Assembly: GCA_019671135.1 (NCBI GenBank)
Contig: JAHRHY010000014.1
Coordinates: forward strand, 184,001-248,000
DNA length: 64,000 nt
Direction: 5' to 3'
From: Linnemannia hyalina
Taxonomy: Eukaryota; Mortierellomycota; Mortierellomycetes; Mortierellales; Mortierellaceae
Shown: piece after piece, positions 1 through 64,000 of the stretch
How the letters are laid out: the number at the start of each line of letters is the position of its first letter
Position numbering within the stretch: position 1 is the first letter of the stretch
Position numbers and translations under genes: made by a program
Notes under the pieces: model-generated
The model's input: only the letters and a program-made list of their open reading frames with translations
What the model was told of the DNA's origin: nothing
The model's database searches: none

Positions 1-154
1 GAGGCTGGGTTCACCTGTCCTCTTTCCTCACTTTTTTTTTCCATCATCAACATCTTTAACCAAACAAAACAACTCCTCCCTTCCTTCCTTCCTTCTCTCA
101 CTCCCATCACATACACATCCACATCATACACATACTCACATACACAAACAAAAT

Positions 155-1658
155 ATGTCTGCATTCCAGGAAGCACTCAGTCAATTCATCCTCTCAAAGG
201 ACCAACTCCAAAAAATCGTTGACGGCATGACCCAGGAATTCATCGAAGGCCTCTCAACCACCGACCCCAAGAACATCACCCAACAACCCTCCTTCATCAC
301 TCGTCTCCCCACCGGCCAAGAGACCGGTCTCTACCTCGCCATCGACATGGGCGGCACTAACCTCCGTACCGCTGCTGTTCATCTTTTGGGTGACGGTAAA
401 GTCGGTGTCACGATAGAGAAGCATGAAATTACTCAGGAGTTGAAGACCGGGACGGGCGAGGCTATGTTTGACTGGATTGCTGATTGTACTGCGTCGTTGT
501 TGAAGACTGTTGCAGTCGATATGGGGAATGCGGATCTCCACATGGGTGTCACCTTCTCCTTTGCCCTCCAGTAAGTTTTTTCTTTTTCTTTTTCGTTTGT
601 AACCAATTTTTTGCCTATTGGTTGTTTGTTCCTGCAGAAGAAAAAAATAATAATAACGCAGAGCCTTCCTCTTTACTCCCATTCCCTACCAACCGATTAG
701 CCAGACGGCGGTAAACAGAGGAAAGGTCCTGGCGATGGGTAAGGGTTTCGATCTCTCAGGTGTGATGGGCAAGGACCTGAAGGATCTCCTCGAGACCGGG
801 TTCGCCCGCAAGAACCTCCCCGTGACAGTCTCGGCCATCATCAACGACACCGTCGGCACCTTAGTCTCGCACGCCTACATCTCGCCCTCGACCAAGATCG
901 GCGTCATCCTTGCCACAGGCACCAACGCCGCTTACATCGAGCGCGCGGCCGAGGTCTCCAAATATACCGGCCCCGCCTGTGGCCAGATGATCCTCAACAC
1001 CGAATGGGATGCCATGGGTAAAGCTTCGTACTTGCCCCAGACCAAATACGACAAGGAAATTGACGCTGTTTCCTTGGTCCCTGGGTTCCAGGAGTTTGAA
1101 AAGATGGTTTCGGGTCTGTACATGGGTGAGATCTTCCGTCTGGCGCTCGTGGATCTGATTGAGCAAAAGGCCATCTTCGAGTCTTCTCTGAACGGAAAAG
1201 TCCCCGAGTCCCTCCTCCCGACCAAGGCATTCAAGACCCTGTTCATGTCAACGATCGAGTCTGACAGTAGCGCCGACCACCAGGCAATCGACAAGGTCTT
1301 CAAGACCGCCTTTGGAATCGACGGTCTCACGTCCGAGGACCGCACCAAGATCTTTTCTCTCGTCCACGCGGTCGGCCAACACTCTGCTGCCATGACCGCT
1401 GCCGCTTGCGCCGCCCTCCTCTACAAGGCCAATGGTGGCTCTGTCCAACTTGATGCCGTCAACGAGATTACGACTATTGGAATTGATGGGTCTGTGTTTG
1501 AAAAGTACCCGCAGTTCTCGCAGAAGATGATGAAGGAGCTGACCAAGATTTTGGGAGAGGATCGTGCTTCGAGGATTCGTCTTGAGCTTGCTCGGGATGG
1601 TGGTAGTATTGGTGCTGCCCTTGTTGCTATGATCTCTCACAGCGGTGGAGCCATCTAG
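155..1658 (+). CDS. HXK: hexokinase (two exons)
   Basis: Phosphorylates glucose and other hexoses with ATP, the entry step of glycolysis, in the cytosol. Exons are 155-570 and 701-1658 (intron 571-700, GTAAGT...TTAG), giving 457 aa. The junction reads FALHQTAVNRG, which fits the family pattern FPVEQTA. Visible motifs are the phosphate-binding IDMGGTNLR (residues 63-71), the sugar-binding and catalytic NDTVGTL (187-193, catalytic Asp 188), ATGTNAAY (210-217), the sugar-binding NTEW near 238-241, and the C-terminal adenosine-binding DGGSIGAAL. The length is slightly below the usual 480-500 aa of yeast hexokinases. The start is the first ATG, after a CT/CA-rich leader. An AATAAA-like signal lies near 1716. 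It could be a glucokinase; sequence alone does not separate the two. Confidence 0.95.
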
Positions 1659-1925
1659 GTGTATTCTTTTTAGCCTCCCTTTCCCTTGATTCAAACTTGT
1701 ACATTACCATATCCCAAATAAATAGTATGCAACATATCTTTTATGTAGGTCTGCTAACAAGCAAATCGATGTCACGAAGGGAGGTGAGGATATGAGGAAA
1801 AAAAAGTCGAGGTCGAGGAGCACAATCGTCCCCTCCCTGTTCGCATAGATCCACAAAGGAAAAAAGGCAAACCAGGGGTCATGTCCAATTGACCGTGGCC
1901 AATACGAAAAATCAAACCATACAAC

Positions 1926-1961
<36 letters not shown>
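1659..1961. other. hexokinase 3' flank ending in a 31-A tract
   Basis: There is no gene here. It holds the probable 3' UTR and polyadenylation region of the hexokinase gene, then an uninterrupted run of 31 A (1927-1957) followed by GGGC. The A-run plus GGGC recurs on the other side of the adjacent LINE fragment and is probably its target duplication. Confidence 0.6.
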
Positions 1962-1964
<3 letters not shown>

Positions 1965-2478
1965 AGCAAAAGCAAGTGTACATTTTCACAATGAAGTCAT
2001 TTGGAAGTAAAAAAAGGACTACAGACCAAACTATTCAATGTGCCATCCACCAGTTCTAGTCCAGTCCGGAACTTGGTTCTGCACAACAATTATTGCTGCT
2101 CTTCTTAGCTTAAAGGGGAGACAAAATAAAATCAGACGCGAATAATGTGTATTCCTCCCATCTTCTCCATCATTGATAACCTCCTCCTTCCTAACACACT
2201 CTCCAACAACCGCTTGTTAGCAGCTCGTGGGTCCTTGGTCGCTCCAGGGCGCCTTCTTTCATCATGTGTGGCTAGCGAAGCGCCACACGGGTAGAAACCA
2301 TCGTGCGTGATGTAACCGTATCCTTGACTCCTGTCGCCTCGGAGGCCTGTGTACTTGGATGTCATGTCCTTGGCAGAGATGCCATGGGTCAGTTCCCACG
2401 TGATCGTCTTGGAGCACAGAGGTTTCTAGATTAGCTCTGAGGCCTTCGTCTCCAGGTAGCCAACAAAACTTGTGCAGG
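1962..2478 (-). mobile_element. 5'-truncated non-LTR retrotransposon (LINE) 3' end
   Basis: This minus-strand fragment encodes the same C-terminus as the long LINE at 39.8-41.9 kb. It shares YTGxRGDxSQGYGYITHDG, CGASLATH and GATKDPRAA and ends at a TAG-type stop near 2132. It is followed by the same 3' UTR (GAAGAGCAGCAA, GTTTGGTCTGTAGTCC). The 5' end is truncated at about 2478. An A-tract plus GGGC flanks both sides (1936-1961 and 2479-2504), which looks like a target duplication of up to 26 bp. Unlike the long copy, its 3' tail is not poly-A but reads CTTGCTTTTGCTTTT. The 5' end lies 126 bp upstream of tRNA-Lys. Confidence 0.88.
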
Positions 2479-2603
2479 AAAAAAAAAAAAAAAAAAAAAA
2501 GGGCGAAGTTCAGGCACGGCCTTCTTCGACATCACATGACCTGATTAAGGGTCACGTGGATAAGCCGTCAACTGATAAGGCACAAAAAATTGCCGCAGAA
2601 AAA

Positions 2604-2676
2604 GCCCGGCTAACTCAATCGGTAGAGTGTCAGACTTTTAATCTGAAAGTTGCGGGTTCGACCCCCGCGTTGGGCG
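2604..2676 (+). tRNA. tRNA-Lys (anticodon TTT)
   Basis: A 73-nt cloverleaf. The acceptor stem GCCCGGC pairs with GTTGGGC (two G-U pairs) and the discriminator is G. The anticodon stem TCAGA/TCTGA encloses the loop CTTTTAA with anticodon TTT. The T arm is GCGGG-TTCGACC-CCCGC. There is no intron and CCA is not encoded, as expected in a eukaryote. A short T-run follows about 18 nt downstream, a plausible Pol III terminator. Confidence 0.96.
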
Positions 2677-2989
2677 ATAATACCATTTCTTTTTTTTGTT
2701 TTGCTCGGGCGAAGCAAGAGGAAGGGAAAGGAGGAGGAGGAGTGACTTACTTTTGTGGTTGTCGTTAGTTGTTCTTTGAAAGGGAGGCAGCGTAGCATTT
2801 TGTTTTTTGTGAGAGGGGTGCGCGGAGGGATGAAAAAAAAAAAAAGGTGAGCAGCAAATGTAGAAAACCTTATGAGTAAGGATGAGATCCTGCCTTCAAT
2901 CTCCTTAGTGCCTGAATATTTCGAACAATTCAAATATACATTTTCATAGTAAGCTTTAATACGGTCCACAGGAGAAGAGTTGTGCTACA

Positions 2990-5976
2990 TTAAATAAAAC
3001 CAAACATCTTGTTCTTCTTCTTCTCTTCAGGGGGAGGTGGTGCATGGTGCTGAGGAGGATGCTGAGGAAGGGCCGGAGAGCGAGGAGGGCCATGAGGGGA
3101 AGGTGGTGCCACAAACCGTCCCGAGGCATCTTTCTGGATCGTCCGCATTCCACCTGGTCCTGGAGCGCCGCCGCTTCCAGGAGCCATTGGGCGACCGCTT
3201 CCTTGTTGTGGTGGCGGACCTCGGCCTTGTGGTGGCATTGTGTTATTGCCTGGTCCTGGTCCTGGTCCAACTGTTCGAGAGCCTCCCGGTCCTGGTCGCT
3301 GCTGCTGCTGCTGTTGTGCATGGACTGGTGCGGAATAGGGCGGGATCACCGGCGCAATGGGTCTCAAAGGCCCCCTCGCCAAATCCTTCAAACTGAAAAT
3401 AAATTGCCTCGGCGTAATAATATGAGTCGACCCAATGACAATATCCCTGCCCATCGAATGGCACAACTCATACATGGCCCGGATCTCTGAGTAAGTGACC
3501 CCTCCCGCAATGAAAACCATCAACCTCGATCCCTTGACGTTGGGTCGTTTCTTCTCCCAGGCCGGTTGAGCCGTCTTGCGGAGGGATCGTGTAGAGTCTT
3601 GCGAGTCGAGAGTGGGTGCCTCGGTGGTGTATGGGTAGAGGATTGGGTCAAGGGTACCGCTGATGTGCTCCTCGACGATTTTCTTGGCCTTTGTGATGTA
3701 CCGGGAGAGGTCGAAGGGTTGGTCTTCGTCCTCGGGTTTTTTCCGCGGATAGAAGGGTTTCTTCTTTGACCTCGGTGCCGATCCACCCTATCAATGTAAT
3801 AAGACAGATAGAAAGAGTTAGTAAACGCGAAATGAGCGCGCTTCCATTTCCTGGGTCAAAATAATGACCAGAAAAGAATTCAGTCAACTTACTCGCTCGG
3901 TGTTGACGCCAAGGAGACCGAGGTTACGGATGGCCTCAACATTATCATTCGACATCCTGGCAAGACCCAAAAGCTGCTCCTGATCCTCATTCCGCAGCCC
4001 CCCACGACAGATCATATACAACATCAACAACCTCGCCTTGTCCATCCCTGAAACATCGGGATCATCCAAGAAAGGCACCATCTCTGCCAACACTTGCTTC
4101 GGCAAATGTCCCTCCACCGTCTCTCCAGTCGCCAACTGCTGCTCAACCAAGCCCAGCTCATTGATTTTGGACTCTTCAAAGATCCTCATACACTCCTTGG
4201 CGATATGGATATGGGTTGAGTATTTGGCCTTCATGTCCTGGAACTGCGGTAGGTTGGCGAGCTGGTCCTTCATGTTCCTGAGCGAGGCCACTTTATCCGA
4301 GTCGCCCCTCAGCGCCTCGTTCTCGGCGACGAATTGGTTGAATTTCGAGGTCAGCGTGCTGGCGGTTTCGACGATATGAGCGTGGCGGATATCAGTGAAA
4401 ACTTGGTCCGACTCGTCAATCACCACCGAAACCGCCTCGGTTGTCCCGTCGCCGTTCTCGATGTCGTAGGTGAATTTTGTTCCGTCCTCGATCGGTAGCA
4501 GGTCGTTCGCCATGGCCTGGTATGTGAACTCGTGCACGATTGCCGCCGTGATATCGATCGATCTGTCCAGAATCAATATCGTCCCTTGTCCCTGTTGCCT
4601 TCCCTATAGAAATGGATTGGCCCGAGAAAAAACAAATATATTTTAGCTTGAGCGGTGATATGAATGAGTTGAACGCGTACCAGAAAAAATAATGATTCAT
4701 GGTCTTCCTGATGGTAACACTTACAGCCATGTCTTGGTTCGATCGGATATAGGCCTCCAGTTCACTCTGCAGCAACCCTGCGAGTCTCATGGACTGTGTC
4801 CGCTTCCCGTCCTCGGTTTCTGGCGGTCGAAAGTATCGGATCGAAGGGAAATCGCCCAACGTCGCAATCACCGACACCAGCTACATTCGTTTACATAAAA
4901 AAACAAGACAACCATCATGTTAGTTTTGTGCGAATATAACATACGTTACATAGAAATATAAGTAATGGCTTTTGCGAATGGATTGAAAATGTTGTACCTG
5001 TTTGGCGATAGAGTCCATTTCTGCAGAAAGCTCCATTTTCTTTGCGGGCGAGTAGAGCGTGTAGAAACTTGAAGGAGACTCCAAGGAAAACACTCTTGAC
5101 TCAATGGCTAAAAGGAGGTTGTTGTCAAAAGTAAAAAAAAAGTCAAATTAATGAAAATGAAAAGGAGCACTTTTCAGAGTATTTCTCCGCTTGGCCCTGA
5201 TCCAATTTAGGGATAGCATGCATGGTTAACGATGTGATACCTGTAAAGTCCATGAAGAGCTCCCTGAGTGTTTTGATGTACTTTGAGACGGGCGATTTTG
5301 TCAATCGTTCGAACAGACGGTCTTCCAGAGCTATGAAAACGACATACAGAGGCGTTCAATGTCAATCAATTGTTCAGTTGCAATACATGACGAGTGGAGA
5401 CGAAACACTACAACTTACGAGCTGTAAAGAGGACGTGAGCGGCCTTGTATTTTCCGGTGGGGCTGTCACTTGGATAGTCGTCCATCAGCCGCTGAACCGA
5501 CTCCATGCACGGCGTCAACAGGTAGACTGCCTCCAGGGAAGCGTACGCCTGACGTTTGCTCTCCAGCATCTCCACCACTACATAAGAAAGAGAAACAGGG
5601 AGAACAAGAGTGTGTCAGAATCCTATTAGCTATCAAGCAAAAAAGGAATAAAGCGCGCTAGACATAACAACAGACCGAACAGAGCTCACATGGGACAATA
5701 CTTACAGGTGACATTCCTGTCCATGATGTCAAACATCTTGCAGGCGCTGAGGACGATTTTGTTTGTTTTTGCATCCAGGACGACAATCTTGTACCTCTCT
5801 GGAGGTTGAATCGAGTCGATACTCCCGATGATGCCTAGCGAGAGAATGGAATGAAAAGTCATGAAGGTTAGTGTTCTGAAGGAGGGTTGAGTGTTATCCT
5901 GGTGTGTGGTGGCAGTAGTCGACTGGTGGTGGGTTGTGGCCATACGGTCGTGGAGCGCTTGGACGATTGAAGTCAT
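2990..5976 (-). CDS. SEC1: Sec1/Munc18 (SM) family syntaxin-binding protein (eight exons)
   Basis: Binds syntaxin/SNARE complexes and drives vesicle fusion at the plasma membrane. Exons on the minus strand are 5976-5946, 5834-5706, 5577-5419, 5330-5241, 5107-4998, 4880-4725, 4603-3893 and 3787-2990. All junctions keep frame and give 727 aa, close to yeast Sec1 (724 aa). The N-terminus joins to MTSIVQALHDRIIGSIDSI and is followed by RYKIVVLDAKTNKIVLSACK and AVYLLTP, both typical of domain 1. The central LILDRSIDITAAIVHEFTY is the SM signature, and VFIAGGVTYSEIRAMYEL is the conserved C-terminal strand-helix. The last 110 residues are a Pro/Gln/Gly-rich tail, as in fungal Sec1. Vps33, Vps45 and Sly1 are less likely because of that tail and the length. 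Confidence 0.93.
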
Positions 5977-6361
5977 CGTGGACTAAATAGCTTAGCGCAG
6001 AGAGCAGTCAGTTGGAGAGATGGTATTGAGAGTTGGTCAATCGGTTGAAGTGAAGGAGAGGTGGAACAGGTGGTGAGGCGTGAGGAGGATGTAGTTTGTA
6101 GTCAAAGGTGTGTCGGGTGGGAGAGTGAGGATGATGGCGGAAGAGATGATGAGAAGAGAAAGAAAAGAAAGAAAGGAAAATAGAAAAGAGGGAAGGGGAA
6201 AGAAGCGCGGTTGATGAAAAGAAGGGCTACGGTCGTGAGGGGTGAGACCGATTGAAGTGGGAGATGGACCACTGAAATTAATTGGTAGACATTGCAGTAT
6301 GTATTGTGTGGTAGATAAAAAAACACACTTGTGGGTGCTATCTGTCAAAATGTGCAAGGAT
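5977..6361. other. spacer between SEC1 5' end and TMEM115-like 3' end
   Basis: There is no gene here. It holds the purine-rich upstream region of the minus-strand SEC1-like gene and the 3' flank of the next minus-strand gene. I see no sharply defined regulatory motif. Confidence 0.5.
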
Positions 6362-8261
6362 CTATGGCTTCTCTTCCTTGCTGCTGCTGCTGCTGCTGCC
6401 AGACTCTGGTGCATCATCCAATGCAGACGTCTCAAACAGAACCTCGCCTTCATTCGTCGCTGCTGCTGTTAAGGCCGAAGGTCCTCCTGAAGATACACTC
6501 GAGGATGAAGGAGGGAACAAGGCGGGGTTGTTGCTTGCTGAAGCAGTAGGATTCAAGAATGTCTTTTGGCTCAGTCCAGGCAAACTTGCGCTGTTGCCCG
6601 CCGCTGCATGCAGTCTCATATCCAGAGCCTTCAGTGCCAGAGCCCTTTTGTATTGTTATTTAGTAGGGGTATTAATAACCGTTATGAGGTAGCAGCATGG
6701 ATTCAAAGAAGAGTCTCCAATCGAAGAAAGTATAAGGAAACATACCTCCTGCGTTCGGCTTCGGCACGGAGACTGGCTGGCTGGCTCATGGGAAGAATCA
6801 TGCCAGCCATTTGGGGGTTCTCCAGATCGTTTTGAAAGGTCGTTCCAAAGCCCAGAGGAGAGCAGATATGAAGGCGCACAAGAATTCCAAACACCAAGTT
6901 CGACACCACCTTGACCGGAGGTCTATTATGAATAGAAAAAAGAACATAGTTGTCAATCGTGTGCCAGGCGGTGGTGACATTTCGCCTGATAGTTCAGGTG
7001 TAGCTATAGCTTATGAGTTAGTTCCGAGAGTGAAAAGAGACTTACTGGGCAGCTTCGGGGAAGAATGAAGCGAAAGCAAACGTCTCGCTCCTGTCACCTC
7101 GCACACCATCCTGAGTCTTGAAAAAGCGGGAATACACCCATGAGATGAGCAATCCATAGATAGCCATGAGAAGCTGTGTCTGACTCCTTGTCAAAAGACT
7201 CTGAATGATCATGAACACTGCAAACAGCATTGGCAATGTCTATCATAAACGAGTAAGAAAAAGCCAGATTAGTCGATGTTGCCTTCCGATCTGATTCCAG
7301 CATGCATTTTCGGATCCTTAAAAATGCTTTAACACGAACCTTGACACGAATTGAGAATGCGCCCCAGAGTGTCACCAAGTGTTCAGGAACAAGCTGCTTG
7401 AAGCCCACAAGAAACCCTGCCAAAACTGCTGTCAATCCATATGCCTGTGTCCCATATCTATTTTGAAAGAACAATCAGAACCGTTATTATTAGCGAGAAA
7501 GCAACAAAAGGGCGAGTCATCTCCATAAAACCAAAGCAGGTGGAGTCTTGAATTGTTCTTTGATGCACTTACAAAAGATCTTCGTTACCGCGGACAATAT
7601 ATTCGAATAGGCAGGTAAAGTAGATTCCGAGCATGGTGCCTACGCTGGTCACTGCCAGAAACTTGAAGAACTCGCGCGAGCCCCATGCACGCTCCAGATA
7701 TTTGCCGCATCCCAATAATGTCGCCGTGTTGAAGACAAACTAGAGGATTGAATGACAATTGGCAAGAAGGGAACATTAATCGAAAGAAGACAATCCAGTC
7801 GTTCCCGCGTGATCACAATGCAAGGCTCCAAAGGTAGTTATGAATCCATGATAGGTTGCTCCTTGCCTGAATGATGCTCCTCTCAAAGAACGACGCTGTG
7901 GCAAATGTCCAGAATCGATAGGGTGCCCTATTGACGTATTGATGAATTAGATAGTGAGACGTGAATCAGCAAAAGAAAGCCCATTAAATCCCAGAATCGA
8001 CGATAGATCGAGATGACGCGACAGAAACACGCGCACTTACGAGACGGGCACAAGGGCGAGGAGGGGGACGAGGATATCTTCCGAGTTTCCGGGATAGTCG
8101 GGCGAGTCTGCGGGTGCGTCACCGTGGCCGATGAGGGCCATACTGTCTCTAAAGCGGAGGGCCATTCCCAGGGCGGTCATGACGGTCATGGCCGTTGAGA
8201 CTGACTTTGTCAGGGGAGGCACATTCGTGAATGTTGAGCGCCACGATGAAGATTGCGACAT
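6362..8261 (-). CDS. TMEM115-like Golgi integral membrane protein (rhomboid-like, DUF1751; seven exons)
   Basis: Family members are multi-pass Golgi proteins with a rhomboid-like fold, linked in animals to Golgi-to-ER retrograde transport. Exons on the minus strand are 8261-8041, 7927-7867, 7739-7573, 7457-7340, 7239-7046, 6922-6746 and 6644-6362, giving 406 aa (human protein 351). Conserved blocks are PYRFWTFATASFFE, LLGCGKYLERAWGS, GTQAYGLTAVLAGFLVGFKQ, LLISWVYSRFF, RGDRSETFAFASFFPE, and the juncture AEAERRR + ALALKALDMRL, which matches the animal C-terminal block. Four to five hydrophobic helices are visible, followed by a Ser-rich cytosolic tail. The second intron (7866-7740) uses a GC donor. 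Divergent from the Zn2Cys6 gene. Confidence 0.9.
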
Positions 8262-8372
8262 TGTTGGTGGTCGTTCTTGGTGCGTTCCTGTTTGTTTTTG
8301 TCTTCTGTGGGGTGTGTCGTCTGGTAGTTCCCTTTGGGTGTGTTTCCTGTTTCCAGAGTTGAGAGAGAGAGG

Positions 8373-8403
<31 letters not shown>

Positions 8404-9069
8404 CGCAGGAAAGAAGAAGATGTGAACGAAATAAAACAGATGATGAAAATGATGATGCGAATAATAATAATAACACGCGGCGTGATGGTGTTGGTGGTGG
8501 TGGTGGTGGTGGGACAAGCAGACAGGCAGGCAGACAGCAGGCAGGCAGACACAGACAAGCAAGTGAAACAAACAGAAGGCCTCTGCCTGAGGAGAGTGCT
8601 GTACGTTGAGGAGAAAAATGGTGCCCCTCCTTTGTTCTGCCAAAAGAAAGATGGGAATGTGACTGCCTTGATCATGTGATATGTATCCTTGCTCCTGTAG
8701 AACCTCGAGGGAGGTCATTTTTTTTTCTCTCGAGGCAGACAGAGAGACACAGAGACAGGGAGTGACAGAGAGCTCTGAGGGTGAGAGAAAAAGATCAGTG
8801 ATCTCTCTTTTTTCTTCTTTTCTTTTCTTTTCTTCCTTCTTTTTTTCATTTTCTCATTCAAACCACACACCCAACACCCAGCATACTCATTCGACAAACA
8901 TTCATCCAAACACGGTCGCTGCTGCTTGATCTTCCCTCTCACTCTAGCCAGCTCTCAACCAGACCAAGCGATCCTAAGGGAACCACTACCACCTCAAAAA
9001 CCAAAGCATAAGAGGAACAAGGTTAAAGCGACCCGTCTCCTTATCTCCATCCTCACCCTACAACAAGCC
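8262..9069. promoter_or_regulatory. shared upstream region of two divergent genes
   Basis: About 800 bp separate the start codons of the TMEM115-like and Zn2Cys6 genes, which diverge from here, so it must contain both promoters. It carries a GA microsatellite (8361-8399), a short GGT/TGG repeat (near 8489-8512), CAGG repeats and pyrimidine-rich tracts (8800-8850). No TATA box is convincing. Confidence 0.6.
8361..8399. repeat. (GA)n microsatellite
   Basis: An almost pure GA dinucleotide run with one GGG interruption, in the leader of the TMEM115-like gene. Reading frames across it are Arg-Glu or Leu-Ser artefacts. Confidence 0.9.
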
Positions 9070-11690
9070 ATGTCCCAGTTGTCCTCCCCAGGAAGACAGG
9101 ACCCCATGGTCAAGCAAGAACCCTCCGTCAAGCAAGAGCCATCCTCAACCCAACATCTCCCAAGCCTTAATCCTTCTTATCATCCTCAGCAGACCTTTTA
9201 CCACCACCCTGCTGCATCCTACTCTTCCTCCTCTGCCACTGCGTCTTCCTCGAACCAAGCCTACGGTCAGCAAGCACATCACCACCAGCAGCACCAGCCA
9301 GCATCGTCGTCAGCGTCGTCGTCCTCGTCATCTGCCGCACCCCAAGGACTGTCTGATCCATCCACGACACCCTTTGCAAGCATGTCTGCCACCTCTGGCA
9401 ACTACAACCTCAGCCGGCATCTCCTCGGTATGAACATGCAGCAGCAGTCGTCAGGATCAGGCCCTCTTGGAAACAACAACAACAACAACGGCAGCAGCAG
9501 CAACAATAACAACAGCTCTAGCAACTCCAACAACGGCGAGAGTGCATCCAACACCCCTATCATGGGGAACGCCCACCTGAATCCCAACAACCATCTCTCA
9601 AGCGCCCCTCCTTCGCCCACTCTCAACAACCTCCACTACCCCAGTGCCGCTAGCACCCATCACCACTTTAGTGGCAACAGCGGTGCTTATGCCCAGTCAG
9701 CATCGTCCTACTCGTCACAGCTCTCGTACCAGGCTGATCCTCAGCATTCCCACTCGCATGGCGTTCACTCGTCGAGCGATCTGAGCTCAGGCAGCTACTA
9801 CAGCTCTATGCCTCCCTTCAGCTCGCACCCTCACCAGCAACAGGAGACCATGCCGACGTCACAGGGCCAGCAGTCGAGCCATCACCCTCAACATCACCAC
9901 AGCAACAGCGGCGGAAGCAGTGGCAGCAGCGGGAATGGCCCTCATGTCCAGTTCAACTCGACAGCCCCCTCGCCCATGCGTCAACACCAGCAGCAGCCTT
10001 ATTCGTCCTTGGTTCCACCCTTGTCGGAAACGCATTATGCCCAGTACCATCAGCTCCTAGGACCTTCTGCATTTAGCTCTGCCCAGTCCAGTCCCTACCA
10101 TTCGAACCATTCGACTCCTTACAGCTCGATGCCTGGTTCTCCTACACAAGAGTACCAGCAATTGAGCGGATCCCCTTTGGGACAGGGACAGAAGCCCAAA
10201 CGGCGACAAGTCAAGAATGCTTGTGGTAAGGAATATTTTTTTCTTCTTTCAATTGTTTTCTTCTCTCAATTGTTTTCTTTTTGTTCTTCTTGTTTTATTA
10301 ATCCCGATGACATGAGCTGTGTGAGGAGCCGACAAAGAGGCGAAAAGGACTTTGAAAATGGCGCAACGTGGGACGGAGAGTTGGGACTCTATTATTACAA
10401 CATCCGCTTATGTACTGTATATGTACTGTATGACACCTCGTTGTCCTTTGTTTGTGTTGTTATTTTATCTTGAACCTCTGAACCTTGTTCTGACAACAGA
10501 CAGACAATCGTCGTGCATCGCATGCAGTGAGGCCGTTGTAGGAATTTTATCCTTCCCCTTTCATCATCGTCATTTTCCCTTCCCTCTCTCAATTTCTTTC
10601 CATTTTTCTTTTTTCCTTTCTCCCATCCCATACCCCTTTCCCCCCCTTTTTATATCCACTGTTAATTGCTCAATTGCTGAGCAGAAGCAACAAAAAGGCG
10701 AAAAAGAGACATCAAGAAGAGAAGTAAAGGAAGAGAAGGAAAATAGTGAGCAAGCATGTCATCCTGGGAAAAAAATCGTTTTTATCGGGAGTGATTAGCA
10801 ATGTTTCTCTTGGGTGTCTATAAAGTGCAGCTCTGGTTGGCTGTATTAATAGCCGTCATTTCCAATATTATTATTTCTTTCAATGTACCCTTTTATTATC
10901 TGATCCTCGTATGATCAAATGCGATGGATGAGTATGGGGTCCCGGGTACTCTCTCCTCACCCTCTTCGCTACTATTTTCATCTTTCATTCCCTCATCATT
11001 GCTCTGCTCATGACCACATGGGGCTGAGGAGACGAGTGGGGGTGGGGTGGGGACCTTGAACGACAGCATCGACTGACTGAATGACTATCTCGTTTAATCT
11101 CATACTAACAATACTTATTTTATTCTTCAATGGATATTCTAGTCAACTGCCAAAAGGCTTGCAAAAAGTGCGACGAAGGAAGACCTTGCTCCCGATGTGT
11201 CAAATACGGCTTGACCGACACCTGTGTCGACTCCACAAGGAAGGTCCGCAAAAAGGGCATCAAGCGTGGACCCTACAAGCGCAGACCACCACCCTCCCAG
11301 CTCGGTTCGGCCTCTGTCTCAACCTCGCCCACCCTGCGCCATGCTGCCGTCCCCAGCAACCTCGCAGGATACATGTCTGAACCCGTCACAGCCCTCAACA
11401 GCCCAACGCAATCCCATCTGTTGCCTCTGGCAACATCGAGCCACAACCAGCCATTGGATTTTGGATACGATACTAGTGGAGGACAGGGTGGCTACTCTTT
11501 CCAGTCGCACCGGATGGAGTCGACGTACGCACCGTCCTATGCCAACTACTCGGGATCAAACCTCTACACATCAGCCTACGGCATGAGCAGCAGCAGCAGC
11601 AGTAACAATAACAACAACAACAGCAACAACAACAACGGCGGCAACAACAACTCCACTGGTACTAACAGTGGTCATACCAGCATGCCCTGA
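9070..11690 (+). CDS. Zn2Cys6 transcription factor rich in Ser/Asn/His/Gln (two exons)
   Basis: Predicted nuclear DNA-binding regulator. Exons are 9070-10225 and 11143-11690, giving 567 aa. The intron is 917 bp, long for this window. The splice rebuilds a binuclear zinc cluster, NAC-VNC-QKACKKC-DEGRPC-SRC-VKYGLTDTC, with spacing C-X2-C-X6-C-X5-C-X2-C-X8-C. A very basic block (RKVRKKGIKRGPYKRR) follows. The first Cys lies in exon 1 and the other five in exon 2. Residues 1-380 are low complexity, with Asn, Ser and His runs and a MVKQEPSVKQEP repeat near the start. The zinc cluster is unusually far from the N-terminus. 9070 is the first in-frame ATG. The target genes are unknown. Confidence 0.9.
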
Positions 11691-12849
11691 TCATCCACAT
11701 CCCAACGATCAGAGTTATCCAGGAAGGAACCAGGAACAGACAAAAAAAGGAGGATTAGCGGAGCCTGAAAAAATGAGTAGGACATTGAAACTCCACCACA
11801 AAACAACAACAACAACAAAGTCAACAAAAACAAAAACAAAGCAGCAGCAGTGGGGAGGGAGAGGAAAGAGAGAACAACAGCCTATTCAAAAGTCAGCTGC
11901 AGTCGTCAATTGCTTATTTTTTTCCTCCTTTTGTTGGTTGTTCTCTACCAGCAACAGCAGTTTTATAATCTCACAGTGGTGTCGAATTGCTTGCAGCATT
12001 GTCGATGACTCCTTTTTCTCGTTCTTTTTTTGCTATCAGAGTTCCTTGCTGCTTTTGTTCTAGTTCTTTTTTCTTTCCCCTTTCTTTTTTTCTTTTATTC
12101 TTTTATGGAATTGACAGTTTTTCTTATCATTCATCATTTTTTCGCATAATAAAATAACAAAAAAGCTGAAAAACAAACACATTCATACACAACAGTGAGT
12201 CTTAATGTAAGAAGTGCCCTCTATCCACGCCAATACGGATATATCCATGTGTTTGTTTTTTTTGCGGGACCACTTGTTTGTCTGTAGCATGCATGTGTAT
12301 CCTCTTTTTTTTTCTTGTATCACATAAAGGGAGTGCTCTCAAGAGTCAGAGCTGCTGAAGGTAATGCAAGGGTTACAGAGGGGGTGGGAACGGGAGGAGG
12401 CGGGAGACGGGAGAGACAAAGACGGCTGTTTTTGGGTGTCATTCGGTTTGGTTTGTCGGTCGGGGATTAGAAACTGTTCAGACTACCGGTGCTTTGTTCG
12501 TCCAGAGATCAAAGGACCATCGGAGGATGAAGTAGTGTGGTGATAATGATTGTGGTTTAAGTCTTGAATTTACGACTATCGAGCTTCAAGAAAGAAAGAA
12601 AAAAAAAAGCAAAGGAGGAAAGGGGAAGTGAGAATATGAAAAGGAAAAGGAGGAGAATGAGTTAAAAAGAGCTCAAGACGATGTGCAGCGACGGGTAGGC
12701 ATGATGATTTGCGAAAAGAATTCAAAGACTGCAACATGTCTTTCTTTCCCTTTTTTTTTTTTTTTTTTTTTTTTTTGTTGGACAAGCACACTCAAATACA
12801 CATCTTCGTGTCCACAGCAACGCACCGAATAACAAAGCAGCAGGAAAAA
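11691..12849. other. 3' flank of the Zn2Cys6 gene, no further gene seen
   Basis: AT-rich untranslated sequence with CAA-rich and T-rich stretches, AATAAAA near 12148, and a 26-nt T tract at 12751-12776. The short open frames across it are poly-Lys or poly-Phe artefacts of these tracts. Confidence 0.55.
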
Positions 12850-13250
12850 GTTGAGATATATACGACCTGACCGTCGTTGGCGCAACAGGGTTCGCAGGAA
12901 GCTCATCATCAACAAAATCATCCCGATGTGTCAAGTGAGACTGCGGGAGGAAGGGTTTCGTTCACACAACCTTTCCTCTCCTCAATCTATGCACAAGCTA
13001 GCTACGTTTCCGTTTCATAGGGGAGGCTGTTGTAGGCGCATGTATCCAAGAACTCACCTCTTATGTCGACATCACTGAAGGGTCTAGATTCATCGAAGAC
13101 AAGATGCTCAAATGCCGTATCGCCGCAAAAGTTCATGCGTGTAGGTTTGGCAGTACCCTTGCGGATATGGGACTCTGTATACCAAGCTAGAACTGGCGGC
13201 AGAGTGCATGTTGCGGGTGATGATGGGTTTTGGGTAACCAGCCTTCGTCT
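12850..13250 (+). pseudogene. decayed tandem copy of the downstream saccharopine-dehydrogenase-like gene
   Basis: At 12857-12915 the frame reads YDLTVVGATGFAGSS, matching YDVTIFGATGFTGK of the intact gene. At 13020-13080 GEAVVGACIQELTSYVDIT matches GEAVVKACIQEGAHYVDIT. At 13085-13180 SRFIEDKMLK...VHACRFGSTLADMGL matches EFIEGMMLK...VHVCGFDSIPADLGV. The blocks are in the same order but in different frames, most of exon 1 is missing, and there is no continuous reading frame. The copy lies 0.6-0.9 kb upstream in the same orientation, consistent with an old tandem duplication that decayed. Confidence 0.82.
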
Positions 13251-13818
13251 TTTCGAAGCGGCGAGTCTCCGACTCTCCATTCTCTCTAGAACAGAGTGGT
13301 CAATTGTTTGTGTCGAGCACAGCAGCGGTTCTAATTCCGCCGATCAATGGAACGCCCTTTTTTTTACTTGAAGAGCTGTTATGCGCTGTGGCTACTACGA
13401 CGCACCTTTTTGTTCCTTCTTTGTGTGTGCGTGTTTTACCTCAGCCTCACTCCGTGGCACAAAAAGTGTATGATATACAATAATTGGACTGCAACGCGCG
13501 GCATGACAATTACCATATTCACATGGGGCTCAGCAAAGGATAGAAATGCTTGCAAGTGTATTATTATGTTTGCATGGCTGTCTATCACGATCAGAGATGG
13601 TGCTCTCGTTAGAAATGTTGAAGGAGAGTCTTTGTCATGCCCCAGTTTGCTCTTCACAGGGGGTGGCTTGCAATTCGATCGATCAGGCCCTAAGTCCGAA
13701 AAAATCATGCAAAAAGGGAAAGGAGTGTGCGCTGTCTTCTGACTTTCTTCATTCACCCAACCGAAACTCCCCTCAATCAACAACCTCGACCATCACCATC
13801 ACACATCACACATCAGCC
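13251..13818. other. upstream region of the saccharopine-dehydrogenase-like gene
   Basis: No gene is recognised. The end (13740-13818) is a CA/TC-rich leader with CACCATCACA-like repeats just before the start codon. An open frame runs in from 13546, but its upstream residues do not resemble the family. Confidence 0.5.
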
Positions 13819-15491
13819 ATGGCAGAGAAATACGACGTGACAATCTTTGGCGCAACGGGATTCACCGGAAAGAACATCCTCGACGAGGTCATCAAGACCG
13901 CACCCAAGACAACCTTCCCTGGACAGCAACCGATTCGTGTTGCGATCGCGGGTCGGTCGCGTGAGAAACTTGAACAGCTCGTTGCGAGACTTCCTACGAC
14001 GGGTGAAGGGGCCGCCGCTGGGAGTATTAAGGTCGATGTTATTGTTGCAGATGCGCAAGATGAAGAGAGTATGAGGGCTATGTGTCGCGTTTCCAAGGTT
14101 GTCATTGCTGCAGGTATGACATACACGCCTCTTCATCAATATTTATCTAGCGAACCGACATGACATGGCCTTGGTCAGGCGCAATATGAAGGTGCACTAC
14201 GACTCACTCAACTTCCTTCTTCAAAAACAATAGCTGGACCATTCCGTTTCACGGGAGAGGCTGTTGTGAAGGCTTGTATTCAGGAGGGCGCGCATTACGT
14301 CGATATTACAGGAGAACCCGAGTTCATTGAAGGAATGATGCTCAAATACCACGAACAAGCCAAGAAGGAACAAGTCGCGATTGTTCATGTCTGTGGATTC
14401 GACAGTATCCCTGCGGATCTCGGTGTCCTCTATACCAAGCAGCAGTTGGAGAAGAACCACAACGCCTTGCCATCGACGATTGAGATGTTTTTTAAACTCC
14501 ACATCGCTGGAAACTCTGGATTCGCTGGAAACTATGCCACCTACGCGTCGGTGAGTTTTATTCTATCAGCTCGTGTCAACATCAATACGACCGATGATGA
14601 TATGTCGATACAGTCATGTACTATTCCGCAGACTGACCTCAGGACGCGTTCTTGTTAAAATAGGCGGTGCATGGATTTGGGAGTGCGGGGTTATTGCGTC
14701 AGTTGCGCAAGACCGCCAACCGACCCCAGATTCCCAAGATCGGACCTTCGTTGGCCGTCAACCCCAAGCCCCATTGGGTCAGCAAGGTCGCTGCCTACAC
14801 AATCCCCTTCTTCTTTGCCGACCCCTCCGTCATTCGCCTCTCTCAACAGTTGGTGCTCCAGGACAAGGATCTGCAGGCATCTCAAGCACCCCCTGTCCAG
14901 TTTTCGGCATATATCTGTATCCCTTCATTCAAGACTCTGGTCATAACCATCTTTGCATCGACTGCATTTGGACTATTGGCCAAGTATGAGGCTGGACGCC
15001 GGTTCTTGTTGAAGCACCCTCGTTTGTTTACTTTGGGGGTCTTCTCCCATGATGGACCTAGCAAGCAGCAGTTGGCGGAGACGTCATTCTCGGAGACTTT
15101 CTATGCGCAAGGATATTCAAAGGAATTGAGGGATAAGCACCCTAACCCCGAGGATCTCCGTTGCGTTCAGCCCGATGTCTCTTTGGTCACCAGCGTCTCT
15201 GGACCCGAGCCAGGTAACAGCCTTGCTGTGTGCTGTTTATAACTTGATCCCAAAAAGGTTACCTATTGCTTGCATAGAATGAAATCGTTGTATTAACATG
15301 ATCTACTATTTATTGCTATAGGATATGTGGCGACACCCAAGATGGTTGTGCAGGCAGCATACACGCTGTTGCGACAGAAGGACAAGGTCCCCAATGGCGT
15401 ATTGACTCCGGCAGTTGCCTTTGCCAGGACGGATTTGATTGATCGTCTGCAGGAGCAGGGTATCGTCTTTTCGACTGTTGTCAAGAACTAA
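13819..15491 (+). CDS. saccharopine dehydrogenase-like oxidoreductase (SCCPDH-type; four exons)
   Basis: NAD(P)-binding membrane-associated oxidoreductase of the SCCPDH group; the reaction is not established for this group, and it is not the true lysine-pathway enzyme. Exons are 13819-14113, 14234-14550, 14664-15213 and 15322-15491, all in frame, giving 443 aa (human SCCPDH 429). The N-terminal Rossmann motif is TIFGATGFTGKNIL. YVDITGEPEFIEGM, VCGFDSIPADLG and the GYVATPKMVVQAAYTLL C-terminus are family blocks. A hydrophobic stretch, TLVITIFASTAFGLL, sits near residue 310, as in animal homologues. The start follows the TCAGCC-ATG context. A decayed paralogue lies just upstream. Confidence 0.92.
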
Positions 15492-15886
15492 GAAAAACGA
15501 TCCGCTCTCATGACTACCAACCTGCACGCAACCCTTCCTTTCCCACTGTCTCTCTTTTTTTTTAACGATCTTCTACGACAAACAACCAAATATCAAATAC
15601 CATCACAATACGACCTGAATAATAAAAACCCCCCTTCCAAGAAAGGAAAAGAACAAGCACATTCTATGGTGGGTTATCAATGAATGATATCCGCAACACT
15701 AGCGAGGGTAAGCCAGCATGGGTGTGGGATATGAACAATCATGGCAGGAAAACCTATAGAGGGGCTATGGAAACGAGTTTGCCAACATGGTCATACACAA
15801 CATGCAAAAAATAATGAATGTGGATTGTGATATGAACAACCGGGGAGAGGAAAAAAAATGCTGATTGTCGATACTGTAGAAAAGTC
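15492..15886. other. intergenic, no gene seen
   Basis: Contains the 3' flank of the oxidoreductase gene (AATAAAAA near 15620). The remainder shows no coding or structural signal that I can support. Confidence 0.5.
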
Positions 15887-16300
15887 TTAAGGTTTGACCC
15901 ATCTGCGATCTTCAATCATCCTCAGCGTCCCTCCAGTCATTTGGTCAAACTCATTTCGTGCCTTTGACGACCGTGGAAGATCTCTCAGTTTGTTTGATTT
16001 CGAAGGGGAGAATAGAACAAAGAAACTGTCCCTCTTAGTTGCACGCCGTGGAGGGGTGGTTGCACTTGACAGAGCAAACGAAAACTGCATAATCCTTAAG
16101 AATCTCATCCATGGCTATTGTCTATCCAGGTCCAGCAGGATAGCCGCGTTGAGGCGTACAGACTTGTCCAACTGTCGGGTGCATGTTGAGCCTGGTACAA
16201 CCGGCTTGCACTCAAAAAACTGCAATATCGCCTGTACATGCACCCTCTGCCATAACCCGGATGGTGAGATCTACCTTCCGACCTCACACTCCATGCGTCG
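15887..16300 (-). pseudogene. possible 3' exons of a decayed unknown gene
   Basis: The minus strand reads FFECKPVVPGSTCTRQLDK...RLNAAILLDLDRQ, then a stop (near 16124), then continues in the same frame as PWMRFLRIMQFSFAL and ends RRWVKP-stop at 15887. The composition is protein-like and the frame otherwise stays open for about 380 nt, suggesting a gene tail with an acquired stop. It may belong to the same locus as the exons at 16480-17136. I do not recognise the family. Confidence 0.35.
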
Positions 16301-16479
16301 CCTAGCCGAAATCAGCATCCGTGATCTTGCGACAATTATTGGATGACTTTGAAGCTAGTTTTCCGCTATTCATACGTGAGTTATCAACCAGTTTAGCCTT
16401 CCATCAATGATAACAGCAGAGGTGGTTATTATCTCAACTTGCGAAATGACTCGAAGCCTTCCACCATACAACATGGTGT

Positions 16480-17136
16480 TCAGGATTGGCCAACGAAAAC
16501 ATGTTCAGAAACTGGCTTAGCAAAGATGTCGTGTTCAAGCCACAGCAGCAGCAGGCACAGGACCTTGAGCGCCGTGTATCTCTCCCTGTCGTCCTTGGTC
16601 AGCCTTGGACTCGATGACTTTGATAGCGACGAATATACGACCTCTTGAAGATTATTCATTGACATAGCTGTTGGATCGTCCTCGTCAGGATAAGAGCGCA
16701 TAAAAATCTTTTCTGACTCATAGGGCATGCAAGTAGCCTTCGACACAGCCACAATCCAGGGCGAGGACGAAAGAGAACGGCTAGTAGGGGGTATGGTGTT
16801 GATGATTCCTGGCACAATGATGCTAAGGGGGTGAGCACAAGCAGTGTCAGCTGGAGTAAAGTCGTTGTCATTCACGGTGACGGAATAGAAGAAGGATGAA
16901 GAATATGACATACGAAAGGAACTCCCACAACACATCTTTCTTGTGGATCACGTCTCCGGGTTCTTCGAGCAGCCTCAGGGCCAATCTAGACATCCCGTCA
17001 TGGATATCAGACAGACCGGAGGGGACCGTTGGAAGCACCAACGGACGATCTTGAACCTTGATGAAATATAGGTGTTAATATGGTGAACAGAAGTGGGGGG
17101 TGACGATGGCTGTAAGATACTCTAGTTATGCATACC
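16480..17136 (-). pseudogene. three spliceable exons of an unrecognised, probably decaying gene
   Basis: Three minus-strand segments splice cleanly: an exon ending at 17136 (SNPFYELVQYIFRK|GTATGC), 17056-16914 (VQDRPLVLPTVPSGLSD ... DVLWEFLS|GTATGT) and 16822-16480 (IIVPGIINTIPPTSR ... DIFAKPVSEHVFVGQS-stop). Introns are 79 and 91 nt with normal borders and frame is kept. No clean start is found: the nearest ATG (17243) runs into a TAG after 13 codons. After the TGA at 16480 the frame continues with protein-like residues. The family is unknown. The intact splice signals suggest recent decay, or a gene whose first exon I cannot place. It lies next to the Fanzor relic on the same strand. Confidence 0.5.
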
Positions 17137-17354
17137 TTGCGAAAGATGTACTGCACAAGCTCATAGAATGGGTTACTTGTTGCACGTGAAGTCGAGAGTA
17201 TCTAAGTCACCTTGTCTAATCCAGCACCATCGTTGTCTGTCATATGAATGAACGAATGGAGCATGAAAAACGCCTCACATGCACTAGAAAAGCGTGGCAC
17301 ACCCAGCGACAATAGACAAAAGTAGACCACGCGCAAAAACGCGTATTAATTACG

Positions 17355-18240
17355 CCACCGAAATGAAGTCATCGCAAGTGCTGTAGTGCCTTGATACAAA
17401 AACTGAACCTACTTGATCTTGACAGATTCGACACAGGAAATGATCTTTTGCGACCTCGGGGGAGAGCGCTGCTGCTTCTTGTGATGTCCACGGATGCGCT
17501 GGTGCCGCCAGTATCGGCGTTAATCGTGGAGGAGCTGGATTGTGTTGTTGTCAGGTTAGTGTCTTCTTGGGGTACCTGCCGTCTGCCGTCCTGGACTGCA
17601 GGTAACGGGGTCTCTCTTGGTTCTCCAGGTAACCTCACACGATCTTGGACATGTTTTCTGCGGCCATAACGTCCCTGTAGTTATACCTCTCGCAGTTTGG
17701 ACAGTAGTCAAACACTTGAACTCTTTGCGATCATAACGAATGGTACATATGCCAGCGGGATAAAATAGGCCAAGAATGGAAGAATGGAGCGACGTCAGGC
17801 GTCCAGTGCACTTGAACTGACCAATCATGACTGGATTCTTGGGGCGCCGATTATGGCCGATGCTTCCGCCTTCAATTCCAAGCAGACTCGTCGCAATGGC
17901 GTGGTACTCTGCTTGCTTAGCCCCCGTCTTGTCCCAATCATGCTTCTTGAATCGGTTCTTGTCTCTGTTGTAGAACTCTGACAGTCGTTCCTCGACCTTC
18001 TCCACTTCTTGATGTACTCGACAACATTGACTCTAGGACCATGGAGGAGTGGAAGATCAGATTCAATATGGGCAATCGACGTTGGCTGCTGGTCTGGGAT
18101 CGATTCCTTTTCTTCTTCTGGCCATATCCTATGTCGGAATACCGGCCGGAGTATTGCCTTTTGGTTCACTGTGAGGTTGTGGTGAGCATGCGGATCTTCT
18201 GGAAGATAGGCATATGCACCGACTTTTGTGTCAACGTAAA
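17355..18240 (-). pseudogene. Fanzor (TnpB-like RNA-guided nuclease) relic
   Basis: Conserved blocks appear in the correct order on the minus strand. A RuvC-I-like VGAYAYLPEDP is followed by NLTVNQKAILRPVFRHRIW and the RuvC-II-like SIAHIESDLPLL with its Glu. Next come ERLSEFYNRDKNRFKKHDWD and GGSIGHNRRP...QFKCTGRLTSLHSS. A half zinc ribbon, DYCPNC, runs into the RuvC-III motif YNYRDVMAAENM (17651-17683) with its catalytic Asp. The trailing GYLENQERPRYLQ is also typical of fungal members. Defects: a 1-nt frameshift near 18008; loss of the segment carrying the first zinc-ribbon Cys pair, with a frame change (about 17690-17740); a TGA at 17635-17637; and no recognisable N-terminal domains or RuvC-I Asp. 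Assignment rests on motif recall, not a search. An ordinary OrfB-type transposase relic is the alternative. Confidence 0.7.
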
Positions 18241-19051
18241 GAGGAGAATAAAGGTGGGCGTGTGTGTGTGGAAAAGTATGGAAGTTGGACAGAAGCATTG
18301 GATCAACCCATGGAGATAAAGAAGATATGTCGTACACAATGGAGAAGAGAGAGAGAGAGAAAGATGCGCACCATCTTTTGTTTGTGTTAGCGCTCGTTTT
18401 TGTTCTCTTTCCTGGGCGGGCTGTGTCTGTGTGGACACATGGGAGGAATAGGAGCAGCAGCACAAGTAAGAGCAGGTCCAGCCCTAGTAGGTGGGCAAGC
18501 ACAATGGCGTATGGCCCATTCTTTGAGAGCCACCCGTCCACTTGTCCACTCACTTGCACTTTTCTCTTTCCCTCATCGCCTCATCTCTTCTGCTTTCTGG
18601 TCATCCTTTTTCCCCTCCTCTCTCTCTGTCTCTCTCTCTCTCCCTCTCTCTCTCTGTCTCTTTCTCTCTTCTCTTTCCTCCTTTCTTCCCTTCGTCCATT
18701 GGTCATCACGCCTTTCTTCCCCTTCCGTACCTTTTTTCTTCCTTTCTTCCTGTTGCTATTATTCCCCCTTTTCTGTTGTCGCTCTTTAGTAGTTATCCAC
18801 AACAACAACTAGCAGAGCTCAACTCTATCCATCCCCACCACACACACAACAACAACCTGGGCTGAACTGAACAATTGGGGAAGCTTACTTTGCAAACGGA
18901 GCAAAACACCAAACGACCGACCGAACGATAAAGAGCCCTCCCTTCCCTTCTTTCTTTCCCTTCCTTTTCTCTCCACTTTCTCCCCTTCTCCCCTTCTCCA
19001 CTCCACCTCAACTTTCACCCTTCCCTTTAACGACAAAAGAAAGCCAAACAA
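18241..19051. promoter_or_regulatory. upstream region of the RhoGAP gene with CT-rich leader
   Basis: Gene-free. It contains an imperfect CT/CTGT microsatellite (about 18606-18668) and long pyrimidine tracts up to the start codon at 19052, the usual leader style for highly expressed fungal genes. Open frames here are Leu/Ser-rich artefacts of the repeat. Confidence 0.55.
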
Positions 19052-22000
19052 ATGACGGCCTCGATACCTGTCAACAGGTTCTCAGAGACAAAGTTCTCCG
19101 AGTCCTTTTGGTCCAACTCCCGGGGCGACTATGTCACAGGAATCAATGTCCTCCATTCAAAGATGGACCAGGGCGTGGTCGAGGACCAGGAGATCCTGAC
19201 CTACCTCCGTGAACGGATCGATGTCGAGCAACGCTATGGCAATGCCCTGATCGAGATGGGAAACCGTCGCCTCAAGGTAAACTTCCTTTTTCACAGTTTA
19301 CCATTATATACCCCTTTGAGACACATCTACGCTGAGGACAAAGGACAAAAAGGCATTAAGGATATAACCAGCAGGAGCACCACCACAGCCACCGTCACCC
19401 CTTGTCCCCTGGCCCTTGTATGCGTGCTGTTGTTGTTTTTCTGCTTTGTCAGGGCTGTGTTGTGTCTGGTCTGGTCTGGGTATCTCATCGCAACGCTCTG
19501 ACCTGACATTGGTCTGGCCTCACATGTGGTGTACGTGCGTGGTGAGGATTGGAAGAGGAGGAGGAAGAAAAGATTGGCCAGTTGGCTGGTTCGAGATGGC
19601 TCTGGTTCGAGATGGTTCTGCCCGCCTACCTGGTTGTCGCGGGCTGACTGGCTGGGGTGTGTTGGCACACAGGACAAAAAAATCCCGTTGGCGTGTAACA
19701 TCCTTCTCTTGCTGCTTACTCGCGCCAGCCCACAACGACAATATCGTCGAACAAACAAACAAATGGAGAGCAGGGCAGCCAACCATTGGAAGAGAAACAA
19801 TTGGCATTGGAGCAAAGCAAGAAAAGCGCCTCATGCTTGATACCAATAACATACGCCCATCTTCGAGGACGACACCCTTTTTTCACGAAACAGCCCTTCC
19901 TTCCTTGCTTGGACAAAGACAAAAGGATGGAAGGACGGACAGGGGCGAGGTGGCAACACATGATCGTACTTTACACAATACCGTAACAAAAACATCTCTT
20001 GACGCTAAAAACAAACACCGCCCATTCCTCTTCCTTACGCCCCTCTTCGCCCCTCCCTCCTATTTGTGTTCTCCCTTGATCAAATAGCTCGAAGGATTCC
20101 TGAGAGACGACGGCGCTTCGTTGAGAAAGACGTTCGAGACCATTAAGAACGAGAGCATTGGCCTCGGCAATGGTCACATCTCCCTCGCCAACAATCTCAA
20201 GGAACTCGTCCTGGCTCCCCTTGTCAAGTTCAACTCACAGGTCTACCAGACCACTCAGCAGAGCCGCGAGGATATCGAGAACCGGCTCAAGCTCTTCGAC
20301 AAGCATCTTCTTGACCTCGATCGATCCCATGCCGCCTATGTCGCAAAGTGCAACACCGCCGACCAGGCTGAGATGGAGGCCAACAAGATCGCCGCCGAGG
20401 ATGCTGCTGCGCATGGATCTCCTCCAAGTGCCTCTTCAGACAACCTCGACGTCGAGCGTCGACACGAGTTTGCCTCGCAGCGGTTCACGATTCTGGAGCT
20501 CAACAAGTTTTTGAACAAGATGAGGGCCGAGGTCCCCTCGCAGGATGTCAAGGTCCCAATCATGGGAGTCTACAACAACTGCTGCACCGGATCGGCCATT
20601 GCACACTGGATCCAACAAAACACCAAGGCCAGGACGATCGAGGAGGCGGAGCACATTGGACAATCCCTCTCGGACGAAGGGTTCTTGCGATTGATCGGAC
20701 AGCGTGGCAACCGGTTCCTGGCCTCGCCCGCCAACTTTTACCAGTGGCGCGACCAGATGTTTGAGCTCCTTGATGAGGACGATCGGGAGGAGGAGATGTC
20801 GCTTGTCAAGAGGACCAAGCAGGAGGTTGAAAAAGCCGATGCTTCGTATCTCGCTGCTGTCAAGAAGGCTGACCTAACCCGTCTTCAGCTTGAAGTTGGA
20901 CTTGTAAGTTGTGTCTGTGTGGGCGAGCATAGGACGAGAGCACGCCGTTGTTTCTTCTTGCATATGATCCAGTTACTTGCAAATGGTGTCCTGCAACCAC
21001 CGTACTCGCTCACTCACTCCTGCCCTTTTTTTTCTTTCTTATCTCCTTGAATATTTTTATAGTTCTCTCATATGGACCTCCTGCAGCGCTGCGAATACGA
21101 GCGCATCAACACGTTTAAAAATGGTATGCGTTCTTTTTTTTTTTTGTCTGGACAGCCGATTATTCTTTTGCTGCATTTGTCCTAATCGTGTGTTATCTAT
21201 CGCAATAGCTTTCTTGAACTTTGCCGCTATCTTTTCGAACATTATCAGTATTACCCAGTCTGTCGCCGACCATTTGTTGATCTTCCAGGAAGCCCTTCGA
21301 CCCGCCAACGATGTCCAGTATGTCATTGAACAGTACCGCACCGGAGCCTTTGTACCCATGCCGACTCTCTACAACCACTTTTACCTCGGATCTGGCTATG
21401 GTAAGTTGTACCACGCAGGACGAAGAAGGGCTGCCGGAACTGTTTCAGAGAAAGGACGAACAATAATGAGATGGAGGGGTTACATGGTCAGGGGCATTAA
21501 TTTTGTCGTGCTAACGTAATGAAATCATCGCCGCATGTTTTTTTACGCCATGTTGTAATAGAACAAGTCTTTGGCGTCAACATTGAACAACACTGTAATT
21601 TCACTCGCAAGAAGGTGCCTCAACTAGTCACCAAGTGCTTGAGCAGGATCAAAAAGAGCTCTGTCGCCCTCACCAACGAACGTAAGTCTCACTTGCCATT
21701 GGAGATATCCCATTGTTGAGAAGTGTCGACTTTTTGACGTGTGTTAACAATTGAAACCGATTTGGTATTGTCTACTTATTAGAGAAAGTTGCATGCTGGA
21801 CGGCAGAGGTTCCTTTGTCTGAGATCCACACTCTCCGTAACAAGATCAACCACGGTAAGCTGCAGTGTCACCTCCATTTCTATTAGCAATATGTTGTGCA
21901 TAATTTAGAATGACCATGAAATGAGGTACTAATAACCACTTTGTTTTTGTGACATATTTAGGTGGCAAGATCACTCAAAAGCTGTTGCGACTTTTCGATG

Positions 22001-23639
22001 TGGCCACGGTCATTGGTGTCCTCCGTTTGTACTTCTTGGAACTCCCTGGATCTCTTTTGAATGGCGATGAATACGAGACTGTGAAGATCATCTATTCAAG
22101 CGGTAAGGGTAGGCAGATACTCCGACCCAGCAGGACTTTCGTCTCGGGTCAATTGGAAACACGCTGGCATGGAGCTGTCAACCTTACCGACGGCGATTTC
22201 ATTGCTGTTCAGGATTGTCAGGGAATTGACATATCTATGAACTGCAATGCGCCTATACTGGAACGATTTTACTGAAGCATTTCATCTTGCAATTCTTTCT
22301 CTTAGTGTCGGATGATGTGAATGATAGCAAGAACGATGCAAGGATCTCGTCCATCCGCAACCTGCTCGCCCTCCTCAGCGCCGCGCGATTCTATACCCTT
22401 TACGAAGTCGTCAAGCACGTCAGCAAGTAAGCCACTTTGTGTCACATGTATTCAATTCACCAGTGGTAGATGTGCTATATGAAGAACGCGATGACTAACA
22501 ATTATGTTTTGTCTAACCAACTGCAAAATAGTTTGATCAAGGAGACATCAGCTGACGACGACTTTACACACTATATTGCACACCGATGGGGACCCGTCTT
22601 CCTGCGACCTATTGAGGAGACGGCTGTGACACTGCACGACAAGCACCCCCAGCGTATGATGCGCGACATGCTGAAGATGACTCATCAGATCTTTGAGCCC
22701 ATCAGGATGAGCCGTGAAGAGGGTAACCTTTCGCGGTCGGTGACGACTCGTGCTCCTGCTACTCACCTGGGTCGTAACAGAAAGGGAGCTGTCCGCCACA
22801 GTCGCGATCTCAAGAGCTCCCCAGTCTCCCCTACTTCCAATGGCCATGCTGGTCCTGGTATGCCCTCGATTGCTGTCGAGGGTCAGGTTATTCCCGAGAA
22901 TGCTATCGCTGCCGCGGTTGCTGCTGCTGCCGATAATGGATCAGGTGTTGGTGCTACTCCACCCAAGCTTGTAAGGCGGCCACCCCCTTCGCGCTTCAAC
23001 TTGACGCGCTATGTCAGTGCCCCCGAGATGTTTAGCGAGCAGTCGGCGTCGAAGAAGAAGCCTTTGCTGAACGGAACTGCTGAGAATGGCGATGCCCAGA
23101 CCCCCGGACTGTTGAACACTACTGGATTGAAGCCCGCTGCAGGAGGGGATAAGAGCAGCCGGTCGCCCTTGCGCCAGAGTGTGATGGCCGTTGAGGAGAC
23201 CCCCGAGGAGGAAGATGAGGAGGACACTGCCATTGCTAACGCCATGGCTGCCGAGGCTGCTGCCGCTACTGCTACGCCCGAGATCGAGGCCGAGGTCGAG
23301 GCCGAGGTCGAGGCTGAGGCTGAGGTAACTTCTCCGGCTGTCGAGTCTGTGGCTGCTGCCCCCGAGGAGGATGTGCAGGCTGTTGCTATTGCCGAGCCCG
23401 AGTCAACGGCAGCCGAGGCCGTTGCGGTGTCGACCAACTCTTCTGGAGAGCAGCCCCAGGAGTGGAAGGCTGTCACTGGCCAGGAATTTGAGGCATCCGG
23501 ACGCAAGCTCGAGAGACGCCGCAAGAACCGTCAGTCGTCCTTGGGACCTAACGGCACTGCTGCTAATGGAGTTGCTCCTGAGACCAATGGCTTGTCTGCC
23601 GAGAGTGTCCTCCAAGCCTTGCGCGAGGAGGGTAACTAA
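19052..23639 (+). CDS. F-BAR / DEP / RhoGAP domain protein (Rgd2-like; nine exons)
   Basis: Couples membrane curvature to Rho/Cdc42 GTPase control at sites of polarised growth or cytokinesis (family knowledge). Exons are 19052-19276, 20088-20903, 21063-21123, 21209-21400, 21562-21681, 21783-21854, 21962-22102, 22306-22426 and 22532-23639, giving 951 aa. The FCH start is NRFSETKFSESFWSN; F-BAR coiled coil follows. A DEP domain (about residues 232-297, MGVYNNCCTGSAIAHWIQQN) is inserted before the coiled coil resumes. The RhoGAP domain covers about residues 434-610 (FGVNIEQH, PLSEIHTLRNKIN, LLRLFDVATVIGVLRLYFLELP). The residue expected as the catalytic arginine finger is not Arg. The C-terminal 300 residues are Ala/Glu-rich and disordered. 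Intron 1 is 811 nt. Confidence 0.9.
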
Positions 23640-25215
23640 ACCCTGGGGTGTGTGTCGTTTGAGAATTGGGAGGTTTGGGATTGGATTTGAAGCCATGAGT
23701 TCCCCGCTCTCTCCCTTAACTCGTCGATCTTTTCTACTCTACTCTACTCTACTCCACCACCTCTTATTTTGCACTTTTGTCGTGCACTCCGTGAACATAG
23801 TGAACATAGTCTTGTTTTTTGTTTTTTATTACTATTACCCGTTTTTGTTTTCCTTGGTCCGTCGGCCAAATACACATCCACCACCGCAAATTAAAAAAAA
23901 TAGCGCACGAATGTCTATGTGCACATCGGTTTGCGCCAATGACAGGACTGGTCTGTGTCTCTCCTCCTTGGTGGTCTTTTAGCTATCCTTGCATCAAAAA
24001 AAAAAGAGTTGGGATGCCTTTTGCTTGGTCCATTGAACCTTAGCATCGGAAAATGTATTTTTTTAGAGTTAAATGAACTCTGAACAGCGCAGAAGTGAGC
24101 CACCATCAACAAAATATGGTAAGCAGGAAAGGGGTGGGGGGTAGAGGGCGTTCAAACTTCAAAGGCCAAAAAAGAAACACTAAATGGACGGAATGGAGAA
24201 AAACAAAGGGATGGAGAATAGCATTGGTGATGCGATAAAAAAAAATTGGATACGCTCATCCTTTTTTCATTTCTCCGGGCGCCCGGGATGCTACGGCCCA
24301 CCAATGTTTCACTTCCATTTTTGTTGGTTTTTTTTCTTTCTTTGGAGCTCTTCGCTCACCTCGCAGGCACACACACACACACACACACCTGGTGTCTTAA
24401 GATGTCTCTTCTTTTATATATATCTTCTTGCATGCATTGCATGCTTGCTCTGGGTAGTAATTGAGGATCCCTGGGCCCCTTTTCGCTTTCGTCCTTTCCC
24501 CTTGTCCCCTGTTCACTACTTTTTTTTTTCTTTGTGTTCAGGCGACAACAGCTGACAGCACCAAAGAAGGGCAATACAGCCTTTGCAGGAGTAACAGGAC
24601 ACAAAAAAAAAAGTGGAGAGCGCACAAGGGGAGGACAAATCCTAGGCACATGCGAATTGAAGAAGTTGTGTTTGTTTGGATAAACAACAAACCCGATTGA
24701 TAGAAATTGGTGCGACAGTACCAGTATTACTTGATACACAAAAGGGGCAAGGGACCATGTGCGTTGTTCTATGTAATAATGTACTTTGTACACACTCGCA
24801 AACATCACAAAAAAAAATGGTGTAGCAAACAAACAAACAAACAAGCCAACACATAAGCAATGGAAAAACAAATAGAATAAAACATGAAAAGACGAAAACG
24901 TTTCCATTGTCAACAAAGCGATAGGGAAGGGAGGCCAAGGGATCGAGATTAGGGAAGGAAGTGAGAGTACGAAAGGGGGTTGGTTGAGCACCATCTGCCA
25001 GCCCATGGTTTAGTTTCGTTTCTTTGTTTGTTATGTGTTTGTTGTATGTCTGTGTGTACCTCGCTATCCATCTCTCGTACACAGTTTAGTCATTCGCGCG
25101 CGCTCTTATTTCTCCACTTGACAACAACCTGTGTGTTGTTTTTAGTTTTTGCAAAGACCTCGTGATCCTAGAAAACAATCCAAAAGAAACCAACAGAAAA
25201 CAAAACAGATAAAGC

Positions 25216-25252
<37 letters not shown>

Positions 25253-28167
25253 GAGCAGAAAAACAAAACAAAGGTAACGCTAACCCACAAAGAAAAAGAG
25301 CGATGAAGTCCAAAAAAAAAAACAGGAGGACTATGGTTCTCTGTCTTCGACTATAATAGAAAACACATCTAAGGTTTGACACTTCTTTCTTGCAAGGTTG
25401 GGGGTGCTGATGCACTTCTGGGCATCGACTGCGGTGAGGGTCAAGTCAGTAGTGGTCAGGCGCTACTCAACAGCCTACCTCAGCTAACCCTAGGATCCAT
25501 CCTAAACCAAGAAATAAAGAAGGAACAGCACTCCACCTTGGTCCAGGCCCGGGTAACATTCAAAATGTCATTGTGGTTTTGGGGGGGAGGTATTCGCTTC
25601 CATCTAGTGGTGGCTTCCCACCCCGGTAAACTTTTTTTTTTGGTACTGGGTCGATGAGAGAGTGAGACGGCAGGTCAGCTCTCCACTCAGGCTTTTTGAT
25701 TCGTTCTTTTCTTCCACAACTGAAAAATGAAGAGAGCGGACGAGCCTTGACTTTGTTGATCGTTAGGTCTTCATTTGTTCTTGTTGCGATCGGGCATAAA
25801 TCTCAAACAACGAACCCGGTCATCGGTCCTAAAATCCTATGGGCCAATCTCTGTTCAAACTTTTGCCCTCACCTTACTCATTTTCCTTCATGATTGTTGA
25901 CAGACGAAGAAAAGGAACAAAGTTCAAAGAGTAATGAATGTCATGGCTCTTTTATTGTCTTTTCAACTGTCGATCAATCCTCTCTATGTTGTTCTTTTTC
26001 CTTCTTTCCTGGAGCAAATTGCATAAATGAGGGATCGAACCTTCCAATGCCGAGTTGAGGAAATTGAGAGAGGAAGAAGAGTGGATAAGATGAAGAATTG
26101 GCCGAGAGAGAGAGAGCACGCGAAGGAAATGCTACCTAGGAAAACCGGTAGTAGAGGAGGAGGGGAGTCTGTGGTTGGACACAGAGTTCAAGCAGGTAAT
26201 TTGCCTCATTAGAAGGTTAGTGTATGAGTGAAAGGGTACATCCCACCCGGACAATCTTTTCATCGCATAAATCACAAACACCTTTACTTCGACCACTCCT
26301 TCAGAGTAACCAAAAGAAGGCAATTGAAGACAAACGGACTAGTCGGTTGTCAAGGAGTCAAGATTTAGACAGAGGAACCGCGACGTTGGGCGTTGGAGGT
26401 TGGGAGGTTTGGAGGGACGACTTGTCTACACCCCATTCGCTGCAGGTCTCAAACAACTTCCACACTCATTCATTTTACATACAACAAAAGCACCCACCAC
26501 TCGCGTCTGATTGCTCAACCCTGGAGGTCCTCCTCCCTAACCCAACGCCCAAAGAACAGACAGCAGACGCCCAGTGTCGAAAAATGGGTACTTGCAAATG
26601 TGAATCTGAGCGAATGTTATAACGCAGATTATAGTCAGGTTGTTGTTTTTTTGTCTTCGTGTCGGTCGGTACCTTTCCGGGTGTACCTCCCTGTCTGTTC
26701 ATCCCCCAAAATCTCGCTTTTGAGTGAGTGGGTGACTCCCTGACCTGATCCCTGCCTGGCTGGTCCCTCCCTCCGCCTAAAAACTATGTCAGTGCATAAC
26801 AACACACTCTCTGTCCAACCAACTCCGATTTAGGTCAGGGATGAACAGTAAGGATGAACAAAAAGAGACCAAGGATATGAGCAAGAACAGGTTCAGGGGA
26901 TCTTGCCTTGTACTTTTTTTTTTTTTTTTTTTTCATCCTTCCTTGCCTTTTTCCATCTGCTGGAAAAATTTGTCAGGGTCAAAGTGAACAAAAACAAACA
27001 CGCATCTCCCTCTCCCTCGCAAAACAAAAACATGGTAACAGAAAAATGTTATGTAGAAATAAGAATACATACACACATAGACAACAAGCAAGGAGGACAG
27101 AGCATCGTGATGGAGAATGAGAAAAGAAGCGAGAGAAGGAGTGGAAGAAGGAGGAAGGTAGGGAAAACAAAAACGCGGTCCAATTGCGGACACTGAAAAG
27201 AAAACAAATAGGACAGAACAACAAACAGCAATCGCCTCTCTCTCTCATGCCTTCGTCCTATGGTGTCTACCGGCTTGCTTGTCTCGCTCGTCCCTCTATT
27301 TGTTATTCTTCAAGAGCGGCCCATCAAAACAAAAAAAACCCCGGCCACTTTAGCAGACAAAAGAAAGTCGGCTGCTTAGCCCTTGAAAGAAAATATTAAA
27401 ATACGGTTCTCAATTCTATCTCCTGCCTTGCCTCCAGTTGCAAGAGAGGAGGACCCCATCGGACTCCTTCCCTCCTGTCCAGAAAGAGAGAAAGGGAGGA
27501 GTAGGGCTCACAAGCCTGAGTTTTTTTGCTCACACTCACACACTTACCCTCTCTCACTCATTCCTTGTATGTCTTTCATGCGTGCTCAATTTTTTCATGT
27601 CAAAAAGAAAAAGTGACAGGGGGAGGAATGTGTGTAGATTGTCATTCTGTCAATCAATGTCAACCAGACACCAGACACCAAGATCTGCTGGGCGGAGAAT
27701 GGTTTTCAAATAAGAGGTAATAGATAGATATTTTATTATGTTACAGAGCTAGGATAGAATACACATTGGATGGGGTCGGGAGCTTGCTTTTTTTTCTTTT
27801 TGAAAGGTGAGCGGGTGTGGGAATCAAAAGAAAGAAAAGTGGTATCGTGAATATAGGGGAGGAGGTCGAGGGGAGGGAAGGAAGGGGAGAGATATAATTG
27901 TCTTGGCCCCTTCTCCTTCCTTCCCTCACACGTACTTTTCGCACCAACTTTTTTGGTCGGCCGCTCGGATAAAAAAAAAAAAAAAAAGGTAGCAATACAG
28001 AAGAAAGGTGGAGTAGAAAGGAAAAAAAGTGGGGACTCACTAAAAAAAAATTGAGGAGTTGGGGTAGTGGAAAAAAAAGATATTGACAAAGTTGAAGAAC
28101 GAGAGGACGATGATGATGAAGGGTGACGATAGTAGACAAAGAGATAAAGAGAAAAAAAAGGGGGAGA
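23640..28167. other. 4.5-kb intergenic region without a recognised gene
   Basis: No protein family, spliceable exon chain or tRNA is visible on either strand. It holds the RhoGAP 3' flank, homopolymer tracts (35 A at 25217-25251; about 20 T at 26914-26933; 17-18 A near 27970), a CA microsatellite (24366-24388) and many short purine runs. Open frames are short and composed of tract-encoded residues. The last part is the 3' flank of the minus-strand methyltransferase. Confidence 0.55.
25217..25251. repeat. poly-A tract of about 35 nt
   Basis: An uninterrupted A run in intergenic DNA. No LINE 3' UTR sequence adjoins it on either side, so it is not obviously a retrotransposon tail. Confidence 0.9.
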
Positions 28168-30066
28168 TTAGGCGCTCATGGAGCTATTCCTCTCCGCAGG
28201 ATGGGATGATGATACCCTTGGGATGTCCGACGACGACGACGATGTCGAGACAAGGACAGGCACCTTCCCAGCCGTGTTTGGCGTTGCTGTCGTAGACGAA
28301 GTTGTTATCTTCTTGGGCTCCTTAGGTTTGGTTCCGACGACGAGCCAGACCTTGTAATACGACTGATTGGCCTCACATTCTTCATCGGCAACCTTCAGGG
28401 CGGCATCGCATTCCTCCTGGGTCATCTTGCTGACTTCTCCCTTGAGCCAGATCGTTGCAAGACCATGCATGTTCTGGAGAGACAGCGAACCAGCCTTACC
28501 GCCCCACGCTCCGACCGGGAGGGCAATGTTAAAGGAGTTGACGCTGGTATAACCCGCTTGTTTCAAACCGGGCTTCATCGTCTGGACCTCGCGCGGGTCA
28601 ACGCCATGGCGGAGGGATGTTTCGAGCGAGAGCTGGTTGATCTTTGCCATCTGAGGGCCAGGGTTGTACACAATTCCATCCGACTCGACTAGTTGTAAAA
28701 ATCCCTCTGGCTTCAACACTCTCAGCAACTTTTTTTTCACAAGGGAAAGAGAAAGAGCGCGCGTCAGTTGTCAGGTTGTTGTCATTTGCTCGTGCTTGTT
28801 TGTTACCCATCGACTTTTTGTTTATGTTGAAAGGCAGAATACATTCATTCATGCATTGCATGCATGGTTCGCATTCCCTCTTTTGTCCTCCATCCCCTAC
28901 TCAGATACCCTCCTATCAGATCGAGTTTCTGTGCAACAGTACCAACCGTGTGCAACAAACAACGAAGTACCCTTTGTCTTTGTCATCCAACCACACACAC
29001 AATACACATTATGAAAAGTCCGAAGAGTAGCACCAAACCCTTACCTCCCACCACAAAATTGAACAAGGATGAAAAAAATTTAACGCACAATGTAGGTGGG
29101 ATAGAGAAGAGTGAGGAAGGGGAAAAAAAAAAGGAAGGACATGGTATTGACTTGGGAGTCAATTGAAAGGTGATGAATTCTTACCTCGGCGTTGACCTGT
29201 CGGCGCTGGACTGGAGAAAGAGCATAGACAAGAAGGCGCTGGTAGATGAAATCAAAATGGTTGTCAGGGAAGGGCAGACCATCAAGGATATTGCACAGCT
29301 GGAAGTGGCAGTTGGGGGGCTTGATCTCGGTGGGGAAGATGGCCGAGATATCAACACCATGGATCTCGGCCTTGGGGAACTCATGTGCCATCTCCAGAGC
29401 CCACACACCGGTACCAGTTGCGACATCAAGGATCCTCAAGTTAGAGGACTCGGGGTCGAGCTGGACGTTGTAGTTGCCCTTAAAGATAAAGCGGACAAGG
29501 TAGTGCTGTGCATCGAGGCGGTCGGATTCAGTGAGGTCGTTGGGGAGCATATAGGGTGCACTCTCGACAGTGTGTCGGGTGCGGCCGTCATCACAGCGTC
29601 GACTGTGATACGCCCATTCAGGGAGGGTTGACGTGGGCATGGAGGACGTGCCCGAGTGGGTGGTAGAGTTGTCAAAGTTGAATGTGGAGAGTTTAGACTG
29701 GTTCGAGTCGGAGGAGGAGGAGTGATGGGAGAATCCGGAGGAATAGTCGTCGTTGTGAGAAGAGTCAATAGAAGCATGGCGACTTGTTGGTACGACTTGG
29801 CTGTTGTTCATTTGGCTGGAGATGTATCGAGAGTTGTTGCTGTTGCTGTTGTTGTAGGAGGAGGAGGTGGGATTGTTGAGGGAGTTTGAGGATGAAGAGA
29901 AGCCGGTGTGGTGGTGGTCAGCACCATTGACGAGGGAGGAAGAGGATTTTGACTTTTTTCTGAACTGAAGGGAGGATTTTGACCGTTGGAAGAGGGAGGG
30001 CTTCTTGTGGAGGTCGAGGCCGTTTGGGGTCGATGACCGAGAGAGGGTGGAAGCCGTGTTTCCCAT
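28168..30066 (-). CDS. SAM-dependent methyltransferase, LaeA-like (two exons)
   Basis: Class I methyltransferase; substrate unknown. Exons are 30066-29185 and 28728-28168 (intron 456 nt), giving 480 aa. Motif I is LDVATGTGVWALEM (213-226), followed by GVDISAIFP (237-245), CNILDGLPFPDNHFDFIYQRLL (258-279) and VLKPEGFLQLVE. The upstream block YMLPNDLTESDRLDAQHYL resembles the entry motif of LaeA/UMTA-type fungal methyltransferases. The N-terminus MGNTAS has Gly2 and a Ser at position 6, a good candidate for N-myristoylation, so the enzyme may sit on membranes. About 140 Ser/Asn-rich disordered residues precede the domain. The ATG lies just inside a long GA-repeat leader. Confidence 0.9.
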
Positions 30067-30100
30067 GGCTTTTTGTGTTTGTTGGTTGGATATGATGGGA

Positions 30101-30108
<8 letters not shown>

Positions 30109-30167
<59 letters not shown>
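30109..30167. repeat. (GA)n microsatellite in methyltransferase leader
   Basis: An almost perfect run of about 29 GA units, 42 bp upstream of the methyltransferase start codon. It is the longest dinucleotide repeat in the window and is a length-variable candidate affecting the leader or promoter. Confidence 0.92.
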
Positions 30168-30170
<3 letters not shown>

Positions 30171-32877
30171 TACTGTTGAAGAACAAAGAGGGTACAGAAG
30201 TGAGAGTGAGCGATGGAAAAAAAGTGTCCGAGAGAGAAGTGGAGAAGAGGAAGAGGAGGGAAGAGTGGAGAAGAGGAAGAAGAGAGACAAATGAAAAGGA
30301 GAAGAAAAAGAAGAGAAAGAGTGCGGCCGAGTCGAGATTGCTTTGATGCTGCTGATATGAACTGAAGTTGAGAGGGTTGAGCGGACGACGAACAGCCTCT
30401 TTATATAAGTGGACAGTATTGAGTGATACTATTCGATTTCTAATATCAATTCAATGGAGTATAAAGTGAGAAAAATGAATACAAGTCCGAGTCTGACTCC
30501 ATTCATTTATTCCATTGAAAAACAATAATTGTCCGTTCGCAAAGAGGGTAAACGTAACAAGGACCCCTCTTTTCATTTCTCTTGCCCCACGACAAGTACA
30601 GTAGCTACTTGACAGATAGCGCCTAATATGAAGAGGACCAGAGGACTGGGAGGTAGCTCTTTTCCTTGTGTACCTCTCAACTGGGCTACTTCGTACTTAA
30701 ACAAACAACATCACACTTGGGCCTTCTTCTCCCCCACATACACTTACACTTAAACAGACAAACATACGATCCCCCATCTGTATTTGGTCCATCTCTGTCA
30801 TCCTTATTTTCTTGGTCAGTCAGTCAGTCAGTCAGCAAGTCATGCAAAAATCACGAACCATCGAAGAGGACGTTCTTCTACGTAGGAGAAGGTACCTCTC
30901 TGGTCTCTGCTGGTACTATATTACGAGAGTAGACTCAATAATTAAGCACTTGACGGCTAGACCTTTCTTCGTCGCCTTTCAATAACCCCATTCAAACAAA
31001 CATATGTTCAGGACTATTAGATATTGGAGAAACAAACAAAAATCTGTGGGGGAGAACAAATGGAAGGAGAACAGACATGGCGACCGACACGACACACAGA
31101 CACGGGGGCCTTCTTCGTGTTTATTGTTTGCAAATGCGCTGTTTGTTTGTACTGTACCTTTTTTGGTCGCGCACCTGTGGGTTGGTAACCTGACCTAGAG
31201 TGTGCATCTCTCTTCCACTCTCTTTCTCGTTCTTTCCAGCTCCTCCACTTACTCTCTTCACTCGGTTACCAACCAAACCAATCCAACCTTACTTTGATAT
31301 GTCAACAGCAACCCCTTTCCAATTTCCTCTGCCTTGTCCCTACTCTGTCCTGACATGTCGGTCTGTCTGTTTTTCGGATAGACCCAAAACAAAATTAAAA
31401 CGACAAGTATAAGAAAAAGGACTAAACGGAGAAAAGGAATGAAGTATAAGAAAAAAGGACTAAACGGAGAAAAGGAATGACATGGGAGGGAGACGCGGCA
31501 AAACGGAATTGATTTTCCTTCCCTAGAAAAAATAACGCATGCAAACAGGTTGGAAGGCCCACGAACAGAAGACAGTAGAAGGATCGAGTAAACGTTGACA
31601 AATGCATGCAAAGAAGGGCAGTGAAAGAAGTGGGCAAAGAGTGGGTGATGGACGATGTTGAAAAACGGCCATCTCGTCATTATCTTGCCCCTTTTTTGTT
31701 CCCAATCATTAAAAACGAACGGCCTTGAGATATTAGTATCCCATCGGTCACCTCTTTCCTTGGTGCTTGCTTGCTTTCCTTTGTCTCCTTTTACTTTTTC
31801 TCTATTTACGTTTTCTCCTTTGTCCTCTTCTCCAATGTGCCCCTCCTCCTCCTCTCCTTTGTTTCTCCTTTTCTTTCTAATGTAATATTCGAACTCTGCT
31901 TGTGGATCCGATGGAAAAAAAGTATAGGAAATCAACAGATCAGAGCATCTTCAACACAGATCAAAGGGGAAATAAAATGAAAAAGAGGGGCACTAAAGGG
32001 AAAAGGACTGAACGATGATGCGTAAGTGCATTGGCCGTTTTGTGTTCACGGAGTTGCCTTGCTGCTGGATCCTACGACTAAACACATAATCACAAATGAG
32101 CCAAAACAAAAATATTTTTGTCGTGTCTCGTGTGCGCGTGTATCATTCGTCGTCATCGATTCCTCATAAGCCACAGTCTTAGGCATACATTAGTGGCGTT
32201 CATACACGTGATCGCCAGCCGTGTGAGTGCCCTATGTCAAGTCAACCTACACACTTCTCCTCATAGTCCAGTGCAGTGCACTCTTGTCTGTCGTTTGGCG
32301 GGTGCATCTGCTTTTTTGTTCGTTGGTTCTTGGTGCGTGGTCCTTGTTATGTGCCATATGCCTAGTTTTTTCGATTCTAGCACTGTCAAGTATATTTCGT
32401 GAAACTGGTTGTAAAACAAAATAAAATGAACAGCCTCTAAGTTCGAAGCGCGTTTAGGTATGTGTTTTAACAAACGAACAAAACTTTATACAAAATGCAA
32501 CTTGTACCCGCAATCCTAACACTTTGCGGGCATGTCCGCAGACAGGCAAGTGTTCCTAGCATGATGTTGCACATGTAGCAGGCCAGCGATAGTGCGTCCG
32601 AAAACTCTAAGGAGTCCGACTAAGTCTGGCTCTCCTCAGTCTGACGAGTGGCTCATCGCCACGGTTCGGGCCGAAGCCCAAAAAATCAAAAAAAATTAAA
32701 TTATCCTCCCAGGCGAAGCTGGATTGCTCGCTTAGAGTAGCCTTTTTAAAGTGGGGTTTAACCACTCTGTCGATAGACTTGAACAAGCTGGGTCCTTTAA
32801 GATCGCGATGTCTGGCGTCCATGACAGAGGAGATAGACAATAGCATAGAAGGCACCCCTATGCCAGAAGCTATATTA
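30168..32877. other. gene-poor region
   Basis: No supported gene. It contains the upstream region of the methyltransferase, a 37/38-bp direct tandem repeat (31405-31441 and 31442-31479), and at 32607-32870 a minus-strand open stretch (GIGVPSMLLSISSVMDARH ... GFGPNRGDEPLVRLRRARL) that looks protein-like but matches nothing I recognise. Confidence 0.5.
31405..31479. repeat. direct tandem duplication, 37-38 bp unit
   Basis: Two adjacent copies of a unit beginning AAGTATAAGAAAAA and ending GAGAAAAGGAATG, differing only by one A in the A-run. A recent slippage or duplication event in non-coding DNA. Confidence 0.9.
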
Positions 32878-33065
32878 TTTTTTTTTTCGTACACAATTTT
32901 AATTCTCTAACAAACAGCATAGAGAAGTTATGTGGAAGTAAAAGGGGACTACAGACCAAACTCTTCAGTGCACCATCCACCAGTCGCAGTCCGGTCCAGA
33001 ACCTGGCTCTGTGCAACAATCGCAGCTCTTCACAGCTTAAACGGAAGAAAATAAAACTTGTTACG
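32878..33065 (-). mobile_element. 5'-truncated LINE copy, 3' UTR only
   Basis: The minus strand carries the full 3' UTR of the LINE at 39.8 kb: the TTTTATTTTCTTCCGTTTAAG start, GAAGAGCTGCGATTGTTGCACAG, GTTTGGTCTGTAGTCCCC and the terminal GTGTACG followed by an A tail (T-run 32878-32887 on the plus strand). It is truncated at about the stop codon of the ORF. Its 5' side abuts a 27-nt T tract (33066-33092), consistent with insertion into a homopolymer. Its 5' end is 134 bp upstream of tRNA-Leu. Confidence 0.87.
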
Positions 33066-33198
33066 TTTTTTTTTTTTTTTTTTTTTTTTTTTCTTTCCAA
33101 AACAAGGCAAATATTGGTGGCGTCAACCGCACGTGATGCAATCATATTATTGGGTATAGAGTCTAAATATGTAATGGAAACTAAGCTTCCAACGAGTT

Positions 33199-33281
33199 GG
33201 AGAGATGGCCGAGTTGGTCTAAGGCGCCGCGTTAAGGCCGCGGTCTATTCGTAGGCGTGGGTTCAAATCCCACTCTCTTCA
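33199..33281 (+). tRNA. tRNA-Leu (anticodon AAG)
   Basis: An 83-nt type II tRNA. The acceptor stem GGAGAGA pairs with TCTCTTC and the discriminator is A. The D stem is GCC/GGC. The anticodon stem CCGCG/CGCGG encloses the loop TTAAGGC (anticodon AAG). The variable arm is CTA-TTCG-TAG. The T arm is GTGGG-TTCAAAT-CCCAC. There is no intron. Identical base for base to the copy at 39609-39691. Confidence 0.97.
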
Positions 33282-33355
33282 CTATATCTTTTGCCGTTTC
33301 CTTCACTGGAGAGGGTTTACTTTGTCGCGAATGTTGGACGTTGATGTTCTCTTTT

Positions 33356-33803
33356 GGATCAATCTATTTGACAACCCGGGTTGTTCGTTTTATTCAACAA
33401 CCGAACACGTTTGCGTGCTAAGTCCATGTAAGCACTTTTTCATCTTTTTTTGATGATACCATGGAAGATGACACCAAACACTTGCAGTAGCGCTTGTTTT
33501 CGCCACTTCTTTATGGAGCACGACTCCCACGTTGTTCAAAGCGGTTGTTAAGATGCTTTTTATACGGAAATACCGTTTTTTTACGTGTGTGGTGGTGATG
33601 AAGACATAATTTTGGCTGGTGGTGGCATTCGATGGTTGAAAGGGCTTTATTAATGATGTGGATGATAAAAAACGAAGACGCTGCAACAAAAAACATCGAT
33701 GTATTGACTTTAAAGAAAAATAGGTTGTCCATGGACTTAGCATGCAAAACACGTTGGGTTGTTGAATAAAACGAACAACCCGGGTTGTCAAATAGATTAA
33801 TCC
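33356..33803. mobile_element. non-autonomous Mutator-like element (MULE-type MITE)
   Basis: Terminal inverted repeats of 73-74 bp (33356-33428 and 33730-33803) match at all but a handful of positions with one indel; each contains TTTGACAACCCGGGTTGTTC or its complement. The element is 448 bp with no meaningful coding capacity. It is flanked by a perfect 9-bp direct repeat, TTCTCTTTT, at 33347-33355 and 33804-33812. Long terminal inverted repeats plus a 9-bp target duplication are the hallmark of Mutator-like transposons. It lies 66 bp downstream of tRNA-Leu. Confidence 0.9.
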
Positions 33804-33812
33804 TTCTCTTTT

Positions 33813-36071
33813 GCATGAGGTCGCGCCAACTCTTGGTGTTCATTTTGGTGCCGCCTTTTCTTTTTGCCTGGCAATTGAGCTGGTACACCGATGTCCTTTT
33901 TGCATTGCAAAGTAAGGAGAGTTGGATGCAGCTCTGACATCGTCGCGATTAACAGCAACCGATCAAGATTTGGATCTGCAAAATGATCGTCGATGTGCTG
34001 CAATTTTAGTTGAGGTGATCAATCTGATAACGGTGAGAGCCGATCAGCTATTTTAACACGACCAGTCTTTTACTTTTCCTACGTTGACGCGAACAAGTTG
34101 GTTTAAGACAAAACGCGTTCAACTGATCGTCTTTCAATTGACCTTGCCCTGAAGTCAAAATTAGATTGGACGGGTAATGCACTGATTACCCTGAAAAATA
34201 ATAAATGTTGCCTGTTAGGGAAAATGCACGCGCCATCTTATTATCTCTCCTTTCCGATCCCTTCTCTCCCACGATCAAGGCACCACTGCCTCCAGTCTCA
34301 ATAACCGTCGATACTCCCCTCTTTCACAGCAAATCTTTCTTTGCTGCGCTACCACTCTAAGCGGCCAACCAACCACAGCACCCACATACCGCACCTCTTC
34401 CTACGTTTACCAGTAAAAAATACCTGCAGGCACGTCTCGACAAAACTATTGAACTACTCACCTAATCACCTTACCAGATCATTCAAGGAACGACGGTAGC
34501 GACTGTCATTCATTAGCAATGCGAAGATTCGCCCATTATCATCGCTTCGACTTCGCTGGCGCATGCAAAAATGAATTTGTTAAGGTTCTCCTTTTTTAGT
34601 TCGCTTTTTCTGCATCTCATCCGACATACCGGTCCATCTCATTTTTCATCACCGTTTCTATGTACGAGCAGTGTGCGTACTAGATCCTGTCCAATCACCC
34701 AAAACGCCTTGTTCCATCTTATTTTCCTAGTTCTATCTTCCAGGCATCTCCTATTATTTTTCCTCATTTAATCCACCTATATCTGTTCACTGTCTTTTTG
34801 ATACCGCTCTTTTCCATGCATTATTTATCCTCGGACGACATTCTTTTCAGATCACCTTCCTTCTCCTCCTCCTCCTCCTTCCCATTTTTTCTTTCGACCC
34901 ATGCTCCTTCTCAAGCTAACTTTCTTATATCGTCCCAGTTGGACTCTGCTCAGTTTCTGTGCACTTACACTCACCCCTTCGATCACCCACGTCCCGGTGA
35001 TGCTGGGATGTAAATGAATTGCAATCGGCACTTGTGGCGCGTCCGTTGAATCGGCTGTAGCAGTGTTTCCAGAAATACTGATACCTGTTTATTTTCAACA
35101 TGTCCAACGGAAGAAATGCCGTCGTCTTCGTTAGGGTGAACAGAACAAAATAATAAAGTTTAGGAATATGATTATTGGAAAGCCAAGCGTGTGGGAAGGT
35201 TAGAGAAGTAAAATTGTCTTCTTTTTTCATGCCTTTGTATGTGGTGTTTTTTCCGTTTGATTTTCTTTCGCCACTGTTCCATTTGCCATGTCAATCGTCA
35301 ATCTTCTAAGAATTCAGTATCAGTTATCCTTCCTGTTGCTGTTGCACTGCTTCTATGGGGCTACAAAAACGAATTATTTCAATTAATTAAGTGTGTCGTT
35401 ACATGAGAAGCTGGGAGCACATTTGGTTAATATACAGCGTCGGCTACCACTTAACGCATTTTTATTCTTTTTGTTTTCTCTCACTCCAAAAAAGAGCTGC
35501 TCTGCGCGATCAGGAAAAGATATATGACAGCGTGCACAATGTACAAATGGCTGTATCCCAGCTATGCGTGGAACGACGCAAGCGAGTTGCTTCTACCCCT
35601 ATTGTTATCGGCTCCTTCTCCTCCTCTTCTTCCTCCTCCTCCTGACCGCAGCGACACCATGCGAATCGAAACAGACCCCAACCGCCGATCCACCCTTCAA
35701 GCCAAGTATCCATTCCTACAATCCCAAAGGTAGGCGAGTTTGGGTGGAAGCAGTTAGACGACCTCAAGGCCCACCCCTGCCCGTCCTGTTGGTCAGTCAA
35801 GAAAGTTCGAGGATTCCTTGCGTTTTTGCACTGACTACCGGGATCTGAGCTTGAGAGGTCACGAGGCCCATGCAGCTTATCCATACGCAGCAAGATCCTT
35901 ACCATCCCTGATAAAAATCCAACCTTTTTCACAAAAAAATAAATTGTTGTCAAAGAAAGAAAAAAAACTCACTTTCTTATTCCTCGGTAACATTATTTTA
36001 ATTCCAAGCAGCAAGCAACAGCAAAGCGCGTTTTTTTTATAAGCAGTAAGAGAAAAGCATTCTAGCGTCCG
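33813..36071. other. gene-poor region
   Basis: No supported gene. The plus strand at about 35520-35735 reads MRIETDPNRRSTLQAKYPFLQSQ|GTAGGC and, downstream in another frame, GEFGWKQLDDLKAHPCPSC; these look like exon debris of an unknown gene but cannot be assembled. CTCCTC runs (34861-34890, 35611-35641) explain the poly-Ser frames. Confidence 0.45.
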
Positions 36072-38065
36072 TTAAGTCTGGTCCTGACTAGAACCGGCAT
36101 CGGTGCTGTTGCGCTTGTTCTTGACAGACTGTAGCACACGCTCACGAAGCAACTTTTCTCGCAACTGGTTCTCCAGAATCTTTGGGTCCACCGGGGCTGG
36201 TGCCGTAGCTGGTGCCGTCTCCACTGGTGCTGCCTTCGACTCTCCGTTTCCCGCTGCACTACTGTTGGTAGCCGAAGGTGGCGTCCGTGATCTGGAGCGT
36301 GTGTCCTTGCGGATGGTGCGACTTCCCGATCGGCTCCTGGACCGGCTCTGTGAACGCATACGTCTCCGTTTTGAAGAATCCGCGCCAAGGTCACCACCGC
36401 GACGTCCGTTCCTGTCACGATCGCGGTCCTGGCTCCTGTCCTTGCTCCGTCCACCATAGTCATCCCTCTGAGATCGACCTCCTCGCTCTCTGGTGTGCTC
36501 TCGTGAACGACTGTTGCTCCGACGACGAGATCCGGCTCCTCGATAGTAATCATCATCCCGTTTGTAATAGTCACGGTGATCTCTGTCGCGGCTCCTCTCT
36601 CTGTACCGATCCTGTCTCTTGGCATCGTGTCTCCTGCCACCGCCGTAGCCACCAGCATCTCTGCTCCGCGACCGAACGCGCGCTCTCTCACCTTCTTTCT
36701 CTCGTTCTCTCCCCCGTTCTTTCTCAAACTCTCTGCTGCGGCGTTCCTCGTGAGATTTGCGGTCCTCCTGCACTGGGTCTGGCTTGTTGTCAGGTTCTCT
36801 TCTAGTTACCGTGGGGTCCTATTGTCGTGAATTAGAAGATGTACCGCATGTTAGGTTTGCATACTTGTCGCCAGTCAAATTTTGCTGAGAAGGTAGCCAT
36901 AGGAGCTGCAGTGTGAAAAGTGGTTCTACCTTGGCAACATCCAGTGCCTTGGGTCGTGACGCCTCACGAATAGCCTGAGCCTTCTGTTTGAGCTCAGCTG
37001 CGATCGCCCGCTCCTTTCCTTCCTGCTCTCTTATCCGTGCCAATGCATCCTCCTTAGTTTGCTATAGAAATGAGGATAGAATCAAGAAAACATCAACATA
37101 TTGGAAAATCTCGCTCAAGTCGTCAAATGCTCTTGCTGTTTCGAAAGACCAGTGTTTCCTGCCATGAACAAAATTATCGCACCTTGGTCTTGAGGATTTC
37201 AGCCTTTGTAATATCCAGGAACTGCTGAGGAATTCCTCCAAGACTGGTCTGGGCAGAGATCAGCAGCTTCCAGAGCTCCAAAACAAACACTTGTGTGTTT
37301 TTGTCAAGAAATCCTTGAAGGTTGATCTGCATCGACTTCGGATCCGGGGACTATTCTCGCGACAAAAAAAGGACAATAGCGGGCGTGTGTTAGTGCATGT
37401 TGGATGTCCTATAGAACGCATACGCTGCCCTGAGCGTATTTCCTTCTTTTGCGATAGGTCTTGGCTGTTGGTGATGGTGGTACGTGTCTTACAGGTTCTT
37501 CCAGCATTCCGATGGCGTACTCGACAACGACCTCGTCCTCGATCCCAAGCAGTTGGATTACACGCTCTTCCATCCAGTCCTTGATAACTTTCATGTTGAC
37601 CTTCTTCATATCAACCTATCAATTGACCATTGAGAAAATAAAGACAGGAGGATGATGAGTTGAAAAGAAAATAAAGACCGCAGCAGGTGGACCTATCAGC
37701 CAGCCCGATCTATCTGCTCAGTGATATTAAATGAAACAAACAAGATACCTTCTGGCTGAACTCTGGAGGAAAGTTCATGGACTTTAACATCTTTTTATGC
37801 TTGTCGCTGAAGCGAGTGTCCTGGCCGGCACTTGTGCCCTGAAGGGGTGGAAGTATTGGAGTAAGAGGGACACCATTCGTCACCAGAGGAGTTGTTGATG
37901 GGGGGAACTGATTAGCTGTTTGTTGTCTGTGAAGGGGTGCGATTGTGCGCTCTCAGGATTAGTTTACAAGATGACGACAAGCAGCAGAAAGCTATAGCAA
38001 AAGAGATCCCCTGCGGTTGCGTTGTTCTCGCTCTGATGTACCTTGAAGAATCCTGCGTCTCCCAT
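36072..38065 (-). CDS. SRRM1: SRRM1/SRm160-like PWI-domain splicing coactivator (six exons)
   Basis: Nuclear RNA/DNA-binding splicing coactivator. Exons on the minus strand are 38065-38042, 37838-37749, 37615-37493, 37350-37183, 37061-36930 and 36818-36072. Every exon length is a multiple of three, and the total is 427 aa. The N-terminus MGDAGFFKGTSAGQDTRFSDKHKKML closely parallels animal SRm160. The PWI domain (about residues 28-140) includes VNMKVIKDWMEERVIQLLGIEDEVVVEYAIGMLE and MQINLQGFLDKNTQVFVLELWKLLISAQ. A basic coiled segment, a long Arg-Ser/Arg-Asp/Arg-Glu domain and an Ala-Pro linker follow. It is shorter than animal homologues, which have extended RS repeats. Confidence 0.95.
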
Positions 38066-39608
38066 TGTTATACTTGTGAGTGTTGTTGTTTGTTGAATGC
38101 AAGAGAGAAAGAGGCGAGATGTATGGAGAAGAATATGAACTGTTGTGGCTTTTTGTGTCACGTGCGTGTCAAACTGACTGGCGAAGAGGCAGTTAAGCAA
38201 GCGACGTTGCCTTTGCTGAAGTACGAAGAACTTTCTCAGGCGCCACTCTTACAATTCTCCAGTTTGACACACTTTTAACATAATCACTTAAAGGAAGAAT
38301 AATACAAAGACCTGGACTCGTATTTTTCATAGAGGACAAGACTCTCGCTGACGTCTGTGTGAGTTGTATCATGCAAAAGATCGTAGTTTTCCTTTTGTCG
38401 CAGGGACATGGCGTTATATCGAGGGGAGAAGCATGTCCCTGGGGACCTTGATGGGTGTGTCCAAAATAAAATACATTGATCCCATCATTGCGTTCGAGTA
38501 ACAAAGTAAAAAACTGAAAATACACAATGTTGCCGTGTCGCCTGAACAGGGTCTTGAGTACCTTCTGTCGCTCGGCAATAGACGGGTACCTCAATACGGC
38601 CGCTCTGATCCGCAGGCGATAACCTAGGAAGTAAAGGGCTTCAGAGAAGGGGCGCGAAGTTGTTATCACCAATGAGAGGAGGGGTACTTCAAGATCATCA
38701 ATAGATCAGAATAGAGGGAAGGGGGGACGTTAGAAAGCAAAAGTAAGAGGAGAAAACAAGGTTCATGTTTACTAACTCCCAACAAAAAAATATGCTTTCC
38801 GGAGAATGACCTACCAACTTGATCGAAATAGTGAAGAAGCGACCTAGCAATCTAATATGAGCATGGAGTGGTCGACTAAGACTCCAAACACAACAAGCGA
38901 GGTGGTGAAGGCGAAGGCTATAGTGGGAAAAAATACCATGGACGGATGCTCTGTAGTCGATACAAAGACGAGGGCTAGATTAGAGAAAAAGGGTCATTGC
39001 CTGCTGAACGGTAGTCAGTGCACAGACGGGGCATTTTGTGATCCAGGAGATTTAGATAGTGTCAAAGAGGGTGAGGAGCGGGTGCAGATCAATGATATAA
39101 AATAGTGGAGGATAAATCGCATGTCAAAAAAACGAATGAACTAAAAGTCAGTACTGGACTGAAAGAAAACCATGGGAAGACAAGGAGGAAATGGGAGCAG
39201 TGACGGTGCGCGTGCTTACCGAGAAGTGGAGAGTTAAGTGTGTGGGAAAAAAAAGTGCCGCATACGGGCACCAGGTTGCTTGGACCGATCAAAGGCGATC
39301 AGAATGCTTTCAAGGTGCCTGATGCCATCATTTCGTGACTTTGTTGCATGGGTTCATGTCTTTATCTCGCCAAATTGTAATCTATCGCGACAAGCCTTTC
39401 AGCTATCACACCTCGCATCCCATGATTTCTATAGGTGCAGAAAATAAGCGTACGATCCCCAACTCGCATCCTTCAGGCATCGAGAGTAAAGGAAGCAAAA
39501 AAGTCGTTGATGGGCATGCAAGCATCAAGGAGAGCTAACGCGAAAAAAAACAGGCTAGGCCTCTCCGCGTCCAAAAAGTGAAAACTTAAGAAAAGCAAAA
39601 ATAATTAG
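38066..39608. other. upstream of SRRM1; possible exon fragments on the minus strand
   Basis: No complete gene. On the minus strand, 38851-38815 (IARSLLHYFDQV) can splice to 38623 onward (GYRLRIRAAVLRYPSIAERQKVLKTLFRRHGNIVYF) with good TAG acceptors and a GTAGGT donor, and a GTAAGC donor sits at about 39217. The residues look protein-like but I could not find a start or a recognisable family. It is either a small unrecognised gene or a remnant. Confidence 0.3.
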
Positions 39609-39691
39609 TGAAGAGAGTGGGATTTGAACCCACGCCTACGAATAGACCGCGGCCTTAACGCGGCGCCTTAGACCAACTCGGCCATCTCTCC
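39609..39691 (-). tRNA. tRNA-Leu (anticodon AAG), second identical copy
   Basis: The exact reverse complement of 33199-33281 over all 83 nt, with the same stems, variable arm and AAG anticodon. The flanks beyond a few bases are not alike, so this is not part of a long recent inverted duplication. Confidence 0.97.
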
Positions 39692-39822
39692 AGCTCGTGG
39701 ATTCTTGAATTTCTAAGTGTAATTTGATCTAATAACCAATTGTGTCACGTTGGTCGAGAGTTACGCGTTATTTGTAGTAACACGTGACATGCGCCGCCAA
39801 TCAATGTTTTTCGTGAACTGCC

Positions 39823-39836
39823 GCACTCACATTCGC
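39823..39836 (+). repeat. target-site duplication, left copy
   Basis: The 14-bp sequence GCACTCACATTCGC immediately precedes the long LINE copy and is repeated exactly at 41905-41918, directly after its poly-A tail. Confidence 0.92.
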
Positions 39837-39932
39837 TGCAGCAGAAAAAGGAAAAGGAAGCACTCCGTCAACAACACCAAGCCAGGAGACTGCAGCAGAA
39901 AAAGGAAAAGGAAGCACTCCGTCAACAACACC
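39837..39932 (+). repeat. 54-bp tandem repeat at the LINE 5' end
   Basis: A unit starting TGCAGCAGAAAAAGG occurs at 39837-39890 and again from 39891 (identical for 42 nt). Its length is a multiple of three, so the ORF stays open and encodes a repeated QQKKEKEALRQQH coiled-coil-like segment. Confidence 0.88.
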
Positions 39933-41716
39933 GCTTGGTCGTCGCTCGCCTAAAAGAGATCCTATCCAGCCTCAAGGAAACGAAACCACGATACAAACCA
40001 GCCTTTGACACAGATGCTAGCTTTCCTTTGCAAGAACGCCATCAAGTCCAACCACCGCCTGTACCAGGACCCCCGACCACACAGATCGGCCCCCTTTGCC
40101 TGTCTCCAGTAGAGGCGGCGTCCATGCGCGTAGTTCAGGACACACACGTCGACAACTCCACCCCTCGCGTCCTGTACTCGGACGGATCTCTTCTGAACTC
40201 GGGAACGCTAGAAGTATCCCAGGCCTTTGGAGTGGTGGATCTCACTCAGGACAACCCTCTGACAGTACAAGGACGAACGGACGGTCACGCATCCTCGGCT
40301 AAAGCCGAGCTCATGGGCTTATTAGCCGCAGTCTTGTCAGCGCCACCGGAACAGGACATTGTGGTCAAGCTGGACAATCAGTACGTGGTGGAACAGTATA
40401 GTCGCCTGGTGAAGAATCGTCGGGACACCTTACCGAGGAAGCGATTCAGGAGTACATATGCGGGTATCTGGGCGGTGCTTTGTCAGGTTGTGGAATCTCG
40501 GCCAGGCGGGGTTGAGGTGGTGTGGATCAAAGGTCACAGCGACGTCCATGGAAACGAGCTTGCGGATCAGGCGGCGAAGGTGGCAGCACAGAGTGGTTCA
40601 GTGCCCTGGATGGTGGATCTCACTCAACAGACGGATATCACGACCTTTGCACATTGTTACGGCGGGATTGTTGAAATCGATCTACGTCAGCTCCTCAAAC
40701 AACAATCGACAATCCGTCACCATCAGGCCTGGACGTCACAGAGGCGGGTCAAGAGGGCGATCCCTGACATCGATGACGTGGAATGGAACTCGACCTTGGC
40801 TTATGTCCATGACAGGCACGCAGTCTTCACCTTTTACAGCAACAGCAAGGACTCTCACCAACGCACACATCATATCAAAAAGCTGCATGGAATGCTGCCC
40901 ACTCTGAACTCCATGCAGGCTCGCAAGCCCAACCTGTACCCAACATGCGTGTGCCGACGATGCGAGCTCGAGAAGGAGGATAACGATCACGTCTGGAAAT
41001 GCCCTTCGGCAGCTGAGACCACCACTGAGATCTGGAAGGAGGCCATGGGCAAGATTAACGAGTGGGGTGTGCAGGCGACAAACAGCTACAACGCAGCCAG
41101 GAAGCGAGAATACAAACGCGCGGTGGACAGAGGTCGTCAGGTACCGAGGCCAGTACCCATACACTGGTGGCCCCCTTCGGATGCGGATCATGTGCGAGGA
41201 TTTTCCTCCATCGGTGGAGCTCGAGCCGTGCACAGCGATAGTCCAGCTCTCGATCGAGACGAGAAACCGATGTGGAATGTGTCGGATCTCCTCCGCGGCA
41301 TCACCCCCTTGAGCATGTTGACTGAATGGTCCGCGGTTTTCCGGACCCCAATGTCCATCGCCAAGACAGTCCTTCACAAGTTTGTTGGCTACCTGGAGGC
41401 GCAGGCCTCGGAGCTGATCTGGAAACCTCGGTGCTCCGCGACAATCGCATGGGAACAAAGCCAGGGCATCTCTGCCAAGGATAAGACATCCAAATATACA
41501 GGCCCCCGAGGTGATTGGAGTCAAGGATACGGTTACATCACGCACGATGGTTTCTGTCCGTGTGGCGCTTCGCTAGCCACACATTGTGAAGGAAGGTGCC
41601 CTGGGGCGACCAAGGACCCACGCGCTGCTGACGAGCGGTTGTCGGAGAGTTTGTTAGGAAGGAGGAGGTTGTCAATGATGGAGAGGATGGGAAGAATCCC
41701 CTTCATTCGTATCTAG
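39839..41716 (+). CDS. LINE ORF2 C-terminal part: RNase H plus zinc-knuckle region (5' truncated)
   Basis: This is 625 codons of open frame with no start of its own (the frame enters from the truncation point). After a charged Gln/Lys/Glu stretch and a Pro-rich linker comes a type I RNase H with all catalytic acids: YSDGS (Asp 115), AKAELMG (Glu 157), KLDNQY (Asp 179) and GHSDVHGNELADQAAK (His and Asp 243). RNase H removes the RNA strand of the cDNA hybrid during target-primed reverse transcription. Further on is a Cys/His cluster, CVCRRCELEKEDNDHVWKC, common at the end of LINE ORF2. The C-terminal 100 residues are shared with the three other copies in the window. The protein cannot mobilise itself without the missing reverse transcriptase. 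Confidence 0.9.
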   Translation, partial: QQKKEKEALRQQHQARRLQQKKEKEALRQQHRLVVARLKEILSSLKETKPRYKPAFDTDASFPLQERHQVQPPPVPGPPTTQIGPLCLSPVEAASMRVVQDTHVDNSTPRVLYSDGSLLNSGTLEVSQAFGVVDLTQDNPLTVQGRTDGHASSAKAELMGLLAAVLSAPPEQDIVVKLDNQYVVEQYSRLVKNRRDTLPRKRFRSTYAGIWAVLCQVVESRPGGVEVVWIKGHSDVHGNELADQAAKVAAQSGSVPWMVDLTQQTDITTFAHCYGGIVEIDLRQLLKQQSTIRHHQAWTSQRRVKRAIPDIDDVEWNSTLAYVHDRHAVFTFYSNSKDSHQRTHHIKKLHGMLPTLNSMQARKPNLYPTCVCRRCELEKEDNDHVWKCPSAAETTTEIWKEAMGKINEWGVQATNSYNAARKREYKRAVDRGRQVPRPVPIHWWPPSDADHVRGFSSIGGARAVHSDSPALDRDEKPMWNVSDLLRGITPLSMLTEWSAVFRTPMSIAKTVLHKFVGYLEAQASELIWKPRCSATIAWEQSQGISAKDKTSKYTGPRGDWSQGYGYITHDGFCPCGASLATHCEGRCPGATKDPRAADERLSESLLGRRRLSMMERMGRIPFIRI

Positions 41717-41904
41717 TTTTATTTTCTTCCGTTTAAGCTGTGAAGAGCAGCGACAATTGTTGCGCAGAGCCAGGTTCTGGACCGGACTGCGACTGGCGGA
41801 TGGTGCACTGAAGAGTTTGGTCTGTAGTCCCCTTTTACTTCCAAATAACTTCTCTATGCTGTTTGTTAGAGAAATAAAATTGTGTACGAAAAAAAAAAAA
41901 AAAA

Positions 41905-41918
41905 GCACTCACATTCGC
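41905..41918 (+). repeat. target-site duplication, right copy
   Basis: GCACTCACATTCGC, identical to 39823-39836. It separates the poly-A tail of the young LINE copy from the 5' end of the older copy. Confidence 0.92.
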
Positions 41919-42460
41919 CTCTGGACCCCAATGTCCATCGCCAAGACGGTCCTGCACAAGTTTGTTAGCTACTTGGTGGCGCCGGCCTCGAAGCTAATCT
42001 GGAAACCTCGGTGCTCCGAGACGACCGCGTGGGAACAGACCCAGGGCATCTCTGCCAAGGACATGACATCCAAGTACACAGGCCTCCGAGGCGACAGGAG
42101 TCAAGGATACGGTTACATCACGAACGATGGTTCTGCCCGTGTGGCGCTTCGCTAGCCACACATGATGAAAGAAGGCGCCCAGGAGCGACCAAGGACCCAC
42201 GCGCTGCTAACAAGCGGTTGTTGGAGAGTGTGTTGGGAAGGTGGAGGTTATCAATGATGGAGAAGATGGGAGGAGTACCCATTATTCGCGTCTAATTTTA
42301 TTTTGTCTCCCGTTTAAGCTGTGAAGAGCAGCAACAATTGTTATGCAGAGCCAAGTTCCGGACTGAACTAGAACTGGTGGATGGCACATTGAATAGTTTG
42401 GTCTGTAGTCCCTTTTGCTTCCAAATGCCTCTTTTGTGCTGAGAAACAAAACTGTTTACA
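41919..42460 (+). mobile_element. older 5'-truncated LINE copy
   Basis: Begins at the equivalent of CTGGACCCCAATGTCC (41341 in the young copy) and runs through the C-terminal coding region, stop and 3' UTR to ACTGTTTACA. It is roughly 90% similar to the young copy by eye. A 1-nt deletion at NDG-SAR breaks the reading frame, and it has no clean poly-A tail, so it is older. Before the young copy landed at its 5' junction, this element too started about 145 bp upstream of tRNA-Leu. Confidence 0.88.
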
Positions 42461-43097
42461 ATTTTTTTTATTGCAGTGTAGGAGGGTGTGAGAGAGTGGA
42501 GGGATGAAGAATGTCAGATAGCGTTTTTAGTGGTGGATCCATTACAGTACTGATGATGAGTTTCTGCGGCACGCATTGACTTTTATGTTTGTTTATTCCT
42601 CGGGTAGTGGTATCGTTTTAGATTTATTATCCGAGAGAAAGAGGGAGCGACCATTGCTGCGGGCGCAGGAATGGGGACAGCAGCAAACACAATCATTCCT
42701 CCAGTGTAGTTTGTTCCACATCCAAACAAAGAAAAAAACTAGCGTCCTGCAGAGAACTACGGCGCGCTCCATCGACTGCGGTCCATCATGGTCACTGCAC
42801 ATAAAAGGACTCCCTCTCCTTGCCTCTCAACCAAATCACAAATACACTTCAGCCTCTCAAACGACCTCTCAAGTCACTACACTCGACGCACATAGCCAGC
42901 AGCTAAAAGGCTATCATATCGACCATGTCACCCATCATCTCCAAGAACAAATACTTTATCCTCACAGACAACGGGTAAAAACAAGCAGTTTTTGTCCCTC
43001 TCTTTTCGTTTTGAACAGAACATAAACAACGACAAGAGAACAAGAGAGGCCTCATTTACCAGTGGAGTTAACATACACCTCGGATAAAAAAAACCAA
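42461..43097. other. intergenic, leader of the small acidic protein gene
   Basis: No gene or repeat recognised. CA-rich sequence with several pyrimidine tracts precedes the ATG at 43098. Confidence 0.5.
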
Positions 43098-43496
43098 ATG
43101 CGCTCGTTTAGAAACACCAATACTACCTCAGTCATGAACGCCCGCCAACCCGAAACCGTATACCCTCAGTCGTCGAATGAATCCAACGACGACAACAACG
43201 ACAGCAACAACAACCTTACTCTGAACAACGACAATAACAGCGAAGATGATGGCGAGTGGGTCGTCATGGCTTCCGTCAAACGGCAACCAAGACGACGACC
43301 ATCCCATCACAACAACAACGCCATCAACACAGAGAACGAGAACCGGAACTACTTGGTCGAGGATGACTCTGAGGAAGAGGATGGATACATGTCGTGGACT
43401 GAGCATGAGCTTTCGAAGCATGCCAAGGCTACTCAACTCAAGAATATCCGTACACACCCTGGTGTCCCCCTTGCCGTCAGACGATCCTTGAAATAG
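43098..43496 (+). CDS. small acidic, Asn/Asp-rich orphan protein
   Basis: 132 aa, single exon. I do not recognise a family. After an Asn/Asp-rich low-complexity half comes DDGEWVVMASVKRQPRRR, then EDDSEEEDGYMSWTEHELSKHAKATQLKNIRTHPGVPLAVRRSLK. The WTEHELSKHA...VRRSLK end is not low-complexity and is the part most likely to be conserved. The CDS starts at the first in-frame ATG (43098); a second ATG at 43134 is possible. AATAAA follows at 43570. Confidence 0.6.
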   Translation: MRSFRNTNTTSVMNARQPETVYPQSSNESNDDNNDSNNNLTLNNDNNSEDDGEWVVMASVKRQPRRRPSHHNNNAINTENENRNYLVEDDSEEEDGYMSWTEHELSKHAKATQLKNIRTHPGVPLAVRRSLK

Positions 43497-43644
43497 TCCT
43501 TCCCTCTTTTCTCGGTTCTGTATTTTCTTTCTTTGCTCTCCACGCTGCATTTTTTTCATTCACACAGAAATAAACATTTCTCTCATCCAAAGCGGCGTCG
43601 CACACGATTATTTATTTTTGGGAAAAGAGAGAATAAAGAAGGGT

Positions 43645-44325
43645 TCAGGGGTCTCTTGTCTTGTCGGTAACAACACTCCTGGTAGCGTCGTCCCAATGGA
43701 TCGCATAACAACAGATAACCATCTTCTTCTGCAACTTTGGAATAAACACCGTCCATTCCTCGACCTCACACTCCATCCCGGCGGCCTCCAACACCTTCCG
43801 ACTCGGCACATTGTGGGTATATGCCTCGGCCCTCACAATATCAGAACCCCGCTCCTTGAACAAGTATTCCTGCACTACCCATCGCGCGGCTCTTGATGCA
43901 TGTCCCTTGCCGGTATGTTCAGGACTGACCCAGTACCCAATGGCGCCAACCTTGAGTTCTCTTCCTGACTCCGGGTGGACTCTCGTGCCCGAGTCCTCAG
44001 GTAAGAAATGTGCGTGGATCCAGCCGATCATTTGACCGTCGGGCGAGGATCGCATGGCCCAGCAACTGGTGTACCCAGACTGGTTATCTCGGATAAAGGC
44101 GTTCTCGAGACGGGTACGGGCGTGGGATTCGAGGTATGGGTATTGGAAGGATGCAGTGCCGTTGTAGATATCTTTGTCGAGGTTGATCACCCGGACCATC
44201 TCGGGGATGTCGGTATACTCGACTGCTGAGACGTAGTGTGGGGGATTGTCGCTGATTTTGAAGGGTCCCGAGCACTTGTTGTCCTTGTTCCGTGGAACTG
44301 GCGCCTTGTCTTCCTGCTGTGTCAT
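43645..44325 (-). CDS. GNAT-family N-acetyltransferase, copy 1
   Basis: Intronless, 226 aa. Transfers an acetyl group from acetyl-CoA to an amine; substrate unknown. The fold resembles the ribosomal-protein-acetylating RimJ/RimL type: VEYTDIPEMVRVINLDKDIYNG, a central SSPDGQMIGWIHAHF strand pair, and the acetyl-CoA binding helix motif A IGYWVSPEHTGKGHASRAARWV (here GKGHAS in place of GxGxGS). It ends with RAEAYTHNVPSRKVLEAAGMECE, motif B. It shares the opening NKDNKCSGP block with the next gene. It lies tail-to-tail with the small acidic protein gene. Confidence 0.88.
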   Translation of the reverse strand: MTQQEDKAPVPRNKDNKCSGPFKISDNPPHYVSAVEYTDIPEMVRVINLDKDIYNGTASFQYPYLESHARTRLENAFIRDNQSGYTSCWAMRSSPDGQMIGWIHAHFLPEDSGTRVHPESGRELKVGAIGYWVSPEHTGKGHASRAARWVVQEYLFKERGSDIVRAEAYTHNVPSRKVLEAAGMECEVEEWTVFIPKLQKKMVICCYAIHWDDATRSVVTDKTRDP

Positions 44326-44981
44326 GTTGTCGTGTGTGTATTCTTGGTTGAGGTTTGTGATGTGAGAGAAGAAAAATGAAAAGGAAAGAAGAAAAGAAAA
44401 GAAAAGAAAGGAAAAGAAAAAAAAAAAAAAGAGAGGACGAGTCGAGTCATTTTATATCGTCTCTTCCCATCCTTTCTTTTTTGCAGTTGACACACGCGAC
44501 ACTCAAACCTTACGTGTGTAATGACCACGCAGAAAACAAAAAATCAACCTCCCGTTGCTACTTTTTTTTAACACAAAAACCTTGCCTTGGACCATTCATT
44601 GACAGCGACCACTCGCATCCACATGGATGCGTAATCTGTATACAGCCAGTTTGAGACGACGTTATTCGTCTTTTGTTTGTGCACGCTATTTCTTTCGTTT
44701 ACTTGCCATTGCCAAGAATCGACTGCGGATGTGAATAAACAACGATAAGTTATGGAGGAGCCCACCGTGGGAGAAAATCTGTCAAAGAGGAATGACACAG
44801 ATGACACACCGACATATCGCACTAATGCACACTCCAAAAAACATAGTTATCATCCTTTGTTGTTGTTTTTTTCTCTTAGCTGGGCGAAGTCTGATCACCA
44901 ATCAGATGGCAATTTATCACCAGTATCAAGTGTATGCATGCTAATGCAAAGGCGAAACGGGGTGCCCTTTCTTTTATGTGT

Positions 44982-45635
44982 CTAGTTGGGTGTAATAACA
45001 GGGAAGGTGGAATCGACTCGGTGCGCTGCATAACAACTGTCAACCATCTCCTTCTCCAACTTGTTCGAAAACACAACCTTCTCCTCCACCTCACATCTCA
45101 TCCCTGCAGCCTCCAGTACTCTCCGACTCGCAATGTTATCCCTATACGCCACCGCTCTCACGATATCACACCCTCGTTCCTTGAACAGAACCTCATGCAC
45201 AATGAACCTCGCTGACCGGGACCCGTATCCTCGGCAGATATGCTCAGGACTGACCCAGTACCCTATCACCCCAATCTTCAAGTGCTTTCCCGTCTCTGGG
45301 TGAGTCGCGCATCCAGGAGGTAAGAAGTGTGCATGGATCCATCCCATCAAAGGACCATCGGGTGAAGTCCGCATGGCCCAGCAGGTAGTATATTCAGTCT
45401 CGTTGTTTCCCCTGATGCGGGCTTCAATTCTTGTGCGGGCATGGGAATCTAGGTGAGGGTACTCGAAGGAGCCGGTTCCGTAGTAGACGTCCTTGTTGAT
45501 GTTGAGGACCCGGACGACCTCGGGGATGTCGGACAGTTCGACGGGGGTGATGTAGTGCGGTGGGTCCTTGGAGAGTAGGTATGGACCTGAGCACTTGTTG
45601 TCCTTGTTTCTGATGACTGATGTGTCGTTTGTCAT
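44982..45635 (-). CDS. GNAT-family N-acetyltransferase, copy 2 (tandem paralogue)
   Basis: Intronless, 217 aa, clearly homologous to the gene 0.7 kb away on the same strand: NKDNKCSGP, PPHYITPVELSDIPEVVRVLNINKDVYYGTGSFEYPHLDSHARTR, SPDGPLMGWIHAHFLPPG, GYWVSPEHICRGYGSRSARF and NIASRRVLEAAGMRCEVEE. The acetyl-CoA loop is RGYGS, a full R-x-x-G-x-G/A form. The pair arose by tandem duplication and is considerably diverged. Substrate unknown. Confidence 0.88.
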   Translation of the reverse strand: MTNDTSVIRNKDNKCSGPYLLSKDPPHYITPVELSDIPEVVRVLNINKDVYYGTGSFEYPHLDSHARTRIEARIRGNNETEYTTCWAMRTSPDGPLMGWIHAHFLPPGCATHPETGKHLKIGVIGYWVSPEHICRGYGSRSARFIVHEVLFKERGCDIVRAVAYRDNIASRRVLEAAGMRCEVEEKVVFSNKLEKEMVDSCYAAHRVDSTFPVITPN

Positions 45636-46893
45636 TTGTGTCGAATGGTTTGTTTGTTTGTTGTTGTTATTGTGCGTGTTTTGTTTTGTTGAGGCAATCC
45701 GCCGCCTTTTATTATTTTCTATCGAGGGCGAAAAATAGAGTCACTCTGTATCCATTTTATGGGAAAGTGAAAAAAAGGAGCACAAACTACGACACATGCA
45801 TCATCATCCCAATCTGAGTGGCATCTTGGCGTCGAGTGGGCGCAGTATTTGTATCTAGCAAGACTCATAGCAAATGCAATTGCGAGAGGTGAAGGGATTG
45901 ACTGTTGAGGACATATACAAGTGACATCTACTCGACCCTAGTTGTCTTCTCCACCATTCCACAAGTCTCTGTCTTGCTGACATAGTCAAGGGACAATGAA
46001 ATGATAGCCATTGTGCAGTTGACAAATGGGAGCATGATGTCAGGGTGATTTGGAATTCATTCTGAACCAAGAGAAAAAAAAATTAATCCCCATGGCGACC
46101 TGCAACCCAACAGTCGCGATTCAAACACCATTGGGCGTGTTTGATTGATGTCGTTGTTGTATTCACCATGGGTATGCCTATATCGCCGATTTGCGCACGT
46201 CTCTTTCTTTTCCTTTTCGCATCCTCTCCCGTTCACCCATTACAATAATAGCCTTACCTCGTTAGCAAGACAACAAAAAAAATTATTCGCCCATCCACAC
46301 CTTCGGGTCCTTTCTCTGTTTTTTCTTGGGTGCTTGTATTCTTAGCTGAAGAAAAGGTAAACCACAACAAGGTGAATCTAGATCCGTTTCTTTTTCTTTC
46401 CTCTTTGTTTGTTGCGCTAATCAAAGCAAAGACACGCGAACAAGCGACAACTCTCCTCTCCCACTCCTTCCCCCAGAATAGATACATCCACACCCCCACC
46501 TTCATCCACCTCGAACAGTGACACTACACAATCAAAACTATCGCGTTTCAGATTCCCGGCGCGCTGATCGAAATCTTTTCATTTTATCCGTTGTCTTTAT
46601 TCTTCGCTCTTTGTCATTCCCTTTCCTTCTCCTTCTCTCTCTTCTCTCCTCCATCTTCTCTTTCCTTGCTTTCTCCTTTTCCTACTACCGCCCATACTCT
46701 GTCCCCTTCGGACCATCCTCGACTCTCTTTCCCTCTCCTTCTCTCTTCTCTTCCCTCCACACAAAACACTTACATCATCCAATTAGATCAGGAGCTACTA
46801 CAGTTGCACAGCAGATAGACCTTACTGACAACGAAGCAACCACGACCACAACCCCTCTCCCCTTTCCTTCCCTGACATCAACACCTTTCAGCA
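45636..46893. promoter_or_regulatory. divergent upstream region (GNAT copy 2 / protease)
   Basis: No gene. It contains the promoters of both neighbours. A long CT-rich leader (46590-46800) precedes the protease start. An open frame across 46518-47075 is out of frame with the protease and is rejected. Confidence 0.5.
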
Positions 46894-49009
46894 ATGAAGG
46901 TTGCATGCCTCTTGCCATTACCCTTGCTACTGGCCCCCTTCACCCACGCCGCAGACTACCTCGTCCGCTTCAAGGAAGGCACCCCCGCCCCAGTTACCCA
47001 ACAAAATGGCATCTCCAGGATCGAGACCTTCGCCACCGTCCAGTCTGCAGGAGGAGCCTCCCAACCCAAGTTTGACTACCACTCCAACGTACTCGCCCTC
47101 ACCGTCTTGTCTCTCTCCCAGGCCAAGGCCTTAACGACTCACGGTGACAAGAACAAGCACCGTCATGGCAAGTCCAAGGCCCAGGTTGAGACTACCGCCA
47201 CAGCAGAGGCGACAGGAGGTGAGACTGCTGTTCAGATCAAGTCCAAGGGTCGCTGGTTCACTTTTGACGACTCTGAGTTCCATGTCTGGCACGGAGACTT
47301 TTCGGAGACCGAGGCCAAGATGTTGGCCCAAGATGCCGGTGTCGAGATGGTCGAAAAGGATATGGTGATCAGGTTCCCTGAGCTGGAACAGTACAGCAAC
47401 CAGACGGCCACGGCACTCAAGATCATGAACCTCGAGCGGGCCTATAGCCTTGTGGACGAGCACTTGTCGGCCTTGGAGCTCAAGACGGCGAGGAAGAAGG
47501 CTGTGGAGAAGGATGCAGAGGTGCATATCCCCAACATTGACGAGAAGGAGTCGTCGTCGCGGCGCAAGTCGAGCAAGAAGATGCACTTCGCGAGCGAGTT
47601 TGTGCAGCCTGTCACTGCCGAGGATATTCCTGGACCCAACAATGCCTACACTATCCAACAGCATGCACCCAGTTGGGTATGTTGTCTTATCCGTTAACGG
47701 CTATTGTTGTTTTCTTTGTCTGTTCCACCCGTTGATTTGGATTTGCATGAACTGACACATTTTTTCTGTTTCTGTTCGCTTCTATTTGATCGTGATGAAC
47801 ACTGGTTACTCAATCACACGTCCACGGCGCGTTACATCATTTTCTCCATACGTGTTTATAATTTATGAACAATAGGGTCTGCCACGCGTCTCTCAGCGCA
47901 CTCTCCCACTCAGCTCCGACTACCTCTACCCTAACTCGGCCGGAGAAGGTGTCGACGTCTACGTCATCGACACCGGCATCAACATCCACCATGTCGACTT
48001 TGAGGGCCGCGCTCGCTGGGGTGTCACCACCGTCCCCGGCGCACCCAACACCGACGACAACGGTCACGGCACCTTCGTCGCCGGTGTCATCGGCTCTCGC
48101 ACTTTCGGTGTCGCCAAGAAGGTCAACCTGATCGCCGTCAAGGGCCTTAACAAGGAGGGCACCTCGACCCTCTCCCAGATCCTGGCCGCTCTTGACTGGG
48201 TCACCAAACAGAACGCTAGTTCGTCCAACCACCGTAATGTCGTTAACCTCTCCCTCGGGGCCGGCTACTCCAAGGTCCTCAACTCTGCCATTGATGCCCT
48301 GGTTCGGTCCGGCTTGTTTATCGTCGCCGCGGCCGGAAACGGAGACGAGCACAATATCGGTCAAAACGCCTGCAACTACTCCCCTGCCTCCGCACCTACG
48401 GCCTTCACAGTCGGATCGACCAACATAAGCGACCAGATGTCGTCCTTCTCTAACTATGGTCCATGTGTCAACATCTACGCCCCCGGTGAGCGTGTCCGCT
48501 CAACCTGGATAGGTCCCACCAACCGCGAGATCTACACCGACAGTGGCACCTCCTTCTCTGCACCCAACGTCGCCGGTATCGCCGCCCTCGTCATGAGCGC
48601 CGAGAGTGGGGACCGTTCAGACGGATCCTGGTCACCCAAGGGCATCGGCAGCCGCATCCTCCAGCTCGGAACCCGCAACGTCATCCGCAGCTTCAAGGGC
48701 CCCACCAACACCAACCTCTTGGCCTTCAACGGGGCTGGCATCATCGGTATCGGAAGCAACAACAGCAGCAACAATGGTACCAATAATAACCAAGGCGGTG
48801 GAGATAACAACAATGGAGGCAACGGTGGTGGTGGGGATAACGGTCCAAAGGTTCCCCCTTTTGGATCAAATACCACCACCCCACTCGTTAATGGCGCCGC
48901 ATCTGTCAGCAGTATCTCGAACCATGGACCCACCCTCAGTGTCTTGCAGACATTGACGATCTTGTCTATTGTTGGTGCTACGTTTGCGTCTGTTGTGCTT
49001 TCGTTGTAA
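46894..49009 (+). CDS. secreted subtilisin-like serine protease (S8, proteinase K type), GPI-anchor candidate (two exons)
   Basis: Extracellular or cell-surface endopeptidase. Exons are 46894-47676 and 47876-49009, giving 638 aa. Signal peptide: MKVACLLPLPLLLAPFTHAA. An inhibitor I9-like prodomain starts DYLVRFKEG, but the whole pro region is about 270 residues, far longer than the usual 80-100, with Lys/Glu-rich insertions. The catalytic triad is complete: YVIDTG (Asp 293), NGHGTF (His 325), SGTSFSAP (Ser 487), with the oxyanion AAAGN (Asn 416). After the domain comes an Asn/Gly-rich spacer and a hydrophobic C-terminus (LTILSIVGATFASVVLSL), the layout of a GPI-anchored protein. Intron 199 nt. 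Confidence 0.93.
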
Positions 49010-49300
49010 TTAGGGTGTCCTCGTACTTTTGTACATAGATTCTTTTGCCTGGTCCCCTCTTTCTTTTCAATAATATTCTGCGATTCTCTCTGAACCTCTC
49101 TTCTCGAACTCGCGCTCTCTCTTTTCTCTCGATTCCTTAATACCGAGATATTAATCACGGTAACCCATCACTTTGTCGTGTTGCACATGTGAAGATACTT
49201 GACAGTCGTGAGCGTCCAGTGGCATTATTATTTTGTATTCAGATGAATTATGCAAGCAGGAAGCTTGGAAACAGGAGAAAAGGGAACTAACAAAAAAACA

Positions 49301-51834
49301 TTAGAGCAACATATCGCCAACGCGGATACCACAGATCTCGATAGGAGCCGTAGTGGGTTCTTTCATCTCGAACCTCAAGAACTGGATCCCGCGAGTATCA
49401 AGCTGGATGCCAATCTTTCGACCAACATCTGTGCATCGCAAGTCCTTCATCCTTATCGACCCTGTCGCTCTCTCTGTCTCTCCCGTGCATGTCATCTACC
49501 GAAACAATTGTAAGATTTTTTTTCGCATTAGCTAATGACAAGTAGTACAAAGTAAAGTCCCCGACCATGCGAGACAATAAAACAATACATAACAAACAGA
49601 AACAAACAAAATAAGAAACGAAGCCATGGCTTACCCAGTTGTTCCCATCAACACTAGCCTTAACAACCATAAACTTGCCCAAATGAACTAACGTTGCCTC
49701 AAATGTCGACCAAACCTCAATCGATTTCGCCCTCTCCCCCAACTCCAACAACGGCAACACAAACCTCAACCCAAAATACCCGCCCTTTTCCAACGGATGA
49801 AAGCTCTGCCAGCATGTTGAGAGGTCTTGATCGACAGCATAGTGGTAGGTATGCATGACGACGAAATCTGGTTTTGGGTAGTTTAGGGATTTGAAGCGCG
49901 CTTCGTGCGCTTGCAGGATGTCGCGGTGTTGGGTTGTTGTAGTTGTGGGAGAGGTGGTAGAGGGGTTAGAGGTGTCGGGATTCCATTTTATAGATTCTGG
50001 TTGAGGGAACATGTCGATGTTTGTTTGAAAGAGGCATTTGTCATTTGAGCAGCTCGATCTATTTTGGAAGAGAGTGTGTTCATTTAGTTAGTAGAGGAGA
50101 AATGAAAGAGAGGGTGGATGAGTGGACGAGTGGACGGACGTTCATTCTTTTCCTCCTTCGTTAGTCGTCATTTGTACCTGGTATGACGGTCCTTGAAGGC
50201 AGGAAGTTCCTCGTCAGCAACAAAGTCCGACTTGGCTCCGACTCGGTGTGGCGACCCATGGACGACTCCTGTTCCTGAAAGCACTGTTGTCAACCTGAAC
50301 ATCGCATCCGTCTGTTGAAGATTACAAAAACGAAGATCACGGTTAACATTGGTGTTTCCTCTGCTCAATGTTAGAGAATTCAGGAGTAAAGTGTCCATCC
50401 TCTCCCCTGACTTCCCCCCCCCTTCTTCCTTCATCCTTTTGTATCCCAATTACACGCTCCAATTACCATCCCTCCAGACAAACAAATAAACAAACAAACA
50501 AACAAACAAACAAACAAACAAACAAACAAGCAAACAAACAAACAAACAACAACTAAGCGAGAACGTACCATGTGCTCATAGACAACGCTCCACTGATCAA
50601 TCCGTCCACTCCAACTCGAACTCTGGTCCAACGGCGCTAGGGCATGACTCAACACAATCGGATACTGATTCCTCCAAAGCGCAAAAAACAGATCCCCTAG
50701 TTGCACTCGCTCCTTCCACAAATTACTCCCGCCCAGCTGCATCAAGAACTTGAACACTGCCTTCTTGGGCATAAACGACCCGGCCCCCAACCACGAGAAG
50801 CCAGTGTGTAAACCTAGTTGCGGGTTCTGGAAGGTCCAGGAACGTTGTTGGGCGGCCATGGCCGGGATGGTAGATGTTATGAGGGAGGAGGGGTTGTCGA
50901 CCATGAGGGAGTACATCGAGTCGAGGGAGAGGTTTATCCAGTCGTCGTCTTGGATGTAGCAATGTTCGTATTTTGCGAGGGTACATGTGGTGTATTTTGA
51001 AAAGTCGTGCAGGTTTGCAACAGAGTTGAACACTGAGATCGACGGCCATGTTTGAGTAGTGGTGTTGGAAGGGAAGTCGTGGGTGGTGGAGAGGACGACG
51101 TCGGGGTTGTTGTTCCAGATGAGGATCTCTTGGATGAAGGGGTATTTCCGCAGGTGGGCGACGACGGCCTTGACACCTTCTTTGCGCTTCCAGGAGAGGA
51201 TGACGGCGGTGATGGGGACGTATTTTGATGCTGGGCCGGTGTTGATTCCGCTTGCACCGGAGGAGGATGATAGGAGTGATGAGGAACTAGATGAAGAAGA
51301 CGACAACGAAGAAGGTGATGAAGACGAAGAGCCAGGTCCGCCGTTGCCGTTGGACTTGGGAGAGACAAAGAGCGAGGCAGGGAAAGAACTGACACGAGTA
51401 GGCCCCACATCCGCCAAATCGGTCCGGTAATTAGACCGCTGGTCCCACTCCATCAACATCAATATCCTCTCTCGCTCCCTCAACTTATCCACTGACAGTG
51501 CCACCGCCGCCCCTGCTGCTTTAGACTTGAAGACCCCATTCTTGTTCATCACAACTCTCTCCTTGCTCGTCCTGTCTCCATGATAGTTACTGTTCCCGAG
51601 TCTCCCTGCGCCATGACCAATACTATCGCCAGAGTATGAACGCGACAGAAGGTAGAGTGCCAAGAAGGAGACGATGACGAGGAGGGTCCGGGAGGAGGAA
51701 GTCCGTTTGAGGAGTGTCCTGAGGAAGCACTGTGCCTGGGCTGTCCATTGTGCGACGGTAGAGGTCCTGGGTTTCACATGTAGTGGTAGGATCTCTGATT
51801 GTTGTTGTTGTTGTTGTTGTAGTTGTCCTGGCAT
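49301..51834 (-). CDS. type II membrane putative glycosyltransferase (four exons)
   Basis: Exons on the minus strand are 51834-50569, 50311-50178, 50058-49635 and 49495-49301, giving 672 aa. After a Gln-rich N-terminus, one transmembrane helix (residues 49-65, LLVIVSFLALYLLS) gives a Golgi type II topology, followed by a Ser-rich stem. The catalytic region begins VPITAVILSWKRKEGVKAVVAHL and EILIWNNNPDV, which is GT-A-like, and contains CYIQDDDW (295-299), a candidate metal- and nucleotide-sugar-binding DxD. The C-terminal part (HTYHYAVDQDLSTCWQSF ... IGIQLDTRGIQFLRFEMKE) resembles a discoidin-like beta-sandwich. The GT family and acceptor are not identified. The open frame upstream to 52323 lacks family features; the chosen ATG directly precedes the Gln run. 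Confidence 0.78.
50477..50550. repeat. (CAAA)n microsatellite in intron 1 of the glycosyltransferase gene
   Basis: About 18 near-perfect tetranucleotide units (AAAC/CAAA) within the first intron. Confidence 0.9.
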
Positions 51835-52622
51835 TTGGGCTGTCCTTTTAGGGTGGTTGAAGTGTGGTTGCTTGTTGTTGGAAGTGGTGTGGGGTAAAGA
51901 AGGAGTCGTCTGTGTAACCGAGCTTCGCTTGTCCTGGTTTGTTTTGGCGGGATATGATAATTTTGGGCGTGCTGGGTCTGAGCGGAAAAGAAAAGAAAGA
52001 ACGTAAAAGAGGAACAAAAAAAGAAGAGATGCAAAAGGCGAGCGAATGGAGTCGTTCAAGGGCGTGAACGTGCGGGGGTGACGGAGAAATAACGAGAAAA
52101 GGGAAAATGTGTGTGTGAGAGAGAGAAGGAGAGTAAGAGGCAAGGGAGGAGGGTGAAGAGAGCAGAAAAAAAAACGAAGGGCGCGTTTAAGGAAGGGGAA
52201 GAGAAAGGCTAATTGGTTCGCGTTTCTCGTTCTTGGATGTTTGCCTGCCTTCCTGCCTGCCCTTCGTCTCCCCCCTTGATGGATAGTGTCCCTTCGCCCA
52301 GAAAAGGGGGGGCCTTTCACCATTGCTCATATATTTTTTTCTACAGCTAAAAGCGGATGCAAGGTCAAGGAGGAGTAAGGGATAGACGAGAATGAAAGAG
52401 GCCCCTGAACAAGCGAATGAACAGTGGCATGATCACGTTTCGTGGTATTTGCATTTGTTGCTAACTAGCCAATAACGTCCACGCCAACCTACCATCTACA
52501 CTCATTCCATCGTATGAAAAATCAGCCAGAACAACAACAACAACAACAACAACATCAGAGTGAAGTGTGTCGAGATGAATAAAATGCAAGAATAAATATT
52601 ATTATGAAATTACCAAGTAGCT

Positions 52623-55120
52623 CTAAATGCGTCCCTTGACCCAGCCCTCAAGACCTCCAGCAACCCAAATCTCCTGAACACTCTTCCCAAGACTACCAAC
52701 TCTGTAAACCTTATCCTCCTGCCCCTCCCTGCTAACCTGAACCTTGCCACTCGCCAAGGAAACAGTCGCCTTCCAACCAGTCCGGTCCGTCAACTTGGCA
52801 GTACCCCTTTCGGCCGCCAGATCACGCACCAGTTCAGGACTCTCCATCAACAACAAGCCATTGTTGATCGAGTTGCGCTTGAAGGTTTCTGAGAACGATC
52901 CTGCAATAAGGAGTTTAACGCCTGCAGACAGCAGGGCGGTGGCGGCTTGTTCACGAGAGGATCCTGTACCAAAGTTAAAGCCTCCGATGAGGATGTCGCT
53001 GGGCTTGACGATGCTTGCGAATTGGGTATCGTAGTTTTCCATGACCACCTTGCGCATGGTCTCCGGGCCAATGTCGTCCTGGTAGGTGTATTTTCCGGGG
53101 TAGATGCCGTCGGTGTTGAGGTTGTCGGCAGGGCAGAAGAGCAGCTCGCCGGTCATGTGGGAGGGGAAGTTGGGGATCGTTTCGTCCGAAACTGCAGCAG
53201 CCTCAGTGTTGACTGATGCTGATGCACTGCTGAGGGTGATCAAGCTAGTCTTTGGTATGGGGACAGTGCCGGAAGTGGCGATGGAGGAAGGGGCGACGAT
53301 TTTTCCAGAGATGGCGGAAGCGGCGACGACTGCGGGAGAGGCGAGGTAGGCGAGTGCCTTTGGAGAGCCCATGCGACCCTTGAAGTTGCGGTTTGTTGCC
53401 GAAATACCAATCTCTCCATCCTGCAGCAATCCAGTTCCCAGACCTAGCGGAAAGTGATAATCAGAGCGTGAAGTGTCATTGGTTAGCGATCGGGGTGATT
53501 TACAGTCACATCTTGAGTTGAGAACGATAAAGTCCATCATCATCAAATAATCACCTACCAACGCAGGGTCCACATCCAGCAGGGAGGGCAATGGCACCAG
53601 CATCCATAAGCGCCTGCCAGTCGCCCGTCGACTCGACCTCAGCCTGGACCTCACTACTCGCCGCGGCGACATAGAATTCAACACCCTCAGCAATCTTCTT
53701 GCCCCGAACAACAGCCGCAGCCTGACGGAGATCGCTCGCACGAGAGTTGACGCACGAGACCAAGTAGGCCTTGTTGATCTTGACATCCTTCAGATCCTGA
53801 ACCGACTGGGCAACCTTAACAGAGTTAGGACCCGAGATATAGGGCGAGACAGTCGACAAGTCCAGGACCAAATGCTTGGCATAGGTAGCGCCATGGTCAG
53901 GCGAGAACTTGTTCTGGGCCAACTGCTCAACTCGCTCCTTGTTGACACGTGGGTGAACAAACTCCTGACCAGCAGGGACCTTTTCAATGTTCTTGTTGGT
54001 GAACCGAGTCCTCTCCAAGACCTGGATTCGCTTCTGGTAGTACTCCCTCGTCACATCATCAATAGGGAACACACCGGCAAGGGCACCCCACTCCGTGGTC
54101 ATGTTGGCAATCGCAAGGCGGTCCTCAATATGCAACGACTGCACACCTTCGCCTGTAAACTCGATCGCCGTATTCAGGACCTCATCCTTGTTAAAAACCG
54201 AGCACAACGTAATAATCACATCCTTGCCTGTCACACCGGGAGCCAGCTGGTTCTTGAGCTCGACCTTGACAACGGGCGGGACTTGCCACCAAGTCTGGCC
54301 TGTGGCCCAAATAGCAGCAGCATCTGTCCGGACGATGGGTGTTCCGAGAGATCCGATACCGCCGTACATGTTGGAGTGAGAGTCTGAGGCGACGGTGAGT
54401 GTTCCTGGGAATGCGTATCCTTCCTCGACCATGACCTGGTGTCCGATACCGCGGCCTGCTGGGTAGAAATCGACTTTGTTCTCTCCTGCGAACGCCTCAA
54501 TCGTTGCGTACTTGTTCAAGTTCTAATCCATCGGGAATGTGAGCAATGGGGAACGACAAGGCAAATAAAGGATCAGTGTTTTTTCTTTCTTGTCGCATAT
54601 GCCTTCCTGGTCTTGGTTTTTCCTCCGCCACACGCACTCGCGCATCTTTTTTGAGTCGAAAAATTACCTTCTCGGTCTTGTTCTGGACATCGTGGTCGAG
54701 TGCAAACACGGGCTGACGAGGGTTCTTGAACTGAGCTGCACCAATACTCTTGAACCTATCCAGTCAAAACACCAACAAACACGGCATATTGTAAGTCATC
54801 GTTTTTCTTCGGAGACAAAACAAGGTCATCTAATAATGACCTTAACAAGTATCAAAGAGTACTTACTTGGAGATGACGGCGCCGGTGTTATCGTGGGTGA
54901 GGACGTGTTCGGGCCGGATGGCAACAAAGTCGCCACTGAGGATAGTCTGGTTAGGGGAGAGGTCTACGGCGTATCGCTGGGCAATCTTTTCGATCATGTT
55001 TTGTGGCTGGAAGGCGGTTGCGGTGGCGAGCATCCTGCGGAATGTTCTTGAGGAGTAGCGATTTGACATTGTGTTGTAGGAGGTCGATAGGGACCTGACT
55101 GGTAGTGTCCTGAAGTTCAT
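52623..55120 (-). CDS. LYS4: mitochondrial homoaconitase (four exons)
   Basis: Converts homoaconitate to homoisocitrate in the fungal alpha-aminoadipate lysine pathway, in the mitochondrial matrix, using a [4Fe-4S] cluster. Exons on the minus strand are 55120-54867, 54755-54668, 54522-53559 and 53443-52623, giving 708 aa (yeast Lys4 693). The N-terminus [16 protein letters not shown] with several Arg and no acids is a mitochondrial presequence. [17 protein letters not shown] and [18 protein letters not shown] are aconitase-superfamily blocks. The cluster cysteines are in [12 protein letters not shown] and GCGPCVG. The swivel domain begins near [23 protein letters not shown], and the SSREQA serine is catalytic in the family. 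The exon 3 donor is GTAGGT at 53558; the alternative GTGATT would break frame. Confidence 0.96.
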
Positions 55121-56929
55121 AATGTGTGTGTTGTGTGATAGAGTGGGGAGGGGAAGGAAGGATGAGGGATGGGAGGGGTGGGTATGGGTGAGGTGCAAAG
55201 AAATTAGAGGAGGAAGAGAAGAAGAAGAAAAAGAAAGGAAAGAAACGCGGGGTAAAAAGAAGAAGGCAAGACCGAGCAGGAGGAGATGAGATCGTCGAAT
55301 GTGTCGAAGCCATATCAAAAAAGGTCAAAGTGATCCGAGACGATGATGATAGATGCGATGTGATGCGATCAAACTTTCATATCCATCATATGTCGACAAA
55401 AGTGACTGCGATGGACAATTCATTTGTTGGTTAAGGGCGTTTCATTCAATCACCTGACATGGGCTGCTGTTCAGTTCCAGGGGCATGAACGAACAGGTGA
55501 GACAAAGTAAATGGTCTGATATCGAATCGAGACCTTTTGATTCAAAAGTCAAAAACAACTCTAATTTGTCTCATCAGTTGATAGTCATTTATGAAAGGGT
55601 TTGGTACCATCACCCTCAAGATGCTGGTGGTTCCTTGGTCCATGAGAACCCCTTTCGCCTATTAGGATTATTGACAAGGGTTCCTCAATAAACCCTTTTC
55701 TTTTTCTTACTACACTGTCTATCCTCCGATACCTCCGAAAAGAAACCCTGCACCGAAACCAGGGTGTTCACCTTATCCCTGCTGGAATAAGAAAGATGGT
55801 GTACTCATGAGTCTCATCCCCTACCTGCGATTCACAAAATACGTAAACGCATACACACACAAATAGATCTGTGTGTGGGTCCGTTTGGACCGTGGGCCTT
55901 GCATGGCGATGGTGATGGCGATGGCGTGGCGCTTTTTAATCTATTAACAACAATCGTTCTAGCTCAATTCAGTTCCAGTCAGGGAACTGAGATAGATGCA
56001 TTCTTTGCAGGCGTATGTGTCCATCCTTGTGCTTCTGCGCCGTAATTACATAAATACAAGTGTGTTTATCTCTTTTTGCTGTCCGTGTGTTTTTCGATTG
56101 CTCTCATTTTATTTTTTTCTTCTCTTCACTTACCCTCTCCGCCCGCCTGTGTTCATTTGTCCCTTGTTCTCTTCTTTCATCCCACTTCCCTTTCCCTTCT
56201 TTCTTTCCTTTCTTCTCTCCCCCTTTTCCTCCTACACCCTACCTCCTTCCCCGGCTGCCCTCACTCTCTCCCTCCTCACCTCCCAGCTGTCAATTGGTCC
56301 CTCTAACCTCGCTTGCCTCTAAACTCGCCTGGAGAGTACCCTCAAATGACCTGCTGGACCGCTCGCTTATGACCACCCTGCGCGCACTTCTTCAGTCTCT
56401 CACACTTCAACTCTTATCCTGTATAACTCTCGGGACTTTTTGACTTAGTCATATTCCCTTAAGGTCTTTTAATCGAGGGCGCCAGGATTTCCTTCCTCCC
56501 TCCTCCACCTGGATCTTATCCAACCCGGCAGTAGTGATATACAGGAACCAGCTGCTCTGAGCTCTGCTTCCTTTTCTCTCTCTTTGCCAGTTCGCTCTTC
56601 TTTTCTCCTTCTCTTTTCTCTCTCCTCTCTCGTACTCTCTCACACACACTCTCTATCGCCTTTTATCTACTACCATCTGACGACCCCACCCTGCTAACGA
56701 CCTATACGACAACAGAAACAACTTCCAACAAAGACACACATTCACTCAGTCCAGCCTCGCCTCAAAAAAAAAACTCTTCCTCCTCTACCTCGCATACGCA
56801 TAAGCATAAGCATAAGCATAGCAGAAACACCCCTTATTTTTCATTTCCCATTCTATTGTTTCCATCCATCCACAACGACTACGAAACTACAACCAAGAAC
56901 CCAACGCACACATATACACATAACTAATA
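55121..56929. promoter_or_regulatory. divergent upstream region (homoaconitase / low-complexity protein)
   Basis: 1.8 kb without a gene. It contains a purine-rich leader next to homoaconitase, a CT-rich region (56090-56290), a second CT-rich block (56575-56650) and a short (GCATAA)n run near 56795-56820 in the leader of the next gene. Confidence 0.5.
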
Positions 56930-59729
56930 ATGCCACCCTCAACGACCCCACAACAACAACAACAACAACAACAACAACAGCAACAGCAGCAACAAGAACA
57001 GCAACAGCAACAACAACAGCAATGTTCAAACCAACTGCGTGTAAAAGTCAACGAAGTCGCCCCGTCATTACTCCAACCAAGTCCCATCCTCGGCGGGTCG
57101 CGCACACCGATGCACCTTGTTCACATTTCGAATCGCAAGTTGAACCGGGAGGTGTTTTCGGGCCGAGACCGGTCGATCCATCGGCGGATAGTGATCAAGA
57201 ACTTTTTGACGATGTTGTACCAGCTGCATCCGGTTGAGTGGATCAAGGAGAGTAGCGTTGCGGTCGATGACCAGGACCAATGGTTGGAACAGACACTCTC
57301 TGCGGCGGGGATTGATTCCCAGGTAATAATTATTTTTTGTGAGAGTGCTGTGTGTGCTGTCAACAGAAGTAAAGAGAGAAGAGAAAGAGATATTATTGGT
57401 CAACGGGTGGGTCTGGTGGCCAATGGTCGTCATGTTCATGGAATTCATTGGACGGTATCTCACGACTTGATAATTAATTCCTCTTGCTACTGCTTAACAT
57501 TATTACTAGGACGAGGTGGATGATGCTGATAACAACAACGACCACAACGACAGCCATCATAACGAAAACCAAGGGCTCCCAATACTCTCACCCTCTGCTG
57601 CAGCAGCAGCCTCAGTCGTCACCTCCCGTCGGAGACTGTCCCTTCGGTCAAACAAAGTCCCGCTCCCTCGTCCAGCATCCGTCGAACTCTCACAATCACT
57701 CCATTCCTATCTCTCAGCGGTGTTCGATGTCAATTGGTCCGTCAGTCAATCGTCCAACACTGAGGATTCTTTTGTCACCGCTCCTTCCAGCAATCCCTCC
57801 TCTCCATCTTCAGCATCAGGATCGGGACCGTCGTCGCGTTCCCAGGCCATTTCTGCAAGAAGGCCGACCTTGGGACAGAGGATGATTGAGAGCCTCATGG
57901 AACCGGAACAGGACAATGTTGGTGGTGGCATTGCACGTCGTCATCAGGGTTCTCGGCAAGAGGCATCTTCATTGTCATCGCCTCAAAAAGGGCAAAGCAA
58001 GGACAGTAATGGAAGAAGCACGGATATTAATTACAAAGCAGACGAGAGCCACCAGTTGCAACGACGACAAGACGATTCTAAACCTGACACTGGCTCATCC
58101 TTACAGCAACAACCACAACAGCGTCAAGGCAATAATAAGAAAAAGGTCGCGTCCACTTCCCGGGCTGGCCCCGAGAGCCGAACCCAGCCTCCTCGTCCCT
58201 CGACACCGCCCCCTCGCCCATCGACTCCACCTCCACCACTGGCCTCAAAGAAGACTCTTTTGACAACAGCAACGACAAAAACACCCGAGAAGTATGCGCC
58301 TCCTCGCCCTGAACGACCCTCCTCCCCCTCTGCGATGCCCTACACTCTCTCCTTTGATCCAGACCCTTCCTTGTCCCTGCAGTCGAATTACGCCATGCCT
58401 GCTGCTGTATATGAGCCCATCTCCATGGCTCCACAGCAGCACATTCACAACCACATCCATATTCATGTCCACAACTATCCCCCAGAAGCCGCGGCAGCAA
58501 CGACAACTACATTGTCAACATCACCGCCTCAACGCTCCGTTACCCTTCCACCACGGTCTTCGCGGTATCCCAAACCCCCACCACCTCGACCCACAACAAC
58601 AACGACCACCACAACCACTGAGTACATTTCCTACTCGACCGACTACTCCGCCTCGATTCATTCTCAATGGGCTACACCCGATCCAAAGGCGATCCTGGCA
58701 GCCACCGCCGCCGCGGCTGCAAACTTGCCTCCAACCTGGCAACCCGTGTCATCAGACACTCTTCTCCCTTCGGCCGTGACCACTACCTCGAGGTCAAGTT
58801 ACCCACCAGAAAAGTCGGCTGGTGGTTTGATGAATGGCAGGGGTGTGGAAGAGGAAGTTCGGGAGGAGCAACCGTATCTGGCCATGACACCCCCAACGAC
58901 TTCACGATACCTTCGCTCCCCCCCACCTCCACCATATACCCAGTCGCCCATCGATCAGAGCTCCTTTACGGCCCCCCTATCACCTTCAATGTCTCCTGCT
59001 GCCTTTTCACCCTTTGAAGCAGCTTACGCTTCCAAGCAACAACAGTCAGTCTTCACGCCCATTCTGACAACCCAGCCTCAGTCGACTCTTTTCAGCAGTA
59101 CCAGCGCCAGTGCCAATCAGAAGCTGTTGGAGTACAAGCTGTACCAGGAGCGACAAAAGATGTTTGCTCGCGGCGACGACTCTGAAAAAGACGAGTCCTC
59201 AAAACTGGATGGCCTCGGGTTCATCCGCAGACTGTCGCGTCAGAGTTCCAAGAAGAAGAACCCTTTGTCAAGTATCAGTGCCCCCCTTCCCTCGACCTTG
59301 TCCTACTCTTCCTCTTCAGCCTCTTCAACGACATCTTTGTCTGTCGCCGTGCCCCTCCACACCATCGGCGGCGGCCTCGAGAGATACCACGACGACCATC
59401 AGCAACAATCCTCCTCCCAATCCAAAGGATTGGACGCTCATGGCAATCCCCGGTACTCATTACAGCCAGCAGCCAAGAACGCAGTGAGTATGTTCAAGGG
59501 TACACTCTCATCCGTAAAGAGCGGTCTCTCCCGGTCTTCGTCCCCTACTCCCTCTGTGACTTCGTCGATTGGACCGATTGGCCCCCCGATGACGATGAGT
59601 TCTAACACGTTGACGTATGGAGCGGTCAAAAAGGTGTCTTGTCTGGGACCTTCACAGATGTATCATTACCCTACCCCTTCTACGAGTGCTTCTCCCACTT
59701 CTGCGACCTTGACTACGACTGTGCTATGA
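56930..59729 (+). CDS. large polyQ/Pro/Ser-rich orphan protein (two exons)
   Basis: Exons are 56930-57322 and 57510-59729, giving 870 aa. I do not recognise a family. The N-terminus has a polyGln tract (about residues 7-32, from a CAA/CAG repeat). It is followed by the one ordered-looking block, residues 36-115: RVKVNEVAPSLLQPSPILGG, MHLVHISNRKLNREVFSGRD, IHRRIVIKNFLTMLYQLHP, VEWIKE. The rest is Pro/Ser/Thr-rich disorder with PPRPSTPP repeats, a His-rich HIHNHIHIHVHN stretch, and a late charged segment LLEYKLYQERQKMFARGDD. It could be a scaffold or signalling adaptor; that is only a guess from composition. Confidence 0.72.
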
Positions 59730-61373
59730 TCCTGATTAGAAGTAACTTTGTCAGCGCATTCGTTGTAATTTCATTCTCTTACCAGGTCCGCTTGTGCAAC
59801 GGCAGCCCGCCTCCCCCCTCCCTCCAACACCTTCACAAAAGCAAAATAAAAAAAAACCAGAAATCCTCCTCATACTTGCCTTTCAAATAAAAAGCCCAAA
59901 CGCCTCTCCCCTCCTTTCCATTGACACCAAAATGAACAAACAATGGGCGGAAAATGTCGAGAAAGTGTGAGCGGTCGAAATGCATTTGTTGTGTGCCCAT
60001 GGTCAAAGAGAAAGGAAAGAAGGGGAGAGGGAAGGGCTAAATGCACTTGAGAGCGATGATGTTGGGTTGGAGCTGAACACCATAGGATAAAAGGAAGGAT
60101 GCATCGCTGGTAAGGGAATATGCCCGACTCTTTTGTTTTTGTATGTAGTCGTGCAGATGTATGTTTTTTTGAAAGAGGGATGCAAAAAAGTAGTAAAGAG
60201 ATGAAGATGTAGCTCTTGGTGAAGATAGATGAGAGTGAGCAAAGACAAGTATTCCCCCGATGGCACATCGAAGAGTGAGCATATCATGGCATAGCAATTG
60301 ACAAGTGCAAGAGACAAAAAAGGAGCAGGGTGGAAGGAGCTGCGGATTAACAGACAAAAAGAAGAAAGGATAAAGGAGTTGTGAGACCGTTGTTCCTGCT
60401 TTTGAATTGAGCATGCATGACTCCCCTTTTACTACCTCCTTCGTTTTCGCCCTTGCATCCACCCATCCATGCCATCCCTCATTTTTTTGTTGTTGTTTGC
60501 GCTAACCGTCTGCCACAAATGATGTAAAAGAACCTCCGCAGTTTGAGGTTTCTGGTGATCGCGCCGCATTCAAAAACAAGAAGAGGATTTTGTTGATGAT
60601 GACTGCTATGCTGTCCACTTTTTTTTCTGACACTTTTGTATCGATACCATTCAAATCCAAGGTGCAACCATGGACTAGGCTGTTCTACATCCAGGTACCA
60701 TCACTGATGACTTTGTCTGTCTCGCTAAGGTATCAGGAATAGAAGAATAAATTGAAAGGCAACAATGTTTCTCTCTTTCACTCTACTTGCAGCTCGAATG
60801 GGCACCTCTGGTGAAGGGCAATAGAAGAGGGAGGGGCAATTGACGGGAAGGAAGGAAAGGGCGGATGGACTGGAAACAAGTATATGCATATGTCCTTAGG
60901 TTTTAGTGTATTAAATGTCCCTTTTTCGCTCATGTGCGCGTTGTGTTCTGTGGTGGCAACGAACCTGCCTCGGTATTATTTTTTTCCCTTTGGTGTCTCG
61001 CCTATGTTCTCCTCCTTCGCACTCACGCCCTTCTGCCTGCCTGCCTGCCTGCCTTCCCTATCTCCCTTTTCCCTATCTCTCTTCTCTTCTTTACTCTCCG
61101 CACACCTTCACTCATTTTCTTTTCTCTCTCTCTCTCTCACTCATTCACACACTCTCCACTCCTTTCTCTTCTCATCCTCCTTGTCTCATTCTCATTCCCA
61201 TCAACAACCACTCTCATTCAACCAACTCTTACTCCATCCCACGCCCACCCTCTCAACGCATTCACTTCGCATTGCCATAACCCTAAATAACCATAAAAAA
61301 AATCATAACAATAGCAACAACAAATCCGCACTACACCCACAACATACCAACCATAACAATAGGAACTACACCA
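59730..61373. other. intergenic, no gene seen
   Basis: Contains the 3' flank of the orphan gene, non-coding AT-rich DNA, and a pyrimidine-rich leader with a (TGCC)n run (61036-61056) and CT runs (61120-61140) before the monooxygenase. Confidence 0.5.
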
Positions 61374-63627
61374 ATGCCCTTTTCAAAAGACCATTGGGGA
61401 AAAGACGCTAAAGCAAGCGGTCGCCTAAAAAACAACAACAACAAACCCTACTCCACCTCTTTACCCTCCAGTTCACGAACAAAACCCTCCTCCACCACAT
61501 CCACAAGAACCCCCTACCACCCCCGCAGACGACCCCAAACCCAGCCTCAACGCATCCTCATCGTCGGTGGCAGTATCCACGGCCTCATCCTCGCCATCCT
61601 GCTCCAACGCCTCCGTATCGATTACCTCATCCTCGAGCGGGCCTGTGAGTACGGAGTACCACCCAATGGAATCGTTCTCGGCTCGTTCGTCCTCAATTTG
61701 CTTGATATGCTCGGATTGGTCGACATTGTCAAGTCGCGGTCGTGGGAGGTCCACCGAATGAAGATCTGGCGAGAGAATGGGAACATCCAGGCCGAGACCG
61801 ATTTCTCGGGGGCCGCGGATCGATACTCGCATAACGGCATTGCGATCCCGGGGAGGGTGTTCCAGGATATTTTGAGAGCGCAGATCCCCGAGGACAAGAT
61901 CCTGTGGGGGAAGGAGGTCAAAGGGTATGTGCAGGATGAGTTTGAGGTCAGGGCTTCCTGTCAGGATGATGATGTCTATTGGGGGACCATGTTGGTTGGG
62001 TGCGATGGGATGAATAGCACGATTCGGAAGCTGTTGCATCAGGAGCAGGCAGATAGGTTGTCGGTTGAGGATAGGAGGCCGGATCGGAGGACGTGTAGTG
62101 TGAGGGGAATAACGACGGTTCTGGACGATATTACGTGTCTGGACCCGGATGCCATGCAAGATATCTTTCGGATGGACCATATCAACACCCAAGTCATCCT
62201 TGGTCAAGCTGAGCCCTATGCTGTACGGCTTCATTCTTCAATTGCTCCTTAAATTGTCTTTTCCTTGTTCGTCCTGCCTGTACATGTTCTCACTATCTTT
62301 TCTCTCTTCAATTAACATGCCTTGTAGTGCTGGATGGTGCCAATGCCAGGGGAGCGCAAAATAAGCTGGATGATCACCTACCACCGGCCTGAGGACGAAC
62401 CAGCAACACACCCTGACGAACTGGAACCAGACTCGATGGATCGACCCAATGTCGAGCAAGAGTTTATCAACAAAGTCAGGTAAGTGAGCAAACAAATCAA
62501 AAACCAAAACAACAAACAAGCAAAAAAAAAAAAGGGTGAACAGTAAGATGCTAAACGAGAGCACACCAAAACTGAGAATGGAGAGATCTGCTAATTGGGC
62601 GTCGTTTGATCGGCGTGCATGATCATAAAATTAACTGACGCTTTGCGTTTGCTTTTTTTTTTCTTAGGGACTATTACTGTCCTTATGGCGGCGGATCGTT
62701 AGGTCATCTCTTGGACCACAGCGACCCAGAGGAGATATATCAAGTTTCGAGTGACAGGCGGTCTTATGACATGTGGTATAGCGGTCGTGTTGTCCTCGGC
62801 GGTGATGGTAAGTTGTTTGCTTTGCTTTGCTCTTCTTTATTTCGCGCTGGCTTGTGCATGATTGGATGCATAGATACCGCTTCTTGCAGTTGCTGACCAA
62901 GAAACGCCTTTATTTTCTATCCAATTTCGGTGTCACCTTCTAGCATGCCACAAGGTAACCAGCGGAAAAATAATAAGTCCATTGTTATTTACGTTCAGAT
63001 TGACTAGACAGCTCATTTACACCTTTTCTTCTATGTATTTTCCAACTTTTCCCTGAACCCTCGTTCACAGCTTGTGCCAGGAGCAGGTCAAGGGTAGGAA
63101 GCACACACATACATACTGACATTTAAAAGAGTGAATTGATGACACACCCATTCCTACATGACTCTAACGAGGACGCATATTGCTACAACGATAATAGAGC
63201 ATTGCAGGCGATGCTGGACGCATGCTCACTGGCCCCACTAATCCAACACGCGTTAGTGACAAGCGGGAACACATCGGGAGCCGAACAATTACGACACATC
63301 ACCATTGCCTTAGAATCTTACTACCGCGAACGGCACGAGATTGCAAGGACCGCCGTTGAAGGGTCTGCAGATCTGAATCGATTAATGGCGCTTCATTTCT
63401 CACATGAACCTGCTAGCCTTGCATACCTCCAGGATCCGAACCAGCCAGTGATGATTTCTCCGAGTGGACAGCCGATCTTGTATATGGCGCCCCCGAATAT
63501 TGATTTGGAGTTTGATTTCTTCCCGGTGTGGTTGCAGCGGTATGCGGAAGGGATGAATCAGTTTGCGGCTGGGGTGCATGGAGAAGAAGAGGACCATAGT
63601 GACGATGAGGAACCCTTTCTGCTTTGA
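61374..63627 (+). CDS. FAD-dependent monooxygenase (six exons)
   Basis: Flavin monooxygenase of the PHBH/UbiH-type superfamily; substrate unknown. Exons are 61374-62222, 62328-62479, 62668-62807, 62944-62954, 63071-63093 and 63198-63627, giving 534 aa. FAD-binding Rossmann motif: ILIVGGSIHGL (61-71), with the IDYLILER strand after it. The middle DG motif is LVGCDGMNSTIRK. The third FAD/ribityl motif is rebuilt across two tiny exons of 11 and 23 nt: VVLGGD-ACHK-LVPGAGQ-GALQAMLDAC, a near-perfect family match that confirms the splicing. About 55 basic residues precede the Rossmann fold. The C-terminus is acidic. A second monooxygenase follows 280 bp downstream on the same strand. Confidence 0.9.
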
Positions 63628-63907
63628 ACACTGTGAATACAAACGCGCCACCAATATTATTATTTTTCTGTCAAATAATATGCTGTTGATTTTTTATGTT
63701 GAGTCATCACACGCCATCGCTCACTTCGATCCCCATCAACACTTTCCTCATCACCGTTTAAACACTCATTCACATTCCTTCACGCAACACGTCAGCACAA
63801 ACTCATACTACACAGCACTACCTGAAAACGCTCACTCTACACGCACGCTTCTCTTTCAACAACACCTACACGCACGCCTCCCACTCAACAACACCAATCA
63901 AAATACC

Positions 63908-64000
63908 ATGGACCCAGTCATAATCGTAGGCGCAGGACTAGGCGGCCTCCTCCTAGCCCTCCTCCTCGAAACCACACCTCCTTCTTCTACCTCTACCCCT
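63908..64000 (+). CDS. second FAD-dependent oxidoreductase, N-terminus only (cut by the window edge)
   Basis: The opening MDPVIIVGAGLGGLLLALLLE is a textbook GxGxxG FAD-binding start, immediately after a CA-rich leader. Only 31 codons are inside the window. Given its position it is probably a paralogue of the upstream monooxygenase, though its N-terminus is much shorter. Confidence 0.78.
   Translation, partial: MDPVIIVGAGLGGLLLALLLETTPPSSTSTP

Follow-up and report, generated by a model that had tools for sequence, protein, structure and literature searches.

A fungal LINE with a preference for the upstream flank of tRNA genes in Linnemannia hyalina

INTRODUCTION

In the sections of the review cited here (PMC5911963), the tRNA-targeted non-LTR retrotransposons number four, all of social amoebae, and those named for fungi are LTR elements; in the authors' expectation, Pol III targeting will prove more widespread. 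TRE5-A and the other TRE5 elements of Dictyostelium discoideum have an APE endonuclease and lie in a narrow window upstream of tRNA genes, in opposite orientation, and 61% of the tRNA genes carry a TRE (PMC5911963, PMC5006619). Their distance from the gene is 40-54 bp (PMC5911963); they are classed as L1 elements, with a zinc finger and no RNase H, and the TRE5-A ORF1 protein has been found to contact TFIIIB (PMC5911963, PMC5006619). NLTR-A of D. purpureum and NLTR-B of P. pallidum, also non-LTR elements of amoebae, have RNase H after the reverse transcriptase (RT) (PMC5006619) and lie 2-6 and 39-64 bp upstream of tRNA genes, respectively (PMC5006619, PMC5911963).

Ty1, Ty3 and Tj1 of yeasts also have their integration sites upstream of Pol III genes, close to the start site for Ty3 and Tj1 and spread over up to ~1 kb for Ty1, but these are LTR elements with an integrase (PMC5911963, PMC7175516). 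Zorro1-3 of Candida albicans are fungal LINEs with an insertion bias, Zorro3 towards poly(A) tracts and Zorro1 and Zorro2 towards subtelomeric sites; no tRNA targeting is described in the passages on them cited here (PMC7175516).

Here we describe a LINE of Linnemannia hyalina (Mortierellomycota), a soil fungus. Like TRE5, it is a non-LTR element with an APE endonuclease that lies opposite to tRNA genes in a narrow upstream window and occupies a large share of them (19 of 40 sampled). It differs from TRE5 in its host, in having RNase H where TRE5 has the zinc finger, and in distance, with its 5′ end at 98-223 bp (median 144) and its first nick at 127.5 bp (median). Distance and host also separate it from NLTR-A and NLTR-B, to which it is likened by description, not by sequence. 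It was met at 24 anticodons and acts at a distance, unlike NeSL-1_TV, LIN15_SM and LIN25_SM, which belong to a group that uses a restriction-like endonuclease and chooses its cutting sites by their sequence. These three are also non-LTR elements, each using one tRNA gene only (tRNA-Pro, tRNA-Arg and tRNA-Glu, respectively) (PMC4640811). In the open-access literature we found no fungal LINE described as targeting tRNA genes, which is no proof of absence.

MATERIALS AND METHODS

The window is the whole 64-kb stretch of DNA analysed. Its tRNA genes were called with ARAGORN and Rfam RF00005, and its LINE copies with blastn.

For the LINE-first sample, a 562-base query gave at least 64 matches (40 of 268 candidates scored), which were collapsed by hand to 32 sites. 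The tRNA-first sample consisted of 40 tRNAs from the RF00005 list, excluding 10 already met at LINE sites. A count over all DNA examined, which samples the L. hyalina SCG-10 genome rather than scanning it whole, covers 82 tRNAs and takes in the late loci L094, L095, L098 and L102-L105.

RESULTS

Three tRNA genes and four LINE copies in the window

The window has three tRNA genes and, at three sites, four copies of the LINE (Table 1). Each tRNA has a LINE, and every copy is on the opposite strand from its tRNA and has its 5′ end closest to it, as the initial annotation had claimed from the sequence and as ARAGORN, Rfam and blastn bear out. Its near-fixed distance also stands; its exact spacings (126, 134 and 146) do not, and were remeasured as 124, 133 and 144 intervening bases. 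That all three sites should by chance lie, correctly oriented, in the slot 98-223 bp upstream of one of the three tRNAs has a probability of ~2.6e-8, a rough figure since that slot was derived from the same data.

Table 1. Features of the window
Feature	Position	Strand	Evidence	LINE 5′ end to tRNA
tRNA-Lys(ttt)	2604..2676	+	ARAGORN; Rfam RF00005, 66.1 bits	
tRNA-Leu(aag)	33199..33282	+	ARAGORN; Rfam	
tRNA-Leu(aag)	39608..39691	-	ARAGORN; Rfam	
Older 5′-truncated LINE copy	1993..2479	-	blastn, 86% to C4 copy	5′ end 2479, 124 bp to tRNA-Lys
Short 5′-truncated LINE copy	32875..33065	-	blastn, 93%	133 bp to tRNA-Leu
Target-site duplication, tRNA-side copy, GCACTCACATTCGC	39823..39836	.	sequence	
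Young 5′-truncated LINE copy	39837..41904	+	blastn; translation	144 bases to tRNA-Leu
Target-site duplication, distal copy, 14 bp, GCACTCACATTCGC	41905..41918	.	sequence	
Older LINE copy	41919..~42460	+	repeats D3, D4, D6; blastn 88%	

The young copy contains the 3′ part of ORF2, with RNase H (PF00075, E=3.1e-13) and C-terminal Cys/His motifs, followed by the 3′ UTR and poly(A). The blastn alignments of the two copies at this site span 39836-41901 (young) and 41920 to ~42460 (older). Its first nick would have been at 39822/39823, 131 bp from tRNA-Leu. Since the older copy behind it begins right after the second duplicate, the young copy inserted exactly at the older copy's border; the 5′ end of the older copy was once ~145 bp from the tRNA, the same place as that of the young one. 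This agrees with the earlier proposal that this tRNA-Leu site had been occupied before.

On its tRNA-facing side, the short copy carries poly(A), as read in the orientation of the LINE. A tRNA-Asn with a long intron (window 6092-6589; ARAGORN) was rejected as spurious; it is missing from the window's ARAGORN list and from Rfam.

Element architecture

We estimate the length of the element, a non-LTR retrotransposon of the APE type, at 10 kb. Domain search finds APE endonuclease (EN), RT and RNase H in ORF2, in the order EN-RT-RNase H, also in the relative P0036. Such an element presumably has an I-group or Tad-like architecture, a placement by domain order. Relatives of ORF1 or ORF2 occur in Linnemannia elongata, L. 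gamsii, Mortierella hygrophila and Entomortierella parvispora. Target-site duplications of variable length and an A-rich or poly(A) tail are present, as for APE-type non-LTR elements with RNase H. ORF1 has a CCHC knuckle, CX2CX4HX4C, whose four residues are invariant across six aligned sequences, and RRM_1 was found in two of three ORF1 proteins scanned (P0030 and P0031, not P0033). An AlphaFold model of the ORF1 protein P0030 (six sequences) has low confidence (mean pLDDT 43.9, pTM 0.25).

In four copies the endonuclease part is open and nearly complete. The C4 copy was ruled out as full-length, ~0.8 kb of its 5′ end being missing, as protein P0031 helps to show; the C20 copy is longer and starts near C20:145443. 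One copy on C5 is split by 6.2 kb.

Placement relative to tRNA genes

Among the matches listed, a tRNA gene lies 115-223 bp from the LINE 5′ end at 28 of the 32 LINE-first sites. At a 29th, the companion element B (described below) stands 160 bp from the tRNA with LINEs behind it, and the remaining three are assigned to neither outcome. With the 98-223 bp slot derived from the same data and the sites treated as independent, the chance of at least 28 of 32 in the right orientation is 8e-90 for 370 tRNAs and 2e-72 for 1552. The published genome has 317 tRNAs (PMC8444964). At the C5 site a tRNA-Ser was found once more flanking sequence was taken in; C1:3498k is not counted as a direct case, its tRNA-Arg sitting beyond an LTR element.

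In the tRNA-first sample, 19 of 40 tRNAs are preceded, at a distance of 112-221 bp, by a LINE stretch of 50 bp or more, on the opposite strand in all 19, and adding the ten tRNAs met at LINE sites makes 28 of 50 occupied. Sixteen of the 40 have no LINE in the expected orientation, B or LTR in the 650 bp examined, which counts against targeting. The two samples agree in confirming the upstream targeting, at a near-fixed distance and in one orientation, that had been proposed from the window.

Over all DNA examined, which is part of the genome, a LINE lies in the 300 bp upstream of 56 of the 82 tRNAs. These proximal copies are on the strand opposite to the tRNA without exception (56/56), and their distances run from 98 to 223 bp (median 144, interquartile range 134-157), with none at 0-97 bp. 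Copies 98-100% identical to another copy, and therefore young, show the same placement. Two LINE pieces fall outside this pattern: that at C47:962684 is 304 bp upstream of a tRNA and shares its orientation, and that at C12:2569193 is 12 bp downstream of a tRNA-Phe. At L098 a tRNA is present with no LINE at it.

Later copies were mixed. Four of six whose 5′ end was reached fit the tRNA pattern and two (L102 and L103) do not; six chosen blind comprise two that fit, two that do not and two left undecided. The genome-wide comparison of copies with tRNA genes that the initial annotation had called for, run on part of the genome, thus gives the same picture with L102 and L103 as misfits. No tRNA or other convincing Rfam match lies within 590 bp of L102 or within 390 bp of L103, so the preference is strong, not absolute. 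Rfam showed no other Pol III genes in the then tRNA-less stretches L045, L047, L050 and L053. A second B-box pattern yielded nothing further. Among the matches listed, the one candidate at a 5S gene is a 93% LINE relative on C22; it lies on the opposite strand, and its 5′ region ends 340 bp (not ~130) from that gene.

Target-site duplications

Only 20 of the 56 proximal copies show duplications, which follow the A-rich tail and measure 8-17 bp (median 13). By these, the first nick was 127.5 bp (median) upstream of the tRNA. The base at -1 is a pyrimidine in 17 of 20 and the first duplicated base is G in 12 of 20; by eye, the 20 duplications show no other strongly biased column around the nick site. 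Nine of them duplicate sequence of older LINE copies, each at a different position of the LINE, and one duplicates LTR sequence. With these ten in older LINE or LTR and no evident motif beyond Y|G, what is recognised appears to be position, not sequence.

DISCUSSION

Alternative explanations

An endonuclease reading a DNA motif that happens to occur upstream of tRNA genes would account for the weak Y|G preference, but we think this very improbable, as the nick site has no further strong bias and the distance is unchanged whether the duplicated bases lie in LINE or LTR. Much the same small probability goes to selection, with insertion everywhere and survival only upstream of tRNA genes. The flanks of tRNA genes probably tolerate insertions, and L102 and L103 lie away from any recognisable tRNA; tolerance explains neither the single orientation of all 56 proximal copies nor the empty 0-97 bp and the peak at 134-157 bp, and the young copies are placed in the same way. 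That the cases are not independent, tRNA-LINE cassettes having spread by segmental duplication, has the smallest probability of all. Some probably are duplicates, since 3′ UTR matches on C16 recur at a 342-base spacing in two inverted sets and equal-scoring tRNAs are clustered on C17 and C47. But the 56 proximal copies involve 24 anticodons and 55 distinct truncation points, and the 20 duplications differ from one another in sequence, so they are not derivable from one cassette.

The alternative to which we give most weight, though still unlikely, is targeting through open chromatin, the edge of a positioned nucleosome or fork stalling near tRNA genes instead of contact with a Pol III factor. 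The nick, at ~127 bp, is farther from the gene than TRE5 (40-54 bp), and the partner of the element may therefore not be TFIIIB; Ty1 integrates into nucleosomes upstream of tRNA genes (PMC5911963). The fixed strand and narrow peak argue instead for a docked, oriented complex. We hold it highly probable that the LINE is targeted to tRNA genes, where a protein contact would bring its RNP to the assembled Pol III promoter. Tethering to Pol III factors, which the initial annotation had inferred, seems the simplest and best explanation, since insertion into older LINE, LTR or other sequence leaves the distance unaltered.

Proposed mechanism

The RNP would dock at the assembled Pol III promoter, with TFIIIB or TFIIIC as the likely partner. 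The APE endonuclease would then nick the tRNA-sense strand, as the usual order of target-primed reverse transcription suggests, ~127 bp before the 5′ end of the mature tRNA, the position shown by the target-site duplications, with a weak Y|G preference. Reverse transcription would be primed at the nick, and a second cut ~13 bp farther out would give rise to the duplication. This fixed geometry would explain why copies face away from the tRNA and have their 5′ end, which is often truncated, on the side next to it. Since position and not sequence would be recognised, a new copy would land before or inside the previous one and push the older outward, and repeated landing would build head-to-tail LINE arrays at a tRNA gene.

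Four near-complete endonuclease parts, clean duplications and a fixed strand make the docking of a target-primed element on a Pol III promoter testable, and likewise whether tRNA targeting by LINEs arose more than once. The nested LINE arrays also record in which succession copies inserted at a tRNA gene.

Companion element and LTR neighbours

Element B is 1.05 kb long and has a ~190 bp 3′ tail in common with the LINE, whose machinery probably moved it. It starts 160, 174 and 174 bp upstream of tRNA-Glu, -Thr and -Lys, respectively, and has no convincing match in Rfam. LTRs start 8, 15, 15 and 102 bp upstream of tRNA genes, counted from TG.

We give about even chances to a broader reading, namely that an RNase H LINE in a fungus independently evolved docking on Pol III promoters, landing at about -127 unlike the tRNA-targeted LINEs in the review sections cited (PMC5911963); that its targets are many or all of the Pol III genes, 5S among them; that a non-autonomous companion with the same targeting parasitises it; and that a Ty3-like LTR element uses the tRNA promoter alongside it, in a slot 8-15 bp upstream.

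Two sites with LTR sequence are assigned to neither outcome. At C17:731k, a B element is interrupted, on the tRNA side, by the body of an LTR retrotransposon (Ty3/gypsy-like by eye). At C23:469k, the tRNA side holds an LTR, then B and then further LINE, and the sequence ends before any tRNA.

Insertion sites upstream of tRNA genes

Each of the three tRNA genes in the window (ARAGORN, Rfam) has a LINE upstream on the opposite strand, at 124, 133 and 144 bp, in keeping with the fixed distance and orientation proposed in the initial annotation; four copies occupy these three sites. The young copy, which carries a 14-bp duplication, had also been described as landing at the border of an older one, and its position is exactly that border. 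Read along the LINE, the oldest copy in the window (1993-2479) has GCCC and then a long T run on both flanks. These flanks appear to be a homopolymer target in duplicate, and the copy has no evident poly(A).

The host belongs to Mortierellomycota, Mortierellaceae. The assembly searched is 51.5 Mb, and GC of the window is ~48%. The available text of the SCG-10 strain genome paper (PMC8444964) gives 51.56 Mb, an N50 of 2,317,658 bases, 48.28% GC and 317 tRNAs, and contains neither 'repeat' nor 'transpos'. Our census of LINEs and tRNAs is a sample of the genome. An RF00005 search yielded at least 63 tRNAs from 1552 candidates; ten fell in DNA already examined for LINEs, nine of them with a LINE upstream. 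We took 40 of the other 53, each with ~650 bp upstream, the 13 omitted being four from contig C34, a single one from C38 and eight more from the C17 and C47 clusters. At 19 of the 40, a LINE at least 50 bp long has its 5′ end 112-221 bp upstream. The chance of all 19 lying inside a 126-bp slot of the 650 bp, the slot being drawn from the data, is about 3e-14, and that of all sharing one orientation about 2e-6. Two tRNAs have the companion element B at 174 bp, one of these with a 36-bp LINE piece at 127 as well; for one tRNA a 26-bp piece at 239 is the sole LINE trace, and two have an LTR piece only, near 500 bp. The remaining 16 have neither a LINE in the expected orientation, B nor an LTR within ~650 bp, and one of them has a LINE piece at 304 bp in the same orientation as the tRNA.

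Starting from the LINE instead, 40 of 268 first-look candidates were scored, giving 64 matches that we grouped manually into 32 sites, merging neighbours within about 10 kb. At 28 sites the closest LINE ends 115-223 bp from a tRNA (median 143.5). They include the array C1:4093k-4107k, where the sequence between copies was examined in part. At the C3 site B stands between the LINEs and tRNA-Glu, 160 bp from the tRNA, and the other three (C17:731k, C1:3498k, C23:469k) have an LTR element or a further array on the tRNA side.

A second genome query, the 3′ UTR, gave at least 43 matches including new copies, and a third, an old LINE copy, had further copies among the matches listed. Eight copies from the 3′ UTR query (loci L099-L106) were followed up, the 5′ end being reached in six: four fit, at 150, 193, 148 and 139 bp, and two do not. 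This sample gave a weaker outcome than the first LINE census. L099 and L100 were picked with a B box in view; the six picked blind divide evenly into copies that fit, copies that do not and copies whose 5′ end was not reached, two of each. No recognisable upstream tRNA or Rfam gene was found for the two that do not fit, L102 (C3:956819-957490) and L103 (C12:3060928-3061600); in L103 a B-box-like stretch and then a T run were seen by eye ~190 bp off. At C16:195275-199763, 3′ UTR matches are spaced 341-342 bases apart in two inverted sets, apparently by local duplication of one truncated copy rather than by new insertion.

Over all examined DNA there are 82 tRNAs, 80 of them with 300 bp or more of sequence present upstream. 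The 5′ end of a LINE lies no more than 300 bp upstream of 56 of the 82, in all 56 cases on the opposite strand. These proximal copies, the closest to each tRNA, start 98-223 bp away; they have 55 truncation points, and the tRNAs that they flank have 24 anticodons. The 33,052 bases downstream of tRNAs contain a single LINE piece near a tRNA, 12 bp behind tRNA-Phe C12:2569193; the remaining listed pieces are more than 680 bp off. Two or more same-direction LINE pieces, which are not always separate copies, occur in 26 of 51 segments.

Target site and nick

Target-site duplications, counted when at least 8 bp long and behind an A-rich tail, were found in 20 of the 56 proximal copies (8-17 bp, median 13). 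Their tRNA-side edge is 98-213 bp away from the tRNA (median 127.5, n = 20); in the usual course of insertion, the first-strand nick would be expected there. Two of the longest distances, at C17:591k (182) and C1:1971k (213), have a short fragment of B tail separating the LINE from the tRNA (matches of 36 and 41 bp); the range without both is 98-161.

The nick is preceded by a pyrimidine in 17 of 20 cases and followed by G in 12; by eye, no other sequence bias stands out among the 20. Older LINE sequence makes up the duplicated bases in nine, at nine different element positions, and LTR sequence in one; in the other ten they match none of LINE, LTR and B. For four of the nine, the older-LINE match starts no more than about five bases from the nick, which thus falls at the older copy's edge, and in five it starts 14-18 bases before the nick. 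These differences among the duplicated bases are the principal argument for distance from the tRNA, rather than local sequence, setting the place of insertion. We infer that the LINE machinery contacts Pol III factors.

Element structure

The C4 copy is 5′-truncated. Its ORF1 has a CCHC knuckle, and its ORF2 contains both an Exo_endo_phos endonuclease and an RT; RNase H follows ~1,200 residues into the next ORF2 stretch. The two ORF2 stretches lie on neighbouring loci with a same-frame overlap, and domains were searched on each separately. An RRM is present in two of three ORF1 proteins scanned; one ORF1 protein, P0031, is Linnemannia hyalina KI688_007792. For P0036, an ORF2 relative, the best solved-structure match is L1 ORF2p, a structural comparison rather than a clade placement, and its other domains match solved LINE endonucleases and RNase HI.

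Searching with the endonuclease part gave 19 genome matches, four stop-free across the whole query or all but one residue (C4, C20 and C5 at 100%, C22 at 93%). The C5 copy is interrupted by ~6.2 kb, and a 5′-region search places the C20 start near C20:145443. Joining the C20 5′ part to the rest from C4, the composite element would be about 10 kb long.

Other Pol III genes and known systems

The genome has 14 5S matches, and C22:118796 (+) has the 93% LINE relative on the other strand (see the table). The orientation would fit and the distance would not, unless a truncated copy lies in between. For two U6 matches on C3, no nearby LINE is among the copies listed by the three genome queries.

According to the available parts of PMC5911963, TRE5 targets tRNA genes, at 40-54 bp upstream and in opposite orientation, and also 5S genes, its ORF1 protein contacts TFIIIB proteins, and box B mutations abolish targeting; NLTR-A inserts at 2-6 bp and NLTR-B at 39-64 bp, both with RNase H. 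The accessible text of PMC5006619 reports a TRE at 61% of D. discoideum tRNA genes and NLTR-A/B as not placeable in a known RNase-H group. In the corresponding portions of two further papers, NeSL and LIN elements are tRNA-specific (PMC4640811) and Zorro3 inserts at poly(A) (PMC7175516). We found no report of a fungal LINE at tRNA genes in these parts of the four papers. The Linnemannia hyalina LINE resembles TRE5 in the way it works, but its distance and domain content are different and it is not a TRE5 member.

Companion and LTR elements

B is about 1.05 kb long, with a repeated 5′ start, and is apparently non-autonomous; its 3′ tail is about 75% like the LINE across about 190 bp. Its unique part has ten genome matches, five of them perfect. 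Copies of B lie 160 bp upstream of tRNA-Glu and 174 bp upstream of both tRNA-Thr and tRNA-Lys, with some other copies in arrays, and at C9 a 12-bp duplication was seen by eye. At C17:733201-736000 (L045/L003) an LTR retrotransposon body, in which pol and an apparent chromodomain were recognised by eye, sits inside a B element.

Companion element B, the LTR and the C22 LINE relative, by contig (C) or examined locus (L); LTR positions are taken from the TG start
Feature	Location	Strand	Position relative to gene
B	L020 425-1472	-	
B	L010, near C3:59370		
B	L063		
B	L089		
LTR	C49:1788674 (L039)		8 bp upstream of tRNA-Leu
LTR	C8:89831 (L048)		15 bp upstream of tRNA-Ala
LTR, more diverged	C16:199883 (L060)		15 bp upstream of tRNA-Thr
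LTR	C1, L098 from 193		102 bp upstream of tRNA-Arg
93% LINE relative	C22:113522-118455	-	5′ region ends near 118455, 340 bp upstream of 5S

The LTR is 728 bp, and a start 8-15 bp upstream of tRNA genes resembles Ty3. The C49 LTR starts with TG, ends with CA and has AAAG on both flanks; inside it, and inside the C8 LTR, LINEs have landed later.
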